DNA of 64,000 bases from NCBI RefSeq assembly GCF_007990755.1, contig NZ_BJXA01000013.1:92883-156882 (forward strand), given 5' to 3'. The notes under the pieces are model-generated. The model worked only from the letters and a program-made list of their open reading frames with translations. It had not been told where the DNA came from and made no database searches. Position 1 is the stretch's first letter. The number at the start of each line of letters is the position of its first letter. Positions 1 through 64,000 of the stretch are shown here, piece by piece. Both the position numbers and the translations under genes were made by a program. The stretch comes from Nocardia ninae NBRC 108245. Its GTDB lineage: Bacteria; Actinomycetota; Actinomycetes; Mycobacteriales; Mycobacteriaceae.

Positions 1-957
1 GACCGCCGGGTCGGCGCGGAGCTTCCAACCGGGACCGGTGAAGTAGCTCGCCGCGGTCTTGTCGCCGTCGACCAGGTAGCGCAGCCACGCCAGCGTGATG
101 CTCGCCGTCGGGTTGTGTGCCGCATCGTCGAACGGTGTCCAGTGGGTGACACCTTTGAGGCACACCAGGATCGCGGGGGCGTCGAACTCGAGCTCGTACT
201 CGACCAGGCGCGGGAGGAAGTGCGGGACAACGAAATCCGCCGAGCCGGTGAGGTACAGCGTCGGGACTTTGACGAGGAACGACGCCGCGACCGGTCCCGG
301 CTCGGTGGGCACCGCGCCGATGATCCGGAAGTCCGGATCGATCAGCTGGTAGATGTTCGGTGGAATGCCCGCGCCGTTGATCGCGGCGCCACCGCCACCG
401 GAGTGGCCGCCGATCACGGTGCGGCCGAGATCGAGCTTGCCGTACAACACGTTTCGCGGATCGCGGTTGGCTGCCGACAGGGTCGCGGCGGCGGCCAGGG
501 GCAGTTCGTCCAGCGAGTTGATCAGGTCGTGCGGCATCGCGACGACGAAACCGTTGCTCGCCCAGAGTCGAGCGCTGGCATCGTAATTGCCTGGCTCGGA
601 AGTGAATCCGGGAATCCAGACCACCGTCGGCACCCGGGTCATCGTGGCGATGTCCTTCGGGTAGTAGAAGTCCACGCCGACCGGCGAGTCCAGGCCGCCG
701 GGGAATTCGCGCGTGCAGGTCATGTCCGAATGGTTGCCGAGCGCATGGCCGACGGCGTTGTATGCGGCGTACAGGGCTTGGCACGGATACACGGCCGCGG
801 TGCTCACCGCCTCGTGCGCACCGGCGGGCGCGTATCGGCTCAGCGGGACGGCGCCGGGATCGAAGGCCTCAGCGGACGCATCGAACGGCACCCCGGCGAG
901 TAACGCCGCTGCCGAGAAGAGCGCGGCGACACCGCGCCGAATTGCGAACCGAGACAT
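1..957 (-). CDS. Secreted alpha/beta hydrolase (lipase/chlorophyllase-like), 3' end cut by window
   Basis: The reading frame begins at an ATG (complement of 955-957) and stays open to base 1, so about 319 residues are present and the C-terminus lies outside. An Arg-rich start followed by an Ala/Leu-rich stretch ending near ASAEAFDP is a Sec-type signal peptide, so the protein is probably exported. The nucleophile elbow is GGHSGGGG, preceded by VPTVVWIPGFTSEPGNYD, which fits the oxyanion region, and the likely catalytic His sits in GVTHWTPFDDAAHNP. This is the dienelactone-hydrolase/chlorophyllase/PET-hydrolase-like fold class; the substrate cannot be told from sequence. It is divergent from rox, sharing a 273-bp intergenic region. 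Confidence 0.85.
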   Translation of the reverse strand, partial: MSRFAIRRGVAALFSAAALLAGVPFDASAEAFDPGAVPLSRYAPAGAHEAVSTAAVYPCQALYAAYNAVGHALGNHSDMTCTREFPGGLDSPVGVDFYYPKDIATMTRVPTVVWIPGFTSEPGNYDASARLWASNGFVVAMPHDLINSLDELPLAAAATLSAANRDPRNVLYGKLDLGRTVIGGHSGGGGAAINGAGIPPNIYQLIDPDFRIIGAVPTEPGPVAASFLVKVPTLYLTGSADFVVPHFLPRLVEYELEFDAPAILVCLKGVTHWTPFDDAAHNPTASITLAWLRYLVDGDKTAASYFTGPGWKLRADPAV

Positions 958-1056
958 ACGCCACCCTTCGTAGGCCGCACAGTGGGCTGGCCCTGACGGC
1001 TGACGGTCGATCAAGCGAGCAGTGAACCGAACTAGGCCAACCGTCCAGTTTCTTGA

Positions 1057-2655
<1,599 letters not shown>

Positions 2656-2850
2656 TTTCACGGGCCGACCGGCCGTCGCGATAAGTTGCCAGACCTGTCG
2701 CCGCACTACATCTGCGCACCGCACCGGTTGCCGGAATCGGCTCTTGCCCGCCGCAATGCCGGTTTACAGTAGATCGACGGTCCAGTACGAGATGTCGGGT
2801 GCGTCAGGTAACGCCGGTGGATTCTCGTCGGAATTCGATGGAGGTCTAGC

Positions 2851-3837
2851 ATGGGCGTCGCCGTCAGGGCTGAAGGTTGTACGAAATCATTCGGTGCGCA
2901 GCGCATTTGGCAGGATGTTTCACTGACGCTGCCGTACGGCGAGGTGAGCGCGCTACTGGGCCCGTCGGGCACCGGTAAGTCCGTCTTTCTGAAATCACTG
3001 ATCGGCTTGCTGCGCCCGGAACGCGGCGCGATCTTTATCGGCGACACCGATATCATGCGCTGCTCCAACAAGGAGCTCTACGAGATTCGTAAACTGTTCG
3101 GCGTGCTGTTCCAGGACGGCGCGCTGTTCGGCTCGATGACCCTCTTCGACAATGTCGCGTTCCCCCTTCGTGAGCACACGAAGAAGTCGGAGTCGCAGAT
3201 CAAGAACATCGTCATGGAGAAACTGGAGCTGACCGGTCTGCTGGGTGATGAGAACAAGCTACCCGGCGAGATCTCCGGCGGTATGCGCAAACGCGCGGGT
3301 CTGGCTCGCGCCCTGGTGCTCGACCCGCAGATCATCCTCGTCGACGAGCCGGACTCCGGCCTGGACCCGGTGCGCACCTCGTACCTGAGCCAATTGTTGA
3401 TCGACATCAACGCGCAGATCGACGCGACGATCCTGATCGTCACGCACAACATCAATCTGGCCCGCACCGTGCCGGACAATATCGGCATGCTCTTTCGCCG
3501 TCAGCTGGTCATGTTCGGCCCGCGCGAGGTGCTGCTGACCTCCGACGAGCCGGTGGTCAAGCAGTTCCTCAACGGTCGCATGCAGGGCCCGATCGGCATG
3601 TCCGAGGAGAAGGACGAGGCCCAGATGGCGCGCGAGCAGGCGATGTTCGACGCCGGGCACCACGACGGCGGCGCCCAGGAGGTCGAGGGCATCATTCCGC
3701 AGATGCAGGCGCAACCGGGTATGCCGGTGCGTCAGGCGGTGCTGCGCCGCAAGGAGCGGGTCCGCGAGATCATGCACACCCTGCCGCACGCCGCCCAAGC
3801 GGCGATCCGCGAATCACTCGACCGCAAAGACAACTGA
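2851..3837 (+). CDS. mceG: Mce-system ABC transporter ATPase (MceG/Mkl-type)
   Basis: A 328-residue ABC ATPase thought to power lipid/sterol import by Mce complexes. Walker A is LLGPSGTGKSVFL (residues about 36-48), the signature is the Mce-type ISGGMRKRAGLARAL instead of LSGGQ, Walker B is IILVDEPDSGLDP and the H-loop is ILIVTHN. The C-terminal extension of about 80 residues (from MSEEKDEAQMA) is typical of MceG and missing from ordinary import ATPases. A GGAGG-like Shine-Dalgarno precedes the ATG. No yrbE/mce genes lie nearby, which is normal because mceG is usually unlinked and serves several mce operons. Confidence 0.9.
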   Translation: MGVAVRAEGCTKSFGAQRIWQDVSLTLPYGEVSALLGPSGTGKSVFLKSLIGLLRPERGAIFIGDTDIMRCSNKELYEIRKLFGVLFQDGALFGSMTLFDNVAFPLREHTKKSESQIKNIVMEKLELTGLLGDENKLPGEISGGMRKRAGLARALVLDPQIILVDEPDSGLDPVRTSYLSQLLIDINAQIDATILIVTHNINLARTVPDNIGMLFRRQLVMFGPREVLLTSDEPVVKQFLNGRMQGPIGMSEEKDEAQMAREQAMFDAGHHDGGAQEVEGIIPQMQAQPGMPVRQAVLRRKERVREIMHTLPHAAQAAIRESLDRKDN

Positions 3838-3843
3838 CCGAGG

Positions 3844-5430
3844 TCAGCGGCCCGAAAGTCCTTGCCAGATCTGCCGGGACGCCGCCAAGGGGTCTGCCGC
3901 CACCATGGGCGGGGTATCCCAAATTCGCGTCAGTGCCCCGTCGGTGGTGAACACGGGCCAGCCGGGGTCGCCGTCCGTGGCGAAGGAGATCCACGAGGAC
4001 CGCAGCTGCTCGGATAGTCGCAGCAGGCTCTCCGAGGGTCGGGCGCCGCCGAGCACGAACGAGGCGAGCGGACTGTCGGTATTGCCGAAGGTCACCGGAA
4101 TATCCGCCACATGACAGGCGCCGAGCGCGCCACCCAAAGCCGGACTGGCCCAGGCGAAGTCGTAGACGTAACTGCGCCCGCCCGCGGCCGTGTGCGCCTC
4201 TGCGAGCCAGATCGCGGGCATCCGGAACATGGCGTCGGAATACATGACCACGTAGAGCTCGGCGTCCGTCGAGCCCGGGTACGCCGCCCGATAGGCGGCC
4301 GGTGCCGAGGCGGGCAGGCCGAGATGCACTGCGGTGGTGGACAAGTCGACCGTACGCAGCGGTGTCGGACGGCGCGCCTTCGGTAGTCCGTGGCTGCGCA
4401 TGCCGTGGGCGGTGATGCGCGCGAAAGTCGGCAGCGCCTTGATCATCGCTGATGCACTGGGTTTGATCAGCCCGCGACTCAACGCGAACAGGGTGAACTC
4501 GTCGCGGGTCGACCCGGTGATCAGGTCGATGTCGCGGGCGACACCCGAGCCGAGCGCGAGCCAAGGTTTGTCCACCACGGTGACGCCGTCGATCACGGGA
4601 GTGAAGGCGGTGATCGCTTCCGGCGTGGTCCACGCGCCAGGGTCGGCCTCCATCGCGGCGAGCGGCTCGTCCTGCACGGACAGCAGCGCCAGCGGTGGCT
4701 GCGTCGCCAGCTCGGCCGGCGCGACCCCGAGGGCGGCGGCGGTGAGCTCGGCGATCCGCTGCGCCTCGTGCTCGGGCAGCAGGCGGGCCGCCGGGCTCTG
4801 CACGATGGCGCGCCGGAACAGCCCGCGGGCGGCCGGCGCGGAAAGCAGTGCGGCGATGGACAGTCCGCCGCCGGATTCGCCGAAGAGGGTGACATTGCCC
4901 GGGTCGCCACCGAAGGCGGCGATATTGTCGTGCACCCAGCGCAGCGCGGCGGTCTGGTCGAGGAAGCCGCGATTGGCGGGATGGCCGGGGACGAAGCCGA
5001 AGCCTTCGAAGCCGACCCGATAGTTGAACGTCACCAGGACGACGCCGCCGCGGGCCAGCGTCGCGCCGTCGTGCGCCGGGTCGCTGGAGGAGCCCGCTTT
5101 CCAGCCGCCGCCGTGGATCCACACCAGCACCGGCAGCCGGTCGCCGGTGCCGCCCGGCGTCCAGACGTTCACGCTGAGGCAGTCGAGTCCGTCGGCTGGC
5201 CGCCACAACGGCGGTGTGCCGGGCGTCAGCGGCAACTGCGGCGGCGCGACGCTGTACTGGAGGGCAGGTCGGATGCCGTCCCAGCTTTCGGGCGGGGCAG
5301 GGGCGCGCATGCGCAGCGGCCCCTCCGGTGCTGCGGCGTACGGGATGCCCTTGAATACCGAGAGTTCGCCGTCCCGGCGACCTTCGACGGCACCCGCGGT
5401 GGTGGTGACGACAACTCCCACGAAACTCAC
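3844..5430 (-). CDS. Type-B carboxylesterase
   Basis: A 528-residue para-nitrobenzyl-esterase-type enzyme. Typical elements are GELSVFKGIPYAAAPEGPLR near the start, EDCL-like LDCLSVNVWTP, the oxyanion loop WIHGGGWKAGS, and the nucleophile elbow FGESGGG with the catalytic Ser. It probably hydrolyses an ester in the cytoplasm; no signal peptide is seen. The GTG start overlaps the stop of the upstream Rid gene (GTGA), so it is probably the last gene of the aminobenzoyl-CoA operon. It might release the aromatic acid from an ester such as an anthranilate ester (inference). Its stop is 6 bp from the convergent mceG stop. Confidence 0.88.
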   Translation of the reverse strand: MSFVGVVVTTTAGAVEGRRDGELSVFKGIPYAAAPEGPLRMRAPAPPESWDGIRPALQYSVAPPQLPLTPGTPPLWRPADGLDCLSVNVWTPGGTGDRLPVLVWIHGGGWKAGSSSDPAHDGATLARGGVVLVTFNYRVGFEGFGFVPGHPANRGFLDQTAALRWVHDNIAAFGGDPGNVTLFGESGGGLSIAALLSAPAARGLFRRAIVQSPAARLLPEHEAQRIAELTAAALGVAPAELATQPPLALLSVQDEPLAAMEADPGAWTTPEAITAFTPVIDGVTVVDKPWLALGSGVARDIDLITGSTRDEFTLFALSRGLIKPSASAMIKALPTFARITAHGMRSHGLPKARRPTPLRTVDLSTTAVHLGLPASAPAAYRAAYPGSTDAELYVVMYSDAMFRMPAIWLAEAHTAAGGRSYVYDFAWASPALGGALGACHVADIPVTFGNTDSPLASFVLGGARPSESLLRLSEQLRSSWISFATDGDPGWPVFTTDGALTRIWDTPPMVAADPLAASRQIWQGLSGR

Positions 5431-5855
5431 TCCTGCTCTGCCGGAACGTCATCGGGGTCCGGCGGGTCCGGAATTACCGCGGTGACCTCGATCTCGACCT
5501 TGGCGTCCTTTTCCACGAGGCGACTCACCTCCACCGCGGTCATCGCCGCCTGGAAGCTGCCGATGATCTCCCGGAAGGCCACCCCGATCTCCCGATAAGC
5601 TTGCACGTAAGCGTCGACATCGGTGACGTACCAGGTCATTCGCACGATGTGCGCGGGCTGCGCGCCCGCCTCGGCGAGCACCGCCACGACATTGCGCAGC
5701 GCTTGGCGCGCCTGGTCGGCGATATCGGGCGACCGGATCACGCCGTCCGCGTCCCAGCCGATCATGCCGGCCACGAACACCAATTCCCCGCGTGCGGCAA
5801 CGCCGTTGGCGTACCCCCGCGGACGTGGCCAGCCGGGCGGCTGTAATACCCTCAT
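5427..5855 (-). CDS. Rid (YjgF/YER057c/UK114) family protein lacking the catalytic Arg
   Basis: A 142-residue Rid-family protein; the family forms trimers and the RidA branch hydrolyses reactive enamines/imines. The fold is clear (ELVFVAGMIGWDADG, QARQALRNVVAVLAEAGA, HIVRMTWYVTD, VEIEVTAVI). At the place where true RidA has R-S-x-V-E-V, with the Arg that binds the carboxylate, this protein has M-T-A-V-E-V, so it is probably one of the non-deaminase Rid subgroups. Its start overlaps the stop of the CoA ligase (ATGA) and its stop overlaps the carboxylesterase start. In this operon it could act on the amino-cyclohexene intermediate, but that is inference. Confidence 0.88.
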   Translation of the reverse strand: MRVLQPPGWPRPRGYANGVAARGELVFVAGMIGWDADGVIRSPDIADQARQALRNVVAVLAEAGAQPAHIVRMTWYVTDVDAYVQAYREIGVAFREIIGSFQAAMTAVEVSRLVEKDAKVEIEVTAVIPDPPDPDDVPAEQE

Positions 5856-7489
5856 TCGTCGGCTCCCGAATCACTCTGCACCGCAGCGGGTTCCCGCAGC
5901 CGGAAGCGCTGTAGCTTGCCGGTCGGGGTGCGCGGCAGGGCATCGACGAACGCGATGGCCCTCGGATACTTGTACGGGGCCACCGCCTGTTTCACGAAAT
6001 CCTGCAACTCCGCCACCATCCCGTCGTTCGCCTCGACCTCCGCGCGCAACACCACGTACGCCTTGACGATCTGACCGCGATCTTCGTCGGGCACGCCGAC
6101 CACCGCACAATCGACCACCGCCGCATGCCCGGCAAGCGCGTCCTCCACCTCGGGTGCGGCGATGTTGTAGCCGGACGACACGATCATGTCGTCGGAGCGC
6201 GCCTGATAGTGGAAGTAGCCGTCGACGTCGATCGAGTAGGCGTCGCCGGTGTAATTCCAGCCGTCGCGCACATAGACCGTCTGCCGATCGTCGGCGAGGT
6301 AGCGACAGCCGGTCGGCCCGCGCACCGCGAGCAGTCCGATCTCGCCGGGGCCCAACGTGTTTCCCGCCTCGTCCACGATGCGCGCCTGATATCCGGGCAC
6401 CGGTAGACCGGTCGCGCCGGGCCGGGCATGCGCCTCGTCGGCGGCGATGAAGATGTGCAGCATCTCGGTGGCGCCGATGCCGTCGATCAGCTCGAGGCCG
6501 GTGGCGGTGCGCCAGCGGGCCCGGGTGCTCGGCGGCAGCGGTTCGCCCGCCGAGACGCATTTGCGCAGCGAGGTGCCGCGTAGGTCGTAGCGGGCGAGGA
6601 TCCGATAGGAGGTGGGTGCGGTGAACAGCACGGTCGCGCCGAACTCGGTGATCGCGTCGAGCAGCAGTGGGGGAGTGGCCTGTTGGAGCAGCACCGCCGA
6701 GGCGCCCACCGACATCGGAAACAGCAGCAGCCCACCCAGGCCGAAGGTGAAGGCCAGTGGCGGGCTGCCGATGAACACATCGTCGGGTGCCGGGCGCAGG
6801 ATGTGCTGCGGGAAGCAGTGGCAGATCGCCAGCACGTCGCGGTGGAAGTGCATGGTGGCCTTGGGAACTCCGGTGGTGCCGGAGGTGAAGGCGATGAGGC
6901 AGACGTCGTCGGCGGCGGTGGCCACCGTGTCGAACCGGCCGTCGTGGCGGGCCATCAACGCTTCGAGCCCGTCGTCGGAGGTGCTGTGGAAGTAGCGGAC
7001 CCGGTCGAGCGTCGGGCACGTTGCCGCTACCGCCTCGATCCGGGCGGACAGTGCGACATCGCAGAGCGCGTGCGTGATTCGCGCCTTCTCGACGATCTGG
7101 GTGAGCTCCTTGACCCGTAGCAGCGGCATGGCCGTCACGGCGATGCCACCCGCCTTCACGACGGCGAACCAGCAGGCCGCGAGCATGGGCGTGTTCGGGG
7201 CATTCAGCAGCACCCGGTTGCCCGGCACCAAGCCCATGTCCTGCACCAGCACCGCCGCGATGCGGTTGGCCCGGTCGTTCAGGTCCGCGTAGGTCCACCG
7301 CGGTCCACCCGGCGCCTGCACGCACAGGCGGTCGCCGTTGCCGTCGGTCAGGTGGCGTTCAAGTAGTTCACTCGCGCAATTGAGTTGGGCCGGGAACTGG
7401 AGTTCGGGCAGGTCGAACAGGAGGTCCGGCCACTGTTCGAGCGGGGGCAGGTTGTCACGGGCGAAGGTATCGAGGTGCGCGCTTGTCAT
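5852..7489 (-). CDS. Aryl-CoA ligase (2-aminobenzoate/benzoate-CoA ligase type)
   Basis: A 545-residue acyl-adenylate-forming enzyme of the benzoate/2-aminobenzoate-CoA ligase group. The P-loop is LIAFTSGTTGVPKATMHFHRDVL; later motifs are GATEMLHIF, YTGDAYSIDVDGYFHYQARSDDMIVSSGYNIAAPEVEDAL and the hinge/lysine end PRTPTGKLQRFRLRE. It would activate the aromatic acid to its CoA thioester, the first step of the pathway encoded here. The ATG at 7489 (MTSAHLDTFARDNLPP) starts where the family starts; the longer open frame upstream overlaps the acyl-CoA dehydrogenase and is not needed. Anthranilate as substrate is inferred from the monooxygenase/reductase in the same operon. Confidence 0.85.
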   Translation of the reverse strand: MTSAHLDTFARDNLPPLEQWPDLLFDLPELQFPAQLNCASELLERHLTDGNGDRLCVQAPGGPRWTYADLNDRANRIAAVLVQDMGLVPGNRVLLNAPNTPMLAACWFAVVKAGGIAVTAMPLLRVKELTQIVEKARITHALCDVALSARIEAVAATCPTLDRVRYFHSTSDDGLEALMARHDGRFDTVATAADDVCLIAFTSGTTGVPKATMHFHRDVLAICHCFPQHILRPAPDDVFIGSPPLAFTFGLGGLLLFPMSVGASAVLLQQATPPLLLDAITEFGATVLFTAPTSYRILARYDLRGTSLRKCVSAGEPLPPSTRARWRTATGLELIDGIGATEMLHIFIAADEAHARPGATGLPVPGYQARIVDEAGNTLGPGEIGLLAVRGPTGCRYLADDRQTVYVRDGWNYTGDAYSIDVDGYFHYQARSDDMIVSSGYNIAAPEVEDALAGHAAVVDCAVVGVPDEDRGQIVKAYVVLRAEVEANDGMVAELQDFVKQAVAPYKYPRAIAFVDALPRTPTGKLQRFRLREPAAVQSDSGADE

Positions 7490-7524
7490 GGTCGAACCTT
7501 GTGGGAGAGAAGGAAAATCGTGGG

Positions 7525-8691
7525 TCAGGTGTTCGCGGTGTCGCGCAGGAGTTCGCGGGCGATGATCAGCTGCTGCACCTCGGTGGCGCCCTCGTAGATG
7601 CGCAGGGCCCGGATGTCGCGGTAGAGCCGCTCGACCGGCCGGTCGCGGACCACCCCGAGGGCGCCCCACATCTGGACGGCGGCGTCGATAACCCGTTGGG
7701 CGCCTTCGGTCGCGGCCATCTTCGCCATGGCGGCCTCACGGGTGACGGATCGTCCTTGGTCGCGCTGCCAGGCGGCGCGATAGGTGAGCAGGGCGGTCGC
7801 GTCGATCGTGGTGGCCATCTGCGCGAGTTCGGACCTGGTCAGCTGGAAGTCGGCCAGTACGCCGCCGAACATCTGCCGCGACGTCACCCTGGTGAGCGCC
7901 TCGGCCATGGCGTGCCTGGCGAAGCCGACGGCGGCGGCCGCCACCGAGGTCCGGAAGATGTCGAGGGTGCGCATCGCGAGGCCGAATCCCGCACCCGCTT
8001 CGCCGAGTCGTTTCGTAGCGGGTATTCGGCAGCCGTCGAAACGAAGCCGGGCCAGCGGATGCGGGGCGATCACGTCGATCCGTTCGGCGATGTGCAGGCC
8101 GGGGTTGTCCGCGTCGACGAGGAACGCCGAGATGCCCCGTGCGCCTTTGTCTTCCCCCGTCCGGGCGAAGACCACGTAGAAGTCCGCGATACCGCCGTTG
8201 GAGATCCACGTCTTCTCCCCGTCGATGACGAACTCGTCGCCGTCGGCGCGTGCGGCGCACGACAGCGCGGCGGCATCGGAGCCCGCGTCGGTCTCCGAGA
8301 GCGCGAACGCCGCGATCGCCGTACCGGCGGCCACCCCGGGCAGGTAGTGGCGCTTCTGCTCCTCGGTGCCCGCGAGACTGATCGCGCCGGAGCCGAGTCC
8401 CTGCATGGCGAACGCGAAGTCGGCGAGCGCGTCGTGCTCGGCCAGTATCTCGCGCGCCAGACATACTGTGCGCGTGTCGATCCGGTCGTGAATTCCGCCG
8501 AACTCGGTTCCGGCGACGGCGTGTCGCAGCCAACCCGCATCGCCGAGAGCACGAACCAGCTGACGGCAGCGATCATCGAGATCGGCGCCACCGCCCTCGG
8601 CCAACTGATCGGCGGCCCAAGCACGCAGTGTGGCAGCCAGTTTCCGGTGCTCGTCCTCGAAAAAGGGCCAGTCCCAGTGTTCTTCGGTCAT
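7525..8691 (-). CDS. Acyl-CoA dehydrogenase family protein
   Basis: A 388-residue FAD acyl-CoA dehydrogenase. It shows the N-terminal helical domain, the FAD-binding loop [45 protein letters not shown] (residues about 130-175), and the C-terminal domain ending [42 protein letters not shown]. The usual catalytic carboxylate region (YEGATEV) is present. The ATG at 8691 is 3 bp after the enoyl-CoA hydratase stop, so the two are co-translated. In the aminobenzoyl-CoA route such an enzyme would work on the ring-reduced or ring-opened CoA ester; the exact step is not readable from sequence. Confidence 0.88.
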
Positions 8692-8693
8692 CG

Positions 8694-9545
8694 CTAGTTC
8701 CCTTCGAACTTCGGGCGCTGCTTGGCCCGGAACGCGTGATAGGCGCGCGCGAAATCCTCGGTGAGCATGCACAGGGCCTGGGCCTGGGCCTCGGCTTCGA
8801 TGGCCTGATCCACCGTCATCGACCACTCCTGGTGCAGCATGGTTTTGGTGATGCCCTGGGCGAAGGTCGGCCCCTCGGCCAGGCGGCGCGCGAGCTGCCC
8901 GGCGGCGTCGAGCACGTCCTCCGGTTCGGCGAGCTGGTTGAAGAACCCCCACGCGTACGCCTCGTCGCCGGTCATCGCGCGGCCGGTGTAGAGCAGCTCG
9001 GAGGCGCGACCCTGTCCGATGATCCGCGGCAGCATCGCGCACGCCCCCATATCGCACCCGGCGAGCCCGACCCGGGTGAACAGGAACGCCGTGGTGCTGC
9101 GGGCGGTGCCGACGCGCAGATCGGACGCCATCGCGAGGATCGCGCCGGCCCCGGCGCAGACTCCGTCGACGGCGGCGACGATCGGTTGCGGGCAGGCCCG
9201 CATCGCTTTGACCAGGTCGCCGGTCATCCTGGTGAACCGCAACAGCTCCGGCGCGGGCAGCGCGATCAGCGGGCCGATGATGTCGTGCACGTCGCCACCG
9301 GAGCAGAAGTTCGCCCCGGCGCCGTGCAGCACGATCACCGTGACATCGTCGGCATAGGCCAAGCGGCGGAACAGATCTCGCAACTCGGCATAGGAGTCGA
9401 AGGTCAGCGGATTCTTGCGCTCCGGGCGGTCGAGCACGATCGTGCCGACACCCTCGCGCACTTGCCAGCGGAAGTGGGTGCTCGCGTAGTCGGCGAGCGT
9501 CGTGCGGTTGGCGGCGCGCAGGGCGGGGTCGAGGTTCTGGGTCAT
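8694..9545 (-). CDS. Enoyl-CoA hydratase/isomerase (crotonase family)
   Basis: A 283-residue crotonase-fold protein. Visible are [25 protein letters not shown], the first oxyanion-hole segment [17 protein letters not shown] and the second [28 protein letters not shown], followed by [17 protein letters not shown]. The ATG at 9545 overlaps the MarR stop by one base (TGATG). The frame is open further 5' but that part lies within marR. It probably hydrates or hydrolyses a cyclic enoyl-CoA in the aminobenzoyl-CoA pathway; ring-opening homologues of this size are known in aryl-CoA routes. Confidence 0.86.
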
Positions 9546-10087
9546 CAGCGGTCCCGGTGGTTCGGTAGTGGGGCGTGGTTGTCGGCGTGGTCTGCCGTCG
9601 CGGCGAGGTGGACGCGCAGCCTGCCGAGCAGGTCGAACAGCGCCTGCTCGTCGCCGCGGCCGAACCCGGCGAACATCTCGGTGAGCCAGCGTTCGTGTTC
9701 GGCGGCCATCTCGTCGAAGCGGGCGCGGCCGAGGTCGGTGAGCCGGACCAGCGTCGCGCGCTTGTCGATCGGGTCCGGAACCCGGTCGACCCAGCCCTCG
9801 GCGACCAGCTGATCGGTCAGGCCGGTGACATTGCCGCCGGTCACCATGAGATAGCGGGACAGCGCGCTCATCCGCAGGCCGTCGTGGTGCCGGTCTAGCT
9901 GGGCCAGGTAGTCGAAACGGGGGAGCGTGGTGGCGAACCGCGTCCGTAGCCGGGTGCGGATCTCCTGCTCGATCTCGTTGGTGGTGGCCAGCAGTCGCAG
10001 CCACAGCCGCACATCGAGGTGGTCGCCGGATATGGTGCGGGCCTCCATGCCGATGCGTTCGTCGCCGAGCTCCGGGTGGGTGGTCAC
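9545..10087 (-). CDS. MarR-family transcriptional regulator of the aminobenzoyl-CoA operon
   Basis: A 180-residue winged-helix regulator. The recognition region is [57 protein letters not shown], with the MarR wing signature D.RATLVRLT. It begins with GTG four bases after the SDR stop and is coupled to the hydratase gene by TGATG. Being inside the operon, it most likely represses it and responds to an aromatic acid or its CoA ester. The two tandem CTTTA-N4-TAAAG palindromes in front of the first operon gene are the best candidate operators (inference). Confidence 0.88.
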
Positions 10088-10088
10088 C

Positions 10089-10877
10089 TCACATCACCTC
10101 CCCGCCGCTGATTGAAATCGACTGTCCGGTCAGCGAAGCCGCGCCGTCCGAGCAGAGCCAGGCGACGGTGTCGGCGACCTCGTCCGGCTCGATCAGCCGG
10201 CCCTGCGGGTTGTGCCGGGTGAAGGCGGCGCGCGCGGCTTCGGCACTGCGGCCGGTGGTTTCGATCACGTGGGTCACGCTCTCCTGCAACAGGTCGGTGT
10301 CGGTGAAGCCGGGGCAGACCGCGTTCACCGTGATCGGCGTGCCCGCGAGTTCCAGTGCCAGTGCGCGGGTCAGCCCGATCACGCCGTGCTTGGCCGCCGC
10401 GTACGCGGTGACGTACGGGTAGCCGCGCAGGCCCGCGGTGCTGGCGACGTTGACCACCCGGCCCCGCCCGGTCGCGCGCATGTCGGCCACCGCGTTCCTG
10501 GTGCAGAGGAAGGTGCCGGTGAGGTTGACGGCGAGCATGCGCTGCCACAGCTCGTCGCTGGTGCGTGCCAACGGTGCGCTGGCCGCCTGACCGGCGTTGT
10601 TGATCAGGATGTCGACCGCGCCGTGTAGCTCGCGGGCTTGGTCGAACGCGGCGGTGACGGCGGCCGGATCGGTGACGTCGCACGCGATGGCGAGCGCTTG
10701 GGCCGACTTCGGCAGCCCGGCAACGGTTTCGGTGGCGCGCGCCAGATCCCGCGCCACCAGGGTGAGGCGGGCGCCGTCGTGCGCGAGCCTGCGGGCGATG
10801 GCGGCGCCGATGCCGCGGGAGCCGCCGGTGACGAACGCGTGCCGATCGGCAAGACCGGGCTCGGCCATGCCGGTCAT
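10089..10877 (-). CDS. Short-chain dehydrogenase/reductase
   Basis: A 262-residue classical SDR. The cofactor motif is [18 protein letters not shown], with NNAG ([12 protein letters not shown]), the catalytic Ser in [12 protein letters not shown], and YAAAKH as the YxxxK pair; the end PGFTDTDLL...[19 protein letters not shown] is usual for the family. The ATG at 10877 overlaps the stop of the upstream monooxygenase/reductase (ATGA), which favours it over the ATG nine bases inside. It would oxidise or reduce a hydroxyl/keto group of a CoA-bound intermediate (inference). Confidence 0.88.
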
Positions 10878-13216
10878 CCTTTCCCCGCCGCCGCGGCGGC
10901 CTGCTGGCGCTGGATGTTCGCCTCGAATTGCCGCTTGGCGGCGCCGTACTGCTTGGGCCAGGCGAGCTCGGTGTAGCCGATCCTGGCCGCCTCGGTGAGG
11001 GTCCAGGCCGGGTTGGCCAGATGCGGGCGGGCGATGGCGCACAGGTCGGCGCGACCGGCGGCCACGATGCTGTTCACGTGGTCGGCCTCGGAGATCGCGC
11101 CGACCGCGATGGTGGGGATGCCCGCCTCCTGGCGCACCCGGTCGGCGAACGGTGTCTGCCACATCCGCCCGAAGGTCGGTTGCTCCTGCTTGGTCACCTG
11201 GCCCGAGGAGCAGTCGATCAGGTCGGCACCGGCCTGTTTGAAGCACCGCGCGATCTCGACGGCGTCGGCCGGGGTGATGCCGCCCTCGGCCCAGTCGTGC
11301 GCCGAAATACGCACCGACATAGGCAGTTCCGTCGGCCAGGCGTCCCGCACTGCCTTGAACACTTCCAGCGGATAGCGCAGCCGGTTCGCCAGCGACCCGC
11401 CGTAGGCGTCGGTGCGCTGGTTGGTGAGCGGTGAGATGAAGCTCGACAACAGATAGCCGTGCGCGCAATGCAATTCGAGCCAGTCGAAGCCTGCCCCGGC
11501 ACCGCGGCGGGTGGCGTCGACGAATTGTGTTGTCACCTCGTCCATGTCGGCCCGCGTCATCGCCCGTGACCACTGGCTGATGCCGGGCAGGTATTGCTGC
11601 GGCGAGGCCGAGATCAACGGCCAGTTCGGCTCGTCGTCGTCGGGGGTGAGCGGTTGATCGATGCCGTCCCACATGCGGCGGGTGGAGCCCTTGGCGCCCG
11701 AATGACCGATCTGCAGGCCGATTTTCGCGTCGGAGTTGTCGTGTACCCAGTCGACGATGCGCTGCCATGCTTGTTGCTGTTCGTCGGTGTACAAGCCAGG
11801 GCAGCCGGGCGTGATCCGGCCCGTCGGGCTGACGCAGGTCATCTCGACGAAGACCAGCCCGGCACCGCCTTGCGCGCGGGCGCCGAGGTGCACCAGATGA
11901 AAGTCGCTGGGGACGCCGCCGACGGCGGAGTACTGGGCCATCGGCGAGACGATCACTCGATTCTTCAGCGTCACCGACCGGGCCGTGTACGGCGTGAACA
12001 TCGGTGGGACGGAAGGCTCTTCGGCGGTGCGCGAGATTCCCGCCCGTGCGTCGAACCAGCGTTCGTAATTCTCCAGCCAGCCCTTGTCACGCAGCCGCAG
12101 ATTCTCGTGACTGATGCGCTGGCTGCGAGTGAGCATCGAGTACATGAACTGCTCGGGTTCGAGTTGGTCGCAATAGCGTTCGCCGCACACCTCGAACCAC
12201 TCCATGGCGTTCCAAGCCGCGTTCTGTAACCGGAGCGCGTCGATCGAGCGGATCTGCTGGTAGTGCTCGAGAACTGCGGGCAGGTCCGCCGGTGTGTCGC
12301 CGTGTTCGCCGAGTTGGCGGACCAGTTCGATGGCATCTTCGAGCGCCAGCTTGGTGCCGGAGCCGATGGCGAAGTGGGCGGTGTGTACGGCGTCGCCCAT
12401 CAGCACCACGTGGCTGTTTCCGGTTTGCAGCCACCACTTCTCGCATTTGACCCGCTGGAAGTTCTGCCACCCCGAGCCCGGCAGGTGACGGGAGTTCGTC
12501 ATCAGCTTCTCGCCCTGCAGGTTGTCGGCGAACAGCCGTTCGCAGAACGCCACCGACTCGTCCGGGCGGGCCTGGTCCAGGCCGTGTGCGCGCCACACGC
12601 GCTCCGGTGCCTCGACGATGAAGGTGCTGGTGTTCTCGTCGAACTTGTAGATGTGCGCCTGGATCCAACCGTGTTCGGTCTGGACGAAGTCGAAAGTGAA
12701 AGCGTCGTACGGCTTCTCGGTGCCGAGCCAGATGTAGCGGTTCGGGCGCGTCACGAGGTCGGGCACGAAGACGTCCCGGTGCTCGCCGCGGATCTTGGAG
12801 GAGATGCCGTCGGCGGCGACGATCAGGTCGGCGTCGGGGAACTCGTTGGCGGAGTTGACCTCTCGATCGAACTCGAGCTTTACCCCGACCTCTTCGCACC
12901 GCGCCTGCAGGATGTTCAGCAGTTTCTTGCGGCCGATGCCGACGAAGCCGTGCCCGCCGGAGCGCAGCACGCGGCCCTTGAACCGTAACTCGATGTCGTC
13001 CCAGTGGTTGAACGCCGATTGGATCCGGTCCGCGGTGGCCCGATCCCACACCCGCATGTTCTCCATGGTGGCGTCGGAGAAGACCACGCCCCAGCCGAAG
13101 GTGTCGTAGGGGCGGTTGCGTTCGACCACGGTGACCTCGTGATCGGCGTTGAGCTGCTTCATCAGCAACCCGAAGTACAGGCCGGCGGGTCCGCCGCCGA
13201 TGCACACGACCTTCAT
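10874..13216 (-). CDS. Two-domain 2-aminobenzoyl-CoA monooxygenase/reductase (also called salicylyl-CoA 5-hydroxylase/oxidoreductase)
   Basis: A 780-residue fusion. Residues 1 to about 385 form a group A flavin monooxygenase ([64 protein letters not shown]). Residues about 395-780 form an Old Yellow Enzyme-type barrel ([74 protein letters not shown]-like end). This architecture is that of the Azoarcus evansii enzyme that hydroxylates and then reduces the ring of 2-aminobenzoyl-CoA. It is the first gene of an eight-gene minus-strand operon. Salicylyl-CoA is the alternative substrate. Confidence 0.88.
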
Positions 13217-13247
13217 GCGCTCTCCTCAGAAGTCGCGGTAGCCAGTA

Positions 13248-13275
13248 CTTTACAACTAAAGCTTTAGGCATAAAG
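13248..13275. promoter_or_regulatory. Two tandem CTTTA-N4-TAAAG palindromes, probable MarR operators
   Basis: On the plus strand 13248-13261 reads CTTTACAACTAAAG and 13262-13275 reads CTTTAGGCATAAAG, two directly abutting 14-bp inverted repeats with identical 5-bp arms. They are 31 bp upstream of the ATG of the monooxygenase/reductase gene, in the right place for a repressor to block the promoter. The AT-rich patch stands out in this GC-rich DNA. The operon encodes a MarR regulator, the likely ligand. Confidence 0.7.
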
Positions 13276-13325
13276 CATTTTCACCGGATCGGGGAGCTGT
13301 GTGCGGCGGTGTCACGCCATGACGC

Positions 13326-13688
13326 CTACCAGGGTCTGCGGATGCGCCGCGGGCTGGCGAACCAATCCTGCTGGTAGTCGGGGTGATCGGCGTACGGCTG
13401 CGCCAAGGCCCGCAGGATCTCCTTGGCCAGCTTCTTGGACTCGTCGGCTTTCGAATCGCCGAACAACCAGGAGAACGCGGCTTCTTCGTCCAGCCAGGAC
13501 CAGTCGTCTTCCTCTGCCTTCTTCTTGTGATCGCGTTCCAACGCCGCCAATACCGCGCGTTTGGCGGCACATTCGGCGAGGATGCGCCGGCTCGACCAAG
13601 GGCCTTGCCCGCCTCGGTGCTCGGCGGCGCGCGCCTCGGCTTCGTCGTCCAGAATGCGGGCTCGTACGAAATGCGCCAGGGATTTCAT
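13326..13688 (-). CDS. Small hypothetical protein (DUF6221-like)
   Basis: A 120-residue acidic/Lys-rich protein starting MKSLAHFVRARILDDEAEARAAEH, with a middle of RRILAECAAKRAVLAALERDH and HPDYQQDW near the end. This layout (short N-terminal helix, 'ILDDEAEA', 'ILAECAAKRAV', 'HPDYQ.DW') is that of the small actinobacterial DUF6221 family; no function is known to me. No signal peptide or membrane helix is seen. It sits between the siderophore genes and the aminobenzoyl-CoA operon, on the same strand as both, 110 bp before the operon. Confidence 0.7.
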   Translation of the reverse strand: MKSLAHFVRARILDDEAEARAAEHRGGQGPWSSRRILAECAAKRAVLAALERDHKKKAEEDDWSWLDEEAAFSWLFGDSKADESKKLAKEILRALAQPYADHPDYQQDWFASPRRIRRPW

Positions 13689-13758
13689 GAATTCACGGTA
13701 GATACGGGTGCGCAGGGTAGGCGTCGGTCGAAAGGAGGACCGGGATGGACCGGCGGCG

Positions 13759-14571
13759 TCATTCGTTGCGCAGGTCGTCCTCCGTGGCGCCGAGGCGCCA
13801 GTAGCCGCGAAAGGTCACATCCGCCTTAGGGATCCGTCGTTCGGTGACGAGGTGGCGGCGCAGGGCGCGGACGACGCCGGATTCGCCGGCGATCCACGCG
13901 TAGGGCCGCCGTTCCGGGAGTGCGGCGGCGCGGACCGCGTGCACGATGCGGCCACGGTCGCGGTCCTCGTGCACCAGCCAGGTGATCTCGGCGTCTGCCT
14001 CGGTGGGCAGTTCGCGGCGATCGGCCTGGTGCGGGACCTCGATCCAGACCTTGGCGACGGTGCCGGCGGGCAGCGATTCGAGGATGCTTGCCGTCGCGGG
14101 CAATGCCGTCTCGTCCGCGGCGAGCAGGACCCAGCCGGCCTCGCCGGGCGGGCGGAAGGCGACGCTGCGGTTGTCGCTGTCGCATGGTCCGAGGATGGTG
14201 ACCCGATCGCCCGGCTGCGCCCGCGCCGCCCAGCGTGCGGCCGGTCCGCCGTCGGCGTGCGGGACGAAGTCGATATCCAATTCGGCAGTGTCGGGCCGAT
14301 GTTCGCGCGCGGTGTAGGCGCGCATCACCGCGCGAACGGCCGGGTCGGCGGCCCGCCATTCGGCGAACCAGTTGTCCCCGGCGTCGACCGGTACCCAGGG
14401 CCTTTGCTGGCCGGGGTGGGGCAGGAACAGCGACAGGCTCTGATCGCGGCCGCCGCTGGCGAAGCCCTCCAACGGCGCACCGCCGAACACGATGCGGAGC
14501 TGGGACGGGCTGAGCAGTTCGGTCCGCAGGACCGGCACGTTCTCGAAGAAACGAAAAGGCTGGGCGCGCAT
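13759..14571 (-). CDS. Siderophore-interacting protein (FAD-dependent ferric-siderophore reductase)
   Basis: A 270-residue member of the ViuB/SIP family, which reduces ferric siderophores in the cytoplasm to release iron. Visible are the FAD-binding AYTAREHRPDTAELDIDFVPHADGGPAARWAARAQPGDRVTILGPC and the NAD(P)-type domain WVLLAADETALPATASILESLP and IAGESGVVRALRRHL; the C-terminal GYWRLGATEDDL is typical of the family. The gene lies 11 bp downstream of the siderophore-binding lipoprotein gene and is probably co-transcribed with it from the iron-box promoter. Confidence 0.88.
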   Translation of the reverse strand: MRAQPFRFFENVPVLRTELLSPSQLRIVFGGAPLEGFASGGRDQSLSLFLPHPGQQRPWVPVDAGDNWFAEWRAADPAVRAVMRAYTAREHRPDTAELDIDFVPHADGGPAARWAARAQPGDRVTILGPCDSDNRSVAFRPPGEAGWVLLAADETALPATASILESLPAGTVAKVWIEVPHQADRRELPTEADAEITWLVHEDRDRGRIVHAVRAAALPERRPYAWIAGESGVVRALRRHLVTERRIPKADVTFRGYWRLGATEDDLRNE

Positions 14572-14582
14572 GGGAATCCTTG

Positions 14583-15608
14583 TCAGGTCACTTTGCCGGA
14601 GCGGCGGACGGCGTCGGCCAGATCCTCGAGCAACGGTGCGACACCGGCGTGCGAGAACCGGAAGATCGGTTGCCAGCCGACGACCTGATCGGCCCGCACC
14701 GCGGGCAGGCCGCGCCAGACCGGATTGGCGGCAAGCGCTTCCGGCGACAACGTGCCGGAACGGCGGTCGAGCAGGATCAGGTCGGCCCGGTATTTGTCGG
14801 TGTGCTCCCAGCTGAGCTCCTCGAAGAAGCCGTCCGGGGTGACGTTGTCCGGGGTGACCATGTCGACGCCCAACTCCGCGAAATAGCGCAGGTCGGTGGA
14901 CATTCGCGGGTCGGAGACGTAGAAGATCCCCTGCGCGGCGGAGGCAGCCATCACGCGCAGGCCGGGTTGCTGCGCGGCGGCCTCGCGGATCGCCTGGGAC
15001 GCGGCGTCGAATCGGGATTTGGCCTGGGTTGCCTTGGGCGCGTTCAGGTCCGCGCCGAGTGTGCGCGCGAGCTCGGCGTAGCGCGCGATGATCTCCGGCA
15101 GTGTCCGGCGTGCGATGCGTACCGTGGCGACATTCGGATTGATCGCCAGAATCTTTTCCTTGCTCTCGTCCGGGATGTACCAGAGCCGGTCGGGCACATA
15201 CATGTCGGTGACGAGGAGATCCGGTTCGAGCGCCGCGTACTTCTCGACGTTGAACTCGCCCCAGTTGTTGCCGAGCACGGTCAGTTTGCCGAGGTCGAGA
15301 TCACCCGCCAGGGGCGCCGGTTCGCCTGCTGTCGTGCGTGTTTCACCGAAGACCCCGACGATGCGGTCCTGCAGGCCGTAGTCCGCCAGCAGCGCGGCGG
15401 AGCCGGCGAACGCGACGATGCGGGACGGGACCTCCTTGGTGTGGATGGTGTTGTTCCGATCATCGGTGAACGACCAGCCGCCCGGTCCGGTGTACTGCTC
15501 GTCGGCGGGCCGGCCGGTGCACGCGGTGACAGCGGCGCCGAGCCCGACTGCGCAGGCGGTCGTGAGCAGGCGGCGGCGGGAGATATGGATTGTGTCCATG
15601 GCGGCCAT
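14583..15608 (-). CDS. Iron-siderophore ABC transporter substrate-binding lipoprotein
   Basis: A 341-residue periplasmic-binding-type protein. The N-terminus has SRRRLLTTACAVGLGAAVTAC: a twin-arginine-like motif followed by a lipobox with Cys, so it is probably an exported lipoprotein. PSRIVAFAGSAALLADYGLQDRIVGVFG and NVEKYAALEPDLLVTDMYV fit the FecB/FhuD family. Two ATGs (15608 and 15599) are possible and neither has a strong ribosome site. An IdeR-type palindrome lies 18 bp upstream of the first. No permease gene is present in the window. Confidence 0.87.
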   Translation of the reverse strand: MAAMDTIHISRRRLLTTACAVGLGAAVTACTGRPADEQYTGPGGWSFTDDRNNTIHTKEVPSRIVAFAGSAALLADYGLQDRIVGVFGETRTTAGEPAPLAGDLDLGKLTVLGNNWGEFNVEKYAALEPDLLVTDMYVPDRLWYIPDESKEKILAINPNVATVRIARRTLPEIIARYAELARTLGADLNAPKATQAKSRFDAASQAIREAAAQQPGLRVMAASAAQGIFYVSDPRMSTDLRYFAELGVDMVTPDNVTPDGFFEELSWEHTDKYRADLILLDRRSGTLSPEALAANPVWRGLPAVRADQVVGWQPIFRFSHAGVAPLLEDLADAVRRSGKVT

Positions 15609-15625
15609 TAGAACGACCCATCGCC

Positions 15626-15643
15626 GGTTAGGCAAGCCTAACC
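15626..15643. promoter_or_regulatory. IdeR/DtxR-type iron box
   Basis: GGTTAGGC-AA-GCCTAACC is a perfect 8-bp inverted repeat, immediately upstream of the siderophore-binding lipoprotein gene. It fits the actinobacterial iron-box consensus TTAGGTTAGGCTAACCTAA apart from the centre. Iron-loaded IdeR/DmdR would repress the two siderophore genes (established for this box type; direct control here is inferred). Confidence 0.8.
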
Positions 15644-15766
15644 TGAATGAGGTTGATCACGGGCGGAGCGGTGGGGTGTGCCGATCTCGGGCCAATGCTG
15701 TTGCTGCGGAAGATGACCGGGCCAGACCATCCCGGACCGGCGGACTGCGCGGCTGTGGTGCAGACC

Positions 15767-17296
15767 TCAGCGCCAACTCGGCAGCCACAGGTGCTGCTGC
15801 CAACTCGACACGGTGATCGGCAGCCCGGCGAGGATCGGGTAGTTCCAGGCGAAGTTCGCGACGACCAACCCCAGATATAGGCAGACCAGCAGCAGGCCGG
15901 TGTCGCGGCGTTCGCGATGATCGGTCGCGCGGCCGAGGATCTGCCCGAGCGCCAGGGCGACCAGCATGATCAGGAAGGGGGCCATGGCGGTGGCGTAGAA
16001 GTAGTACATCTGCCGGTCGAGCACGGCGAACCAGGGCAGCCAGGCCGCCGCGTAGCCGGTGAGGGCCGCGATGTAGCGCCAGTCGCGGCGGGTGATGGAC
16101 TGCCATAGCGCCCAACCGAGGGCGGGCACCGCCAGCCACCAGATGGCGGGCGTGCCGATCAGCATGATCGCGCGCACACACTCCGATTGCCCGCATCCGG
16201 TGGTCTGTGCGGGCTCGGGAAAGTGGTAGAGCATCGGCCGCAAGCCCATCGGCCACGTCCACGGCTTCGACTCCCACGGATGGCGGTACCCGGCGGAATT
16301 GGTCAGATGGGTGTGCACGTCCAGCATGGCGGCGTGGTGGAACCACAAGGAGCGCAACGTTTCTGGGACGAATGAGAAGAACCCGCCGCCCGCGACGGCA
16401 TGTCGGTTCACCCCGGTCTCGCTGCCGAACCATCCCGCGTAGGACGCCAAGTACACGCCCAGCGCCACTATGACCAGCGCGAACGCCGCGGGTGCCGCGT
16501 CGCGCACGATCGTGCCGAGGAACGGGCGCCGCGCTCCGTAGTGCCGCCGCGCGGCGGCATCGAAACCCAGACACAGGATTACGAAGAAGACCAGGAAATA
16601 CGCGCCGGACCACTTTGTGCCACAGGCCAACCCGAGCAGCACGCCCGCGCCGAACCGCCACCAGCGCACGCCGAGGCGAGGCCCATACGCGGACAACGAA
16701 ATCCGGCCCTCGGCCTGCGCCATTCGCGCTCGGACCTCGTCGCGATCGACGATCAGACAGCCGAACGCCCCGGTGACCAGCACCGCCAGGAAGATATCGA
16801 GCATGCCGATCCGCGACGAGACGAACGTGACGCCGTCGGCGATCATCAGGATTCCGGCGATGGCACCGATCAGCGTCGAGCGCGTCAGCCGCCGGACGAT
16901 CCGAATCACCAACAGCACCAGCAGAGTTCCGGCCACCGCCGCCGAGAACCGCCACCCCAGCGGTGTGTAACCGAACAGCGCCTCGCCCACGGCGATCAGC
17001 AGCTTCCCGACCGGTGGGTGGACCACGACCACGTACCCGGGATTGTCTTCGATGCCCATCCCGTTGTGCAGCATCTCCCAGGCCTGCAACGCGTAGTACT
17101 TCTCGTCGAAGACCGGCACCCCGGCGTCGGTCGTCGAGCCGAGCCCAGCGAAACGTGTCACCGCCGCGAGCAGCGTCAGCACCGCGGTGACCCACCAACC
17201 GCGTGCGGTATCAGCCGAATCGGCTGCGAGCTTCGGCCCCGACGGATTGACTATCGGACGAGCCGACCACCGCTCGAGCACCGAACCGACCACCAC
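15767..17296 (-). CDS. pmt: Dolichyl-phosphate-mannose--protein mannosyltransferase (GT39)
   Basis: A 509-residue polytopic membrane protein that transfers mannose from polyprenyl-phosphate-mannose to Ser/Thr of exported proteins. After a first membrane segment (WWVTAVLTLLAAVTRFAGL) comes the catalytic acidic pair region VPVFDEKYYALQAWEMLHNGMGIEDNPGYVVVVHPPVGK, typical of bacterial PMT (Rv1002c-like). Many hydrophobic segments follow and the C-terminal membrane part is MYYFYATAMAPFLIMLVALALGQIL. The GTG at 17296 is the likely start. Confidence 0.92.
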   Translation of the reverse strand: MVVGSVLERWSARPIVNPSGPKLAADSADTARGWWVTAVLTLLAAVTRFAGLGSTTDAGVPVFDEKYYALQAWEMLHNGMGIEDNPGYVVVVHPPVGKLLIAVGEALFGYTPLGWRFSAAVAGTLLVLLVIRIVRRLTRSTLIGAIAGILMIADGVTFVSSRIGMLDIFLAVLVTGAFGCLIVDRDEVRARMAQAEGRISLSAYGPRLGVRWWRFGAGVLLGLACGTKWSGAYFLVFFVILCLGFDAAARRHYGARRPFLGTIVRDAAPAAFALVIVALGVYLASYAGWFGSETGVNRHAVAGGGFFSFVPETLRSLWFHHAAMLDVHTHLTNSAGYRHPWESKPWTWPMGLRPMLYHFPEPAQTTGCGQSECVRAIMLIGTPAIWWLAVPALGWALWQSITRRDWRYIAALTGYAAAWLPWFAVLDRQMYYFYATAMAPFLIMLVALALGQILGRATDHRERRDTGLLLVCLYLGLVVANFAWNYPILAGLPITVSSWQQHLWLPSWR

Positions 17297-17297
17297 C

Positions 17298-17316
17298 CGA
17301 CCCTACGCAAGGGTCG
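17298..17316. repeat. Short inverted repeat just before pmt
   Basis: CGACCC-N7-GGGTCG, 6-bp arms, lies in the 22-bp gap between the stop of the upstream TPR-like gene and the GTG of pmt on the same strand. It may be a weak terminator or a hairpin affecting pmt translation; nothing decides between these. Confidence 0.4.
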
Positions 17317-17318
17317 AT

Positions 17319-17951
17319 TCAGTAGACCAAATTCGCGCCGAAATCAGGGACAACCCCGATCAGGACGAGTTGACTCCACCGGTCCAGGCGGCCGTTGTGC
17401 ATCTCCCAAAACCTGCGGCACAACTGGAAATACTCCAGGACGACCTGGCGTTCACCGTGCTCCAGCAGGTCTTTGGCCAGGCTCATGTTCGGTCCGAAGG
17501 TGTCCATCTGCGGCGAGCCGGGACTGTTGCCTGCGGCGAGCAGGTGCCCCTTGGCGTCGTGGACGCGCCCCTCGCGCAAAGCGATTCGGCCGAGCACCAT
17601 GTTGGCGTCGTGGATGGCGTTGCCGTAATTCCAGTTGTCGCGGAACCCGGGCGCCATCGCCAGCAGCTCCTGCGCGTAGTCGCGGGCCGCTTCGATATCC
17701 CCGTCGGTGAAACTGTCTTTCGCCAGATCCGGCAGTGCGTAGAACCTGTCGGAGGTGGTTCCCGACGCCTCCGCGGTCGCGATGCCGGGCAGTGACGGCA
17801 AGGTCGCGACGGCTCCCACCATCGCTGCCGCGGCCAGCGCCGCTACCACGATCCCGGCCACCGCCCGTGGCCGTAACGACCGGACGGCGGTGTGCTGCTT
17901 CGGCTTCGGCTGGTCGTCGAGCGCGGAATAGATGGACGGGTGCTCTGTCAT
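17319..17951 (-). CDS. Membrane-anchored hypothetical protein with TPR-like helices
   Basis: A 210-residue protein of unknown function. A basic cytoplasmic start (MTEHPSIYSALDDQPKPKQHTAVRSLRPR) is followed by one membrane helix (AVAGIVVAALAAAAMVGAVATL, residues about 30-51), then an exported domain of about 150 residues. That domain has helix pairs (DGDIEAARDYAQELLAMAPG, DANMVLGRIALREGRVHDAKGHLLAAGNSPGSP) that resemble tetratricopeptide repeats. It lies 22 bp upstream of pmt on the same strand and might share its transcript. Confidence 0.7.
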   Translation of the reverse strand: MTEHPSIYSALDDQPKPKQHTAVRSLRPRAVAGIVVAALAAAAMVGAVATLPSLPGIATAEASGTTSDRFYALPDLAKDSFTDGDIEAARDYAQELLAMAPGFRDNWNYGNAIHDANMVLGRIALREGRVHDAKGHLLAAGNSPGSPQMDTFGPNMSLAKDLLEHGERQVVLEYFQLCRRFWEMHNGRLDRWSQLVLIGVVPDFGANLVY

Positions 17952-18131
17952 CTCGGCCTTACCTGATCAAAGACGGGTGCGCGCCGCTCGTTCGGATCGC
18001 GGAGCTCAGCTAGAGCATCGCGCGATCCCTACCTGCACCCATAAGTTTTCGATCATCCACCGATCACCTGCCGAACGGCGCGAGCCCGGCCCGGATCGAA
18101 TGATCCTGAGCCGGGCCGCAATCCGCCCGGG

Positions 18132-18617
18132 TCAGTTGGCCATGGTGGCGAACATGCCCGGCTCGTAGGACCCGCCCTTCTGGTGCACGATCACCGCGAG
18201 CCGGTTGGCCGCGTTGATCATGGCCACCAGCGCGACCAGTGCGACGGTCTGGTCGTCGTCGTAATGCTTGCGTACCTGGGCCCACGTCTCGTCGGACACA
18301 CCCTGGTGGGCGTCGGCGAGTCGAGTGCCCTCTTCGACGAGCGCGAGCGCGGCCTGCTCGGCCTCGGTGAACACGGTGGCCTCGCGCCAGGCGGCCACCA
18401 GATGCAGCCGGACCGAGGTTTCCCCGGCCGCCGCGGCGTCCTTGGTGTGGGCGTCGATGCACCAGCCGCAGCCGTTGATCTGGCTCGCGCGCAGCGACAC
18501 CAGTTCCTGGGTGGACTTCGGCAGCGGCGACTGCTGGATCGTCAGACCGACGTTGGCGAACCGCTTGGCGATCTTGCTGCCGATTTCGGTGCTGAACAGG
18601 TCGATACGGGGTTCCAT
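18132..18617 (-). CDS. Carboxymuconolactone decarboxylase (AhpD-like) family protein
   Basis: A 161-residue CMD-family protein. The redox motif is INGCGWCIDAHTKDAAAAG, with CxxC and the downstream His as in AhpD-type alkylhydroperoxidases. The ATG at 18617 (MEPRIDLFSTEIG) fits the family; the longer frame runs into the sigJ promoter. The gene is divergent from a SigJ-type ECF sigma factor, a pairing common in actinobacteria, and is a likely target of it. The role is probably peroxide or electrophile stress defence (inference). Confidence 0.88.
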   Translation of the reverse strand: MEPRIDLFSTEIGSKIAKRFANVGLTIQQSPLPKSTQELVSLRASQINGCGWCIDAHTKDAAAAGETSVRLHLVAAWREATVFTEAEQAALALVEEGTRLADAHQGVSDETWAQVRKHYDDDQTVALVALVAMINAANRLAVIVHQKGGSYEPGMFATMAN

Positions 18618-18702
18618 GACTGGGTCCTCACTGGTGGTGTTGAACTGAACGACCATGAGATGCCGAGGGGTCGGTCCGTGTGACAGGCGCGGTGCCGTGA
18701 CG

Positions 18703-18727
18703 TGTGACACAAGCTTCAGGTGTCACA
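18703..18727. promoter_or_regulatory. Palindrome TGTGACAC-N9-GTGTCACA between the CMD gene and sigJ
   Basis: Perfect 8-bp inverted repeat with a 9-bp spacer, 86 bp before the CMD-family start and 59 bp before the sigJ start. Further GTGTGACA- and GTGACAC-type copies are at 18678-18685 and 18753-18760. It is either an operator for a dimeric regulator of both genes, or two divergent promoter elements recognised by SigJ itself. Confidence 0.55.
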
Positions 18728-18785
18728 AAACCGTGGGCCCCGGTGTCTGGTGCGTGACACAGTCGAGAGCGAAGAGGAGTCATCC

Positions 18786-19712
18786 ATGGCAGGCACGTCG
18801 CAGCACCCGGCCGAAGATCGCCGCGAGGGCGATCGCCCGGACGCCACCGCCACTTTCGTCGCCCATCGCAATCTGCTGTTCACCGTCGCCTACGAGATGC
18901 TCGGCTCGGCCGCCGACGCCGAAGACGTGCTGCAGGAGACCTGGTTGCGGTGGGCCGGGGTCGATCTCGACACAGTGCGGGATCAGCGCGCCTACCTGGT
19001 CCGGATCGCCACCCGTCAGGCGCTGGTCCGGCTGCGCACCCTCGGCCGTCGCAAGGAGTCCTACGTCGGGCAGTGGCTGCCCGAACCGTTGCTGACCGCG
19101 CCCGATGTGGCCGAGGACGTCGAGTTGGCCGAGAGCGTGTCGATGGCGATGATGCTGGTGCTGGAGACGCTCGCGCCCACCGAGCGGGCCGTGTTCGTGC
19201 TCCGTGAAGTGTTCGATCTGCCGTACGAGGAGATCGCCGAAGCCGTCGACAAGACCCCGGCCGCGGTGCGCCAGATCATCCACCGGGCCCGCGCTCACGT
19301 AAGCGCGCGCCGACCGCGCGGGGTGGTTTCCCAAGCCGAGACCAAGGGCGCGCTCGATGCTTTCCACCGGGCCGTCGAAACCGGTGATATGCAGGGTCTG
19401 CTCGATATTCTCGCGCCGGATGTCGTCTTCTTGGGCGACGGTGGTGGTATCAAGCAGGCCGCGCTGCAACCCGTCATCGGGGCCGCCCGGGTCGCTCGCT
19501 TCCTGTCCATCGGCCTGCCACGGGTCCGCGCCATGATGACGATCGAGCCGGTGCAGGTGAACGGCTCCCCGGCGCTGCTGCTCCGGCACGACGGCGCGGT
19601 CGACAGCGTCATCGCGCTGCGCATCGACGACGGGCTCGTCACCGGGCTCTACTCCGTGCGTAATCCGGAGAAGTTCTCGCACATGGAGCGGGAGACCGCG
19701 TTGCGACGCTGA
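18786..19712 (+). CDS. sigJ: ECF sigma factor, SigJ type (ECF41-like, with SnoaL-like C-terminal domain)
   Basis: A 308-residue sigma factor. Region 2 is FVAHRNLLFTVAYEMLGSAADAEDVLQETWLRW (residues about 25-58), region 4 is LAPTERAVFVLREVFDLPYEEIAEAVDKTPAAVRQIIHRARAHV (about 130-175), and the rest is a SnoaL/NTF2-like domain (AFHRAVETGDMQGLLDILAPDVVFLGDGGG...NPEKFSHM) that in this group modulates activity in place of an anti-sigma factor. The ATG at 18786 has GAAGAGGAG six bases upstream, better than the earlier in-frame codon. It is divergent from the CMD-family gene, the usual autoregulated target of ECF41 factors. Confidence 0.9.
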   Translation: MAGTSQHPAEDRREGDRPDATATFVAHRNLLFTVAYEMLGSAADAEDVLQETWLRWAGVDLDTVRDQRAYLVRIATRQALVRLRTLGRRKESYVGQWLPEPLLTAPDVAEDVELAESVSMAMMLVLETLAPTERAVFVLREVFDLPYEEIAEAVDKTPAAVRQIIHRARAHVSARRPRGVVSQAETKGALDAFHRAVETGDMQGLLDILAPDVVFLGDGGGIKQAALQPVIGAARVARFLSIGLPRVRAMMTIEPVQVNGSPALLLRHDGAVDSVIALRIDDGLVTGLYSVRNPEKFSHMERETALRR

Positions 19713-19727
19713 TCGTTTTCGCGTATC

Positions 19728-19777
19728 GACGGCCCGGCGCCGCCGTGTCCACCGAGGACCGGCGGCGCCGGGCCGTC
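19728..19777. terminator. Strong hairpin after sigJ
   Basis: A perfect 18-bp GC-rich stem (19728-19745 with 19760-19777) and a 14-nt loop, 15 bp after the sigJ stop. There is no T-tract, as usual in high-GC actinobacteria. It separates sigJ from the Acg-type gene. Confidence 0.8.
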
Positions 19778-19937
19778 GTGGTCTGTGGTTGCGGGCTCGG
19801 GCACTGAAGTGACATTCACCTCGATGACAGAACAGCGTCCCGTGGCGACACTGGAGAACGGCGTCGGTCACGAATGGCCTGGTCACCGAGGTGTGACGCC
19901 TCTCGAATATTTCTATGCGGAAGGGTAGCTCGAACTC

Positions 19938-20936
19938 ATGGCACCGTCGGGGCCGACCATGGACACCGTCAAGATCGCGCTGGAGATGGCGGTGCGCGCA
20001 CCGTCGATCCACAACACCCAGCCGTGGCGGTGGCGGATCCGTGATCGGGAGATCGAGCTGTGGGCCGACCCGAAGCGCCAGCTGGTGGCGAGTGATCCGC
20101 GGCAGGGCAAGCTGGTGGTGAGCTGCGGCGCGGTGCTGCATCATCTGCGCGTCGCCCTGGCGGTTGTCGGCTGGTCCGCCGACGTGACGCAGCTGCCCGA
20201 CCCGGCGGAGCCGGACCATCTGGCGACCATCGGGCTCACACCGCATCAGCCCACCCAGGCCGACATCGAGCTCGGCGCCGCAGTACTACAGCGGCACACC
20301 GACCGCCGCGGCTACCGCTCGTGGGAGATCCCCGCCGGTCACCTCCGGACCATCTCGACCAGGGCGGCGAAGTTCGGTGCCGTGGTGCGCCACGTCCCGG
20401 ACGGCCTTCGGCGCCGGTTGGTGCAGCCGTTCCACGATGCCGTGACCCGGCACGCGGCCGACCTCGACTATCAACTCGAACTCGTCGAATGGAGTGGCGG
20501 GCACCGGACCGAAGACGGCGTGCCCGGGTCGAATGTCCCGCGCCCGCACCAGTGCGACCAGATTCCCGCCCGCGTGTTCGCCGACGCCGATCTGATCGAC
20601 GATCTCACCGAGCCCGACGCGGCGGAATGGTTGGTGATCTGCACCCCGCACGATGACCGTTCGTCCCAGCTGCGCGCCGGCGAGACCACCAGCGCACTGC
20701 TGCTGGAAGCCACCCGCCTCGGACTGTCCAGCTGTCTGCAAACCGAGCCGCTCGGCCTCCCCGAACTGCGCGACGACATCCGGTCGCAAGTGCTCTACGA
20801 CTGCGCCTTCCCGCAAACTATGATCCGCATCGGCTGGGTGCCGACCGATTCCGCGCCGCTACCGTCCACCCCGCGGCGGCCGATCGAAGACATTATCGAC
20901 GTAGATCCGTTGGCCGCCACCACTTTTGGGCGCTGA
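19938..20936 (+). CDS. Acg-family FMN-binding oxidoreductase (nitroreductase-like)
   Basis: A 332-residue member of the Acg/Rv2032 family, made of two nitroreductase-like halves. The start VKIALEMAVRAPSIHNTQPWRWRI is the family signature, followed by DPRQGKLVVSCGAVLHHLRVAL; the C-terminal half has AGETTSALLLEATRLGLSSCLQTEPLGLPELRDDIRSQV. In mycobacteria such proteins are DosR-induced and may sequester FMN; I found no DosR box upstream. Another ATG at 19959 would also give a complete protein. Confidence 0.88.
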   Translation: MAPSGPTMDTVKIALEMAVRAPSIHNTQPWRWRIRDREIELWADPKRQLVASDPRQGKLVVSCGAVLHHLRVALAVVGWSADVTQLPDPAEPDHLATIGLTPHQPTQADIELGAAVLQRHTDRRGYRSWEIPAGHLRTISTRAAKFGAVVRHVPDGLRRRLVQPFHDAVTRHAADLDYQLELVEWSGGHRTEDGVPGSNVPRPHQCDQIPARVFADADLIDDLTEPDAAEWLVICTPHDDRSSQLRAGETTSALLLEATRLGLSSCLQTEPLGLPELRDDIRSQVLYDCAFPQTMIRIGWVPTDSAPLPSTPRRPIEDIIDVDPLAATTFGR

Positions 20937-20996
20937 GCAGGCCGACCGTGGGAGCTGCCGGCGTTGTCTCGCGCGACCGCCTATCGGTTGGCTGGC

Positions 20997-23822
20997 TCAC
21001 TCGTTGCCTGCACGCGTGGCAGCCAGGGCGCTGGACAGGACCTCGTGCAGCGGATTGTCTTCCTCGACTTCGGTGAGTGCCTTGCCGAGGACTGCTGCGG
21101 CATCATCGGCGCGGCCCAACTCGAGCAGGATCCGGCCGTGCACCAGATCGGCGCGTAGCGCGGGCTCGATGGCGTCGATGGTGCGGAAGTTGGTCGCAGC
21201 GGCCGCGGCACGCAGCGCGGCATCATCCAGGCGGTCATCGGCGAACAGGATTCGCGCGGCGTTGTAGTCCAGCCGGGCTCGATGCCAGGTGAGCAGGTTC
21301 GGATCGGGCTCGGTGTCGGCGAAATCGCGCATAGCCTGATCGGCAACGTCGAGCGCGGCCAGCGCGGCGGCCGACTCACCACTCCAGTGCAGCGACAGTG
21401 CAGCGCTGTAGCGGCAGTAGGCAACTCGCAGCGGGTCGTTGTCGAGCACCGCCGCGTCAGCGGCCTGCCGGTAGTGTTCGGCGGCGAGGGCATCGCGATC
21501 GAGATTGTCGAGTAGGTCGGCGGTTTCGGCGAGGATCTCCGCCACGGCGCCGTGTTCGTCTCGGGCACGGTGGAATTCGACGATCTCCTCGTACAGGGCG
21601 AGCGCCTGATCCGGTTCGCCGAGTTGGCGATGCAAGCCCGCGAGCAGATAGCGGCACTGATGAGCCGACTCGTCCTGGCCGAGCCCCGCCCAGCTCGCGA
21701 CGGCCTCCTCGGCGAGGTCGGCGGCGTCGAGCAGTTGCCCGGTCGCCCGGTAGGCGATGGCCAGATCCCACAGACAACGAGCGACCTGGGGCAGACCCTC
21801 CGTCCGGCCGATCGCGACCGCGGTGAGCAGATCGTTGATGGCCTCGCCCGGCCGGTCCAGGTCGTTGAGCACGGCACCGCGCAGGCCGTGCATCGCCACC
21901 CGCAGGTCGGCGGGTGCGTCGGCGGCCAGGCTCGCCAAGGCCTCGTCGGCGGCGGCCAGCGCGGCTTCGGCCTCATCGCGGCTGCGCAGCAGCACGCCGA
22001 GGCGGAAGGCCGAAGGCGCGACCATACGGGGGATTCCGGCTTCCTTGAAGGCCGCCACGGCCGTGCGCGCGGCGTCGATCGCGTCGTCGAGTTCTTCGGC
22101 GCTGTGGATGTGCCGATGCATTCGGTGCGCCGCGACGTCGCCGATCAGCACCGGGTCGCCGGATTCGGCTGCGGTGGCGGCGGCCTGCGCGAGCAGGGAC
22201 TCGGCCTCGGTCAGGTGCTCGGCCGCGGGCTCTTCGGCCTGTAACAGGCCGCTGGCCAATCGGATAGCGGACCAGACCTGCCCTTCGAGTTCGGGGCGCT
22301 GGATCAGATAGGCATACGAAGCACGCAGCAGCGCCGATCCCTCCGCGACTCGATCCTGCATGCACAGGTACTTGCCGAGGCAACCGAGAGCGACCTGGCG
22401 ACCGTTTTCATCACCTGCGGCCTCGTACCGCTCGATGGCTTGCCACAGTAGCGATTCGGTCGTCGCGTTGTCGTCGTCCCACGACGCCAGTCGCGCGCGC
22501 AGGATTGCTGTGCGCGCGGCGAGTATCGAGTCGGCGGGGGCGTTTTCGGCCAGCGAGATGAGTTGCTGCACAAGAGGTTCTGCGGCGTCGGCGTCGTATC
22601 GGCGCAATAGGTGCTCGGCCCGTTCGACGAGCTCGTCGGCGGTCAGCGCGGTGACGTCCACCGGAGCGGCCACCTGCTGTGGAGGCGCCGGTACCCGGTG
22701 GTCGGCCGCGGCGGACAAGGGCAGGTGGTCCACCAGCGGCGCGCTCGCCAGCAGCCTTCGTACAGTGGACGTTTGATGGTCGGTACCGTTGCGCTGATCG
22801 AATCGGGCGGCGATGTCGAACGCGTGGCGCGCCAGCTCGTCGTGCAGCACCTGCGCGGTGGGCTCGGCCGCGGGCCGGTCCGCGTGCGCCGGACGCCGGA
22901 CGATCACCTCGCCGTGGCCGGCGTCGACCACCGTGCGCAGCAACAAGGCCGCCGACGCGGCGAACCACATGGCGTCCTTGGGGCTCGGCGCGCGATCCAG
23001 CCAACCGAGGTGCCGGTCGAGGAGCTCGAGGCCGCGGGACTGGTTGCCGGTCAGGGCACAGAACTGCAGGTGGTCGCCGATCTCGGCCACATCCTGCGGC
23101 CTGGTGCGCAGGATGCGATAGGCCCGGCGGTGCGCGTTGCGCGCCTGCTCGAGTTGTCCGGTGCGCACATACGGCAGCAGCAGGGTGGTGAGAATCCGCT
23201 GCGGTTGCTGCTCACAGTTGAGCTCGCCGTCCAGCACCGGCCCGGCGACCGCGATGGCCTCGGCGTCCCGGCCCCGATCGACCAGGTAGTCGGCCTTGTT
23301 GGTCGGATCGCAGCCCGCGCAGTCGGAGTTCTCATCCCGCGGCGTCGCACACCATTTCGCGTACCAGTCGTCCGCGGCCGCGAGGTCGCCGACGTGCGCG
23401 GCCACTCGATAGCGATAGGCGTACACCGCGTGCAAGCTTTGGCTCTCGGTGCGGTAGCGGCGTTCCATCTGATCGAGCACGGCCAACGCCCGATCCTTGG
23501 GCACCTCAGGGAATTTCGTCATCGCCGTGATGGCGTGCTTGAAATCCCAGCGCAGCGTCGCCGCCACCCACGGCTCGTGCGCCGCCGGGTTACGGTCGTA
23601 ATCGGCCAGACACCGGGCGAACGGAACGAACAGCTTGGCAGGCTGCATGCCCTGGGTGTACGCGTCGATCAACCGCAGCCGCGCGTAGAAGGCGACTTCG
23701 GTGTGCTCCCCGGCCTCCGCGTGCCGCAGCACCTCTTCCAGCAGTGCGTCTTTGCCGTCGCCGAAGGGGAGTTGATCGGCTTGTTCGATCAACTGGTACA
23801 GGCTGTCAGCCGACTTGGCCAT
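20997..23822 (-). CDS. Large TPR-repeat protein coupled to the HSP90-like gene
   Basis: A 941-residue cytoplasmic helical-repeat protein with no signal peptide. It starts MAKSADSLYQLIEQADQLPFGDGKDALLEEVLRHAEAGEHTEVAFYARLRLIDAYTQG; the C-terminal 500 residues contain repeated TPR-like units such as GEAINDLLTAVAIGRTEGLPQVARCLWDLAIAYRATGQLLDAADLAEEAVA and GRADDAAAVLGKALTEVEEDNP. Residues near 150 have a CATPRDENSDCAGCD cluster of Cys that might bind metal. Its ATG shares a base with the stop of the upstream HSP90-like gene (TAATG), so the two are made together. It may be a client adaptor or co-chaperone (inference). Confidence 0.8.
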   Translation of the reverse strand: MAKSADSLYQLIEQADQLPFGDGKDALLEEVLRHAEAGEHTEVAFYARLRLIDAYTQGMQPAKLFVPFARCLADYDRNPAAHEPWVAATLRWDFKHAITAMTKFPEVPKDRALAVLDQMERRYRTESQSLHAVYAYRYRVAAHVGDLAAADDWYAKWCATPRDENSDCAGCDPTNKADYLVDRGRDAEAIAVAGPVLDGELNCEQQPQRILTTLLLPYVRTGQLEQARNAHRRAYRILRTRPQDVAEIGDHLQFCALTGNQSRGLELLDRHLGWLDRAPSPKDAMWFAASAALLLRTVVDAGHGEVIVRRPAHADRPAAEPTAQVLHDELARHAFDIAARFDQRNGTDHQTSTVRRLLASAPLVDHLPLSAAADHRVPAPPQQVAAPVDVTALTADELVERAEHLLRRYDADAAEPLVQQLISLAENAPADSILAARTAILRARLASWDDDNATTESLLWQAIERYEAAGDENGRQVALGCLGKYLCMQDRVAEGSALLRASYAYLIQRPELEGQVWSAIRLASGLLQAEEPAAEHLTEAESLLAQAAATAAESGDPVLIGDVAAHRMHRHIHSAEELDDAIDAARTAVAAFKEAGIPRMVAPSAFRLGVLLRSRDEAEAALAAADEALASLAADAPADLRVAMHGLRGAVLNDLDRPGEAINDLLTAVAIGRTEGLPQVARCLWDLAIAYRATGQLLDAADLAEEAVASWAGLGQDESAHQCRYLLAGLHRQLGEPDQALALYEEIVEFHRARDEHGAVAEILAETADLLDNLDRDALAAEHYRQAADAAVLDNDPLRVAYCRYSAALSLHWSGESAAALAALDVADQAMRDFADTEPDPNLLTWHRARLDYNAARILFADDRLDDAALRAAAAATNFRTIDAIEPALRADLVHGRILLELGRADDAAAVLGKALTEVEEDNPLHEVLSSALAATRAGNE

Positions 23823-25618
23823 TACGATTCTCCCCGCTCGTCGTGTACCGCCCAATCGAGCAGGCCGACGAAAGATCTGTTGAGCAAGGCCGTGTCCACG
23901 GGACGGAGCGGGTGCTGGCCGAGCAGTAGTGCCTGACTGTAGAGCGCCTCGACCGCCATGGTGGCCAGTCGAGGATCGGATAGCGCAGATATCTTGCGTA
24001 CCAGCGGGTTTCGATGATTGAGGACCAATTGCGGCCGATCCGGCCCGAGCCCGGTGTCGAAGGCGCCGAGCACATCCGACCAGAGGTCGTCGGCGATCGC
24101 CCGGGTGGCGCGCAGCTCGGCCCGATGCTGGGTTTCCCGGTCGAGCAGGTACAGCGCGGCCAGTGAGGGCGGGTCGAACGTGCGCAGCGTGACCTCGCAG
24201 TCCAACCGGTCCAGCGCGCGCTGGGCCGTCACCAGGAAGGGGCGCAGCGCCAGCTCCGTCGCCGGATCGATCAGGTCGAAATGGGTTGCCAGCTCGCTGG
24301 TTTCGAGGCGAGAGACGCGGATCTCGGGATCGATCGCCGGTAGTCGCTCGAGGATCTCGGTGAGGTAGGCGTAGCCGCCGTTCACCAGGCCGATGCCCTG
24401 GGCGTTGGCCACGGCGGAGAGCTGACGGAACTCCTCCACCGAGGGCGTGAAGCGGATGGCGCCGAAGCGGCGCCGGAACTCGGCGAGCGGAATCCGGCCC
24501 GCGTTGGTCTCCACCGCGAGCCAACGGTCCACCAGGCGCAACATGTCGTCATCGTGCAGCGCAAGGGCTTTCACGCCGAGGTCGTGGATCTGCAGGAACT
24601 GCGCGAGTCGGGCCGGGTCCGACGCGGACAGCTCGATCAGCCAGTCCCTGACCTGATCGCCCAGTGCTTCCCGGGTCGACTCCAGTAGGTCGTCTTCGTA
24701 CAGGGCTTCCCGGCTGGCGGTCGGGCGCAGCTCGCTCGTGTCGACCACGCAGCGGACGAAGAACGCCCAATCGGGCAGCAGCCCGGTGACGTTCTCGGCG
24801 ATCAGCATGCGCTTGAGATAGGCCCGATGCCCGGTCTTGGCCGCCGGATTGGCCGCTTGCGGCAGCACGAACGCCACGCCGGTGAGCCCGGCCTCGGCGC
24901 TGGACAGGTCGAAACTGGCGAACGGGGTGTAACCGAAGGTGTCCTCGGCGTAGGTGGCCAGCGCTGCTTGCCGGTCGCTCGGCGTGGGATGTGTTGCCCG
25001 CCAGGGCAGATCGGCCGCATTGATGGTCTGTCCGTCGACGGTGACCGGGAACGGCAGCAGGCCGCCGAAGAGCGTGGCCAACTCGAGGACGGTGGTGCTG
25101 GTCAGCCACGGTTCCATGCCTTGGCGTGGCGTGAGCGTCACGGTGGTGCCGGGCTCGGCCCGCTGCTCGGCCGCGATCTCCACGCGGTAGCGACCATCGG
25201 CGTAACCGGTCCACGCCACCGACGGTCCGCCGCGGGCCGAACGAGTCAGGATCCGCGCCTCGTCGGCGACGAGGAAACAGGAGAGCAGTCCGATGCCGAA
25301 CTGACCGAGGAACTCGTGCCTGGCGAAGCCGAGACTGTCGCGCTTGCCGCTGTGGCCGATGGTGGCCAGGAACTCGTGCACTTTGGGCTCGGTCAGCCCG
25401 ATGCCGTTGTCGTACACGCGGATACTGCCGTCACCCGTGCTGTCCGGGGTCTCGATGCGCACCTCGGCGGGCGCGTCCGCATCGAAGGCCTGCCGGGCGG
25501 TGACGGCGTCGACCGCGTTCTGCAGCAACTCTCGAATGTAGACCCGCGGGCTGCCGTAGAGGTGGTGACTTAGTAGGTCGACAACGCCACGTAAATCGAC
25601 CCTGAACGCTTGCTCCAC
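23822..25618 (-). CDS. HSP90-family ATPase (short, HtpG-related)
   Basis: A 598-residue GHKL ATPase of the HSP90 group. ATP-binding motifs are VYIRELLQNAVDAV (N-box, residues about 27-40), IRVYDNGIGLTEPKVHEFLATIGHSGK, and FLGQFGIGLLSCFLVAD (lid/G2). The middle domain has LKRMLIAENVTGLLPDWAFFVRCVVDTSELRPTASREALYEDD, as in HtpG. It appears to lack the full C-terminal dimerisation domain of HtpG (about 630 aa). The start is GTG. It is followed directly by the TPR-repeat gene. Confidence 0.88.
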   Translation of the reverse strand: MEQAFRVDLRGVVDLLSHHLYGSPRVYIRELLQNAVDAVTARQAFDADAPAEVRIETPDSTGDGSIRVYDNGIGLTEPKVHEFLATIGHSGKRDSLGFARHEFLGQFGIGLLSCFLVADEARILTRSARGGPSVAWTGYADGRYRVEIAAEQRAEPGTTVTLTPRQGMEPWLTSTTVLELATLFGGLLPFPVTVDGQTINAADLPWRATHPTPSDRQAALATYAEDTFGYTPFASFDLSSAEAGLTGVAFVLPQAANPAAKTGHRAYLKRMLIAENVTGLLPDWAFFVRCVVDTSELRPTASREALYEDDLLESTREALGDQVRDWLIELSASDPARLAQFLQIHDLGVKALALHDDDMLRLVDRWLAVETNAGRIPLAEFRRRFGAIRFTPSVEEFRQLSAVANAQGIGLVNGGYAYLTEILERLPAIDPEIRVSRLETSELATHFDLIDPATELALRPFLVTAQRALDRLDCEVTLRTFDPPSLAALYLLDRETQHRAELRATRAIADDLWSDVLGAFDTGLGPDRPQLVLNHRNPLVRKISALSDPRLATMAVEALYSQALLLGQHPLRPVDTALLNRSFVGLLDWAVHDERGES

Positions 25619-25704
25619 CGCTGCCCTCCGACAAACCCACCAGCTAACGGAATCACTCTAGCCATAGGACAGGCCGATGCTTCCCCCTCGATTCTGGGGG
25701 CGGC

Positions 25705-26559
25705 TCAGGTCTGCCGGGACAAATGGGCCTCGTGTTGCGTGGTCACCTGGTGCCACAGCCGGTGGCGTGCGGCGCGGTCGAAGACGGCGGGGGAGATGCC
25801 GAATACCTCGTGCAGGGCGGTGAACCAGTCCTCCTGGGTATCCAAAACCGTTGTGCTGGTGTGGGAGTCATCGATTCTGCTGAGGGTGCGGGCGCGCAGG
25901 GTGTCGCCGCCGCTCGCATGCCGACGCTGCACCACGCACACCCGGACGAAACCGGATTCCGGTGCGGTGGAGAGGTATTGGTGGCGTTCAGCGAAGTCGG
26001 ACATGGTCGCGGGGGTCGGATCGAAGTCCATGCCGACGAAGCTGCCGCGCGGATCGTGGTCGAAGCGCCAGCCGCCGGCGACGGCGGTGGACGGGCGTAG
26101 GCCGAAGGTGAACGGGCCCTGACGATAGTCGCCCGCGCGCAGCGGTAGTGGAGAGAACAGGGCGTCGCCCAGGCCGGCATCGACCAGCCAGGTCGTCTCC
26201 GGGTCGTTCGGTAGCCCAGAGACGGTGAGCGCCAGATGGTTCCGGCTGATCTCGGCGGGTCCGCCGGAATTCTGCACGCCTGCCCGGTGCAAGGTGACCT
26301 GATAGCCGAGGGCCCGCAGTAGCGCGGAGAAAGCGCCGTTGAGGTGGTAGCAGTAACCACCGCGGCGCTGCCGGATGATGCGATCGGCGGAGTCGAGCGG
26401 GTCGAGGGTGGTGCTGCGGCCGAGTTGAATCTCCAACGCCTCGTAGGGCACCTGTTGGACGAAGGCCTCGTGTAGTCGGGTCAGGGCGGCCACACTCGGT
26501 GGTTCCGCGCCGGGTAGGGCCAGACGCCGGAGGAACTCGGACGCATCGATCTCGCGCAT
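25705..26559 (-). CDS. nat: Arylamine N-acetyltransferase
   Basis: A 284-residue NAT enzyme that transfers acetyl or propionyl from CoA to arylamines. The catalytic triad is visible: Cys in RRGGYCYHLNGAFSALLRALGYQV (residue about 70), His in SRNHLALTV and Asp in WLVDAGLGD. In mycobacteria nat sits in a cholesterol operon; here it stands alone, near a DHA2 pump that is divergent. Arylamines such as anthranilate derivatives or hydrazine drugs are plausible substrates. Confidence 0.92.
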   Translation of the reverse strand: MREIDASEFLRRLALPGAEPPSVAALTRLHEAFVQQVPYEALEIQLGRSTTLDPLDSADRIIRQRRGGYCYHLNGAFSALLRALGYQVTLHRAGVQNSGGPAEISRNHLALTVSGLPNDPETTWLVDAGLGDALFSPLPLRAGDYRQGPFTFGLRPSTAVAGGWRFDHDPRGSFVGMDFDPTPATMSDFAERHQYLSTAPESGFVRVCVVQRRHASGGDTLRARTLSRIDDSHTSTTVLDTQEDWFTALHEVFGISPAVFDRAARHRLWHQVTTQHEAHLSRQT

Positions 26560-26864
26560 GTCCGAACCCTAGTGTGTTGCCGACGGTGTGCGGTCTGGTC
26601 TCGGTTTGCCGCAACTGCCGGGAGTGACCAGGCTCACGATTGAAGTTGGACCGGCTTCATAAGAGTGTCTGACCAGCTGATTCGGGGTTGCGCGAGGGCC
26701 GCCCGGCCGGAAAATTCGATGAAACATGTCGGTATCGACCGGTTTACTGATGCACGCCGATGAGTTCGAGCACCCGAGTCCGTCTCAATCATTGTGGCGC
26801 CGGGGGTTCGAAGCTCCAAGGCCACACGTTGCCCTGCTGATCTCTATGCCCCCGGAGGTATCCG
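26560..26864. other. Non-coding divergent region between nat and the MFS gene
   Basis: 305 bp without a convincing gene. It must hold the promoters of nat (leftward) and of the MFS pump (rightward; CCCCCGGAGG lies just before its ATG). I found no convincing operator. A T-loop-like GGGGGTTCGAAGCTCC at 26802-26817 has no matching stem or cloverleaf. Confidence 0.6.
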
Positions 26865-28325
26865 ATGCCCGAACCATCCGCTCCCGTCTCGGGAGGACGG
26901 ACACCGACCGTCATCCGGGTGCTGGTGCTCGCGACCTTCGTGGTGATCCTGAACGAGACCATCATGATCAACGCGATCCCGCGGCTGATGGAGGATCTCG
27001 AGGTCACCGAGCGGGCGGCGCAGTGGGTGTCCACCGCGTTCATGCTCACCATGGCGGCCATCATCCCGACCACCGGCTGGTTCCTGCAGCGGGTCACCAC
27101 TCGGCAGGCCTACGCCGTGGCGATGGGTGTCTTCCTGGCCGGTACCGCGCTGTCGGCCGTGGCGCCGTCGTTCGTGGTGCTGCTGATCGGGCGGATCATC
27201 CAGGCCGGTGGCACCGCGGTGATGATGCCGCTGTTGATGACCACGCTGATGACCGTGGTGCCTGAGAAGGATCGTGGCCGGGTGATGGGTAACGTCACCC
27301 TCGCCATCTCGGTGGCGCCCGCGATGGGGCCGGTCATCTCCGGGCTGGTGCTCCAGGTCGGTTCCTGGCGTTGGCTTTTCGTGCTGGTGCTGCCGATCAC
27401 CGGCGTGGTCACCTGGCTCGGATTGCGGCAGCTGGAGAACGTCGGCGAGCCGCAGCCCGGCGCGATCGACTGGTCCAGCGTGCTGCTCGCCGCGCTCGGC
27501 TTCGGTGGTCTGGTGTACGGGCTCAGCAAGTTCGAGGCCGACAACCTGGCCAGCCCTGCGCTGATCGTCGCCGCGGGGGTGGCACTCATCGCCACGTTCG
27601 TGTTCCGGCAGTTGCGGTTGCAGCGCACCGGTGTTCCGCTGCTCGACCTGCGGGTGCTGCTGGCGGGCACCTACACCAAGGCGCTGGTGCTGATGTCGGT
27701 TGCGTTCATGGCGATGCTCGGATCGATGATCCTGCTGCCGCTGTACCTGCAGAACCTGCGCGGTCTGAGCCCGTTGGCGACCGGCCTGCTGGTGATGCCG
27801 GGTGGTCTGGCGATGGGTCTGCTCGGGCCGACCGTCGGTCGCCTGTTCGACAAGTTCGGCGGCCGCTGCCTGGTGATTCCCGGGTCGATCGGCATCGCCG
27901 TGGCGCTGGCCGGCTTCACCCAGATCTCGATGACCATGCCGTACTGGCAGCTGATCGCGCTGCACGTGGTGCTGATGGTGTCGCTGGCCGCGACCTTCAC
28001 CCCCGTCTTCACCCTCGGCCTCGGCGCGCTCCCGCACCAGCTGTACTCGCACGGCAGCTCCATGCTCGGCACCCTGCAACAGGTCGCCGCCGCCTTCGGC
28101 ACCGCCATGGTGGTCACCGTCATGTCGGCCCGCAGCACCCAGCTCGTCGAAGACGGCACCGACGCCATCACCGCCCACCTCGACGGCATGCGCCTGGCCT
28201 TCCTGGTCTCCGCCGTCCTGGCCATCGTCGTGATCGTCATGGCAGTCCTGCTGCCCAACCGGGCCGCCGCCCCGGAAGAATCCGACGAGTCCGAAACCGC
28301 GGCACCCGAATTGGTCAAGGGCTGA
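26865..28325 (+). CDS. MFS multidrug transporter, DHA2 family
   Basis: A 486-residue, probably 14-helix drug:proton antiporter. It starts MPEPSAPVSGGRTPTVIRVLVLATFVVILNETIMINAIPRLMEDL, contains motif D-like NETIMINAIPRL, AQWVSTAFMLTMAAIIPTTGWF and motif A-like LFDKFGGR, and motif C-like VMGNVTLAISVAPAMGPVISG. The closest group is the EmrB/QacA-type of actinobacteria (Lfr/Stp-like). A good GGAGG site precedes the ATG and a hairpin follows the stop. Substrates are unknown. Confidence 0.9.
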   Translation: MPEPSAPVSGGRTPTVIRVLVLATFVVILNETIMINAIPRLMEDLEVTERAAQWVSTAFMLTMAAIIPTTGWFLQRVTTRQAYAVAMGVFLAGTALSAVAPSFVVLLIGRIIQAGGTAVMMPLLMTTLMTVVPEKDRGRVMGNVTLAISVAPAMGPVISGLVLQVGSWRWLFVLVLPITGVVTWLGLRQLENVGEPQPGAIDWSSVLLAALGFGGLVYGLSKFEADNLASPALIVAAGVALIATFVFRQLRLQRTGVPLLDLRVLLAGTYTKALVLMSVAFMAMLGSMILLPLYLQNLRGLSPLATGLLVMPGGLAMGLLGPTVGRLFDKFGGRCLVIPGSIGIAVALAGFTQISMTMPYWQLIALHVVLMVSLAATFTPVFTLGLGALPHQLYSHGSSMLGTLQQVAAAFGTAMVVTVMSARSTQLVEDGTDAITAHLDGMRLAFLVSAVLAIVVIVMAVLLPNRAAAPEESDESETAAPELVKG

Positions 28326-28340
28326 CCCCTTCACCCCACG

Positions 28341-28373
28341 AACCCCCGGCCGCACCCGCGCGCGCCGGGGGTT
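28341..28373 (+). terminator. Rho-independent-type terminator after the MFS gene
   Basis: AACCCCCGGC (28341-28350) pairs with GCCGGGGGTT (28364-28373); loop 13 nt, followed by TTTCGTCT. It lies 16 bp after the MFS stop. Confidence 0.85.
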
Positions 28374-28587
28374 TCGTCTATTGGTCGACTGATCATGAGG
28401 AACTGATGTAGGCATCGCCCGAGCGAGCCACACCACCATTTCCCCATGATCGGTTGTCCAGTATCCGTAACTCGCGTCTGCGCTGCGGGCTCATATCGTA
28501 GTGGGAGTAGTTCGCCTAGGTGGTCTTCTATTAGTCGGACATTTCAAGTGCAGCTTATCGAGTCATTCAGTACGTCTTAAAAAGTAA

Positions 28588-30795
28588 ATGTCGCTGCGAC
28601 ATTGCTGGGGATCGTTGGTAAGAATGCGTTCCATGGTAGGGACAGCCTCTCGGGAATTGTTGGTGCGGCACGGTGGGGTGGGGGCTGCGCGGGTGGGGTT
28701 TCGGGGGGATGTGGAGGGGTTGCGGGCGGTTGCGGTGCTGGCTGTGGTTGTTTTTCATGCGGGGATGCCCGGGGTGGGGGGTGGGTTTGTGGGGGTGGAT
28801 GTTTTCTTTGTTATCTCCGGGTTCCTGATTACGGGGATGTTGTGGCGGGAGGTCGCGGGGAGCGGGACGATTCGGTTGGCGCGGTTCTATGGGGCGCGGG
28901 CGCGGCGGTTGTTGCCTGCGGCGGGGATCGTGTTGGTTGCGACGGCGGGGGGTGCGGCGGCGTTGTTGCCGCCGTTGCAGGCGCGTCAGGTACTGGGCGA
29001 TGGGATTGCCAGTGCGTTGTATGTGGGTAATTATCGGCTTGCGTTGCACGGCACCGACTATCTCGCTGCGGATGCGCCGCCTTCGCCGTTTCAGCATTAC
29101 TGGTCGCTGGGGGTGGAGGAGCAGTTCTATTTGTTGTGGCCGGCGTTGATTATAGGGGTTGCCTGGTTCGTACAACGGCGGCGTGAGACCGAGAGTGTTT
29201 CGCCGACTCCGTATCTGGTTGTCCTCGGGGTCGTCGCCGCGCTGTCGTTCGCGGTGTCGCTGCACTGGACCAGGACGTTGCCGTCGTGGGCGTTCTTCGC
29301 GCTACCGGCTCGGGCTTGGGAGTTGGCGGTCGGTGGCATGGTGGCGCTGTCGATTCCGGTCTGGCGTCGTATCCCGTCGTCGGTTGCCGCCGTCGCCGGG
29401 TGGGGGGGGCTGGCGGCGATCGTCGTGAGTTGTACGCACTTGGACGGGCGGACGCCGTATCCCGGGACCGCTGCGCTGCTGCCCGTACTGGGCGCGGCCT
29501 CGATCGTGGCCGCAGGCTGCGCCGCGCCCCGGCTCGGAGTCGGTCGAGTGTTGTCGACGGCTCCCTTGCGGTCGCTCGGGCGGCTGTCGTACTCGTGGTA
29601 TCTCTGGCACTGGCCGGTGTTGCTGCTCGCACCGAAGCTCAGCGGTCACCCGCTCGACCTGGTCGGCTCGCTGGGGGCGGTCGCCACGGCGGCGGGCTTG
29701 GCCATGTTGACGCTCTGGTTCGTCGAGGATCCCGCACGCTTCGCGGCGCCGCTACGGCGTTCGGCCGCACTGAGTTTGGCCGGTGGCGGTGTCGTCACCG
29801 CGGTCGCCGTATGCGTTGGCGTGGTGCTGCTGGTGCTCGTGCCGGTGCCGGTCGGGCGTGGGGCGGCGGCCGAGGCGTTGACCGTCGTCGCGCCACCGCA
29901 GGCGCCGCCGTCGGAGTCCATCGATCCGCATGATGCGGCGGTGCAGCAGTTGACCGCGCAGGTGCAGGCGGCCGTCACAGCCTCGGCCGAATCGCCGTCG
30001 GTGCCGTCGAATCTGTCCCCATCACTCGCCGACGCACCAGCCGACAAGGCCGCCGTATTCGGAAACGGTTGCGTGCGTTCGTGGCTCGACGTCGGTCAGC
30101 CGGAGTGCGCCGCGGGCGATCTCGGCTCGGCGAACACGGTGGCACTGGTCGGTGATTCGCATGCGGCGATGTGGAGCCCGGCGTTCGAACAGATTGCCGA
30201 GCAACGGCATTGGCGCTTGGAGACGATGAGCAAGGTGACTTGCCCGCTGATGGAACTGCCCATCACCAGTCCCTACCTCGGCCGGGAGTACACCGAATGC
30301 GTGCAGTGGCGGCACCAGGTCCTGGCCAGGCTGCAGGCCGAGCATCCACGGCTGATCGTGCTCAGCATGTCCCGGCGCTACGGCGGCGACTTCGGCTTCA
30401 CCACCTACGACCAGGCCTGGATCGACAGCCTGTCCCGCCTGACCACGCAGCTGCGCGCGACAGGCGCGAATGTTCTTGTCCTCGGCCCGATTCCGGACCC
30501 GCACAGCACCGTGCCCACCTGCCTGTCCGGCCACCTCGACGACGCGCTGGCCTGCGCGCCGACCCGTCCGGTCGCCGTCGACGACGCGGGCATCGCCGCC
30601 GAACGAGCCGCGACAACGGCGGGCGACGGCCAGTACGCCGACCTCACCGAGCTGTTCTGCACCGCCGACCGCTGCCCGCTCATCACCGGCAACACCCTCA
30701 TCTACCGCGACGACAACCACCTCACAGTCGCCTACGCCAAAGCGCTCGCCCCGGTCGTTGCCGCGCTGGCCGACGGCGCGCTGGCCCGCGGCTGA
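28588..30795 (+). CDS. Acyltransferase-3 (OafA/YrhL-type) membrane protein with C-terminal SGNH domain
   Basis: A protein of up to 735 residues that probably O-acylates an envelope glycan. The N-terminal part has FRGDVEGLRAVAVLAVVVFHAG and VGVDVFFVISGFLITGMLWRE, the RxxR-type GARARRLLPAAG, and FQHYWSLGVEEQFYLLWPALI, then about ten membrane helices. After residue about 480 comes an extracytoplasmic SGNH/GDSL-like domain with NTVALVGDSHAAMWSPAFEQIAEQ (block I) and NTLIYRDDNHLTVAYAKAL (catalytic Asp/His). Starts at 28588, 28624 and 28633 are all possible; none has a strong ribosome site. The first 400 bases have unusual G-ended codons and long G-runs. Confidence 0.88.
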   Translation: MSLRHCWGSLVRMRSMVGTASRELLVRHGGVGAARVGFRGDVEGLRAVAVLAVVVFHAGMPGVGGGFVGVDVFFVISGFLITGMLWREVAGSGTIRLARFYGARARRLLPAAGIVLVATAGGAAALLPPLQARQVLGDGIASALYVGNYRLALHGTDYLAADAPPSPFQHYWSLGVEEQFYLLWPALIIGVAWFVQRRRETESVSPTPYLVVLGVVAALSFAVSLHWTRTLPSWAFFALPARAWELAVGGMVALSIPVWRRIPSSVAAVAGWGGLAAIVVSCTHLDGRTPYPGTAALLPVLGAASIVAAGCAAPRLGVGRVLSTAPLRSLGRLSYSWYLWHWPVLLLAPKLSGHPLDLVGSLGAVATAAGLAMLTLWFVEDPARFAAPLRRSAALSLAGGGVVTAVAVCVGVVLLVLVPVPVGRGAAAEALTVVAPPQAPPSESIDPHDAAVQQLTAQVQAAVTASAESPSVPSNLSPSLADAPADKAAVFGNGCVRSWLDVGQPECAAGDLGSANTVALVGDSHAAMWSPAFEQIAEQRHWRLETMSKVTCPLMELPITSPYLGREYTECVQWRHQVLARLQAEHPRLIVLSMSRRYGGDFGFTTYDQAWIDSLSRLTTQLRATGANVLVLGPIPDPHSTVPTCLSGHLDDALACAPTRPVAVDDAGIAAERAATTAGDGQYADLTELFCTADRCPLITGNTLIYRDDNHLTVAYAKALAPVVAALADGALARG

Positions 30796-30989
30796 ACACG
30801 CTGGGCAAGAACTAACCGGACGCCAAGCCCCGAGCCGACCGGAACCACAGCGTCGGCGAAGGCGCCGCGCACGAGACCAGCATTCCCGGGACGCGGCACT
30901 CGGCGGAGCGATATTCTCCATCCGCGGAGTACCTTCCAGCCCGGCGTACGCATGCGGGCCGCCTGCGACGTGGGGGAGGAGGACGGCGG

Positions 30990-32822
30990 GTGCGAATTCA
31001 ACCGAGAGAACAGCTTCTGGACGTGTGGCGAGCCCTGCTCGCCGCGTGCTGGGATGATCAGCGCTGGCGCTGGGGCGAGCAGGCGGACACCAACTCGATC
31101 AGCGACTCGGAACAGCTGCTGTGCCTGCTCTACCCCGCCACCGAGATCGACATCTTCACGCTGGCAGACCCGGACCGCATCGAGGGCGACGTCGCCGGCG
31201 TGCTGGAGCCGATCGGGGAGAGGGGCCAGCTGGGCGGCTTCGTCGTCTCGTTGCTGGAGCAGTACCTCGAGCGCAACGCCGACGAGGACGGCGAACCGTC
31301 CTTCGCCGCGGGCAATTACCTGCGCGGTGAACCCACCGACGGGCAGCGGCGAATCGAGGTCGTCAGCTCGTATTCGATGTCGCTGGCCGTCTGCATGAGC
31401 GGTCTGCGTTTCCTGCAAGCGTGCCGCGTCAAGACGCGGTACGGCGAGCTGACCGACCGGATCGACGCACTCTCCGCCCGGCTGAGCGCGCGGCTGACCG
31501 CGGCGATGACGGGATTGATCCGAAGCTTCGTGGTCGCCACCACGCACCCGAAGTCGCCTGCGGGACAAGCGATCCTCAGCATGCTGAACCAGACCGGGCA
31601 GCCCGGTCGGCTGATACATTGCGAAGTACGGCGCAGCCTCGAAAGGGTGCGGACGCTGCTGCTCCGCGACGTCACGCTCGGCCGAGGAGCCTCGACCACA
31701 GAGTTCGATGACGACGACATGCTCTTCGAATGTGGATGGAGCTGGGGCGTCGTTCACGACGCCGCCGAGATCGATGGCATCGACGCGCGGATCGCGCACT
31801 GCGGCGGTATCGCGGTTCCGCACCCCCACCTCTACTTCACCGTCACCGCGCTGGACGCCATCAACGACCTCGTCTCCCCGCGGATCGATGAACTCGGCTT
31901 GCTCGACAAGCGGCAAATCCAGCTCGCCCAAGCCTTGCGCCTCAGATGGGAACTGGCCCAGGACTATTGGTCCACGCTTGCCCGGTTCGGTTCCGGTAGA
32001 TGGCCGCTGGAAGATATCCCGTGGCGCACATCGGACGGCTTGGAGTCGGACTACTTCAGTCTCCTCCTGTCGGCGGTATTGATCCATGACCTGACCGCGA
32101 GCACCGCCGACGATGACGACTTAGCAAGGATCGTAGCAATTTTCGAGGAATTAGCCGCTCGTGGACGGGTCACCCGCAGAGCCCTGCTCGACGATCCCGC
32201 CGTGGGGCTGCATACATCCGGCGTACGGCTGACGCTGTGCGGCAGCGAGTCGGTCGATGACGGTCCGGTGCTGTATTGGGAGGTGTCGGACTTCGCTCCG
32301 ACGCTCTTGAAGCAAGTACTCCGAGCAGTCAGCGTGTCCAGCAATGTCGACACCAGAGACAAACTGATGGAACTGGCCAAATCGGTGATGGACCACCTGG
32401 ATCGGCGGAGGCTCCGGTCGGGCGCCACCGGACTCTGGGACGACCCGGCGGGCGTCTTCGACGACGACGGCGCATCCGTCGCGACCAAACCCTCCTGGGC
32501 GATCACTGAGCGAGTGGTCGAATGTCTGATCGCCGCCGAGCGCATCTACCGGGAACCGCCACCTCAGTTGCCGGAACTACAGCGGATGGCACGAAACCTG
32601 CTGACCATCGCCGAGCATCGATACGACCAGACGAAGTTGGGGGTCGATCTGGACGACCGATCGGCCAGTCTCACCATGCTCGACCATGTGGAAGCACGCA
32701 TCGATGCGGCAAGGCAGGAGCTACACCGCAACCCCGCAACCACATTCGTGCACGCGATCGAGGCGTTGCGTGACCTCGAGCAGCTGTCGATAGCCCGCCG
32801 TGACGCGAGCAGGGGCAGCTGA
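30990..32822 (+). CDS. SCO2524-family protein
   Basis: A 610-residue protein starting with GTG (MRIQPREQLLDVWRALLAACWDDQRWRWGEQADTNSISDSEQLLCLLYPATEIDIF), preceded by GGAGGAGGAC. It has no signal peptide or membrane helix. Conserved-looking parts are TADPD-like LADPDRIEGDVAGVLEPIGERGQLGGFVVSLLEQYLER and KPSWAITERVVECLIAAERIY. I place it in the SCO2524 family from the pattern plus the three genes that follow, which are the SCO2523, SCO2522 and SCO2521 families in the order known from Streptomyces. No function is established. Confidence 0.75.
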   Translation: MRIQPREQLLDVWRALLAACWDDQRWRWGEQADTNSISDSEQLLCLLYPATEIDIFTLADPDRIEGDVAGVLEPIGERGQLGGFVVSLLEQYLERNADEDGEPSFAAGNYLRGEPTDGQRRIEVVSSYSMSLAVCMSGLRFLQACRVKTRYGELTDRIDALSARLSARLTAAMTGLIRSFVVATTHPKSPAGQAILSMLNQTGQPGRLIHCEVRRSLERVRTLLLRDVTLGRGASTTEFDDDDMLFECGWSWGVVHDAAEIDGIDARIAHCGGIAVPHPHLYFTVTALDAINDLVSPRIDELGLLDKRQIQLAQALRLRWELAQDYWSTLARFGSGRWPLEDIPWRTSDGLESDYFSLLLSAVLIHDLTASTADDDDLARIVAIFEELAARGRVTRRALLDDPAVGLHTSGVRLTLCGSESVDDGPVLYWEVSDFAPTLLKQVLRAVSVSSNVDTRDKLMELAKSVMDHLDRRRLRSGATGLWDDPAGVFDDDGASVATKPSWAITERVVECLIAAERIYREPPPQLPELQRMARNLLTIAEHRYDQTKLGVDLDDRSASLTMLDHVEARIDAARQELHRNPATTFVHAIEALRDLEQLSIARRDASRGS

Positions 32823-32825
32823 CCC

Positions 32826-33743
32826 GTGATCGTCTTCGCGATTTCCGACAAGGGTGGTACCGGGCGTTCGGTGACCAGTGCCAATATCGGGTACCGGATG
32901 TGTGTGATGGGGAACAGTGTCGCCTACCTCGACTTCGATTTCGGGTCGCCGACGGCGGGGGCGCTGTTCGAGATCGACAGTGTGGAGCGCGGGGTCGCCG
33001 GCGGGACGGGGTTGCATTCCTATCTGACCGGCCATGTCGGTGTGCCTGCTCGAATCGACGTGCGGGACAAGACCGATCGCCGTGAGTTGCAGCGGATGCG
33101 GATGCGCACCGGCAAGCTCGCCTTGCTGCCCGGTGACCTGGGTGGCGCGGAGTTCGCGAAGGTGGACCACAATGTGGTCCGGCGATGTGCGGAGCTGCTG
33201 CTCACGATCGAGCAGGACTTCGATGTCTGTCTCGTCGACGTCAGTGCCGGTCGGTCGGTGGCCTTGGAAATCGCCGTGCAGGCCACCGGATTACGGCAGT
33301 TCGCCGCGAAGACGGTGCGCTGGTTGGTCTTTCACCGCTGGACTCGGCAGCACATCGTCGCGGCGGCAGGCTTGGTCCATGGCCCGCACGGCGTGGTGGA
33401 GTCCGGAGCGGTCGCCGGACATGATCCCCGGATGTTGCTGGAGAACATTCGATTCGTGCGTACCGCGGTGCCGCGATTGAACGAGGCGACCGAAGTCTCC
33501 GGCTTGCAGGCCGCATGGCTGCACGAACAGAACGCGCGACTGAAGCACCTCGCGGCCGAGTACCGGATCGGCGCAAGCGTTCTGCTCGGCGCGACACCGA
33601 TCGATCCGGTCTTGCAGTGGCGTGAGCAACTGATCCTGGATATCGACGTGATGCAGGGTATCGCCAAGGAGGACACCGTCGAGGCGTTCGGCAGCCTGGC
33701 GAACCGCATACTCTCCGAATCGATTTGGCAGCCGATGCGGTAG
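32826..33743 (+). CDS. SCO2523-family variant P-loop ATPase (ParA/MinD-like)
   Basis: A 305-residue protein with a GTG start. It begins MIVFAISDKGGTGRSVTSANIGYRMCVMGNSVAYLDFDFGSPTAGALFEI: the deviant Walker A of ParA/MinD ATPases (KGGxGKS) but with Arg in place of the second Lys, and a Walker A' -like YLDFDFGSP. Later LLTIEQDFDVCLVDVSAGRS is a Walker B-like strand with Asp. This is the feature for which the family is called a variant P-loop protein. It is 3 bp after the SCO2524-family gene. Membrane localisation like MinD is not evident. Confidence 0.8.
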   Translation: MIVFAISDKGGTGRSVTSANIGYRMCVMGNSVAYLDFDFGSPTAGALFEIDSVERGVAGGTGLHSYLTGHVGVPARIDVRDKTDRRELQRMRMRTGKLALLPGDLGGAEFAKVDHNVVRRCAELLLTIEQDFDVCLVDVSAGRSVALEIAVQATGLRQFAAKTVRWLVFHRWTRQHIVAAAGLVHGPHGVVESGAVAGHDPRMLLENIRFVRTAVPRLNEATEVSGLQAAWLHEQNARLKHLAAEYRIGASVLLGATPIDPVLQWREQLILDIDVMQGIAKEDTVEAFGSLANRILSESIWQPMR

Positions 33744-33764
33744 TCGCGCAGGCCGTCGTGGAAG

Positions 33765-34778
33765 GTGCCGAACACAGTGGAATACGCCGCCGGGTACAGC
33801 GAGGGGACCGATCAGCCGCGGATCGCCGGGGTGCCGCTGTCCCATGTCTCCATCGAGGTGGGACATCTCCGGATGGAAGACCTCGGCAACGGGGACGACT
33901 GGATTCGTGAGCAATTCCGCAAGGTCGTGCCGCTGGTCACGTGGTTCACCGACGCGGCGAAGGTCGAATTCGGGCCGAAGGCCCGGGTGAGTACCTGTCT
34001 GCTGGTCGATGACTATTTCCGCGCCGACACCGATCCACGCGACGTGCTCGGCCGACTACTCGGGTGCGCCGAGGACAAAGGACTCACCATCGACTATTTG
34101 GGGCGAGAGGCAGGCTGCGCGGTCGTCCCCGCCAGGGCGGAAGGCCCCGGAATCGAACTGGCGCAGGCGGTTCGGGCTCGGATCGTGCCCTCGCCGACCC
34201 GGGGCGCGACGGGTCGCAGGCCGCCGACCGACCAGTCGGGCTGGCTGTGCAACGGCACGCGCGCCTCCGACGAACCCGCGCAGGCAATGCGCAACGACCC
34301 GTATCAGCCGCCCGAAGAATTCGGCAGCCCCACACATTCGATCTTTCTCGACGTCGAACTGTGGCGCGAGGAACCGCGAAAGCAGCAGAGCAGCAACGAG
34401 TTACCGATCACCTGGTCGTTGCCGTTTCTCACGTCGATCTGGCAGCTACTACGACTGGGTCTGCTGCGCTTCCACGGCAGACCGGTGGTCGAACCGCAGC
34501 TGTGGGACCGTCAACAGCCTTGGCCGGCCGACTGGCAGGATTTGCCCACCGTGCTCAAACTGAACCCCCGTGCGAAACCGTTTGCCGCATACCGCTCGCT
34601 GTCCGTTCTTCCGGTGCGGTACCTGGAGGTCGAGCACGCCGTGCGGCTGATACTCGAGCACATCCGGCTCGACGACGAGGTGGTCGAACAGCTCGTTCGC
34701 CGCGCGGCCCAGGAGCAGGTCTCGTTGCCGCGCAGCAGCACCGAACGCCTGAACTACCACCTGGTGGATGGACGCTGA
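33765..34778 (+). CDS. SCO2522-family protein
   Basis: A 337-residue protein (GTG start, GGAAGGTGCCG upstream). It has no recognisable catalytic motif to me; conserved-looking parts are VPLSHVSIEVGHLRMEDL, VSTCLLVDDYF, GREAGCAVVPARAEGPG, ITWSLPFLTSIWQLLRLGLLRFHG and PFAAYRSLSVLPVRYLEVEHAVRLILEH. It overlaps the following gene by 11 bp. Third member of the SCO2524-2521 cassette; function unknown. Confidence 0.75.
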   Translation: MPNTVEYAAGYSEGTDQPRIAGVPLSHVSIEVGHLRMEDLGNGDDWIREQFRKVVPLVTWFTDAAKVEFGPKARVSTCLLVDDYFRADTDPRDVLGRLLGCAEDKGLTIDYLGREAGCAVVPARAEGPGIELAQAVRARIVPSPTRGATGRRPPTDQSGWLCNGTRASDEPAQAMRNDPYQPPEEFGSPTHSIFLDVELWREEPRKQQSSNELPITWSLPFLTSIWQLLRLGLLRFHGRPVVEPQLWDRQQPWPADWQDLPTVLKLNPRAKPFAAYRSLSVLPVRYLEVEHAVRLILEHIRLDDEVVEQLVRRAAQEQVSLPRSSTERLNYHLVDGR

Positions 34779-35769
34779 CGTGCACGAACCGAGCGATCCG
34801 GCGGACCATCGGGTTCTCGTCGTGCTGGGGGAGACACACACCTGCCTGCTGCCGACGGCAAAACCCCTGCGGCGCAGCGATTCGGACCAGCTGCTGGACC
34901 TGATGCCGGGCCACCCCGTGCACTGGCGGGAACGCCCGATGTCCCGCGCGGTCTCGCCGGACATCGTGACGGGCGTGGACTGCGAACTGGCCGCCCCCGG
35001 GCACGCCGCGGTGCGGGCGATCGGCACGGTGGCCAACCATGCCGTCGTGCTCGGTGGCCGCGTGCTACAGAGCTCGACGCAGGCGAAAGTCGTTGCCGCA
35101 GAGTGGCCTGAGCGGCGGGTGTGGTCGCATTACCTCGGCCGGGCCGGGGTGCTGGAGGTACTCACCAAGGTCGCCGCCGAGACGAGCAGCAGACTGACGG
35201 CTGGTCTCTTGGCCGGTGGACCACCGACCCCGGACGTTCTCGATCTCGGGTCGATAGCCCATCGACTACTCGGGCGAATCACCATGGACCCGCACCTCGA
35301 TCAGCGAGTCCCGCTGCGGGCCAGCACCACTCGCCTGAGATGGGCAGCGCGCAGAGGTGATGTCGAGCAGACCCGAGTCGCTTTTCGCGTGCTCAACGAC
35401 ACTGACCGCACCGCCGAGATCACCGTGCGCGACGCGGACGAACTAGCCGCCGCGCAACAGTTCTGCGAAGACCTCGCGGCCCACGACTGGCTGCTGACAG
35501 CCCTCAGGGCAACCCTCGAAAAGTCCGACTTCTTCGACCCGGGGACACCCGAATCAACCGCGCTGTCAGCTCCGGCACTGCACCACCTCGCCCACCTCTG
35601 GGCACCCGGCGCACACACCCCCGCCCCGCTCCGCGCACTGTGGACTCCACTGGAGGCCGACCCCGGCTTCTCCGTCGACCGGCAAATCCTGGTCGACGAG
35701 CTCCGCAACCGCGTGCTGGTAGGCGCCTTGGATGCGAACCGGCAGACAAGGATCGGCACAGAGCCCTGA
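34768..35769 (+). CDS. SCO2521-family protein
   Basis: A 333-residue protein, starting inside the end of the SCO2522-family gene. It begins MDADVHEPSDPADHRVLVVLGETHTCLLPTAKPLRR; VWSHYLGRAGVLEVLTKV and a C-terminal helical half follow. No known catalytic motif is seen. Last gene of the cassette; it converges with the UvrA-like gene, with 3 bp between the stop codons, so this is the natural left boundary of the biosynthetic cluster. Confidence 0.75.
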   Translation: MDADVHEPSDPADHRVLVVLGETHTCLLPTAKPLRRSDSDQLLDLMPGHPVHWRERPMSRAVSPDIVTGVDCELAAPGHAAVRAIGTVANHAVVLGGRVLQSSTQAKVVAAEWPERRVWSHYLGRAGVLEVLTKVAAETSSRLTAGLLAGGPPTPDVLDLGSIAHRLLGRITMDPHLDQRVPLRASTTRLRWAARRGDVEQTRVAFRVLNDTDRTAEITVRDADELAAAQQFCEDLAAHDWLLTALRATLEKSDFFDPGTPESTALSAPALHHLAHLWAPGAHTPAPLRALWTPLEADPGFSVDRQILVDELRNRVLVGALDANRQTRIGTEP

Positions 35770-35772
35770 CGG

Positions 35773-38064
35773 TCAGCGGTCTGCCCGTTCGAGGTCCTTG
35801 CGTAGATACTCGGCGGTGACGGATTTCTTGTCCGCGGCCAGCTGCTCCGGAGTGCCTTCGAACAGCACCTTGCCGCCGTGACGGCCCGCGTCCGGCCCGA
35901 GATCGATGACCCAGTCGGCGTATTTGACGACCTCGAGATCGTGTTCCACCACGATGACCGTGTTTCCTTCGTCGACCAGGCGATCGAAGAGGGTGAGCAG
36001 CCGGTCGACGTCGGCCATGTGCAGGCCGGTGGTCGGCTCATCGAAGACGAACACGGTGCCCGTGTCCTGGAGGCGGTGCGCCAGCTTGAGCCGTTGGCGC
36101 TCACCGCCCGACAGGGTCGAGAGTGGTTGCCCCAGTGTCAAATACGCCAGCCCGACTTCTTGGAGCATCGCGAGCTTGGCGGTCACCTTGTCTTCGGTGA
36201 AGTAGGACAGACTTTCCTCCACGGTGAGCCCGAGCACTTCGGCGATGTTCTTGCCGCGCAACGTCTTTTCGAGCGCCTCGTCCCGATAGCGGCTGCCCTC
36301 ACATACTTCGCAGGTCACCGTGACCGGATCCATGTAGGCGAGGTCCGTCTCGATCACGCCGCGTCCCTTGCACGCCGGGCAGGCGCCGGTCGAGTTGAAG
36401 CTGAACAGGCCGGGGTCGGCATCGTTGGCTTTGGCGAACAGGTTTCGGACGGTGTCCATGATGTCGACATAGGTCGCCGGCGTCGACCGCGAGGAGATGC
36501 CGATGCCCGACTGGTCGACCATGACCGCGTCCGGGTGCTGGGCGGCGAAAGCTCCTGAGATGAGCGAACTCTTGCCGGAGCCCGCCACGCCGGTCACCGC
36601 GGTGAGCACCCCGGTGGGGATGCGCACGGAGACGTTCTGCAAGTTGTTCAGCGATGCCTTGCTGATCTCCAGCGAGCCGGTCGGTTCACGGACCTGCTCC
36701 TTCAAACCGGTGTGCTCACGCAGCCGTCGGCCGGTGAGCGTCTTGGCTTTCAGGAGTTGCCGGTAGGTCCCCTCGAAGACGATCTCACCGCCGTGCGACC
36801 CGGCCCCGGGCCCCATGTCGACGATGCGATCGGCGACGGCCATGACGTCCGGATTGTGCTCGACCACCAGCACGGTGTTGCCGTTGTCACGCAGTTGCGC
36901 GAGAAGCTCGTTGAGCCGGTGCACATCTCGCGGATGCAGGCCGACGCTCGGCTCGTCGAAGATGAAGGTCAGATCGCTCAGGCTGCTGCCGAGATGACGG
37001 ACCGTCTTCAGCCGCTGGCCCTCGCCGCCGGACAGGGTAGAGGTCTCGCGGCCGAGGCTGAGGTAGCCCAGTCCGATCGATTCCAGCCGGGACAGTGCCG
37101 TGATAGCTGCCTGGACAACGGGTTTGGCGACTCGATCGTCGATCTTCCCCAGCTCGACGATCAGTTCGCTCACCTCCATGTCCGCGTAGTCGGCGATGTT
37201 CTTGCCGTTGATCTTGGAGGCGAGCGCGGCCTTATTGAGCCTGCCGCCGCCGCAGACCTCACAGGTGCTGGTCCGCACCACCTGCTCGACGTCCTTGCGC
37301 TCCTTGTCTTTCAGCGCATCCAGGCCGTTCTTGAGATAGCGGCGATTGAACCGGACGACGATGCCCTCGTATTCGTTGGAGTGCGTCACGTCCTTGCCGG
37401 GGCGCCGGACCTTGAATCCTCCGCCGTGCAGCAGCTTGTCCCATTCTGCCGCGGTGAACTTCTGCAACGGCTTATCGGGATCGAACAGTCCGGATTCCGC
37501 GTAGGTGATCCACGGATAGCCGCCGACCGCGAACAGTGGTGACTGGATGGCGCCCTCGTTCAACGACTTCGACTTGTCGAGCAGCAGGTCGAGGTCGAGT
37601 CGCGCGGTCCGGCCGAGTCCTTCGCACTCGGGGCACATGCCCTGCGGAACATTGAACGAGTACATGGTCGACTCGCCCGCGCTGGGCTTGCCGTGCCGCG
37701 AGAACAGCACGCGCAGCATGGGATTGATCTCCGTCATGGTGCCGACGGTCGAGCGGGAGCTGCCGCCGATCTGGCGCTGGTCGACCACGATCGCGGTGGA
37801 CAGATGCGACATGCCCTCGGCGTGCGGCCGCTCGTACTTCGGCAGCCGGTTGCGGATGAACCAGGGGAACGTCTCGTTGAGCTGGCGCTGCGACTCGACT
37901 GCGATCGTGCCGAACACCAGCGACGACTTCCCGGAACCCGATACACCGGTGAAGACGGTCAGCCGCCCCTTCGGGATCTCCAGCGACACATTCTTCAGGT
38001 TGTTTTCTCGGACGCCTTGCAGCGTAATGCTGTCGTTCGCTTGCCGTCCGGCTCGATCCGACAT
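35773..38064 (-). CDS. UvrA-like ABC ATPase, probable PBD self-resistance protein
   Basis: A 763-residue UvrA relative, about 200 residues shorter than housekeeping UvrA (about 950) and lacking the UvrB-binding segment. Two ABC units are complete: Walker A GVSGSGKSSLVFGT and GVAGSGKSSLISGA; signatures TLSGGEGQRLK and TLSGGERQRLKLA; Walker B FIFDEPSVGLH and VFDEPTTGLH. Each half has a pair of CxxC motifs (CPEC/CEVC and CPAC/CEVC), as in UvrA zinc modules. Such short UvrA2/DrrC-type proteins protect producers of DNA-binding antibiotics, and PBDs alkylate DNA. The ATG at 38064 follows AGGGGAG; an in-frame TTG at 38088 is less likely. A palindrome lies 25 bp upstream. Confidence 0.88.
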   Translation of the reverse strand: MSDRAGRQANDSITLQGVRENNLKNVSLEIPKGRLTVFTGVSGSGKSSLVFGTIAVESQRQLNETFPWFIRNRLPKYERPHAEGMSHLSTAIVVDQRQIGGSSRSTVGTMTEINPMLRVLFSRHGKPSAGESTMYSFNVPQGMCPECEGLGRTARLDLDLLLDKSKSLNEGAIQSPLFAVGGYPWITYAESGLFDPDKPLQKFTAAEWDKLLHGGGFKVRRPGKDVTHSNEYEGIVVRFNRRYLKNGLDALKDKERKDVEQVVRTSTCEVCGGGRLNKAALASKINGKNIADYADMEVSELIVELGKIDDRVAKPVVQAAITALSRLESIGLGYLSLGRETSTLSGGEGQRLKTVRHLGSSLSDLTFIFDEPSVGLHPRDVHRLNELLAQLRDNGNTVLVVEHNPDVMAVADRIVDMGPGAGSHGGEIVFEGTYRQLLKAKTLTGRRLREHTGLKEQVREPTGSLEISKASLNNLQNVSVRIPTGVLTAVTGVAGSGKSSLISGAFAAQHPDAVMVDQSGIGISSRSTPATYVDIMDTVRNLFAKANDADPGLFSFNSTGACPACKGRGVIETDLAYMDPVTVTCEVCEGSRYRDEALEKTLRGKNIAEVLGLTVEESLSYFTEDKVTAKLAMLQEVGLAYLTLGQPLSTLSGGERQRLKLAHRLQDTGTVFVFDEPTTGLHMADVDRLLTLFDRLVDEGNTVIVVEHDLEVVKYADWVIDLGPDAGRHGGKVLFEGTPEQLAADKKSVTAEYLRKDLERADR

Positions 38065-38089
38065 CTCCACTCCCCTCAGCGTGCGCAAG

Positions 38090-38109
38090 TAGTTTCCAAA
38101 CGGAAACTA
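38090..38109. promoter_or_regulatory. Operator site A: TAGTTTCC-N4-GGAAACTA before the uvrA-like gene
   Basis: A perfect 8-bp inverted repeat with spacer AAAC, ending 25 bp before the uvrA-like ATG and overlapping the asnB-like stop codon. The same 20-bp pattern occurs twice in the marR/VOC intergenic region (48908-48927, 48935-48954). This suggests that the uvrA-like gene has its own promoter, controlled by the cluster's MarR protein. Confidence 0.75.
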
Positions 38110-39969
38110 TACCAGGACGTCGACCTCATAGTCGGCTACCCATTCCGCGAGACGAATCGGCGTCTCGTTGTATAGCCCCCTTTCCTGCATGGACGAGGCA
38201 GCCTCGACCGGCGCGTTGAGATGCTGGTCCAGCGCGTCGAGATCGAACAGCGGCAGGGCCGGTGAACTGGGCTCCGCGACGATCTTTCCGAGTATCTGCT
38301 TGATCGCCCGGTCGTAGCCGGGATCCTGAGTGGAGGGATAGGGAGCTTTGCGCCGCTGCACAATGGACTCCGGCAGCAGATCCGCGGTGGCGGCGCGCAG
38401 CAGGCTCTTCTCCCGCCCGTCGAACGTCTTCATCGACCACGGCACATTGAAGACATACTCGACCAGGCGATGGTCGCAGAACGGGACACGCACCTCGATA
38501 CCGCTGGCCATGCTCAAGCGGTCCTTGCGATCCAGCATTACCGGCAGCCATCTCGTGAGATTCAGGTAGCTCGCGGTCCGCATTCGCCGGTCGTGGCCGG
38601 TTTCGCCGGTCAGGTGCGGCACTTCTCGAAGGGCCGAGTGGTATTGGTCGGCGATGTATTCCGGAAGATTCAGCCGCGCCGTCAGATCCGGATTCAGGAA
38701 CGCCGTGGATTGCTCGGTGATCGACCGCTCGCCGAGCGCGTGCCAGGGGAAAGTATCGGCCTGCACGGCCTTCTCGTCGTGGAACCACAGGTAACCGCCG
38801 AAGACCTCATCCGCGGATTCACCGGACAGTGCGACGGTGGATTGCTCCCGCACCGCACGGAACAGCAGGTAGAGCGACGGGCCGAGATCGCCGTCACCGA
38901 ACGGCAGATCCCAGGCGCGTGAGACGGCCGCTCGGATGTTCGGGGCCACCAGATCCGCGTTGTTCAGCAGGATCGTCTGATGGTCGGTGCCGACATGCCG
39001 AACCAACTCCGCCGCGAACGGCTGATCGGGCGCTTCGCGCAGCGGCTCCGGCGCGAAATTCTCCACCTGGCCTTCGAAATCCACCGAGAAGCTGCGGATC
39101 CGCCCGCCGCCGTCGGCGTCGAGCCTGCGCTGCGCCAAGGCGGTCAACGCGCTGGAATCCAAACCACCGGACAGCAGCGTGCACAGCGGAACGTCGGCAA
39201 CCAGCTGACGAGAAACAATGTCTTCCAACAAACCCCGGACCGCGCCGACGGTCGCGGGGACGTCATCGGTGTGCGGCCGGCATTCCAGTTCCCAATACTT
39301 CTGCTCGGTCCGCCGGCCATGGCGAACCCGAAGAATATGCCCGGGACGCACCTCGTACATGCCGTCGAGCGGTGTCTGCCCGGGAACCCGGACAAAGGAC
39401 AGCACGTCGCGCAGCCCCTCGAGGGTGAGCGCCGCTCGGCTTTCCGGATGGGCGAGAATCGCTTTCGGTTCGGACCCGAAGAGCACCCCGGCGGGGGTCG
39501 GATAGTAGAACAGCGGCTTGACGCCCAACCTGTCCCGATACAGCAGCAATTCCTCGACGCGGCTGTCCCAGATCGCGAAGGCGAACATGCCGTTCAGTCG
39601 TCGCACGAAATCCGCGCCCCACTCCAGATAGGCGCGGAGGACGACCTCGGTGTCGCTTCGTGTCCTGAAGCGGTGACCGTGCGCCGTGAGTTCGTCGCGA
39701 AGTTCGGTGAAGTTGTATACCTCACCGCTGTAGCTGATCGCGGCCAGCGGCGTGCCGTCGGGCAGCGTCTCCGGCGTGACCATCGGCTGTCGGCCACCCT
39801 CGAGGTCGATCACCGAGAGCCGCCGATGCCCTAGCGCGCAATGCGGCTGTAGCCACAGTCCCTCGTCATCGGGACCGCGGAAAGCCATGGTGTCCACCAT
39901 TTTCTGGAGAACCGGGCGCTCGGCAGTGAGATCACGATCGAAATCTGCCCAACCGGCGATTCCACACAT
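38107..39969 (-). CDS. asnB: Asparagine synthetase-like glutamine amidotransferase (side-chain amidation)
   Basis: A 620-residue class II glutamine-dependent amidotransferase. Cys2 is the N-terminal nucleophile (MCGIAGWADFDRD), with FRGPDDEG and SYSGEVYNFTELRDEL of the glutaminase domain; the synthetase domain has the PPi loop TLLSGGLDSSALTAL (residues about 265-279) and SGESADEVFGGYLWF. In anthramycin-type clusters an AsnB homologue is proposed to convert the side-chain carboxylate into the acrylamide amide. It is last in the order P450, alcohol dehydrogenase, aldehyde dehydrogenase, amidotransferase. It could also act on another carboxylate. Confidence 0.9.
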   Translation of the reverse strand: MCGIAGWADFDRDLTAERPVLQKMVDTMAFRGPDDEGLWLQPHCALGHRRLSVIDLEGGRQPMVTPETLPDGTPLAAISYSGEVYNFTELRDELTAHGHRFRTRSDTEVVLRAYLEWGADFVRRLNGMFAFAIWDSRVEELLLYRDRLGVKPLFYYPTPAGVLFGSEPKAILAHPESRAALTLEGLRDVLSFVRVPGQTPLDGMYEVRPGHILRVRHGRRTEQKYWELECRPHTDDVPATVGAVRGLLEDIVSRQLVADVPLCTLLSGGLDSSALTALAQRRLDADGGGRIRSFSVDFEGQVENFAPEPLREAPDQPFAAELVRHVGTDHQTILLNNADLVAPNIRAAVSRAWDLPFGDGDLGPSLYLLFRAVREQSTVALSGESADEVFGGYLWFHDEKAVQADTFPWHALGERSITEQSTAFLNPDLTARLNLPEYIADQYHSALREVPHLTGETGHDRRMRTASYLNLTRWLPVMLDRKDRLSMASGIEVRVPFCDHRLVEYVFNVPWSMKTFDGREKSLLRAATADLLPESIVQRRKAPYPSTQDPGYDRAIKQILGKIVAEPSSPALPLFDLDALDQHLNAPVEAASSMQERGLYNETPIRLAEWVADYEVDVLV

Positions 39970-39990
39970 CGTCTTGTCCTTTCGCTGTCG

Positions 39991-41478
39991 TTACGCGAGG
40001 GTCGCCCACACGGTCTTCGGTTCGAGATACGCGTCGAGCCCGGCCCGGCCCATTTCCCGGCCGACACCGGACGCTTTGACGCCGCCGAAGGGCGCGGCCG
40101 GATCACCCGGCGCCCACGTGTTGAGATAGACCGAGCCCGCGTGCAGGCGAGCGGCGAGAGTGTGTGCGTCGCTGAGGTTTTGGGTCCAGACCCCGGCCGC
40201 GAGACCAAAGTCGGTGGCATTGGCCAGGTGCACGGCTTCGTCGATGCTGTCGAAGGGGGCTGCCACCAGTACCGGCCCGAAGATCTCCTCGCGACAGATC
40301 CGCATGTCCGGTGTCACATCGGTGAAAAGCGTTGGGCGAATGAAGTATCCGCCATCCGGTTCGGATGCGGGAGCTTCACCGAACGTCAATGTCGCTCCCT
40401 CGGTGGCGCCGTCGCGGATGTAGCCGCGCACCCGGCGGTACTGCTCGGCCGAGACCACGGGTCCGCACTCGGTGGCCGGATCCAGCGCCGAGCCGACCTG
40501 CGCGGTCTTCGCCCGCGCCGACAGCCCCTCGATCACCTCGTCGAACACACTCCGGTGCACGTACAGCCTGGATGCGGCGTTGCACGCCTGGCCGGTATTG
40601 AAGTAGATCCCGTTGTAGCTCCCGGCAATCGCGGCTTCGAGATCAGCGTCGGGAAGGATGATGTTCGGGCTCTTCCCGCCGAGCTCGAGCGTCACCCGCT
40701 TCAGTTGCGCCCCTGCCTTCGCGCCGATCTCGCGCCCCACCGCCGTGGACCCGGTGAACACGATCTTGTCGACGCCCGGGTGATCGACCAGTGCCGCACC
40801 GGTTTCGCCGTCACCGGTCAGCACATTGACCGTGCCCGCCGGGAAACCGGCGGACTCGATCAGCTCGGCCAAGCGCAGCGCGGTCAGTGGCGTCTGCTCG
40901 GCGGGCTTGAGTACCACCGTGCAGCCGGCGGCCAGCGCGGCCCCGAGCTTCCAGGCGGTCATCAACAGTGAGAAGTTCCAGGGAATGATCTGGGCGCACA
41001 CCCCGACCGGTTCTTTCCCGGTGTAGCACAACGTATTCGGCACTGCGACGGGGATCGTCTCGCCCTCGATGCGTGCGGGCCAGCCGCTGAAGTAGCGAAA
41101 CTGAGCGGCCGCCGCAGGCACATCCAGCGCGCGAGTCATCGTGATCGGTTTGCCCGCATCGAGGGATTCGAGCTCGGCGAGCTCGTCGCCATTGCTCTCG
41201 ATGAGGTCGGCGAGGCGGGCGAGCAGCAGGCCGCGGTCGGCCGCCGACTGCCGGCTCCACGGTCCGTCGAGTGCGGCACGGGCCGCGGTTACGGCGGCCG
41301 TGACATCGGCAGATCCCGCATGCGCGACCTCCGTGATGTGTTCGCCGGTGGACGGATCGATCGTGCTGAACGTCCGCCCGGTCGCCGCGGCGACGAAGGC
41401 ACCGTCGATGTACAGCAGCTGTGCACGGGACAGGAAGTCGCGGGCGGCCTCGCCCACGGTGTTACCTGAGGTATTCAC
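39991..41478 (-). CDS. Aldehyde dehydrogenase, NAD(P)-dependent
   Basis: A 495-residue ALDH-superfamily enzyme. Visible are IIPWNFSLLMTAWKLGAALAAGCTVVLKPAEQTPL (Asn and Lys of the cofactor pocket), VFTGSTAVGREIG, the general-base Glu in LELGGKSPN and the catalytic Cys in YFNTGQACNAASRLYVH; EIFGPVL and the C-terminal PFGGVKASGVGREMGRAGLDAYLEPKTVW complete the family pattern. It fits the aldehyde-to-acid step on the proline side chain. The gene is 18 bp after the alcohol dehydrogenase gene. Confidence 0.93.
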   Translation of the reverse strand: MNTSGNTVGEAARDFLSRAQLLYIDGAFVAAATGRTFSTIDPSTGEHITEVAHAGSADVTAAVTAARAALDGPWSRQSAADRGLLLARLADLIESNGDELAELESLDAGKPITMTRALDVPAAAAQFRYFSGWPARIEGETIPVAVPNTLCYTGKEPVGVCAQIIPWNFSLLMTAWKLGAALAAGCTVVLKPAEQTPLTALRLAELIESAGFPAGTVNVLTGDGETGAALVDHPGVDKIVFTGSTAVGREIGAKAGAQLKRVTLELGGKSPNIILPDADLEAAIAGSYNGIYFNTGQACNAASRLYVHRSVFDEVIEGLSARAKTAQVGSALDPATECGPVVSAEQYRRVRGYIRDGATEGATLTFGEAPASEPDGGYFIRPTLFTDVTPDMRICREEIFGPVLVAAPFDSIDEAVHLANATDFGLAAGVWTQNLSDAHTLAARLHAGSVYLNTWAPGDPAAPFGGVKASGVGREMGRAGLDAYLEPKTVWATLA

Positions 41479-41496
41479 GAGTCCTCCCGGTCCGCG

Positions 41497-42552
41497 TCAG
41501 AAGCGGTCGATGACGGTGATGCCGTTGGTGGTGAAATCGCTCATTGCGGAGAGGACTTCCCCGGCCTGGTCGAGGGAGACGGTGCGCTGCACCAGGGTCT
41601 GCGGCGTGAGTTTGCCGGACGCGACGAGCGAGAGCAGCTGCGGATAACTGGAATGCGGATTGCCGTGCGAGCCGACGATGGTCAGCTCACCGATGGTGAT
41701 CGCGTCCACGGGGAGCGCGATCTCACCGGCATCCGCCGCACTGGTCAACCCGACCTGGACGTGGCGACCCCGTTTACGCAGCGAGCGTACGGAATTCACC
41801 ACCGTCGCGCGGGTACCGAGTGCGTCGATCGAGACGTGCGCACCGCCGCCGGTGAGATCCTGTACCGCAGTGGGCACGTCCTGCTCGACGCTCGCGTCGA
41901 TGGTGTGCACCGCGCCCTGTTCTTTGGCCAGTGCCAGCTTGCTCGCGTCGATGTCCACCGCTACCACGGAAGCTCCTGCGGCACCGGCGATCTGCACGGC
42001 CGCCAAGCCGACGCCGCCGACTCCGTGCACCGCGACCCACTCACCGGGACGGACCTGCCCCTGCTCGGTGACCGCGTGGAAGGCCGTCATGAAGCGGCAG
42101 CCGATCGCGCTGGCAGGGACGGACGGGAGCTCGTCCGGTATGTGTACACAGTTGAAGTCGGCGTTGGGGATTCGGACATACTCGGCGTACCCTCCGTCGC
42201 ACCAGAAGCCCAGCACCTGCATGTTGTCGCACACGTTTGCGTGCCCTGAACGGCAGTACGCGCAAGTGCCGCAGGCCAAGTGGAACGGCGTGGTGACCCG
42301 GTCGCCGACCCGCACACCGCGAACCTCGGCACCGACGGCGCGCACCGTGCCGACGATCTCGTGACCCAGTGTGCGTGGCAACGCGACCTGTCCGCCCATC
42401 CACCCCCAGTCACCCATCCAGGCGTGCCAGTCGCTGCGGCAGATACCGGTCGCGAGGACTTCGAGCACTACGCCGTCCGGTTCTGGTGCAGGGTCGGGGA
42501 TTTCGCGTAGTTCGAGTGGGGCACCGTACTCGACGATCTGTGCCGCTTGCAT
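41497..42552 (-). CDS. Zinc-dependent alcohol dehydrogenase
   Basis: A 351-residue medium-chain dehydrogenase. Catalytic zinc ligands are in GICRSDWHAW and LGHEIVG; the structural zinc site is CGTCAYCRSGHANVC with four Cys; the cofactor motif is VHGVGGVGLAAVQIAGAAGASVVAVDID. It would oxidise the hydroxymethyl group made by the neighbouring P450 to the aldehyde. It lies 12 bp after the P450 stop and 18 bp before the aldehyde dehydrogenase. Confidence 0.93.
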   Translation of the reverse strand: MQAAQIVEYGAPLELREIPDPAPEPDGVVLEVLATGICRSDWHAWMGDWGWMGGQVALPRTLGHEIVGTVRAVGAEVRGVRVGDRVTTPFHLACGTCAYCRSGHANVCDNMQVLGFWCDGGYAEYVRIPNADFNCVHIPDELPSVPASAIGCRFMTAFHAVTEQGQVRPGEWVAVHGVGGVGLAAVQIAGAAGASVVAVDIDASKLALAKEQGAVHTIDASVEQDVPTAVQDLTGGGAHVSIDALGTRATVVNSVRSLRKRGRHVQVGLTSAADAGEIALPVDAITIGELTIVGSHGNPHSSYPQLLSLVASGKLTPQTLVQRTVSLDQAGEVLSAMSDFTTNGITVIDRF

Positions 42553-42564
42553 GGTCGCCCCCTT

Positions 42565-43752
42565 TCAGGAGATACGGACGGGGAGCGTGTCCAGTCCCCG
42601 GGTGATGTTGTTCGGCGTCCGGATGGGATCGCCGGCGAGCTCGACCGTGGTCGCCCGTTTGGCGAGCGCGACGAACAGCGCGTGCGCCTCCATCGAGGCG
42701 AGGGTGCGGCCCGGGCAGTTGTGCACGCCGAAGCCGAAACCGACGGTGTCGGCCGGATTGCGGTCCGCCTGAAAGCGATCCGGATCGGGGTAGTGGCGTT
42801 CGTCCCGATTCGCGGCGGCGTAGGAGACGAGGACTCGGGCGCCTTCGGGAATCGTCACGCCCTCGACCTCCCGGTCCGCGGTGGTGACCCGGGAGAAGTG
42901 CTGGATCGGCGTCTCGAGCCGGACGCCTTCCAGGAACGCGCCGGGGACGAGCTTCGGGTCCTGCCGCACGGCCGCCCACTGGTCCGGGTGCTGAGCCAGC
43001 AGCCAGAGGGTGCTGGCCACCCCGGCGATGGTGGTGTCCAACCCGGCGCAGGCGTACGCGCTCATGGTCATCAGGGCTTCGTTCTCGCTGATCTCGCCGC
43101 GATCGGCTGCCTCCCAGACGATTTGGCCGAAGCTGTCGGGCAGCAGCTTGTCCGGTGTCGCGTCGGTGACGAGATACTGCATCAGCGCCTGCACATCGGG
43201 GAAGGTGGACAGCTGACGTTCTCCGGGCGGCCCGAAGTAGTTGAAGGCGCCGAGTGCCCAGACCAGAATCTTGTCCCGGTTCTCGTCACGGGGGAAGCCG
43301 ATGAGGTCCATCACGATGTCGACCGGCAGCTTGGCCGCGAAATCGGTGACACCGTCGAAGGTTTCGCGCTGCATCAGGTCGTCGACCAGTTGGTCGGCCA
43401 GGTGCTCGATATTGCCCGCGACCTTGCGCACGTACTTGGGGCGCAGGGCGTCGTCGAGGACCTTGCGCACCGCGCGGTGTCGCGGCGGGTCCATGGAAAG
43501 CAGTGAGCCGTCGGAGAGTTCGTTGGCGGTGGGGTTCATCGCGATGCCCTGGGCGGAGCTGAAGCCCTCCCAGTCGATGAGCGCCGCGCGCACCTGGTCG
43601 TAGCGGAACAGGCCGTACAGGTCGTGTTCGGTCATGTGGACCACGGGACCCAGGTCGCGCAATGTCCGGTAGCAGGGGGCGGGATCGAGCAGCGCTTCGG
43701 TCGAGAAGAGATCCAGATCGGTCTGGGCCGCAGCGGTTTCGGTGGTGGTCAC
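42565..43752 (-). CDS. Cytochrome P450
   Basis: A 395-residue bacterial P450. The heme-binding loop is FGFGVHNCPGRTLA with Cys346, the I-helix is AYACAGLDTTIAGVAST, the ExxR is in FLEGVRLETP and SMDPPRHRAVRKVL is typical of the CYP fold. The GTG at 43752 overlaps the stop of the upstream methyltransferase (GTGA). By gene order it would hydroxylate the terminal methyl of the C3 side chain, the first step to the acrylamide (proposed for anthramycin; inferred here). No ferredoxin gene is next to it. Confidence 0.92.
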   Translation of the reverse strand: MTTTETAAAQTDLDLFSTEALLDPAPCYRTLRDLGPVVHMTEHDLYGLFRYDQVRAALIDWEGFSSAQGIAMNPTANELSDGSLLSMDPPRHRAVRKVLDDALRPKYVRKVAGNIEHLADQLVDDLMQRETFDGVTDFAAKLPVDIVMDLIGFPRDENRDKILVWALGAFNYFGPPGERQLSTFPDVQALMQYLVTDATPDKLLPDSFGQIVWEAADRGEISENEALMTMSAYACAGLDTTIAGVASTLWLLAQHPDQWAAVRQDPKLVPGAFLEGVRLETPIQHFSRVTTADREVEGVTIPEGARVLVSYAAANRDERHYPDPDRFQADRNPADTVGFGFGVHNCPGRTLASMEAHALFVALAKRATTVELAGDPIRTPNNITRGLDTLPVRIS

Positions 43753-44810
43753 GGCTGGTCCTTTCCGGCCAGATCGTAGAAGCACAGCCGGGGACCGGCC
43801 TCCGGCCGCGTGTACATCCGGCGACAGGTCAGGTCGGACTTGGCGAACACGTCGAACCAGGCGGCGCGGTCGCGGGGGAGACCCTGCCCGGTCAGCACGT
43901 GGATGAGGAAGAAGTCGTCGTCGTTTTCCCTGCTGTCGTAGCGGATTTCGGGCTCGCCGATCAGCAGGATCTTCAAATCGGGGAACGTGGCCCCGATCTC
44001 GTTCAACAGGTCGATGACCGCCTGCTCACCGTGCCGGAAGTGCTCGTGCAGCGCGCTCATCATGCACAGCCCGTCGGCCTCGAAGCACTCCTTCGGCCAG
44101 GTCTTCGGGGCGAAGGCGTCGCCGACGACGAACTGGACCCGGTCCGCCACCCCGGAGGTACGGGCGTGCTCGTTGGCCACCGCCACGGCGTCGGCATCGA
44201 TGTCCAAACCGATACCGGTGAGCGAAGGATCGCGCAAACAGGCGTCTACCACCAATTGCCCGCCGCCGCAACCGATGTCGAGGATGCGTTGAACGTTGCG
44301 CCCGCGCATCGCGGTGAGCAGGGTCGGTGTGTGGAAGGCGGAGAACAGGGTGTCGCAGTGCGCGCCGAGTTTCCCGCCGTCGCGGACCACGTCCTTGCCG
44401 TAGACCGCTTTACCGGTGAGCAGGTCGCCGGTCCGGCTGGTCACCATGCCGTACGCGTCGACGTAGACGCCGAGGCGGGCCAGGGAGACATCGGTGGTGA
44501 GGAACTCGCCGAGCCGGGTCAGAAAGTACTCCTCGCCCCGGGTTTCGAGGATCCCTCGATTGACCAGATAGCGCAGGAAGCCGGGCCCCATATCGGGGTC
44601 GATGCCGGCGAGCAGACCGTCGGCGGGGTTCCGCGGGCCGGAGCGGAGGCGTTCCAGCAGCGGGGTGTCGGCAATTGCCCGTACCGCGTGACAGACGTGC
44701 ATCGCGCTGATCATCTCGGGCAGATCGGAGAGGGTGAAGGCCTGCCACTCTCTGCGCTGTTGCTCGTCGGTGAGTTCGATGATCTCCGGACGGTGGTCGG
44801 TGATCGTCAT
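43749..44810 (-). CDS. SAM-dependent methyltransferase (LmbW-like, side-chain C-methylation)
   Basis: A 353-residue class I methyltransferase. An N-terminal helical/dimerisation part (to about 150) precedes the SAM-binding domain: ILDIGCGGGQLVVDACL (motif I), GIGLDIDADAVAVANEHA, VQFVVGDAFAPKTWP. In lincomycin and PBD pathways a C-methyltransferase (LmbW type) adds the terminal carbon of the 4-propyl-proline side chain. The position between the gamma-glutamyltransferase and the P450 fits this job better than ring methylation, for which another gene exists at 56475. Confidence 0.82.
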   Translation of the reverse strand: MTITDHRPEIIELTDEQQRREWQAFTLSDLPEMISAMHVCHAVRAIADTPLLERLRSGPRNPADGLLAGIDPDMGPGFLRYLVNRGILETRGEEYFLTRLGEFLTTDVSLARLGVYVDAYGMVTSRTGDLLTGKAVYGKDVVRDGGKLGAHCDTLFSAFHTPTLLTAMRGRNVQRILDIGCGGGQLVVDACLRDPSLTGIGLDIDADAVAVANEHARTSGVADRVQFVVGDAFAPKTWPKECFEADGLCMMSALHEHFRHGEQAVIDLLNEIGATFPDLKILLIGEPEIRYDSRENDDDFFLIHVLTGQGLPRDRAAWFDVFAKSDLTCRRMYTRPEAGPRLCFYDLAGKDQP

Positions 44811-44843
44811 CGTTGTTCCTTCCGAAGGTGTTGTGGCCGAGCG

Positions 44844-46643
44844 CTATTCGGCGACCGCGTAGGCGTGCCGGGCGCGTGGGCTGGCGGCCGCTCGGACGAA
44901 CTCCCGGTCCGCGGTGAACCCGGCCGCACAGACCCGGCCCAGCGAGTACGCGGGCACGAGTTCCACCTCGTGGCCACGCTGTGCCAGCTGCTGGACGACG
45001 GCCGGATCGCAGGTCTCCTCGGCCACCAGCACACCGGGCCGGTGTGCGTGCGGGGTGAACGACGCGGGCACCTGATCGGTGTGGAAGGCGGAGGTTTCGG
45101 TCGCGCTCTGGAAGTCGAGTCCGAAGTCGGCGACATTGAGGAAGAACTGCAACGTCCACTGATCCTGCCGGTCACCGCCGGGGGTGCCGAAGGCGACGAA
45201 CGGGCGGCCGTCGCGCAGCGCCACGCTCGGGCTGAGGGTGGTGCGCGGTCGTTTGCCTGGCGCCAGCGAGTTCGGGTGGCCCTCGGCGAGGTAGCCGCAC
45301 TGGCCGCGGGTGCCGAGCGGGAAGCCGAGACTCGCGATCGCGGGTGAACTCTTCAGCCAGCCACCGCTCGGGGTGGCGGCGACCATATTGCCGTGCCGGT
45401 CGACGGCGGTGACGGTGACGGTGTCGCCCTTCGTCGTGGTTTCTTGCAGAATCGTCGGTAATCCGTTGCGCAGCTGCGACATCCACTCGGAGTCGGTTTC
45501 CGGATATTCCAGCGCGGCCCGTTCGGGTATGAACGAGGTGCGGCCGCCGGGCGAACCGGGCCGAAGATCCAGCGCGGCCCGCGGGCCGACCAGTTCGCGC
45601 CGCTGCTTGGTGTAGTCCTCGTCGAGCAGCCCGGCCAGCGGCACCTCGCTGAAGGCCGGATCGCCGTACCAGGCTTCACGATCGGCCATCGCGAGCTTCG
45701 TGCACTCGATCACGGTGTGTATGTAGTCGGCGCTGCCGGGACCCATCTTCGCCAGATCGAAGCCGTCGAGCAGCGCGATCTGCTGCAGGAACACCGGTCC
45801 CTGCGACCACGGTCCCGGCTTGAAGACCTGGTACGGGCCGTAGCCGTGGCTCGGTGCGGTCTCCACGGTGGCCTGCCAGTCGGCGAGATCGTCGGCGGTC
45901 AGCAGCCCGCGGTGCCGTCGGCCGGTGGCGTCCAGCATCGGCCCGCCGGCCAGGAACTCCGAGATCTCTTCTGCCACAAAGCCTTTGTAGAAGGCGTCGT
46001 GCGCGGCCTGGTACTGGGCTTCGCGGTCGGCGGAGGCGGACTCCGCCGCCTTGATCAGACGCTGATAGGTGTTGGCCAGCGCCGGATTACGGAAGCGGCT
46101 GCCCGCAGCGGGTGCCACGCCGCCTTTCAGGTATGTCTGGCCCGATCCGGTCCACTCGTCGCGGAACAGCGGGGCGAGCACGTCGATGGCCCGCGCGGTC
46201 TCGGGCAGCAGCGGAAAACCGTTGTCCGCGTAGCCGATCGCGGGTTGCAGCACGTCGGCCAGGTGCATGGTGCCGAACTCGGCGAGCAGCCGCAGCCAAC
46301 CGCCGAACGCGCCGGGCACGCAGGCGGGCAGCAGGCCGGAGCCGGGGATGCTGCGCAGCCCGAGCTCGGCGAAGGTGTCGATGCCGATCGCGCGGGGCAT
46401 CGGCCCCTGGCCGCAGATCGCTTGCACGTCATCGCGTCCGGCCTGGTGCGCCACCACGGACAGGTCGCCGCCGAGGCCGTTGAAGTGCGGTTCCACCACC
46501 TGGAGCACGAATCCGGCGGCGGCCGCGGCGTCGAACGCGTTGCCGCCGTTGGCCAGAATGCGCATGCCCGCCGCGGAGGCAAGCCAGTGGGTGCTGGCCA
46601 CGGCACCGGTGGTCCCGGTCAGCTCGGGCTTGGATGGAGGCAT
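44844..46643 (-). CDS. Gamma-glutamyltransferase homologue (LmbA-like)
   Basis: A 599-residue Ntn-hydrolase proenzyme. The predicted self-cleavage Thr is Thr408 in KGDTVTVTAVDRHGNMVAATPSGGW; upstream are GGNAFDAAAAAGFVLQVVEPHFNGLGGDLSVV and downstream RTTLSPSVALRDGRPFVAFGTPGGDRQDQWTLQFFLNV. No signal peptide is seen, unlike housekeeping GGT. In lincomycin/PBD pathways such homologues (LmbA type) cleave an oxalyl C-C bond in the dihydropyrrole intermediate instead of glutathione. Start ATG at 46643. Confidence 0.88.
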   Translation of the reverse strand: MPPSKPELTGTTGAVASTHWLASAAGMRILANGGNAFDAAAAAGFVLQVVEPHFNGLGGDLSVVAHQAGRDDVQAICGQGPMPRAIGIDTFAELGLRSIPGSGLLPACVPGAFGGWLRLLAEFGTMHLADVLQPAIGYADNGFPLLPETARAIDVLAPLFRDEWTGSGQTYLKGGVAPAAGSRFRNPALANTYQRLIKAAESASADREAQYQAAHDAFYKGFVAEEISEFLAGGPMLDATGRRHRGLLTADDLADWQATVETAPSHGYGPYQVFKPGPWSQGPVFLQQIALLDGFDLAKMGPGSADYIHTVIECTKLAMADREAWYGDPAFSEVPLAGLLDEDYTKQRRELVGPRAALDLRPGSPGGRTSFIPERAALEYPETDSEWMSQLRNGLPTILQETTTKGDTVTVTAVDRHGNMVAATPSGGWLKSSPAIASLGFPLGTRGQCGYLAEGHPNSLAPGKRPRTTLSPSVALRDGRPFVAFGTPGGDRQDQWTLQFFLNVADFGLDFQSATETSAFHTDQVPASFTPHAHRPGVLVAEETCDPAVVQQLAQRGHEVELVPAYSLGRVCAAGFTADREFVRAAASPRARHAYAVAE

Positions 46644-46688
46644 GGGGGTACTCCCTACGATTTCGAAGTTCGACCGACTTGAATGTGG

Positions 46689-48149
46689 TTATTCGTCGTC
46701 GAATATGTGCAGACCGCGCGCGAGGAGGCCGCTCGGGTCATAGCGGGTTTTCGCGGCCCGGAACGCCGTCCATTTGTCGCCGTAATGGGCACGCCAGTCC
46801 TGCGCGGTGAAGCGCAGCGAGCCGATCGGGTAGAGCACGGCGCCGTACTCCGCCCGCGCGTGCGCGAACATTCGGTCGTTGCGGTCGAGCATTTCCTCGA
46901 TGAACGCCGGATCGATGCCGGGGGTCTCGGCCACGGTGTTGATGTCGAGGACGAACACCCAGTCGGATCCGTTCGCCTCGGGCACCGGGGGGTACGGCCT
47001 GGTCATGTGCGAACGCCGTTGCGGGTAGAGCAAACTGATCCCGAACGGCCCGATATCGCGGGCGGTGAGCTGCGACTGGACCTCGGCGACATAGTCCTCG
47101 ACCACGGCGCCGGACAGCCACACGTCGTACCAGGGCTTGACGAGCCGGTCCCAGTTCACCGTCTCCCGCATACCGTCGACCAGCGTGTCGATCTTGTAGA
47201 CGTAGTCCAGGTAGCTGGTGTCATCGATGAGCGGCGCGGTGGTCAGGCCCTCGGCGGCGACCTGATCGTCGGGCGGGGTGGCCGGGTCGTAAAGGACTGT
47301 CGCGTACAGCCGGTGCGTCGGCGCGGACTCCGGCGAGTACAGCTCGGCATAGACATGGTCGATGACCGGGCGCTCGATGAGCGTGCGCACGTCGCGGAAG
47401 AAGTCGGCGTTGTCGGTGTACTCCAGCACGTAGGTGCGGGCCCGTTCGGTCGCGGGCACGAGGTCGAGCACGGCCTTGGTGATGATGCCGCACTGGCCGA
47501 GTCCGCCGAGCACCGCCTCGAACAGGTCGGGTTTGCGCTCGGCCGAGCAGCGTTCGATGTCGCCGGTCCCGGTGACAACCTCGAGTTCGCGCACGTGATC
47601 GACCTGGAGTCCGGTGTTCAGCGCGCCGACCAGGCCGCCGAGGCCACCCACCGAGAGGGTGCCGCCGACAGTCAGCGAGGTGTATCCGGTGACGGCGGGC
47701 GGGGTGAGTCTCGGTGTTCGTTCGTAGGCGGCATCGACGAGGTCCTTCCACAGGATTCCCGCGTCGACCTCGGCGACGTCCTTGCCGATGGCGTGGATTC
47801 GGTTGAGGTACCGGTTCTCGATGACCAGTCCGTCGGACAGGCCCTGGCCGAGGGTGGTGTGCGCTTGGCCGCGCACCGACACGCTGATGTCATGGGCGCG
47901 GCAGAAACGGACCATCGCGGCGATGTCATCCGCCGAGCGCGGCCGCAGTACCGCAGCGGGCTTGTGGTTGGTGATGTTTCCGAGGTCGGTGGCGACCGCC
48001 GCGCGGGACTCGTCGTCGACGAGCAGCTCACCCGCCAGCGCGGGCGCGTCGGCGAACGACGCGCTGGCCGCGGTGCCGGTGACCCAGTTGCGCTCGATCG
48101 GATCGAAACCGATGACCGCCGATTTCTCGGACAGATCCGCGCGGCTCAC
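46689..48149 (-). CDS. FAD-linked oxidase (VAO/PCMH fold, cytokinin-dehydrogenase-like)
   Basis: A 486-residue flavoprotein. The FAD-binding domain is KPAAVLRPRSADDIAAMVRFCRAHDISVSVRGQAHTTLGQGLSDGLVIEN (residues about 65-115) and TVGGTLSVGGLGGLVGALNTGLQVDHVRELEVVTGTGDI; the C-terminal substrate domain resembles cytokinin dehydrogenase. A His in GQAHTT may carry covalent FAD. PBD clusters regularly contain such an oxidase, thought to add a double bond in the pyrrolidine or side chain. GTG start; first gene of the leftward biosynthetic operon. Confidence 0.87.
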   Translation of the reverse strand: MSRADLSEKSAVIGFDPIERNWVTGTAASASFADAPALAGELLVDDESRAAVATDLGNITNHKPAAVLRPRSADDIAAMVRFCRAHDISVSVRGQAHTTLGQGLSDGLVIENRYLNRIHAIGKDVAEVDAGILWKDLVDAAYERTPRLTPPAVTGYTSLTVGGTLSVGGLGGLVGALNTGLQVDHVRELEVVTGTGDIERCSAERKPDLFEAVLGGLGQCGIITKAVLDLVPATERARTYVLEYTDNADFFRDVRTLIERPVIDHVYAELYSPESAPTHRLYATVLYDPATPPDDQVAAEGLTTAPLIDDTSYLDYVYKIDTLVDGMRETVNWDRLVKPWYDVWLSGAVVEDYVAEVQSQLTARDIGPFGISLLYPQRRSHMTRPYPPVPEANGSDWVFVLDINTVAETPGIDPAFIEEMLDRNDRMFAHARAEYGAVLYPIGSLRFTAQDWRAHYGDKWTAFRAAKTRYDPSGLLARGLHIFDDE

Positions 48150-48197
48150 CGCTTCGGCTCCCGTCCGGCATGATCGGCTCGGCGATCGAGAAAATCG

Positions 48198-48215
48198 ACG
48201 CTCGTCAGCGAGCGT
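48198..48215. promoter_or_regulatory. Inverted repeat before the FAD oxidase gene
   Basis: ACGCTCG-N4-CGAGCGT, perfect 7-bp arms, 48 bp before the GTG of the leftward operon. It may be a 5' leader hairpin or an operator. Confidence 0.45.
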
Positions 48216-48321
48216 ATTGTGCCGGCGCTGAAATCAGGCACGGCAAACTCCTTTCGACGCAATGGTGGTGGGCGGTATGCCAGCACACTGGCTGCGGCCC
48301 ATTCCAATACGTCGAACATAA

Positions 48322-48339
48322 CCGGACCGTACGGCCCGG
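48322..48339. promoter_or_regulatory. Near-perfect 18-bp palindrome in the marR/FAD-oxidase gap
   Basis: CCGGACCGTACGGCCCGG, with one mismatched pair, 63 bp after the marR stop and about 170 bp before the FAD oxidase gene. It may be the terminator of marR or the binding site of an unlinked activator of the leftward operon. Confidence 0.4.
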
Positions 48340-48401
48340 CACATTCATGGAACTTTCAAATTACCGTCAAAACCTCTTGAAGCCGTACATAACTCGCGGG
48401 T

Positions 48402-48881
48402 TCACGAGGAGATCGGCGCCGGCTGTCCGGCCGCGTGGATGGCCTCGGCGACCTTGCCGCAGAGTTCGGCGAACACGGCCTGCTCGTCCGGGGTGAGCAC
48501 GGACTCGGCGATCCTGGCGTTGTCCCGCCGGCATTCGGCCGCGCGGTCGAGGAATTCGAGCCCGGCCGCGGTGAGCGAGGTGGTCTGTTCCCGGCGGTCG
48601 GTGCCCAGCGCCGCCTGCTCCACCAGATCCTGATCCTTCAGTACGCGAAGGGCTTTGGACATCGTCGGGCGGGACACGCTCAGCGAATCGCTCAGGGCCG
48701 ATGGCGTCATCGGGCCGCGCAGCCGCAGCATTTCCAGCACGTCGTACTGCTGCCAGGTCACCCGCTCGGGTGTCGTTCTGGTGCGGCGCGCGACGAGGAC
48801 GCAGGTCAGGTGGGCCAGCGCGTTCTCGATCCCGGCCTGCCAGTCGAGTACTTCGCTGTGCTGGTCTTCGTCAGGGGGCAC
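48402..48881 (-). CDS. MarR-family regulator of the PBD resistance genes
   Basis: A 159-residue winged-helix protein. DNA-binding helices are VTWQQYDVLEMLRLRGPMTPSALSDSLSVSRPTMSKALRVLKDQDLVEQAALGTDRREQTTSLTAAGLEFLD (residues about 40-110), with the wing DRREQTTSLT. I choose the GTG at 48881 because GAGGAG lies six bases before it; the earlier GTG at 48902 has no ribosome site and would put an operator right at the start codon. It is divergent from a VOC gene and an MFS pump gene. It probably represses these, itself and the uvrA-like gene, and is released by the PBD or a precursor (inference). Confidence 0.87.
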   Translation of the reverse strand: MPPDEDQHSEVLDWQAGIENALAHLTCVLVARRTRTTPERVTWQQYDVLEMLRLRGPMTPSALSDSLSVSRPTMSKALRVLKDQDLVEQAALGTDRREQTTSLTAAGLEFLDRAAECRRDNARIAESVLTPDEQAVFAELCGKVAEAIHAAGQPAPISS

Positions 48882-48907
48882 TGGTCTCTCCTCACCGGGC
48901 ACGGATT

Positions 48908-48927
48908 TGATTTCTGATAGGAAACTA
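48908..48927. promoter_or_regulatory. Operator site B: TGATTTCT-N4-GGAAACTA
   Basis: Same 20-bp layout as site A, with the right half GGAAACTA identical and the left half imperfect. It ends 26 bp before the chosen marR start, almost the same distance as site A from the uvrA-like gene. Confidence 0.7.
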
Positions 48928-48934
48928 GTTGGCT

Positions 48935-48954
48935 TGATTTCCGGCTGGAAACTA
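48935..48954. promoter_or_regulatory. Operator site C: TGATTTCC-N4-GGAAACTA
   Basis: Second copy in the marR/VOC gap, 27 bp from site B, and 50 bp before the VOC start. TTGATT (48934-48939) and TACGGT (48958-48963), 18 bp apart, could be the -35/-10 of the VOC-MFS promoter, with this operator between them. Confidence 0.7.
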
Positions 48955-49004
48955 GTTTACGGTAGTGGCACCAACTCGTACTCTGTCACACAGAAGGAGT
49001 GGTT

Positions 49005-49772
49005 ATGGGCACCCTTGGCTTGCGCCCTTCGACCGTGGGGTGGTTCGAGATCACCGCCACGGATCCCGCCCGAAGCAAGCAGTTCTACCAGGACATATTC
49101 GACTGGCAGCTAACATCTTTCGGCGACGAACCCGACTATTACACGATCACCGCGCCCGGTGCGGCGGCGAGCATGGGCGCGTTGCGCCGTGGCAGCCGCG
49201 ACGCGCTGTGCATCAGCGTTGTCCGCGAGGATGTCGCGGCGAGCATCCCGCAGCTGGAATCGTTGGGCGCCAAGGTTATCGAGCCTCCTGCGCGCACCCC
49301 TGCGGGCGACATCCATGCTGTGATCGCGGATGTGCAAGGAAACCAGCTCGGCCTGTTCGAACCCGTGGCGCGCAAGGACTCTCGCCGCACGCCGGTGCCG
49401 AACGGAACGGCCTGGTTCGAGATCGGGACAACGGATCTCGCCGCGACGCGCAAGTTCTATGAACAGGCCTTCGGCTGGACCTACGAGCTGGACGAAGCGG
49501 CCGAAGGCGCGATCTACTACAGCGTCACGCCCGGCGGGGCGGAGGAGCCGATCGGCGGCACGATGGATGTGTCGGCGCTGCCGAACCCGACCGACTACGC
49601 GATTCCCGGACTGCTCGTCACCGACGTCCCGGACCTGCTCGCGCGCTGTGAACAGGCCGGCGGCCAGCGGGTAATGGATCCGTTCTCCGACGCGAAGGGC
49701 CTGGTCATCGGCCAGTTCACCGATCCGTTCGGCAACCGGTGGACCGCCTTCGCGCAGCCGTCCGACGACTGA
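49005..49772 (+). CDS. VOC-family protein with two glyoxalase-like domains (probable resistance/shielding protein)
   Basis: A 255-residue protein made of two tandem VOC domains: STVGWFEITATDPARSKQFYQDIFDWQLTSFG (first) and GTAWFEIGTTDLAATRKFYEQAFGWTYELDEAAEGAIYY (second), each ending in a strand such as GNQLGLFEP and GNRWTAFAQP. An AAGGAG site lies six bases before the ATG at 49005. Such proteins are often binding or detoxifying proteins for electrophilic antibiotics. It is followed by an MFS gene and divergent from marR with shared operators, so resistance is the likeliest role. Confidence 0.85.
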   Translation: MGTLGLRPSTVGWFEITATDPARSKQFYQDIFDWQLTSFGDEPDYYTITAPGAAASMGALRRGSRDALCISVVREDVAASIPQLESLGAKVIEPPARTPAGDIHAVIADVQGNQLGLFEPVARKDSRRTPVPNGTAWFEIGTTDLAATRKFYEQAFGWTYELDEAAEGAIYYSVTPGGAEEPIGGTMDVSALPNPTDYAIPGLLVTDVPDLLARCEQAGGQRVMDPFSDAKGLVIGQFTDPFGNRWTAFAQPSDD

Positions 49773-49803
49773 GGATCGACCGAGCCGCCCCGGAGGGGAA
49801 GTC

Positions 49804-50994
49804 ATGCCTTTCGCCGTCTATGTGTTGGGCCTGGGTGTTTTCTGTCTCAACACCACCGAAATCATGGTTGCCGGACTGATTCCCGGCATCTCTAGCGACC
49901 TCGGCGTGTCCATCGCCGCCGTGGGTTATCTCGTCTCGATCTTCGCCTTCGGCATGGTCGTCGGCGGTCCGATCCTGATCGTCGGCCTCTCGAAGGTGGC
50001 GCAGAAGAAGTCGCTCATCTGGCTGCTCGTGGTGTTCGTTATCGGACAGACGATCGGCGCACTGGCACAGGACTATTGGGTGCTGGTGGTGGCCCGGGTC
50101 ATCACCGCGCTGGCCGCATCGGCGTTCTTCGGCGTAGGTGCCGCGGTCTGCGTGCGACTCGTCGGCGCCGAGCGGCGCGGGCGGGCGATGTCGGTGCTGT
50201 ACGGCGGCATGATGGTCGCCCAGGTGGTGGGCTTGCCGCTGGCCACCTTCATCGAGCAGCACTTCGGGTGGCGGGCCAGTTTCTGGCTGGTCGACCTGCT
50301 GGCGGTCGCGTGCATCGCGGCGGTCGTGTTGCTGGTGCCGTCCGGCGGCAACGCCCAGACGCTGGACTTCCGCGCCGAGATCCAGGACTTCCGCAACATG
50401 CGACTGTGGGGCGCGTATGCCACCAACGCCCTAGTCATCGGGTCGGTCGTGGCCGGATTCACTTACCTCTCACCGATTTTCACCGACGCCACGCATTTCG
50501 CGCCCGCGACGGTGCCGGTGCTGTTCGGCGTGTACGGCATCGCCACGGTGATCGGTAACGCCGTCGTCGGTCGGTTCGCCGACCGCTACACCCGGCCGAT
50601 CCTGTTCGGCGGTCTCATCGCCTTGATGCTGGTGCTGGCCGCGTTCGCGCTGTGCGTCGAGTACAAGGCGCCCACGCTCGTCGCCACCGTGCTGCTCGGC
50701 CTGATCGGACTTCCGCTCAACCCCGCCATGGCGGCCAGGGTGATGTCGGTGTCGAACGAGGGTGCGCTGGTCAACACGGTGAACGGCTCCGCCATCAATA
50801 TCGGCGTGGTGATCGGTCCGTGGCTGGGCGGTATCGGGATCAGTGCCGGGCTCGGCCTCACGGCGCCGTTGTGGATCGGTGCGGGGATGGCCTTGCTCGG
50901 TCTGCTCACGCTGATACCCGACCTGATGCAGCGCGCACACGGCTCCGAAGATGTTGTGAAGGTGCCGGCAGCGGAAGTCGGCAAGCGTTCGTAG
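49804..50994 (+). CDS. MFS transporter, DHA1 family (probable PBD exporter)
   Basis: A 396-residue, 12-helix efflux protein of the AraJ/Cmx group. It starts MPFAVYVLGLGVFCLNTTEIMVAGLIPGISSDLGVSIAAVGYLVSIFAFGMVVGGP, with the NTTEIMVAGLLP-like family signature; motif C-like GGMMVAQVVGLPLATFIEQHFGWRASFW follows. GGAGGGGAAG precedes the ATG. It lies 31 bp after the VOC gene and is probably co-transcribed from the operator-controlled promoter. Export of the finished PBD is inferred from context. Confidence 0.9.
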   Translation: MPFAVYVLGLGVFCLNTTEIMVAGLIPGISSDLGVSIAAVGYLVSIFAFGMVVGGPILIVGLSKVAQKKSLIWLLVVFVIGQTIGALAQDYWVLVVARVITALAASAFFGVGAAVCVRLVGAERRGRAMSVLYGGMMVAQVVGLPLATFIEQHFGWRASFWLVDLLAVACIAAVVLLVPSGGNAQTLDFRAEIQDFRNMRLWGAYATNALVIGSVVAGFTYLSPIFTDATHFAPATVPVLFGVYGIATVIGNAVVGRFADRYTRPILFGGLIALMLVLAAFALCVEYKAPTLVATVLLGLIGLPLNPAMAARVMSVSNEGALVNTVNGSAINIGVVIGPWLGGIGISAGLGLTAPLWIGAGMALLGLLTLIPDLMQRAHGSEDVVKVPAAEVGKRS

Positions 50995-51318
50995 CGGTTG
51001 CCGATCGGGTTGCCACGTCAGGTTTTTCGCGTAGCGGGCTGTTCACTACAGCCCGCACTCTACGCGTGCCCACTGGCGCTCTCGTATGCCGTTGTGCGCC
51101 TGAGTAACCGGGTAGGCGAGCGTTAAACCCGAGGTGAGCACATGATTTCGGAAAACAACGATAATTGTTGTCTGACAACGATTTAAGAGTTTCTTGAAGC
51201 CCATTTGATTGCCCGGACGTCGCGGTCGGCCGAGGATGGAAAGTGCTGGGACGAATCCCCTCCCGCCTCCTGCGGTGAGGGGCCCACCACGAGCACATTC
51301 GCGACGGAAAGGCATCCG
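50995..51318. other. Promoter region of the rightward biosynthetic operon
   Basis: 324 bp without a gene, before the LmbB1-like gene. Its last 170 bp are notably AT-richer than the surroundings. It holds the ACAAC/GTTGT half-site cluster at 51155-51182, and the transcription start is probably near 51180-51230, giving an untranslated leader of about 100 bp. The first 120 bp after the MFS stop show no obvious terminator. Confidence 0.6.
51155..51182. promoter_or_regulatory. ACAAC/GTTGT half-site cluster
   Basis: ACAACGAT occurs at 51155-51162 and again at 51175-51182, exactly 20 bp apart, with GTTGT (51167-51171) between them, giving ACAAC-N7-GTTGT-N3-ACAAC. Repeats on one face of the helix at two turns suggest a regulator site for the main biosynthetic operon. 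Which protein binds is unknown. Confidence 0.5.
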
Positions 51319-51789
51319 ATGCACGGGCTTGACATCGCGCCGAGATTTCACCACCTCGCCATCCAGACCGACGACGTGGACTCCACGATCAGGTGGTACC
51401 AGGAATTCCTCGGCGCCACTGTGGAATGGTCGCTCGCCGACTTCTCCCCACTCACCCTCGAGCGACTGCCGGGAATCGAGAAGCTGGCCGAGCTGAAGAA
51501 GGGCGACGTCCGATTCCACGTCTTCGACCGGGCCGGGCACAGCAAGGACACACCCGACCCGCTCGGCTATCAGTATCAGCACGTCGGGATCACGGTGGAC
51601 CGGGCCGAAGACCTGGTAGCGCTGCGGGAGCAGTGGCTGAAGGCCCGGGAGTCCACCGATATCCACTGGACCAGGGACGACCCGCCGTCCGACATCGTGA
51701 CCGACCCGGACGGGATGCAGAGCCTCTACGTCCTGGACCCCAACGGTCTCGAGCTCGAGTTCGTCTATTTTCCGGGAGCGGGATCGTGA
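51319..51789 (+). CDS. L-DOPA 2,3-dioxygenase-like VOC protein (LmbB1 type)
   Basis: A 156-residue single VOC-fold protein. Likely metal ligands are His in RFHHLAIQTDDVDSTIRWYQEFLG, His in YQYQHVGITVDRAEDL and Glu in LDPNGLELEFVYF. In lincomycin, hormaomycin and PBD pathways a protein of this size and fold cleaves L-DOPA extradiol-wise, after which the product cyclises to the dihydropyrrole. The ATG at 51319 follows GGAAAGG; longer upstream frames lack a site. Its stop overlaps the GTG of the tyrosine hydroxylase-like gene, the usual partner. Confidence 0.83.
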   Translation: MHGLDIAPRFHHLAIQTDDVDSTIRWYQEFLGATVEWSLADFSPLTLERLPGIEKLAELKKGDVRFHVFDRAGHSKDTPDPLGYQYQHVGITVDRAEDLVALREQWLKARESTDIHWTRDDPPSDIVTDPDGMQSLYVLDPNGLELEFVYFPGAGS

Positions 51790-52694
51790 GCATCGGCCAT
51801 AGATACGATTCTGCCGCGTCGGGCAAGCATCGCCCACCCGCGCTGACGCCGCACCTGCTGTTCATGCCGCCGCTCGGGCATTCCTTCGAAACTTCTTCGG
51901 ACACAGCCGAAGCCGAGGTGGCCGACCGGGAGCTGCCGGAGTACGACGTCTTCGGCACCCGGCCGGTCGAGGAGGAGCGGCTGTTCTGGTACCGCTGGAT
52001 CGCCGGGCACCAGCTCTCGTTCCTGCTGTGGCGGGCGATGTGCGACGTCGTGTGGCACCACCCCGAAGACGACGGGCCCGACGAGCGCGAACTCGAACTC
52101 CTGACCACCTGTGTCGACGGGTACAGCGCCATGCTGCTCTACTCGTCCACCGTTCCCCGGGACCACTACCACGCCTACACCCGAGTGCGAATGGCGTTGC
52201 AGCACCCGGCTTTCAGCGGCACCTGGGCGCCGGATTACCGGCCGGTCCGCCGCCTCTTCCGCGGCAAGATGCCCTGGCAGGACGACCCGGCGTGCACGGC
52301 GCTCGACGAAGCGGTCGCGCGCAACGAGGTCACACACAGCCATATCGCCGATCATCTTGTGCCGGACGGTCACTCGCTGTTGCAGAAGTCCGCGGGCGCA
52401 CCGGGGGTGAGTGTGTCGCGGGAGAAGGAAGATCTCTACGACAACTTCTTCCTGACCGTCCGGCGCCCCGTGAGCCACGCCGAATTCGTCGCACAGCTCG
52501 ACTCCCGCATCGCGGAACTCGCTGCGGATCTGGAGTACAACGGGCTGTATCCCAATGTCGACGGACGCCACCACCCGGTCGTCGCCAACCAGGCGGGCGG
52601 CGTGATGAAACCGCTGGTCACCGGCGTTCTCGAGGTGATGGACCGGGCGGCGCGGCTGGTATCGGACATGCGACTCGAGGAGGCGCGCCGATGA
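51786..52694 (+). CDS. L-tyrosine 3-hydroxylase-like heme protein (LmbB2 type)
   Basis: A 302-residue protein starting at GTG (VSIGHRYDSAASGKHRPPALTPHLLFMPPLGHSFE), overlapping the previous stop as GTGA. Conserved-looking parts are DVFGTRPVEEERLFWYRWIAGHQLSFLLWRAMCDVVW, ELELLTTCVDGYSAMLLYSSTVPRDHYHAYTRVRMALQHPAFSGTWAPDYRPVRRLFRGK and LYDNFFLTVRRPVSHAEFVAQLD. The LmbB2/SibU-type tyrosine hydroxylases are heme enzymes of this size without similarity to known P450 or non-heme hydroxylases; several His here could be the heme ligand. It would make L-DOPA for the preceding dioxygenase. The assignment rests on size, context and remembered family features. Confidence 0.78.
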   Translation: MSIGHRYDSAASGKHRPPALTPHLLFMPPLGHSFETSSDTAEAEVADRELPEYDVFGTRPVEEERLFWYRWIAGHQLSFLLWRAMCDVVWHHPEDDGPDERELELLTTCVDGYSAMLLYSSTVPRDHYHAYTRVRMALQHPAFSGTWAPDYRPVRRLFRGKMPWQDDPACTALDEAVARNEVTHSHIADHLVPDGHSLLQKSAGAPGVSVSREKEDLYDNFFLTVRRPVSHAEFVAQLDSRIAELAADLEYNGLYPNVDGRHHPVVANQAGGVMKPLVTGVLEVMDRAARLVSDMRLEEARR

Positions 52695-53575
52695 AGCACG
52701 GCATCGTCCTGTTACCCGAGCACGAGTGGAAGGTCGCCGCCGACCGGTGGCGCGCCGCCGAGCAGCTCGGCTACCAGCACGCCTGGACCTACGACCACCT
52801 GATGTGGCGCTGGCTCGCCGACCGGCCGTGGTACGGCTCGATCCCGACCCTCACGGCCGCCGCGACCGTCACGAACACCATCGGCCTCGGCGTCCTCGTG
52901 GCCACCCCGAACTTCCGGCACCCCGTCGCGCTCGCCAAGGAACTCGTCAGCGTCGACGACATCGCGAGCGGACGGTTGATCTGCGGACTCGGTTCCGGCG
53001 CACCGGGATTCGACGCGAGCGTGCTCGGCGGGCCGGATCTCGGCCCGCGCGAACGCGCCGATCGATTCGAGGCGTTCGTCGAACTGCTGGACGCAGTGCT
53101 TGCCCGCGGCTCCGTGACAAAGGTGTCACGCTGGTACACCGCATCGGGCGTGAACTTCCACCCGCGCGCCGACGAGGCGCCGCGCCTGCCCTTCGCCGTG
53201 GCCGCGACCGGGCCGAGGGGCATGGCGCTGGCCGCCGAGTACGCGCGGTATTGGATTACCTCCGGACCGCCCAACGACTTTCGCATGCGGCCGTTGCGCG
53301 AGGTCGTTCCCCTGTTGCGAGACCAGGTACGCGGCATCGACGCCGCGTGCGAGCGGGCCGGCCGGGACCCGGCCGGCCTGGGCAAGCTGTTCGTCGCCGA
53401 CGCGGCGGCGGGCGGGATCACCAGCTCGCTGGCCGCCTACGAGGACGCCGCGGGCGAGCTCGCCGAGGTCGGCATCACCGATCTCGTCGTGCACTGGCCC
53501 CGGCCCGACCAGCCGTATGAGGGCGACGAGCAGGTCATCGTCGATTTCGCCGAGAAGCACCTAGGGGGCGAGTGA
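52691..53575 (+). CDS. LLM-class F420-dependent oxidoreductase (LmbY-like)
   Basis: A 294-residue luciferase-like (bacterial LLM) barrel protein. LPEHEWKVAADRWRAAEQLGYQHAWTYDHLMWRW, IGLGVLVATPNFRHPVALAKELVSVDDIASGRLICGLGSGAPGFDA and AVAATGPRGMALAAEYARYWITSG fit F420-dependent members. In lincomycin and some PBD pathways this type (LmbY) reduces a double bond of the alkyl-dihydropyrrole. ATGA overlaps with the preceding gene and with the next (TGATG). Whether it uses F420 or FMN needs an assay; F420 is general in Nocardia. Confidence 0.85.
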   Translation: MKHGIVLLPEHEWKVAADRWRAAEQLGYQHAWTYDHLMWRWLADRPWYGSIPTLTAAATVTNTIGLGVLVATPNFRHPVALAKELVSVDDIASGRLICGLGSGAPGFDASVLGGPDLGPRERADRFEAFVELLDAVLARGSVTKVSRWYTASGVNFHPRADEAPRLPFAVAATGPRGMALAAEYARYWITSGPPNDFRMRPLREVVPLLRDQVRGIDAACERAGRDPAGLGKLFVADAAAGGITSSLAAYEDAAGELAEVGITDLVVHWPRPDQPYEGDEQVIVDFAEKHLGGE

Positions 53576-54399
53576 TGCGAGTGACGACAGTGGACATGTT
53601 CGGCGCCGCGTCGGGCCGGGGCAGCACCCTGGACGTGCTCGTCCCCGCGGGCCCGCCCGACGACGACGTAGTCGCGGCGGCCGCCGCCCATGCGCGCCAC
53701 AGCAATTCGACCGAGACGGCACTCGTCAGCGAGTGCTCCCGAGCGCAACGGACCTTCGGCTCGCGAATCTTCAACGCCGAAGGGGAGACTCCGTTCGGCA
53801 CCCACTCGCTCGCCGGTGTGGCCGCCTGTCTGGTCCGGGCCGGCCATCTCGAGCCCGGTGAGGTCGGCCGGACCGCCGAGGTCGGCTGCCAATGGCTGTG
53901 GACCGACGGCAGCGAGGTGCGCGTGCCGTTCGATGGACCCGTTGTGCGCGAAGAGATTTCGCACGACCCGTCAGTGTTCGGTTGGCCCGTCGGCACGCCG
54001 CACGCCGGTGGCGTCGGCCGAGCCTTCAACTTCGTGCGCGTCACCGAGGACCCCCGAGCGTTGCCGGTGCCGGATCTCGAGCGGATGCGGGAACTGGGAC
54101 TCACCGATCTCACGGCCTTCCGCTGGGATCCGGATCGGCACGAGGTGCTCGCCCGCGTCTTCGCTCCGGGGTTCGGCATCCCGGAGGACGCCGGATGTCT
54201 GCCTGCCGCAGCGGCACTCGGGCTCACCGCCCTGGGTTTGGGCACGGACGAGGCACCCGTGACGGTTCGACAGGTGACGGGACACGGGAGCGAGTCGGTC
54301 TTCGGCTGCACCGGTTCGATCCACGGCGCCACCGCGAGCGTGCGGATCACCGGACAGGTGTGGACTACCGCGAGTGACGAGAAAGCGAGTGAGGCATGA
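53575..54399 (+). CDS. PhzF-type isomerase (LmbX-like)
   Basis: A 274-residue PhzF-fold protein. RVTTVDMFGAASGRGSTLDVLV at the N-terminus is the family's 'vDvFt...GNpl' region; NSTETALVS, SRIFNAEGETPFGTHSLAGVAACLVRAG (the usual E.PfaGHPt region, here with GTHSL) and GIPEDAGCLPAAAALGLTALGL follow. In lincomycin and PBD biosynthesis the LmbX-type isomerase shifts double bonds in the dihydropyrrole intermediate. Its ATG at 53575 overlaps the stop of the LLM gene; its stop overlaps the kynureninase start. Confidence 0.86.
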   Translation: MRVTTVDMFGAASGRGSTLDVLVPAGPPDDDVVAAAAAHARHSNSTETALVSECSRAQRTFGSRIFNAEGETPFGTHSLAGVAACLVRAGHLEPGEVGRTAEVGCQWLWTDGSEVRVPFDGPVVREEISHDPSVFGWPVGTPHAGGVGRAFNFVRVTEDPRALPVPDLERMRELGLTDLTAFRWDPDRHEVLARVFAPGFGIPEDAGCLPAAAALGLTALGLGTDEAPVTVRQVTGHGSESVFGCTGSIHGATASVRITGQVWTTASDEKASEA

Positions 54400-55631
54400 C
54401 GATTCGGCCGGAGTCACTGACCGTGCCGAGCACGGGAATCCTCGATGATGCGCGGCGTCGCGATGATCTCGATCCACTCACCCAGTACGCGCGTGGGTTC
54501 GCCACGGACGGAGCCACCCACCTCAACGGAAACTCTCTCGGCCCGCCGCGGGAAAGCCTTGCGGGCGAACTGGACCGCGTGGTCACCGCTCAGTGGGCGC
54601 CCCGCCAGGTGCAGGCCTGGTTCCGGGACGGCTGGCTGGACCTGCCGCGCACCGTCGGTGACAAACTCGCTCTGCTGCTCGGCGCGGGCCCCGGACAGAT
54701 CATGGTGGCCGGCGAGACGACCTCGACAACATTGTTCAACGCGCTGGTCGCTGCATGCCGCCTGCGGCCGGACCGCCCGGTGCTGCTGATCGAGGCCGAG
54801 TCGTTCCCCACCGACCTGTACATCGCGAGCTCGGTGGCCCGGCTGCTGGACCGCGAGCTCGTCGCCGAGTCGCGGACCGGCTTCGACGCCTACCTGCGCG
54901 AGCACGGTCAGCAGGTCGCCGCGGCGTTGGCCGCACCCGTGGATTTCCGCACGGGGGAGCGGCGGGAGATCCGGCCGACCACCGCGCTGTGTCACGCGTC
55001 AGGCGCGTTGTCGGTGTGGGACCTCAGCCATGCGGCGGGGGTACTCCCGGTGGACCTCGACGCGAACGCGGTCGACCTCGCCGTCGGCTGCGGCTACAAG
55101 TACCTCGGCGGTGGGCCCGGCGCACCTGCTTTTCTCTACCTTCCCGTTCGATTCCAGTCGACCGTGGACTTCCCGCTGACGGGGTGGCACGGGCACGCCA
55201 GGCCGTTCGAGATGGGTCCGGCCTTCGAGCCCGCCACCGATATCGAGCAGGCTCGCACCGGCACACCGCCACTACTCAGCCTCGCCGCCCTGAACCATGC
55301 CCTCGCCCCATTGGTGGAGGTGGGCATCCACGCATTGCATCAGCGCACCCGGGAGCTCAGCGAGTTCTTCCTGGAGTGCCTGGCGGAGCGTGATCCAGAA
55401 CTGTTGCGCTGCCTGGCATCTCCCCGAGAAGCGGACCGCCGCGGCGGCCACCTCGCGCTTCGCGTGCCCGACGCCGACGCCGTCGAACGTGCGCTCGCCG
55501 ACAGCGGCGTGCACGTCGACTCGCGGCCGCCCGATCTGATCCGTTTCGCCTTCGCGCCGCTGTATGTGACGCACGAGCAGGTGTGGCGCGCGGTCGACGC
55601 GCTCGGCCGCGCCCTGGAAGGACTGCGATGA
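54396..55631 (+). CDS. kynU: Kynureninase
   Basis: A 411-residue fold type I PLP enzyme that converts kynurenine or 3-hydroxykynurenine to (3-hydroxy)anthranilate and alanine. Family features are the N-terminal ARGFATDGATHLNGNSLGPPR, VAGETTSTTLFNALVAA (phosphate pocket), VWDLSHAAGVLPVDLDANAVDLAVGCGYKYLGGGPGAPAFLYL with the PLP Lys in YKYLGGGPGAPAF, and C-terminal SRPPDLIRFAFAPLYVTHEQVW. It overlaps the PhzF gene (ATGA) and the dioxygenase gene (ATGA). In this cluster it supplies the aromatic half of the PBD. Confidence 0.93.
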   Translation: MTIRPESLTVPSTGILDDARRRDDLDPLTQYARGFATDGATHLNGNSLGPPRESLAGELDRVVTAQWAPRQVQAWFRDGWLDLPRTVGDKLALLLGAGPGQIMVAGETTSTTLFNALVAACRLRPDRPVLLIEAESFPTDLYIASSVARLLDRELVAESRTGFDAYLREHGQQVAAALAAPVDFRTGERREIRPTTALCHASGALSVWDLSHAAGVLPVDLDANAVDLAVGCGYKYLGGGPGAPAFLYLPVRFQSTVDFPLTGWHGHARPFEMGPAFEPATDIEQARTGTPPLLSLAALNHALAPLVEVGIHALHQRTRELSEFFLECLAERDPELLRCLASPREADRRGGHLALRVPDADAVERALADSGVHVDSRPPDLIRFAFAPLYVTHEQVWRAVDALGRALEGLR

Positions 55632-56428
55632 CCAGCGCCCCGGAGTATCTCGCCCCCGAGTACGTCACCTACGCGCACATGGACGAACTGCACGAGTTGC
55701 AGCGTCCGCGCAGTGCAGCCCGCGGCGAGCTGAACTTCATCCTGATCAGCCACGTCAAAGAGCTGTTGTTCCGCGCGGTGATCGACGATCTCGACACCGC
55801 TCGCCGTGCGCTGGAGCGCGACGACGTGCCCGATGCCTGTCTGGCGCTGTCCCGGTCGGTCCGCACGCAGCGGGTCCTGGTGGCCTGCTGGGAATCGATG
55901 AACGGCATGTCGGTCGACGAGTTCGTGGCCTTCCGGCACGTCCTCAACGATGCCTCCGGCACCCAGTCCTTCGCCTACCGTGCCCTGGAGTTCCTGATGG
56001 GGAACCGGCCGGAAAATCAAGTGGCGGCGGCTTTCCGGGATGGCCACCCGATGCTGCGGGCCGAGCTGGGCAAGCCGTCGCTGTACGACACGGTCTTGCA
56101 ACACCTTGCCCGGCAGGGCTTTTCGGTTCCGGCCGAGTGCCTGGCGAAACCGTCTGCCGAGCAGCACGAGTCGAATCCGCTCGTGGAGGACGTGTGGCTC
56201 GACATCTACCGGCAGCCGGACCGGTATCCCGACGCGCACCGGCTCGCGGAGAGCCTGCTCGAGGTCGCGTATCAGTTCTCCCATTGGCGGGCCACGCATC
56301 TGCTGGTGGTGGAACGGATGCTCGGCGGTAAGAGCGGGACGGCAGGCACCGACGGTGCCCCGTGGCTGCGCGCCATCAACGAACACCGTTTCTTCCCGGA
56401 GCTGTGGACATTCCGCACCCGGCTGTAG
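55628..56428 (+). CDS. kynA: Tryptophan 2,3-dioxygenase
   Basis: A 266-residue heme dioxygenase that opens the indole ring of L-tryptophan to N-formylkynurenine. Visible are YVTYAHMDELHELQRPRS, NFILISHVKELLFRAVIDDLDTARRAL (the FIxxHQxxELWF-like region with distal His) and FSHWRATHLLVVERMLGGKSGTAGTDGAPWL (proximal heme His and GTGG-like loop). The ATG at 55628 overlaps the kynureninase stop. A pathway-dedicated copy like those in anthramycin, sibiromycin and tomaymycin clusters. Confidence 0.93.
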   Translation: MTSAPEYLAPEYVTYAHMDELHELQRPRSAARGELNFILISHVKELLFRAVIDDLDTARRALERDDVPDACLALSRSVRTQRVLVACWESMNGMSVDEFVAFRHVLNDASGTQSFAYRALEFLMGNRPENQVAAAFRDGHPMLRAELGKPSLYDTVLQHLARQGFSVPAECLAKPSAEQHESNPLVEDVWLDIYRQPDRYPDAHRLAESLLEVAYQFSHWRATHLLVVERMLGGKSGTAGTDGAPWLRAINEHRFFPELWTFRTRL

Positions 56429-56474
56429 ACGCGGCCTCAGAGAAATCACCGACTGCTGGAGGAATACGATCACG

Positions 56475-57539
56475 ATGACGGAACTGAAGACCGAGCTGAC
56501 GAAACCGGTCGACCTCACCTCGCTCGTCCCGGTGTTGTTCGGATTTGCTGCCTTTCAGCAATTGCGCGCCGCCTCGGAACTGCAACTGTTCGAATACCTC
56601 GACCTGAACGGCCAGGCCACCAGCGACCAGGTCGCCGCGGGGCTGGGGCTGCCCGTCAAATCGGCACGCAAGCTGCTGCTCGGCACCACCTCGCTCGGCC
56701 TCACCGATCGGGCGGACGACCGGTACGCGCTGAGCGAGATGTTGCGTGCCGCAATGGAAGACGGCACCTGGCCGCTCATCCGCAACATCATCGACTTCCA
56801 GCAGCGGCTGTCCTACCTGCCCGCGAAGGAGTACGCCGAGTCGTTGCGCACCGGCAAGAACCTCGGCCTGAAACACCTGCCCGGCACCGGAAACGACCTC
56901 TACACCAGGCTCGAACAGACGCCGGAGCTGGAGAATCTGTTCTTCCGCGGCATGCATTCCTGGTCGGAGTTGTCCAATCCGGTGCTGCTGCACCAGGTGG
57001 ACTACCGCGGCGTGACCAGGATCCTGGACGTCGGCGGCGGCGACGCGGTCAATGCGATCGCGCTCGCACAGGCCCACCCGCACTTGAAGATCACCGTGTT
57101 CGATCTCGAGGGCGCCGTCGAGGTGGCCGGCGACAATATCGCCGCCGCCGGGCTGGGTGACCGCATCGACGTGGTCGCCGGGGACATGTTCGGCGACCCG
57201 CTGCCCGGCGGGTACGACGCCGCGCTGTTCGCCCATCAGTTCGTGATCTGGTCGCCGGAACAGAACGTGGCGCTGCTCGAACGGGCCTACGCGGCGCTGC
57301 CGCCGGGCGGGCGGGTCATCGTGTTCAACGCGTTCGCCGACGACGACGGCCGTGGGCCGCTCTACACCGCGCTGGACAACGTGTACTTCACCACGTTGCC
57401 GTCCGAGGAGTCGACGATCTACCCGTGGCGTGAGCACGAAGAGTGGCTTGTCGCAGCGGGTTTCACCGACATCCTGCGAATTCGCAGCGACGGTTGGACG
57501 CCGCACGGTGTGATCGAAGGGCGCAAGGCCAATGAGTAA
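56475..57539 (+). CDS. SAM-dependent methyltransferase acting on the aromatic unit (SibL-like)
   Basis: A 354-residue small-molecule methyltransferase with an N-terminal dimerisation/winged-helix part (AAFQQLRAASELQLFEYLDLNGQATSDQVAAGLGLPVKSARKLLLGTTSLGL) and the SAM domain ILDVGGGDAVNAIALAQAHPHLKITVFDL, VVAGDMFGDPLP, VIVFNAF. In sibiromycin the SibL homologue C-methylates 3-hydroxykynurenine at C-4, and anthramycin has a comparable gene; O-methylation is the alternative. GGAGGA lies 13 bp before the ATG. The stop overlaps the next gene by 8 bp. Confidence 0.85.
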   Translation: MTELKTELTKPVDLTSLVPVLFGFAAFQQLRAASELQLFEYLDLNGQATSDQVAAGLGLPVKSARKLLLGTTSLGLTDRADDRYALSEMLRAAMEDGTWPLIRNIIDFQQRLSYLPAKEYAESLRTGKNLGLKHLPGTGNDLYTRLEQTPELENLFFRGMHSWSELSNPVLLHQVDYRGVTRILDVGGGDAVNAIALAQAHPHLKITVFDLEGAVEVAGDNIAAAGLGDRIDVVAGDMFGDPLPGGYDAALFAHQFVIWSPEQNVALLERAYAALPPGGRVIVFNAFADDDGRGPLYTALDNVYFTTLPSEESTIYPWREHEEWLVAAGFTDILRIRSDGWTPHGVIEGRKANE

Positions 57540-58422
57540 GCTCACCCGGTTGGACCGCGAGTATTCGCCCAGCTCGGCCGCCCGTGACCCGGCCGGCACG
57601 CTGCGGCGGTACCGGCGGCGCAGCGATACCGCCCGTTCCCGGCTCGACGTGCACATCGCGGTGCCCTACGGCGCGGGACACGGCGAGCGGTGTCATGTGT
57701 TTCCCGCTGTGCCGCAAGGCATCCGGGGACCGGAGACGCCCGCCCTCGTTTTCGTGCACGGCGGGCACTGGCAAGAGTCCGGCATCGACGACGCGTGCTT
57801 CGCGGCCCGGCAGGCGGTGCGGCACGGCTGCGCGTATGTCGCCGTAGGGTACGGGCTCGCCCCGGATCGCACGGTGCCGGGCATGATCGCCTCGGTGGCG
57901 CGGGCCCTGGAGTGGCTCGCGGGCACCGGGCCGCTGCTCGGGATCGACCCGGAGCGGTTGCATGTGGCGGGCAGCAGCGCGGGCGCGCATCTGCTGGCCG
58001 CGGCGCTCGCGGGCGCCGACGCGCCCAGGGTGCGCAGCGCGTGCTTGCTGAGCGGCCTGTACGACCTCACCGAGATTCCGGAGACCTACGTCAACGAGGC
58101 CGTCCGGCTGACACCCGAGACCGCCCGCGCGTGCAGCCCGCTGCGGATGTCCGCGCCGCGGTGCGATTCGATCCTGCTCGCCGCCGGGCAGCACGAGACT
58201 CGAACCTATCTGCGGCAACACGAGCGGTACGCCGAACATCTTGCCGCACAGCACATCCCGGTGGACGCGCGGATCGTGTCCGGGCGGGATCACTTCGACC
58301 TGCCGCTGGACCTGGTCGATCCGTCGACCCCGTTCGGCCGGACCAGCCTGCGGCACCTCGGCCTGGCACCGCGCCGCCGAGGCTCCGCCACCCCGGAAGG
58401 AACGGTGACATCAGCGCGATGA
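57532..58422 (+). CDS. Kynurenine formamidase-like alpha/beta hydrolase
   Basis: A 296-residue alpha/beta hydrolase of the esterase/formamidase type. The oxyanion motif is LVFVHGGHWQESGID (HGGxW as in arylformamidases), the nucleophile elbow is LHVAGSSAGAHLLAAAL, and the catalytic His is probably in GRDHFDLPLDLVD. It would deformylate N-formylkynurenine between tryptophan dioxygenase and kynureninase. Two operon neighbours encode those steps, supporting this over a general esterase. Its stop overlaps the NRPS start (ATGA). Confidence 0.87.
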   Translation: MSKLTRLDREYSPSSAARDPAGTLRRYRRRSDTARSRLDVHIAVPYGAGHGERCHVFPAVPQGIRGPETPALVFVHGGHWQESGIDDACFAARQAVRHGCAYVAVGYGLAPDRTVPGMIASVARALEWLAGTGPLLGIDPERLHVAGSSAGAHLLAAALAGADAPRVRSACLLSGLYDLTEIPETYVNEAVRLTPETARACSPLRMSAPRCDSILLAAGQHETRTYLRQHERYAEHLAAQHIPVDARIVSGRDHFDLPLDLVDPSTPFGRTSLRHLGLAPRRRGSATPEGTVTSAR

Positions 58423-60239
58423 AGAACTCACTGACCGCCGCCCCGATCGAGTCCGCGACCACGGGCCCGGCCGCGACGGCCACCACCGAGACGATCGCCG
58501 ACGCGTTCGTGCGCACCGCACGCGAGCACGCGGACCGCGAGGCGATATCCGACGGCAGCACGACGCTGACCTACGCCGAACTGGACGCCATCAGCAGCCA
58601 GATCGCGCGAGCGCTGCGCGACCGAGACCTACCGGTCGGCGCGCGCGTCGGGGTGCATCTGGACCGCAGCCTCGCCACCTATCAGGTGTTCCTGGGCATT
58701 CTCAAGGCCGGTCTCGTTGTCGTCCCGTTCAATCCGGTGCATCCGGCAGCGCACAAGTCGCGGATGTTCCGTGCCGCCGAGCCCGCCGTCACGGTGATCG
58801 ACGCGGGCGAGACGCCGGACGGATTCCCCGCAGAGGCTTGCCTGCCGGTCACCGAGTTGCTGTCGGCCGCGAAGTCGTTGTCCACCGAATCGGGGCCGTC
58901 CGCGGTGACCGCGGCGGCGCCCGCGTTCATCCTGTTCACCTCGGGCTCGACCGGCGTGCCCAAGGGAGTGGTGATCGCGCATCGTGGGATCGCGCGGGTG
59001 TCCCGGCATCTCACCGGATTCACTCCTGGACCGGCGGACCGGTTCCTGCAACTCGCGCAGCCCGCGTTCGCCGCATCGACCACCGACATCTGGACCTGTC
59101 TGCTGCGGGGTGGCCGGCTCACCGTCGCACCGCAGGAGATGCCGCCGCTCGGCGACCTCGCGAGACTTATTGAGCGCGAACGTATTACGGTGCTCAACCT
59201 CTCGGTCGGTTTGTTCAATCTGCTGGTCGAGCACCACTCGAAGAGCCTCGCGCAGGTGCGGACGGTGATCGTCAGCGGCGACTTTCCCTCCGCATCGCAC
59301 CTGGAGCGCGCGCTGGCCGTGGTCGACGGCGATGTGTTCAATGCCTTCGGCTGCACGGAGAATTCGGCGCTCACCGCCGTCCACAAGATCACCGCGGCGG
59401 ACCTGTCCGATGCCGAGATCCCGGTCGGCCGGCCGATGCCCACCGTCGAGCTGACGGTGCGGGACGAGGCGCTGGACGAATGCCCGCCCGGCCGGATCGG
59501 CGAACTGTGCATAGCGGGCGACGGGGTGGCGTCGGGCTACCTCAATGATCCGGAACTCACCGCGCGCAAGTTCGTTCGGCACGACGGTCAGCGACTGCTG
59601 CGGACCGGCGACCTGGCCAAGCTGACCGAGGACGGGGAGATACTCCTCGCGGGCCGCACCGACCAGATGGTGAAGGTGCGCGGGTTCCGGGTCGAGCCAC
59701 GGCATGTCGAGGTGACGGCCGAGGCGTTCCCCGGCGTCGCACAGGCGGTGGCGCAGGCCGTGCCGAGCGGTGGTGCGGCGGGTCAGCTGGCGCTGTGGTG
59801 TGTGCCGACGACGGGGCACGAACTGTCCACCGACGAGCTGACGGAGCATCTGCGGAAGTCGTTGCCCGACTACATGGTTCCGTCGACGGTGTTGCTGCTC
59901 GACGCGTTTCCGCGCAATACCAACGGCAAGATCGACCGCAAGGATCTCTCGTCGCGATTGGTGCCCGCCGAGGACGACGAGTCGACGGTCGAGGAGACCA
60001 GAACTGAGGATCAGCTGGCCCAGGTCGTCCGCACGACCCTGCTGAACGCCACCGGGCTGGCCGACATCGATCTGGATGCCGGTCTCATCGAAAGCGGTGT
60101 CACCTCACTGCAATTGATCGACCTCGGCGCTCGGCTGGAGGAGGTGTCGGGGGTCGCACTGGCACCCGACGACATCGTGGGCGTCGGCACCGTGCGCGGT
60201 GTCGCCGACCTGATCCGCACCAAACGGGCGCGAGGCTGA
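58419..60239 (+). CDS. NRPS loading module A-PCP for anthranilate-type acid
   Basis: A 606-residue two-domain NRPS. Adenylation motifs: A3 FILFTSGSTGVPKGV (residues about 170-184), A4 PAFAASTTDIW (215-225), A5 NAFGCTEN, A7 RLLRTGDLAK, A8 GRTDQMVKVRGFRVEPRHVE, A10 PRNTNGKIDRKD. At residue 218 the Asp that binds an amino acid's alpha-amino group is replaced by Ala, as in aryl-acid-activating domains. The PCP has Ser563 in ESGVTSLQLIDLG. It matches the stand-alone anthranilate modules of PBD systems (TomA, SibE type). Its ATG at 58419 overlaps the hydrolase stop; the downstream NRPS starts 1 bp after its stop. Confidence 0.9.
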   Translation: MKNSLTAAPIESATTGPAATATTETIADAFVRTAREHADREAISDGSTTLTYAELDAISSQIARALRDRDLPVGARVGVHLDRSLATYQVFLGILKAGLVVVPFNPVHPAAHKSRMFRAAEPAVTVIDAGETPDGFPAEACLPVTELLSAAKSLSTESGPSAVTAAAPAFILFTSGSTGVPKGVVIAHRGIARVSRHLTGFTPGPADRFLQLAQPAFAASTTDIWTCLLRGGRLTVAPQEMPPLGDLARLIERERITVLNLSVGLFNLLVEHHSKSLAQVRTVIVSGDFPSASHLERALAVVDGDVFNAFGCTENSALTAVHKITAADLSDAEIPVGRPMPTVELTVRDEALDECPPGRIGELCIAGDGVASGYLNDPELTARKFVRHDGQRLLRTGDLAKLTEDGEILLAGRTDQMVKVRGFRVEPRHVEVTAEAFPGVAQAVAQAVPSGGAAGQLALWCVPTTGHELSTDELTEHLRKSLPDYMVPSTVLLLDAFPRNTNGKIDRKDLSSRLVPAEDDESTVEETRTEDQLAQVVRTTLLNATGLADIDLDAGLIESGVTSLQLIDLGARLEEVSGVALAPDDIVGVGTVRGVADLIRTKRARG

Positions 60240-60240
60240 C

Positions 60241-63200
60241 ATGACGGCTACCGAGCAACACACAGCGAACGGCGCGCAGCACCTGCCCGCGTCCCCGGCC
60301 CAGCCCGGTATGTGGTTCGACAGCATCTACGGCGCCGATCCCACGGCGTACAACCAGCCACTGGTGCTGCGGCTGCACACCCTGCTCGACCATCAAGCCC
60401 TCGCCGAGGCGCTGCGGATCGTGCATCAGGACCATTCGGCGCTGCGCACCACCTTCGAGATGGCCGCCGACGGCGAGTTGCGACAGGTGGTGCACGGCGA
60501 ACTGACGCCGGACGTCGACGTGCGTGATGATCACGGCGGCGATCCCGAGGACTGGGTGGCCGAGCAACTGGCGGAGGTCGCGGGGGCTGTTTTCGATCTG
60601 CGTGGCGGTCCGCTGGCCCGGGTCCGGCACCTCCGGTTCGCCGAGGGCCGGAGCCTGCTGGTGTTCAACATTCACCACACGGTGTTCGACGGCATGTCGT
60701 TCAAGCCGTATCTCAGCCAGGTGGAGGCGACCTACACCGCGCTGGTGCACGGCGACGAGCCGCAGCAGCGACCGCATCGCCAAGCCGTCGAGGCGTACGA
60801 GCGCTGGGCCGAGCTGGCCGACAATGCCGACACGCTGCACTACTGGCGGGAGAAGCTGGCGAAAGCCCCTGCGGCAGTGTCGTTCGGGCTGCCGGGCACC
60901 GGGACGCCACGGCACGTGACCCGGCAGCAGGTGCTCGACGACGAGCTCGCGGCGCGGGTGCGCGAGTTCTGTGCCGCGGAGGGCATCACCACCAGCATGT
61001 TCTTCGTCGCCCTCTGCTTCGTGCTGCTGCACCGGCAGACCGGGCAGGACGAAGTGCTGCTGGGGATCCCGGTCTCGGTGCGCGGCGCCGGCGACGCCGA
61101 GGTGATCGGCCATCTCACCAATACCGTTGTGCTGCAACACCACCTCGACCGCGGCGCGACCGCCCGTGACGTGTTGCGCAGAGTGAAACGTGAAGTGCTG
61201 GAGGCGCTTCGGCACCGGCACGCGCCACTGGAGGCGGTGCTCGGCGAGGTCCGCGCGGCCGGTGGCACGCAGGACGGGGCCTTGTTCAACGCGATGGTCA
61301 CCGTGATGCCCGCCGCGGCCCGCCGGCTGGACCTGCCCGAGTGGGGCGTGCAGACCTGGGAGCACGCGCCGGGTGGCGCCAAATACGACCTGGCGATCCT
61401 GGTGGACGAGACGGCGGACCAGTACACCCTGGTCGTCGAGCACGTCACGGCCGCGGCCGACGGCGAAAGCTTCACGGCCTATCTGGCGCAGCGGCTGCAC
61501 ACCTTGGTCGACAGCGTGCTCACCGAGCCGGACGGGCAGATCAACGAACTGCGTTGGACGAGTGAGGCGGAGGAGCAGGCCATCACGGAGCTGTGCGCCC
61601 GCCGGAAGGACGCGCCCGAGCTGGGCACCGAGTTGACCGCCGATCTGTTCGGGGCGAGCGCCGCGGCGGCGAGCGCGGAACCCGCGGTGATCGCCGACGG
61701 GACGGTGACCACCTACGCCGAATTGGCAAGTCGCGCAGACGCCGTGGCGGCCACGCTGGTAGATCGGGGAGTCCGGGACGGACTGCCGGTCGCCGTGCTG
61801 ATGCGGCCCGGCCTGGATCTGATCGCGACGGTGATCGGCATCCTGCGCGCGGGTGGCAGCTACGTCACCTTGGATGCCGAACCGCGGGAGCGGTTGAACT
61901 TCGTACTGAACGATTGCGGCGCAACCATTCTGCTGCGTGGTGCCGAGATCGACCTCGCGGGCGTGTCGTTGCCCGCAGGACTCGAAGTCATCGAGGTATC
62001 CGAAACAGGCGGTGCAGCAGCGTCATTCGATGGCGCGCGGAAGGCGCCCGAGGACACGGCGTACATCGTCTACACGTCGGGCTCCACCGGCCGCCCCAAA
62101 GGTGTTCGGCTGCCGGAGGTCACGCTGGCGAACCTGGCCCACAACCAAGTCATCTTCTCCGGGGAACGCCGGACGCGCACATTGCAGTACATGCCGCCCG
62201 CCTTCGACGTGTTCGCCATCGAGGTGTTCGGAACCCTCTGCGCCGGTGGCACTCTGGTGATCCCGCCGGCGGACGCCCGCACCGATTTCGAGGCTTTGGC
62301 CGCTTTGCTGGCCGACGAGCGGATCGAGCGGGCCTACCTGCCCTATGTCACGCTCCGTGAGCTGGCCGCCGTGCTCCGATCGTCGCCGGTGGACTTGCCG
62401 GACCTGCGCGAGGTGTACGTCACCGGCGAGCGGCTGGTGATCACCGGCGATATGCGGGCGATGTTCCGGCGAAACCCGAACGCGCGGTTGATCAATGCCT
62501 ACGGGCCGTCCGAGGCGCACCTGTGCAGTTGGGACGCGTTGCCCGACGATCCCGACGCCTGGCCGACCATTCCGTCGATCGGCCGGGTCGTCGCGGGTGT
62601 CGACGCGTATGTGCTCAGTGCCGCCGACGGCACTGCTCGGCGAGCACCGTTCGGCGTCGAGGGCGAACTCTGCGTCGCGGGCCCGGTCGTCTCGCCGGGG
62701 TATATCGGCCTGCCGGACAAGACGCGCGAGGCCATGGTTCCCGACCCGTTCGTCCCCGGCCAGCTGATGTACCGCACCGGCGATGTGGTGGTGCTGGCCC
62801 CGGACGGGTCCCTGCACTACCGCGGCCGCAAGGACGATCAGGTCAAGATCCGCGGCTATCGCGTCGAGCCGGGCGAGATAGAAGCCGCGCTGGAACGGGA
62901 ATTGGAGGTGGACGCCGCCGCCGTGATCGTGGTGTCCGAAGGCGGCGACCGAGCGCTGCACGCCTTCGTGCAGAGCGCCGCAGCGCCGTCGAAGGACTGG
63001 CGCACCCGGCTCGGCGCGGTGCTGCCCGGCTACATGATCCCGCGCCGGCTCACCCGCATCGACGCCATCCCGGTGACCTCGAACGGGAAGACCGACCGTC
63101 GCGCTCTGGCGGCACAGCCGATCTCACCGGATCCCGCCGATGAGGTCGACCAGTCCGATGTCACCTGGACCGACGCGGAGCGCACGATGGCCGCGCTGTG

Positions 63201-64000
63201 GTCCGAGGTGCTCGGCGACCGGCCGACGACCCCGGAGGTCGACTTCTTCGCGGTCGGCGGTCACTCGCTGCTGGCCGCCCGGCTGCACCGGCTGGTCAAA
63301 AAGCGCTTCCGCACCGACGTCGCACTGTCGGTGCTGCTGAGCACGCCGACACCGCGCGGCATGGTGCAGAGCCTCGTCGACGAAACTGCCGCCGCCGCAC
63401 CGGATCTGGGTGCGGAGGCCCGCCTGCCCGACCTCACGGTGGGGGAGCGGCAGGAGCCGGCCGACGGCACGGTATTGCTCACCGGCGCAACCGGATTCCT
63501 CGGCAGTCACCTGCTCGACGAGCTACAGCGGACCGGGCATCGCGTGCACTGCCTGGTCCGGGCCGACAGCGTCGCGGACGGGCGCGAACGCCTGCGCCGG
63601 ACCTGCCGGAAATTCGCGCTCGACCCGTCCGGGCTCGACGAGGTGGGCATCTGCCTCGGCGATCTCGACCAACCGAAGTTCGGGCTGGGCAACGACTACG
63701 AAGCACTGGCCCGCGAGGTGACCGACGTCTACCACGCGGCCGCGCACATCAACTTCGTCGTGCCATATCACACGGTCAAACGCACGAACGTGGACGGACT
63801 GCGGCACCTGCTCGACTTCTGCGGGATCAACCGCACGCCGCTGCGCCTGATCTCCACCATGGGCGTCTTCCCGCCGGACTCCACCGCGGGCCTGGTCGGC
63901 GAGGACACGGTGCCGGGCGATCCCGCGTCGCTGGGTATCGGGTACTCGCAGAGCAAGTGGGTCGCCGAGCGGCTCGCGCTGGCGGCGCGCGAGGCCGGGC
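60241..64000 (+). CDS. NRPS C-A-PCP-reductase (PBD-releasing module), 3' end cut by window
   Basis: 1253 codons are in the window. Condensation domain: [13 protein letters not shown] with His145-His146...Asp150. Adenylation: [27 protein letters not shown] with the amino-acid Asp656, [73 protein letters not shown] with Ser1009. Reductase: [18 protein letters not shown] from residue about 1078, [24 protein letters not shown] and the catalytic [14 protein letters not shown]. It would join anthranilate to the 4-alkyl(dehydro)proline and release the aldehyde, which closes to the carbinolamine/imine of a PBD, as in TomB, SibD and the anthramycin NRPS. About 100-200 residues are missing at the end. 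Confidence 0.92.
   Translation, partial: [1253 protein letters not shown]

Follow-up and report, generated by a model that had tools for sequence, protein, structure and literature searches.

Whether Nocardia ninae NBRC 108245 carries a complete pathway for an anthramycin-type pyrrolobenzodiazepine (PBD), a DNA-binding antitumour antibiotic, and which compound such a pathway would yield, is the question raised by the right half of the stretch analysed here (64,000 nucleotides, hereafter the window). The named actinobacterial PBD producers are mostly Streptomyces, at least in the accessible parts of the literature cited here, and PBDs are under development as payloads of antibody-drug conjugates (available text of PMC5958127). 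Positions 35773-64000 hold 21 PBD cluster genes, as assigned by Pfam and PDB sequence matches. Judged from gene content, order, motifs and conservation, the locus is very probably a complete anthramycin-type cluster.

Architecture of the locus and the contig end

The window ends where its contig (C13) ends, inside the gene of the C-A-PCP-reductase, which has no gene end there. The last 14 bases of C13 are identical to the end of contig C46 of the same genome. C46 (locus L011) holds the rest of the reductase domain, followed by genes for a kynurenine 3-monooxygenase, a response regulator and an amine oxidase. In Nocardia suismassiliense, all genes spanning the break lie on one contig and the reductase occupies a single open frame. 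The 14-base overlap and this synteny support joining C13 to C46, and the completed right flank would contain a full reductase domain. The original prediction had placed every expected gene class in the window; the classes it named were all found at their predicted positions, while the kynurenine 3-monooxygenase and the remainder of the reductase turned up on C46.

The host, described at first as Nocardia-like, can now be placed more sharply: the window aligns to a 40 kb stretch of N. suismassiliense S-137 over 32,310 bases at a mean DNA identity of 94.4% (BLAST pieces summed, overlaps included). Chance is excluded, since 21 neighbouring genes match one known pathway and their order is conserved in 9 other Nocardia genomes. 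A plasmid origin was considered and rejected, as the tyrosine hydroxylase had no tblastn match among 72,556 plasmid records.

The 4-alkylproline and anthranilate units

The six-enzyme set for a proline unit with a three-carbon side chain (LmbB1, B2, A, W, X and Y types) is complete, the PhzF (LmbX type) match being the weakest. By analogy with published pathways, tyrosine would first meet a haem-dependent L-tyrosine 3-hydroxylase (ORF13/LmbB2 type; 51786..52694, plus strand; PDB 7kqr, E 1.4e-46), which has no match in Pfam or NCBIfam, and then an L-DOPA 2,3-dioxygenase (ORF12/LmbB1 type; 51319..51789, plus strand; PDB 6on1, E 8.6e-42), whose frame is open from 51205 and whose start at 51319 is a guess from the PDB match. 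C-C bond cleavage is assigned to a gamma-glutamyltranspeptidase homologue (ORF6/LmbA type; 44844..46643, minus strand; G_glu_transpept, E 8e-108), which scores below the NCBIfam cut-off and retains a D407-T408 pair; an Asp-Thr pair is described for Ant6 in the available text of PMC5519988. A C-methyltransferase with methyltransferase folds (ORF5/LmbW type; 43749..44810, minus strand), conserved in position in all 9 relatives, would provide for the three-carbon side chain. A PhzF-fold isomerase (ORF15/LmbX type; 53572..54399, plus strand; PhzC-PhzF, E 2e-10; Pfam match confined to the model's first third, score below the NCBIfam cut-off) and an F420-dependent reductase (ORF14/LmbY type; 52691..53575, plus strand; Bac_luciferase, E 7e-31; NCBIfam F420 LLM-class models matched below cut-off) would complete the 4-alkylproline.

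The kynurenine-type set of PBD clusters (TDO, formamidase, kynurenine 3-monooxygenase and kynureninase) is complete across C13 and C46. Tryptophan would be converted to 4-methyl-3-hydroxyanthranilate by tryptophan 2,3-dioxygenase (TDO, ORF17; 55628..56428, plus strand; Trp_dioxygenase, E 1.3e-46), an aryl formamidase-like alpha/beta hydrolase (ORF20; 57532..58422, plus strand; Abhydrolase_3), the ring-hydroxylating kynurenine 3-monooxygenase on C46 (FAD_binding_3; collinear with relatives), an aromatic-ring C-methyltransferase (ORF19/SibL; 56475..57539, plus strand; PDB SibL 4qvg, E 3.5e-130 over 339 residues) and kynureninase (ORF16; 54396..55631, plus strand; KYNU_C; NCBIfam kynureninase, E 8e-55, below cut-off). 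The PDB matches of the SibL-type protein, the tyrosine hydroxylase and the DOPA dioxygenase, together with the Asp-Thr pair, place these proteins among PBD families rather than outside them, as the original prediction requires.

Assembly, side chain and presumed self-protection

The two NRPS proteins expected for PBD assembly are both present. The A-PCP protein (ORF21; 58419..60239, plus strand; AMP-binding, PP-binding) is predicted to load 4-methyl-3-hydroxyanthranilate. The C-A-PCP-reductase (ORF22; 60241..64000, plus strand, continuing on C46; Condensation, AMP-binding, PP-binding, NAD_binding_4) would load the 4-alkylproline, couple both units and release a dipeptide aldehyde, whose closure would give the imine ring; reductive release is predicted from its domains and from the intact motifs HHTVFDG, GGHS, GATGFLG and YSQSK. 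Adenylation-domain codes were sought at 13 named loci via motif anchors, in GrsA numbering, position 278 of the anthranilate domain being least certain; the limazepine producer and locus L063 had no match in the stretch examined. The A-PCP code AATNISAALK is without Asp235. The proline domain keeps Asp235, but 6 of its 8 inner positions do not fit the modular L-proline pattern (PMC3874040, available text). According to the same text, a pocket glycine is required in LmbC for propylproline and modular PBD domains are unlike LmbC; in a motif-based alignment, the window's proline domain has Leu at the place of this glycine.

The anthramycin-type side-chain set is likewise complete by Pfam and consists of five genes: a glutamine-dependent amidotransferase of the asparagine-synthase type (ORF1/Por8; 38107..39969, minus strand; Asn_synthase, E 8e-94; N-terminus MCGIAG; above the NCBIfam asparagine synthase cut-off) for the side-chain amide, an aldehyde dehydrogenase (AldDH, ORF2; 39991..41478, minus strand; Aldedh, E 6e-176) and a zinc alcohol dehydrogenase (ADH, ORF3; 41497..42552, minus strand; ADH_N, ADH_zinc_N) for side-chain oxidation, a cytochrome P450 (ORF4; 42565..43785, minus strand; p450, CYP199-type PDB relatives, haem motif FGFGVHNCPG) for hydroxylation, and an FAD-linked oxidoreductase (ORF7/Por12; 46689..48149, minus strand; FAD_binding_4, Cytokin-bind). 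Following ring closure, these enzymes would build the acrylamide side chain. Their order is that given for anthramycin in PMC4194701. The gene list of the original prediction stood as far as it went, yet these five genes (38107-48149) and a MarR regulator (48402-48902) were missing from it.

Cell protection from the product is ascribed, on the model of published pathways, to three proteins: a UvrA-like ABC ATPase (ORF8/Por3/Lim15 type; 35773..38064, minus strand; Pfam ABC_tran and UvrA DNA-binding), scoring 724.7 bits against an NCBIfam UvrA cut-off of 729.8, a two-domain VOC/bleomycin-resistance-type protein (ORF9/Por7; 48999..49772, plus strand; Glyoxalase in two stretches) and a predicted MFS exporter (ORF10/Por6; 49804..50994, plus strand; MFS_1, E 8e-52). 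The sources conflict on ORF8: PMC4194701 lists it without a UvrA-type (Por3) match, whereas the available text of PMC5958127 gives one and sets ORF8, POR3 and Lim15 in one table row. The MarR-type regulator (48402..48902, minus strand; MarR_2; Lim17-like) is an extra gene beyond the anthramycin set, otherwise listed for limazepine only in the published tables; it matches the limazepine producer's locus at 71% identity across 84% of its length.

The predicted product

The product is best predicted to be anthramycin or a close congener, because the extra methyltransferase of the porothramycin type was not seen. Counterparts of por25 and por26 were found neither from the UvrA gene to the amine oxidase gene nor in 10 further frames scanned on C46. 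The porothramycin table has no AldDH, ADH or TDO, all three of which the present locus holds. The side-chain genes correspond to the set published for anthramycin, which gives the class originally assigned more support than it had at first. It is less probable, though a chance worth reckoning with, that a functional cluster yields a congener other than anthramycin, either porothramycin-like (O- and N-methylated) or altered in another way. Several PBDs are made from the same core, the cluster has its additional MarR regulator, and the genome has further Methyltransf_2 genes elsewhere (C2, C4 and C28, more weakly C10 and C14) that could act in trans. The porothramycin cluster, too, includes the ring methyltransferase, although porothramycin itself is without that methyl (PMC4194701); the compound made therefore does not follow from gene content alone. 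The proline-domain code differs among the Nocardia copies (DVIYYTALCK or DVLYYTALCK; DVLYVTALCK in N. sp. CDC159), whereas the window's A-PCP code recurs unchanged in 8 of 8 further Nocardia copies that were read and in 2 of 4 copies from outside the genus.

Conservation in Nocardia

The idea that the anthramycin-type cluster is unique to the N. ninae strain was rejected. Of 150 Nocardia genomes, 10 contain the NRPS at E <= 1e-300, and a tyrosine hydroxylase of at least 72% identity is present in the same 10; 16 more genomes with weaker hydroxylase matches (up to 45%) were not counted as holders. The holders include N. brasiliensis, N. vulneris and N. pseudobrasiliensis. Nine further Nocardia genomes, including three of N. 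brasiliensis, have collinear clusters with 66-100% protein identity per gene; one of these clusters is cut by a contig end. In the stretches examined, the UvrA, MarR and VOC genes are absent from N. pseudobrasiliensis and the UvrA gene from N. sp. CDC159.

The Nocardia copies form one clade in a cluster tree based on 8 genes, for which 18 of 41 loci plus G031 and the window were chosen by hand. L046 was excluded as cut, and the other omitted loci hold fewer of the 8 genes, though L061 and L069 hold 7; three Streptomyces loci of the outgroup (L062, L065, L066) are perhaps not of this PBD type. An rpoB tree drew on 30 genomes (the 10 holders and 20 of the 140 non-holders) and contains 25 of them in 28 rows, with three second copies kept; G030 (a holder), G001 and G010 gave no match, the G002 match was weak and that of G005 in pieces. 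Rows G000 and G075 are incomplete, and some rows (G073, G075) group with second copies; because two gene copies are mixed, this tree is only a rough guide.

A silent or decayed cluster without product is very improbable. No producer report was found in the literature searched and the N. pseudobrasiliensis stretch lacks three genes, but the 22 translated frames of the window are free of internal stops, catalytic motifs are intact, and the identity and shared gene order among relatives point to selection. Tyrosine-derived proline enzymes are also common to lincomycin- or hormaomycin-type pathways feeding another peptide, a reading of negligible probability that gene content rules out, as the kynurenine branch, the A-PCP anthranilate module and the C-A-PCP-reductase are contiguous with the proline genes and the cluster genes scanned include no sugar gene and no further NRPS.

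Significance

We found no report of a PBD cluster in Nocardia in the open literature searched; the novelty is reduced by the fact that cluster-holding N. brasiliensis genomes have been public for years. The conserved full cluster represents a new set of natural enzymes, and the two species that have the pathway but no UvrA of the cluster type provide a natural contrast. N. pseudobrasiliensis causes invasive disease, and PBDs of Klebsiella oxytoca contribute to tissue damage in colitis. N. brasiliensis causes mycetoma (available text of PMC3670865). The two Nocardia diseases raise the question whether these species make a genotoxin. It is a speculative and rather improbable proposal that an anthramycin-type DNA-alkylator is conserved across the whole lineage in the N. 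brasiliensis and N. pseudobrasiliensis groups, is made during infection and adds to tissue damage as the Klebsiella PBDs do in colitis.

Comparison with known PBD clusters

All 23 of the 23 ORFs counted in the anthramycin cluster of Streptomyces refuineus (ORF1-25; EU195114) have a family counterpart here, as judged by family and published tables (PMC4194701; available part of PMC5958127); ORF11 and ORF18 were left out of the count because the porothramycin authors regard both as artefacts. The counterparts of ORF1-7, 9-10, 12-17 and 19-23 are arranged as their numbers run. Unlike in anthramycin, where it sits between ORF7 and ORF9, the UvrA gene adjoins ORF1, the MarR gene fills the ORF7-ORF9 gap, ORF25 precedes ORF24 and the host is a Nocardia.

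With porothramycin (S. albus ATCC 39897; PMC4194701) the cluster shares the core proline and kynurenine genes, UvrA, MFS, VOC, amine oxidase and response regulator; besides lacking TDO, AldDH and ADH, porothramycin differs in having a fused NRPS-KMO gene and two additional methyltransferases. In limazepine (Streptomyces sp. ICBB 8177, L064), 3-hydroxyanthranilate comes from the chorismate/DHHA route and the sixth proline gene, the methyltransferase, is missing, according to the available text of PMC5958127, whereas its proline half resembles the window's at 31-60% identity by gene, its UvrA at 70%, its MarR at 71% and its amine oxidase at 55%. Sibiromycin, finally, shares with the window cluster the SibL-type ring C-methyltransferase.

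Gene content and borders of the cluster

The anthramycin-type pyrrolobenzodiazepine (PBD) cluster, which the original prediction placed at 35773..64000, is real by its gene content and, once its right flank on a second contig (C46) is added, apparently complete. The window (G000:C13:92883-156882) ends with the last base of contig C13 and harbours 21 cluster genes between 35773 and its end. The first nine are encoded on the minus strand: a UvrA-like ATPase, an amidotransferase, an aldehyde dehydrogenase (AldDH), a zinc alcohol dehydrogenase (ADH) and a P450, followed by a methyltransferase, a gamma-GT homologue, a FAD oxidase and a MarR regulator. The plus strand carries genes 10-15 (VOC protein, MFS exporter, DOPA dioxygenase, tyrosine hydroxylase, F420 reductase, PhzF isomerase) and 16-21 (kynureninase, tryptophan dioxygenase (TDO), ring methyltransferase, formamidase-like hydrolase and the NRPS genes A-PCP and C-A-PCP-reductase). 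The 22 translated window frames (the 21 cluster genes and one neighbour) are devoid of internal stops.

A search for reductase domains across the N. ninae genome yielded matches that include one at the end of C46, where the profile resumes (195-258) at the point where the window part (1-193) stops. The final 14 bases of the window recur, in frame, as the opening 14 of the C46 end after reverse complementation. Right after the NRPS, C46 encodes a kynurenine 3-monooxygenase (469 aa), the start of which overlaps the NRPS stop, and then a response regulator and an amine oxidase; in N. suismassiliense the NRPS and these three genes lie on one contig. The objection that the completed flank might lack a functional reductase domain is thus answered, because the domain resumes on C46 and the N. 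suismassiliense NRPS is a single open frame of 1454 aa. The NRPS of Nocardia sp. CDC159 (G092:C14:96088-99825) is an open frame of 1969 aa, compared to 1454-1489 in other relatives, which suggests a fusion with the kynurenine 3-monooxygenase, like Por21 of porothramycin.

Ten further C46 frames, including a betaine-type ABC transporter, TauD, a glycosyltransferase, a UDP-GlcNAc epimerase and an aromatic-ring hydroxylase, look unrelated to a PBD, and therefore the amine oxidase was taken as the right border. The hydroxylase (FAD_binding_3/Rng_hyd_C type; L011:11207-12670 in the C46 stretch), located approximately 1.6 kb past the amine oxidase, may or may not be part of the cluster; it is 95% identical at the same place in N. 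suismassiliense, and other relatives are without a close match.

Biosynthetic enzymes

The ring methyltransferase matches the sibiromycin enzyme SibL (E 3.5e-130), and in the proline half matches were obtained to haem-dependent L-tyrosine hydroxylase for the tyrosine hydroxylase (E 1.4e-46) and to L-DOPA dioxygenase for the dioxygenase (E 8.6e-42). The gamma-GT homologue contains Asp407-Thr408, taken as the counterpart of the self-cleavage pair D429-T430 described for Ant6 of anthramycin in the accessible text of PMC5519988.

A separate locus in three other Nocardia genomes (L113, L114 and L115, from G009, G129 and G018) encodes adenylation domains and homologues of the window's DOPA dioxygenase (40-45% identity), tyrosine hydroxylase (39-41%) and F420 reductase (44-46%; in L115 at the edge of the stretch). 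Within 20 kb of this locus, no gamma-GT or PhzF match was obtained at E 1e-10. The locus may serve a different pathway of Nocardia to a tyrosine-derived proline.

The C-A-PCP-reductase NRPS retains the motifs HHTVFDG, GGHS, GATGFLG and YSQSK. The anthranilate A-domain code, AATNISAALK, is without the Asp235 typical of alpha-amino-acid domains. The proline A-domain code, DVIYYTALCK, disagrees at 6 of 8 inner positions with VQ(Y/F)IAHVV, the pattern of modular L-proline domains; according to the sections available of the same source (PMC3874040), branched-proline domains differ from this pattern by 3 to 6 residues, and the LmbC (lincomycin) glycine stressed there is absent from the window's proline domain. 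A PBD-like locus of S. albus subsp. chlorinus (L054) carries the anthranilate code AATHLSATLK (3 of 10 positions differ); the 21 kb covered yielded no kynureninase or TDO match.

Distribution in the genus Nocardia

The tyrosine hydroxylase (at least 72% identity) and the NRPS (E <= 1e-300) occur in the same 10 of 150 genus genomes: N. ninae itself, N. suismassiliense, N. colli, N. tenerifensis, N. vulneris, N. pseudobrasiliensis, N. sp. CDC159, and N. brasiliensis NBRC 14402, IFM 10847 and apparently HUJEG-1. Outside Nocardia, Streptomyces seoulensis A01 and Actinokineospora enzanensis, among 41 loci, are related and collinear over the part covered. A tree built from eight concatenated proteins unites the Nocardia copies in one group (support 1.000). 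An approximate rpoB phylogeny of 25 genomes places the holders in three patches with non-holders between them, so that a gain followed by losses and transfers within the genus would both be possible. Similarity of the flanking DNA is mainly confined to subgroups. Two rpoB-type genes were seen in many of 30 Nocardia genomes, N. ninae and relatives among them.

Among six genomes searched for the presumed self-resistance protein UvrA, four (G000, G127, G041, G031) encode the cluster type (89-100% identity), and the same four also possess relatives of 59-63%. The best relative reaches 51% identity in N. pseudobrasiliensis and 59% in N. sp. CDC159. Within 40 kb of the N. pseudobrasiliensis locus (L036/L037), no match to the UvrA, MarR or VOC proteins was found.

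Among the open papers that searches on Nocardia with PBDs or anthramycin brought up, no title or beginning of an abstract describes a PBD cluster in Nocardia. AFU02188 and YP_006809167 are presumably N. brasiliensis accessions, and thus the porothramycin authors may already have met these proteins. The two are the best matches for por2 and por18 in Table 2 of PMC4194701. In the text available, PMC7285244 has Nocardia/PBD terms in its reference list only, and the paper on the N. brasiliensis HUJEG-1 genome mentions anthramycin a single time, citing it as a “macrolide” example (PMC3670865). The main texts of the Nocardia cluster surveys PMC4035055, PMC7413640 and PMC12153302 contain neither “anthra(n)” nor “sibiromycin”.

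The interest of the cluster lies in its conservation within a genus that includes human pathogens. Tilivalline, a PBD of Klebsiella oxytoca, has been tied to colitis (PMC5875774, in part); a similar disease role for a Nocardia PBD would be a hypothetical parallel.

Comparison with known PBD clusters

The anthramycin cluster comprises ORF1-25 (PMC4194701, PMC5958127), of which ORF11 and ORF18 are considered artefacts (PMC4194701). As far as the available portions of these papers go, all 23 remaining ORFs have counterparts here, matched by family and position rather than by alignment to EU195114. The anthramycin order is kept for ORF1-7, 9-10, 12-17 and 19-23, whereas the counterpart of ORF8 (UvrA), on the type of which the two papers are at odds, is displaced, and that of ORF25 precedes that of ORF24. 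The S. seoulensis A01 locus has a UvrA gene with 81% identity to that of the window, placed between its counterparts of ORF7 and ORF9.

Porothramycin, as described in the portion available of PMC4194701, lacks the AldDH, ADH and TDO, all of which are present in the window cluster, whereas the porothramycin-specific methyltransferases are absent from the latter. Methylation in trans is possible, because further O-methyltransferase-family genes exist outside the cluster in the N. ninae genome. The limazepine producer's locus encodes a MarR protein 71% identical to the window's over 84% of its length, and in the published table this regulator has no counterpart in other clusters (PMC5958127, in part). 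Set beside these systems, the Nocardia cluster is no new kind of system.
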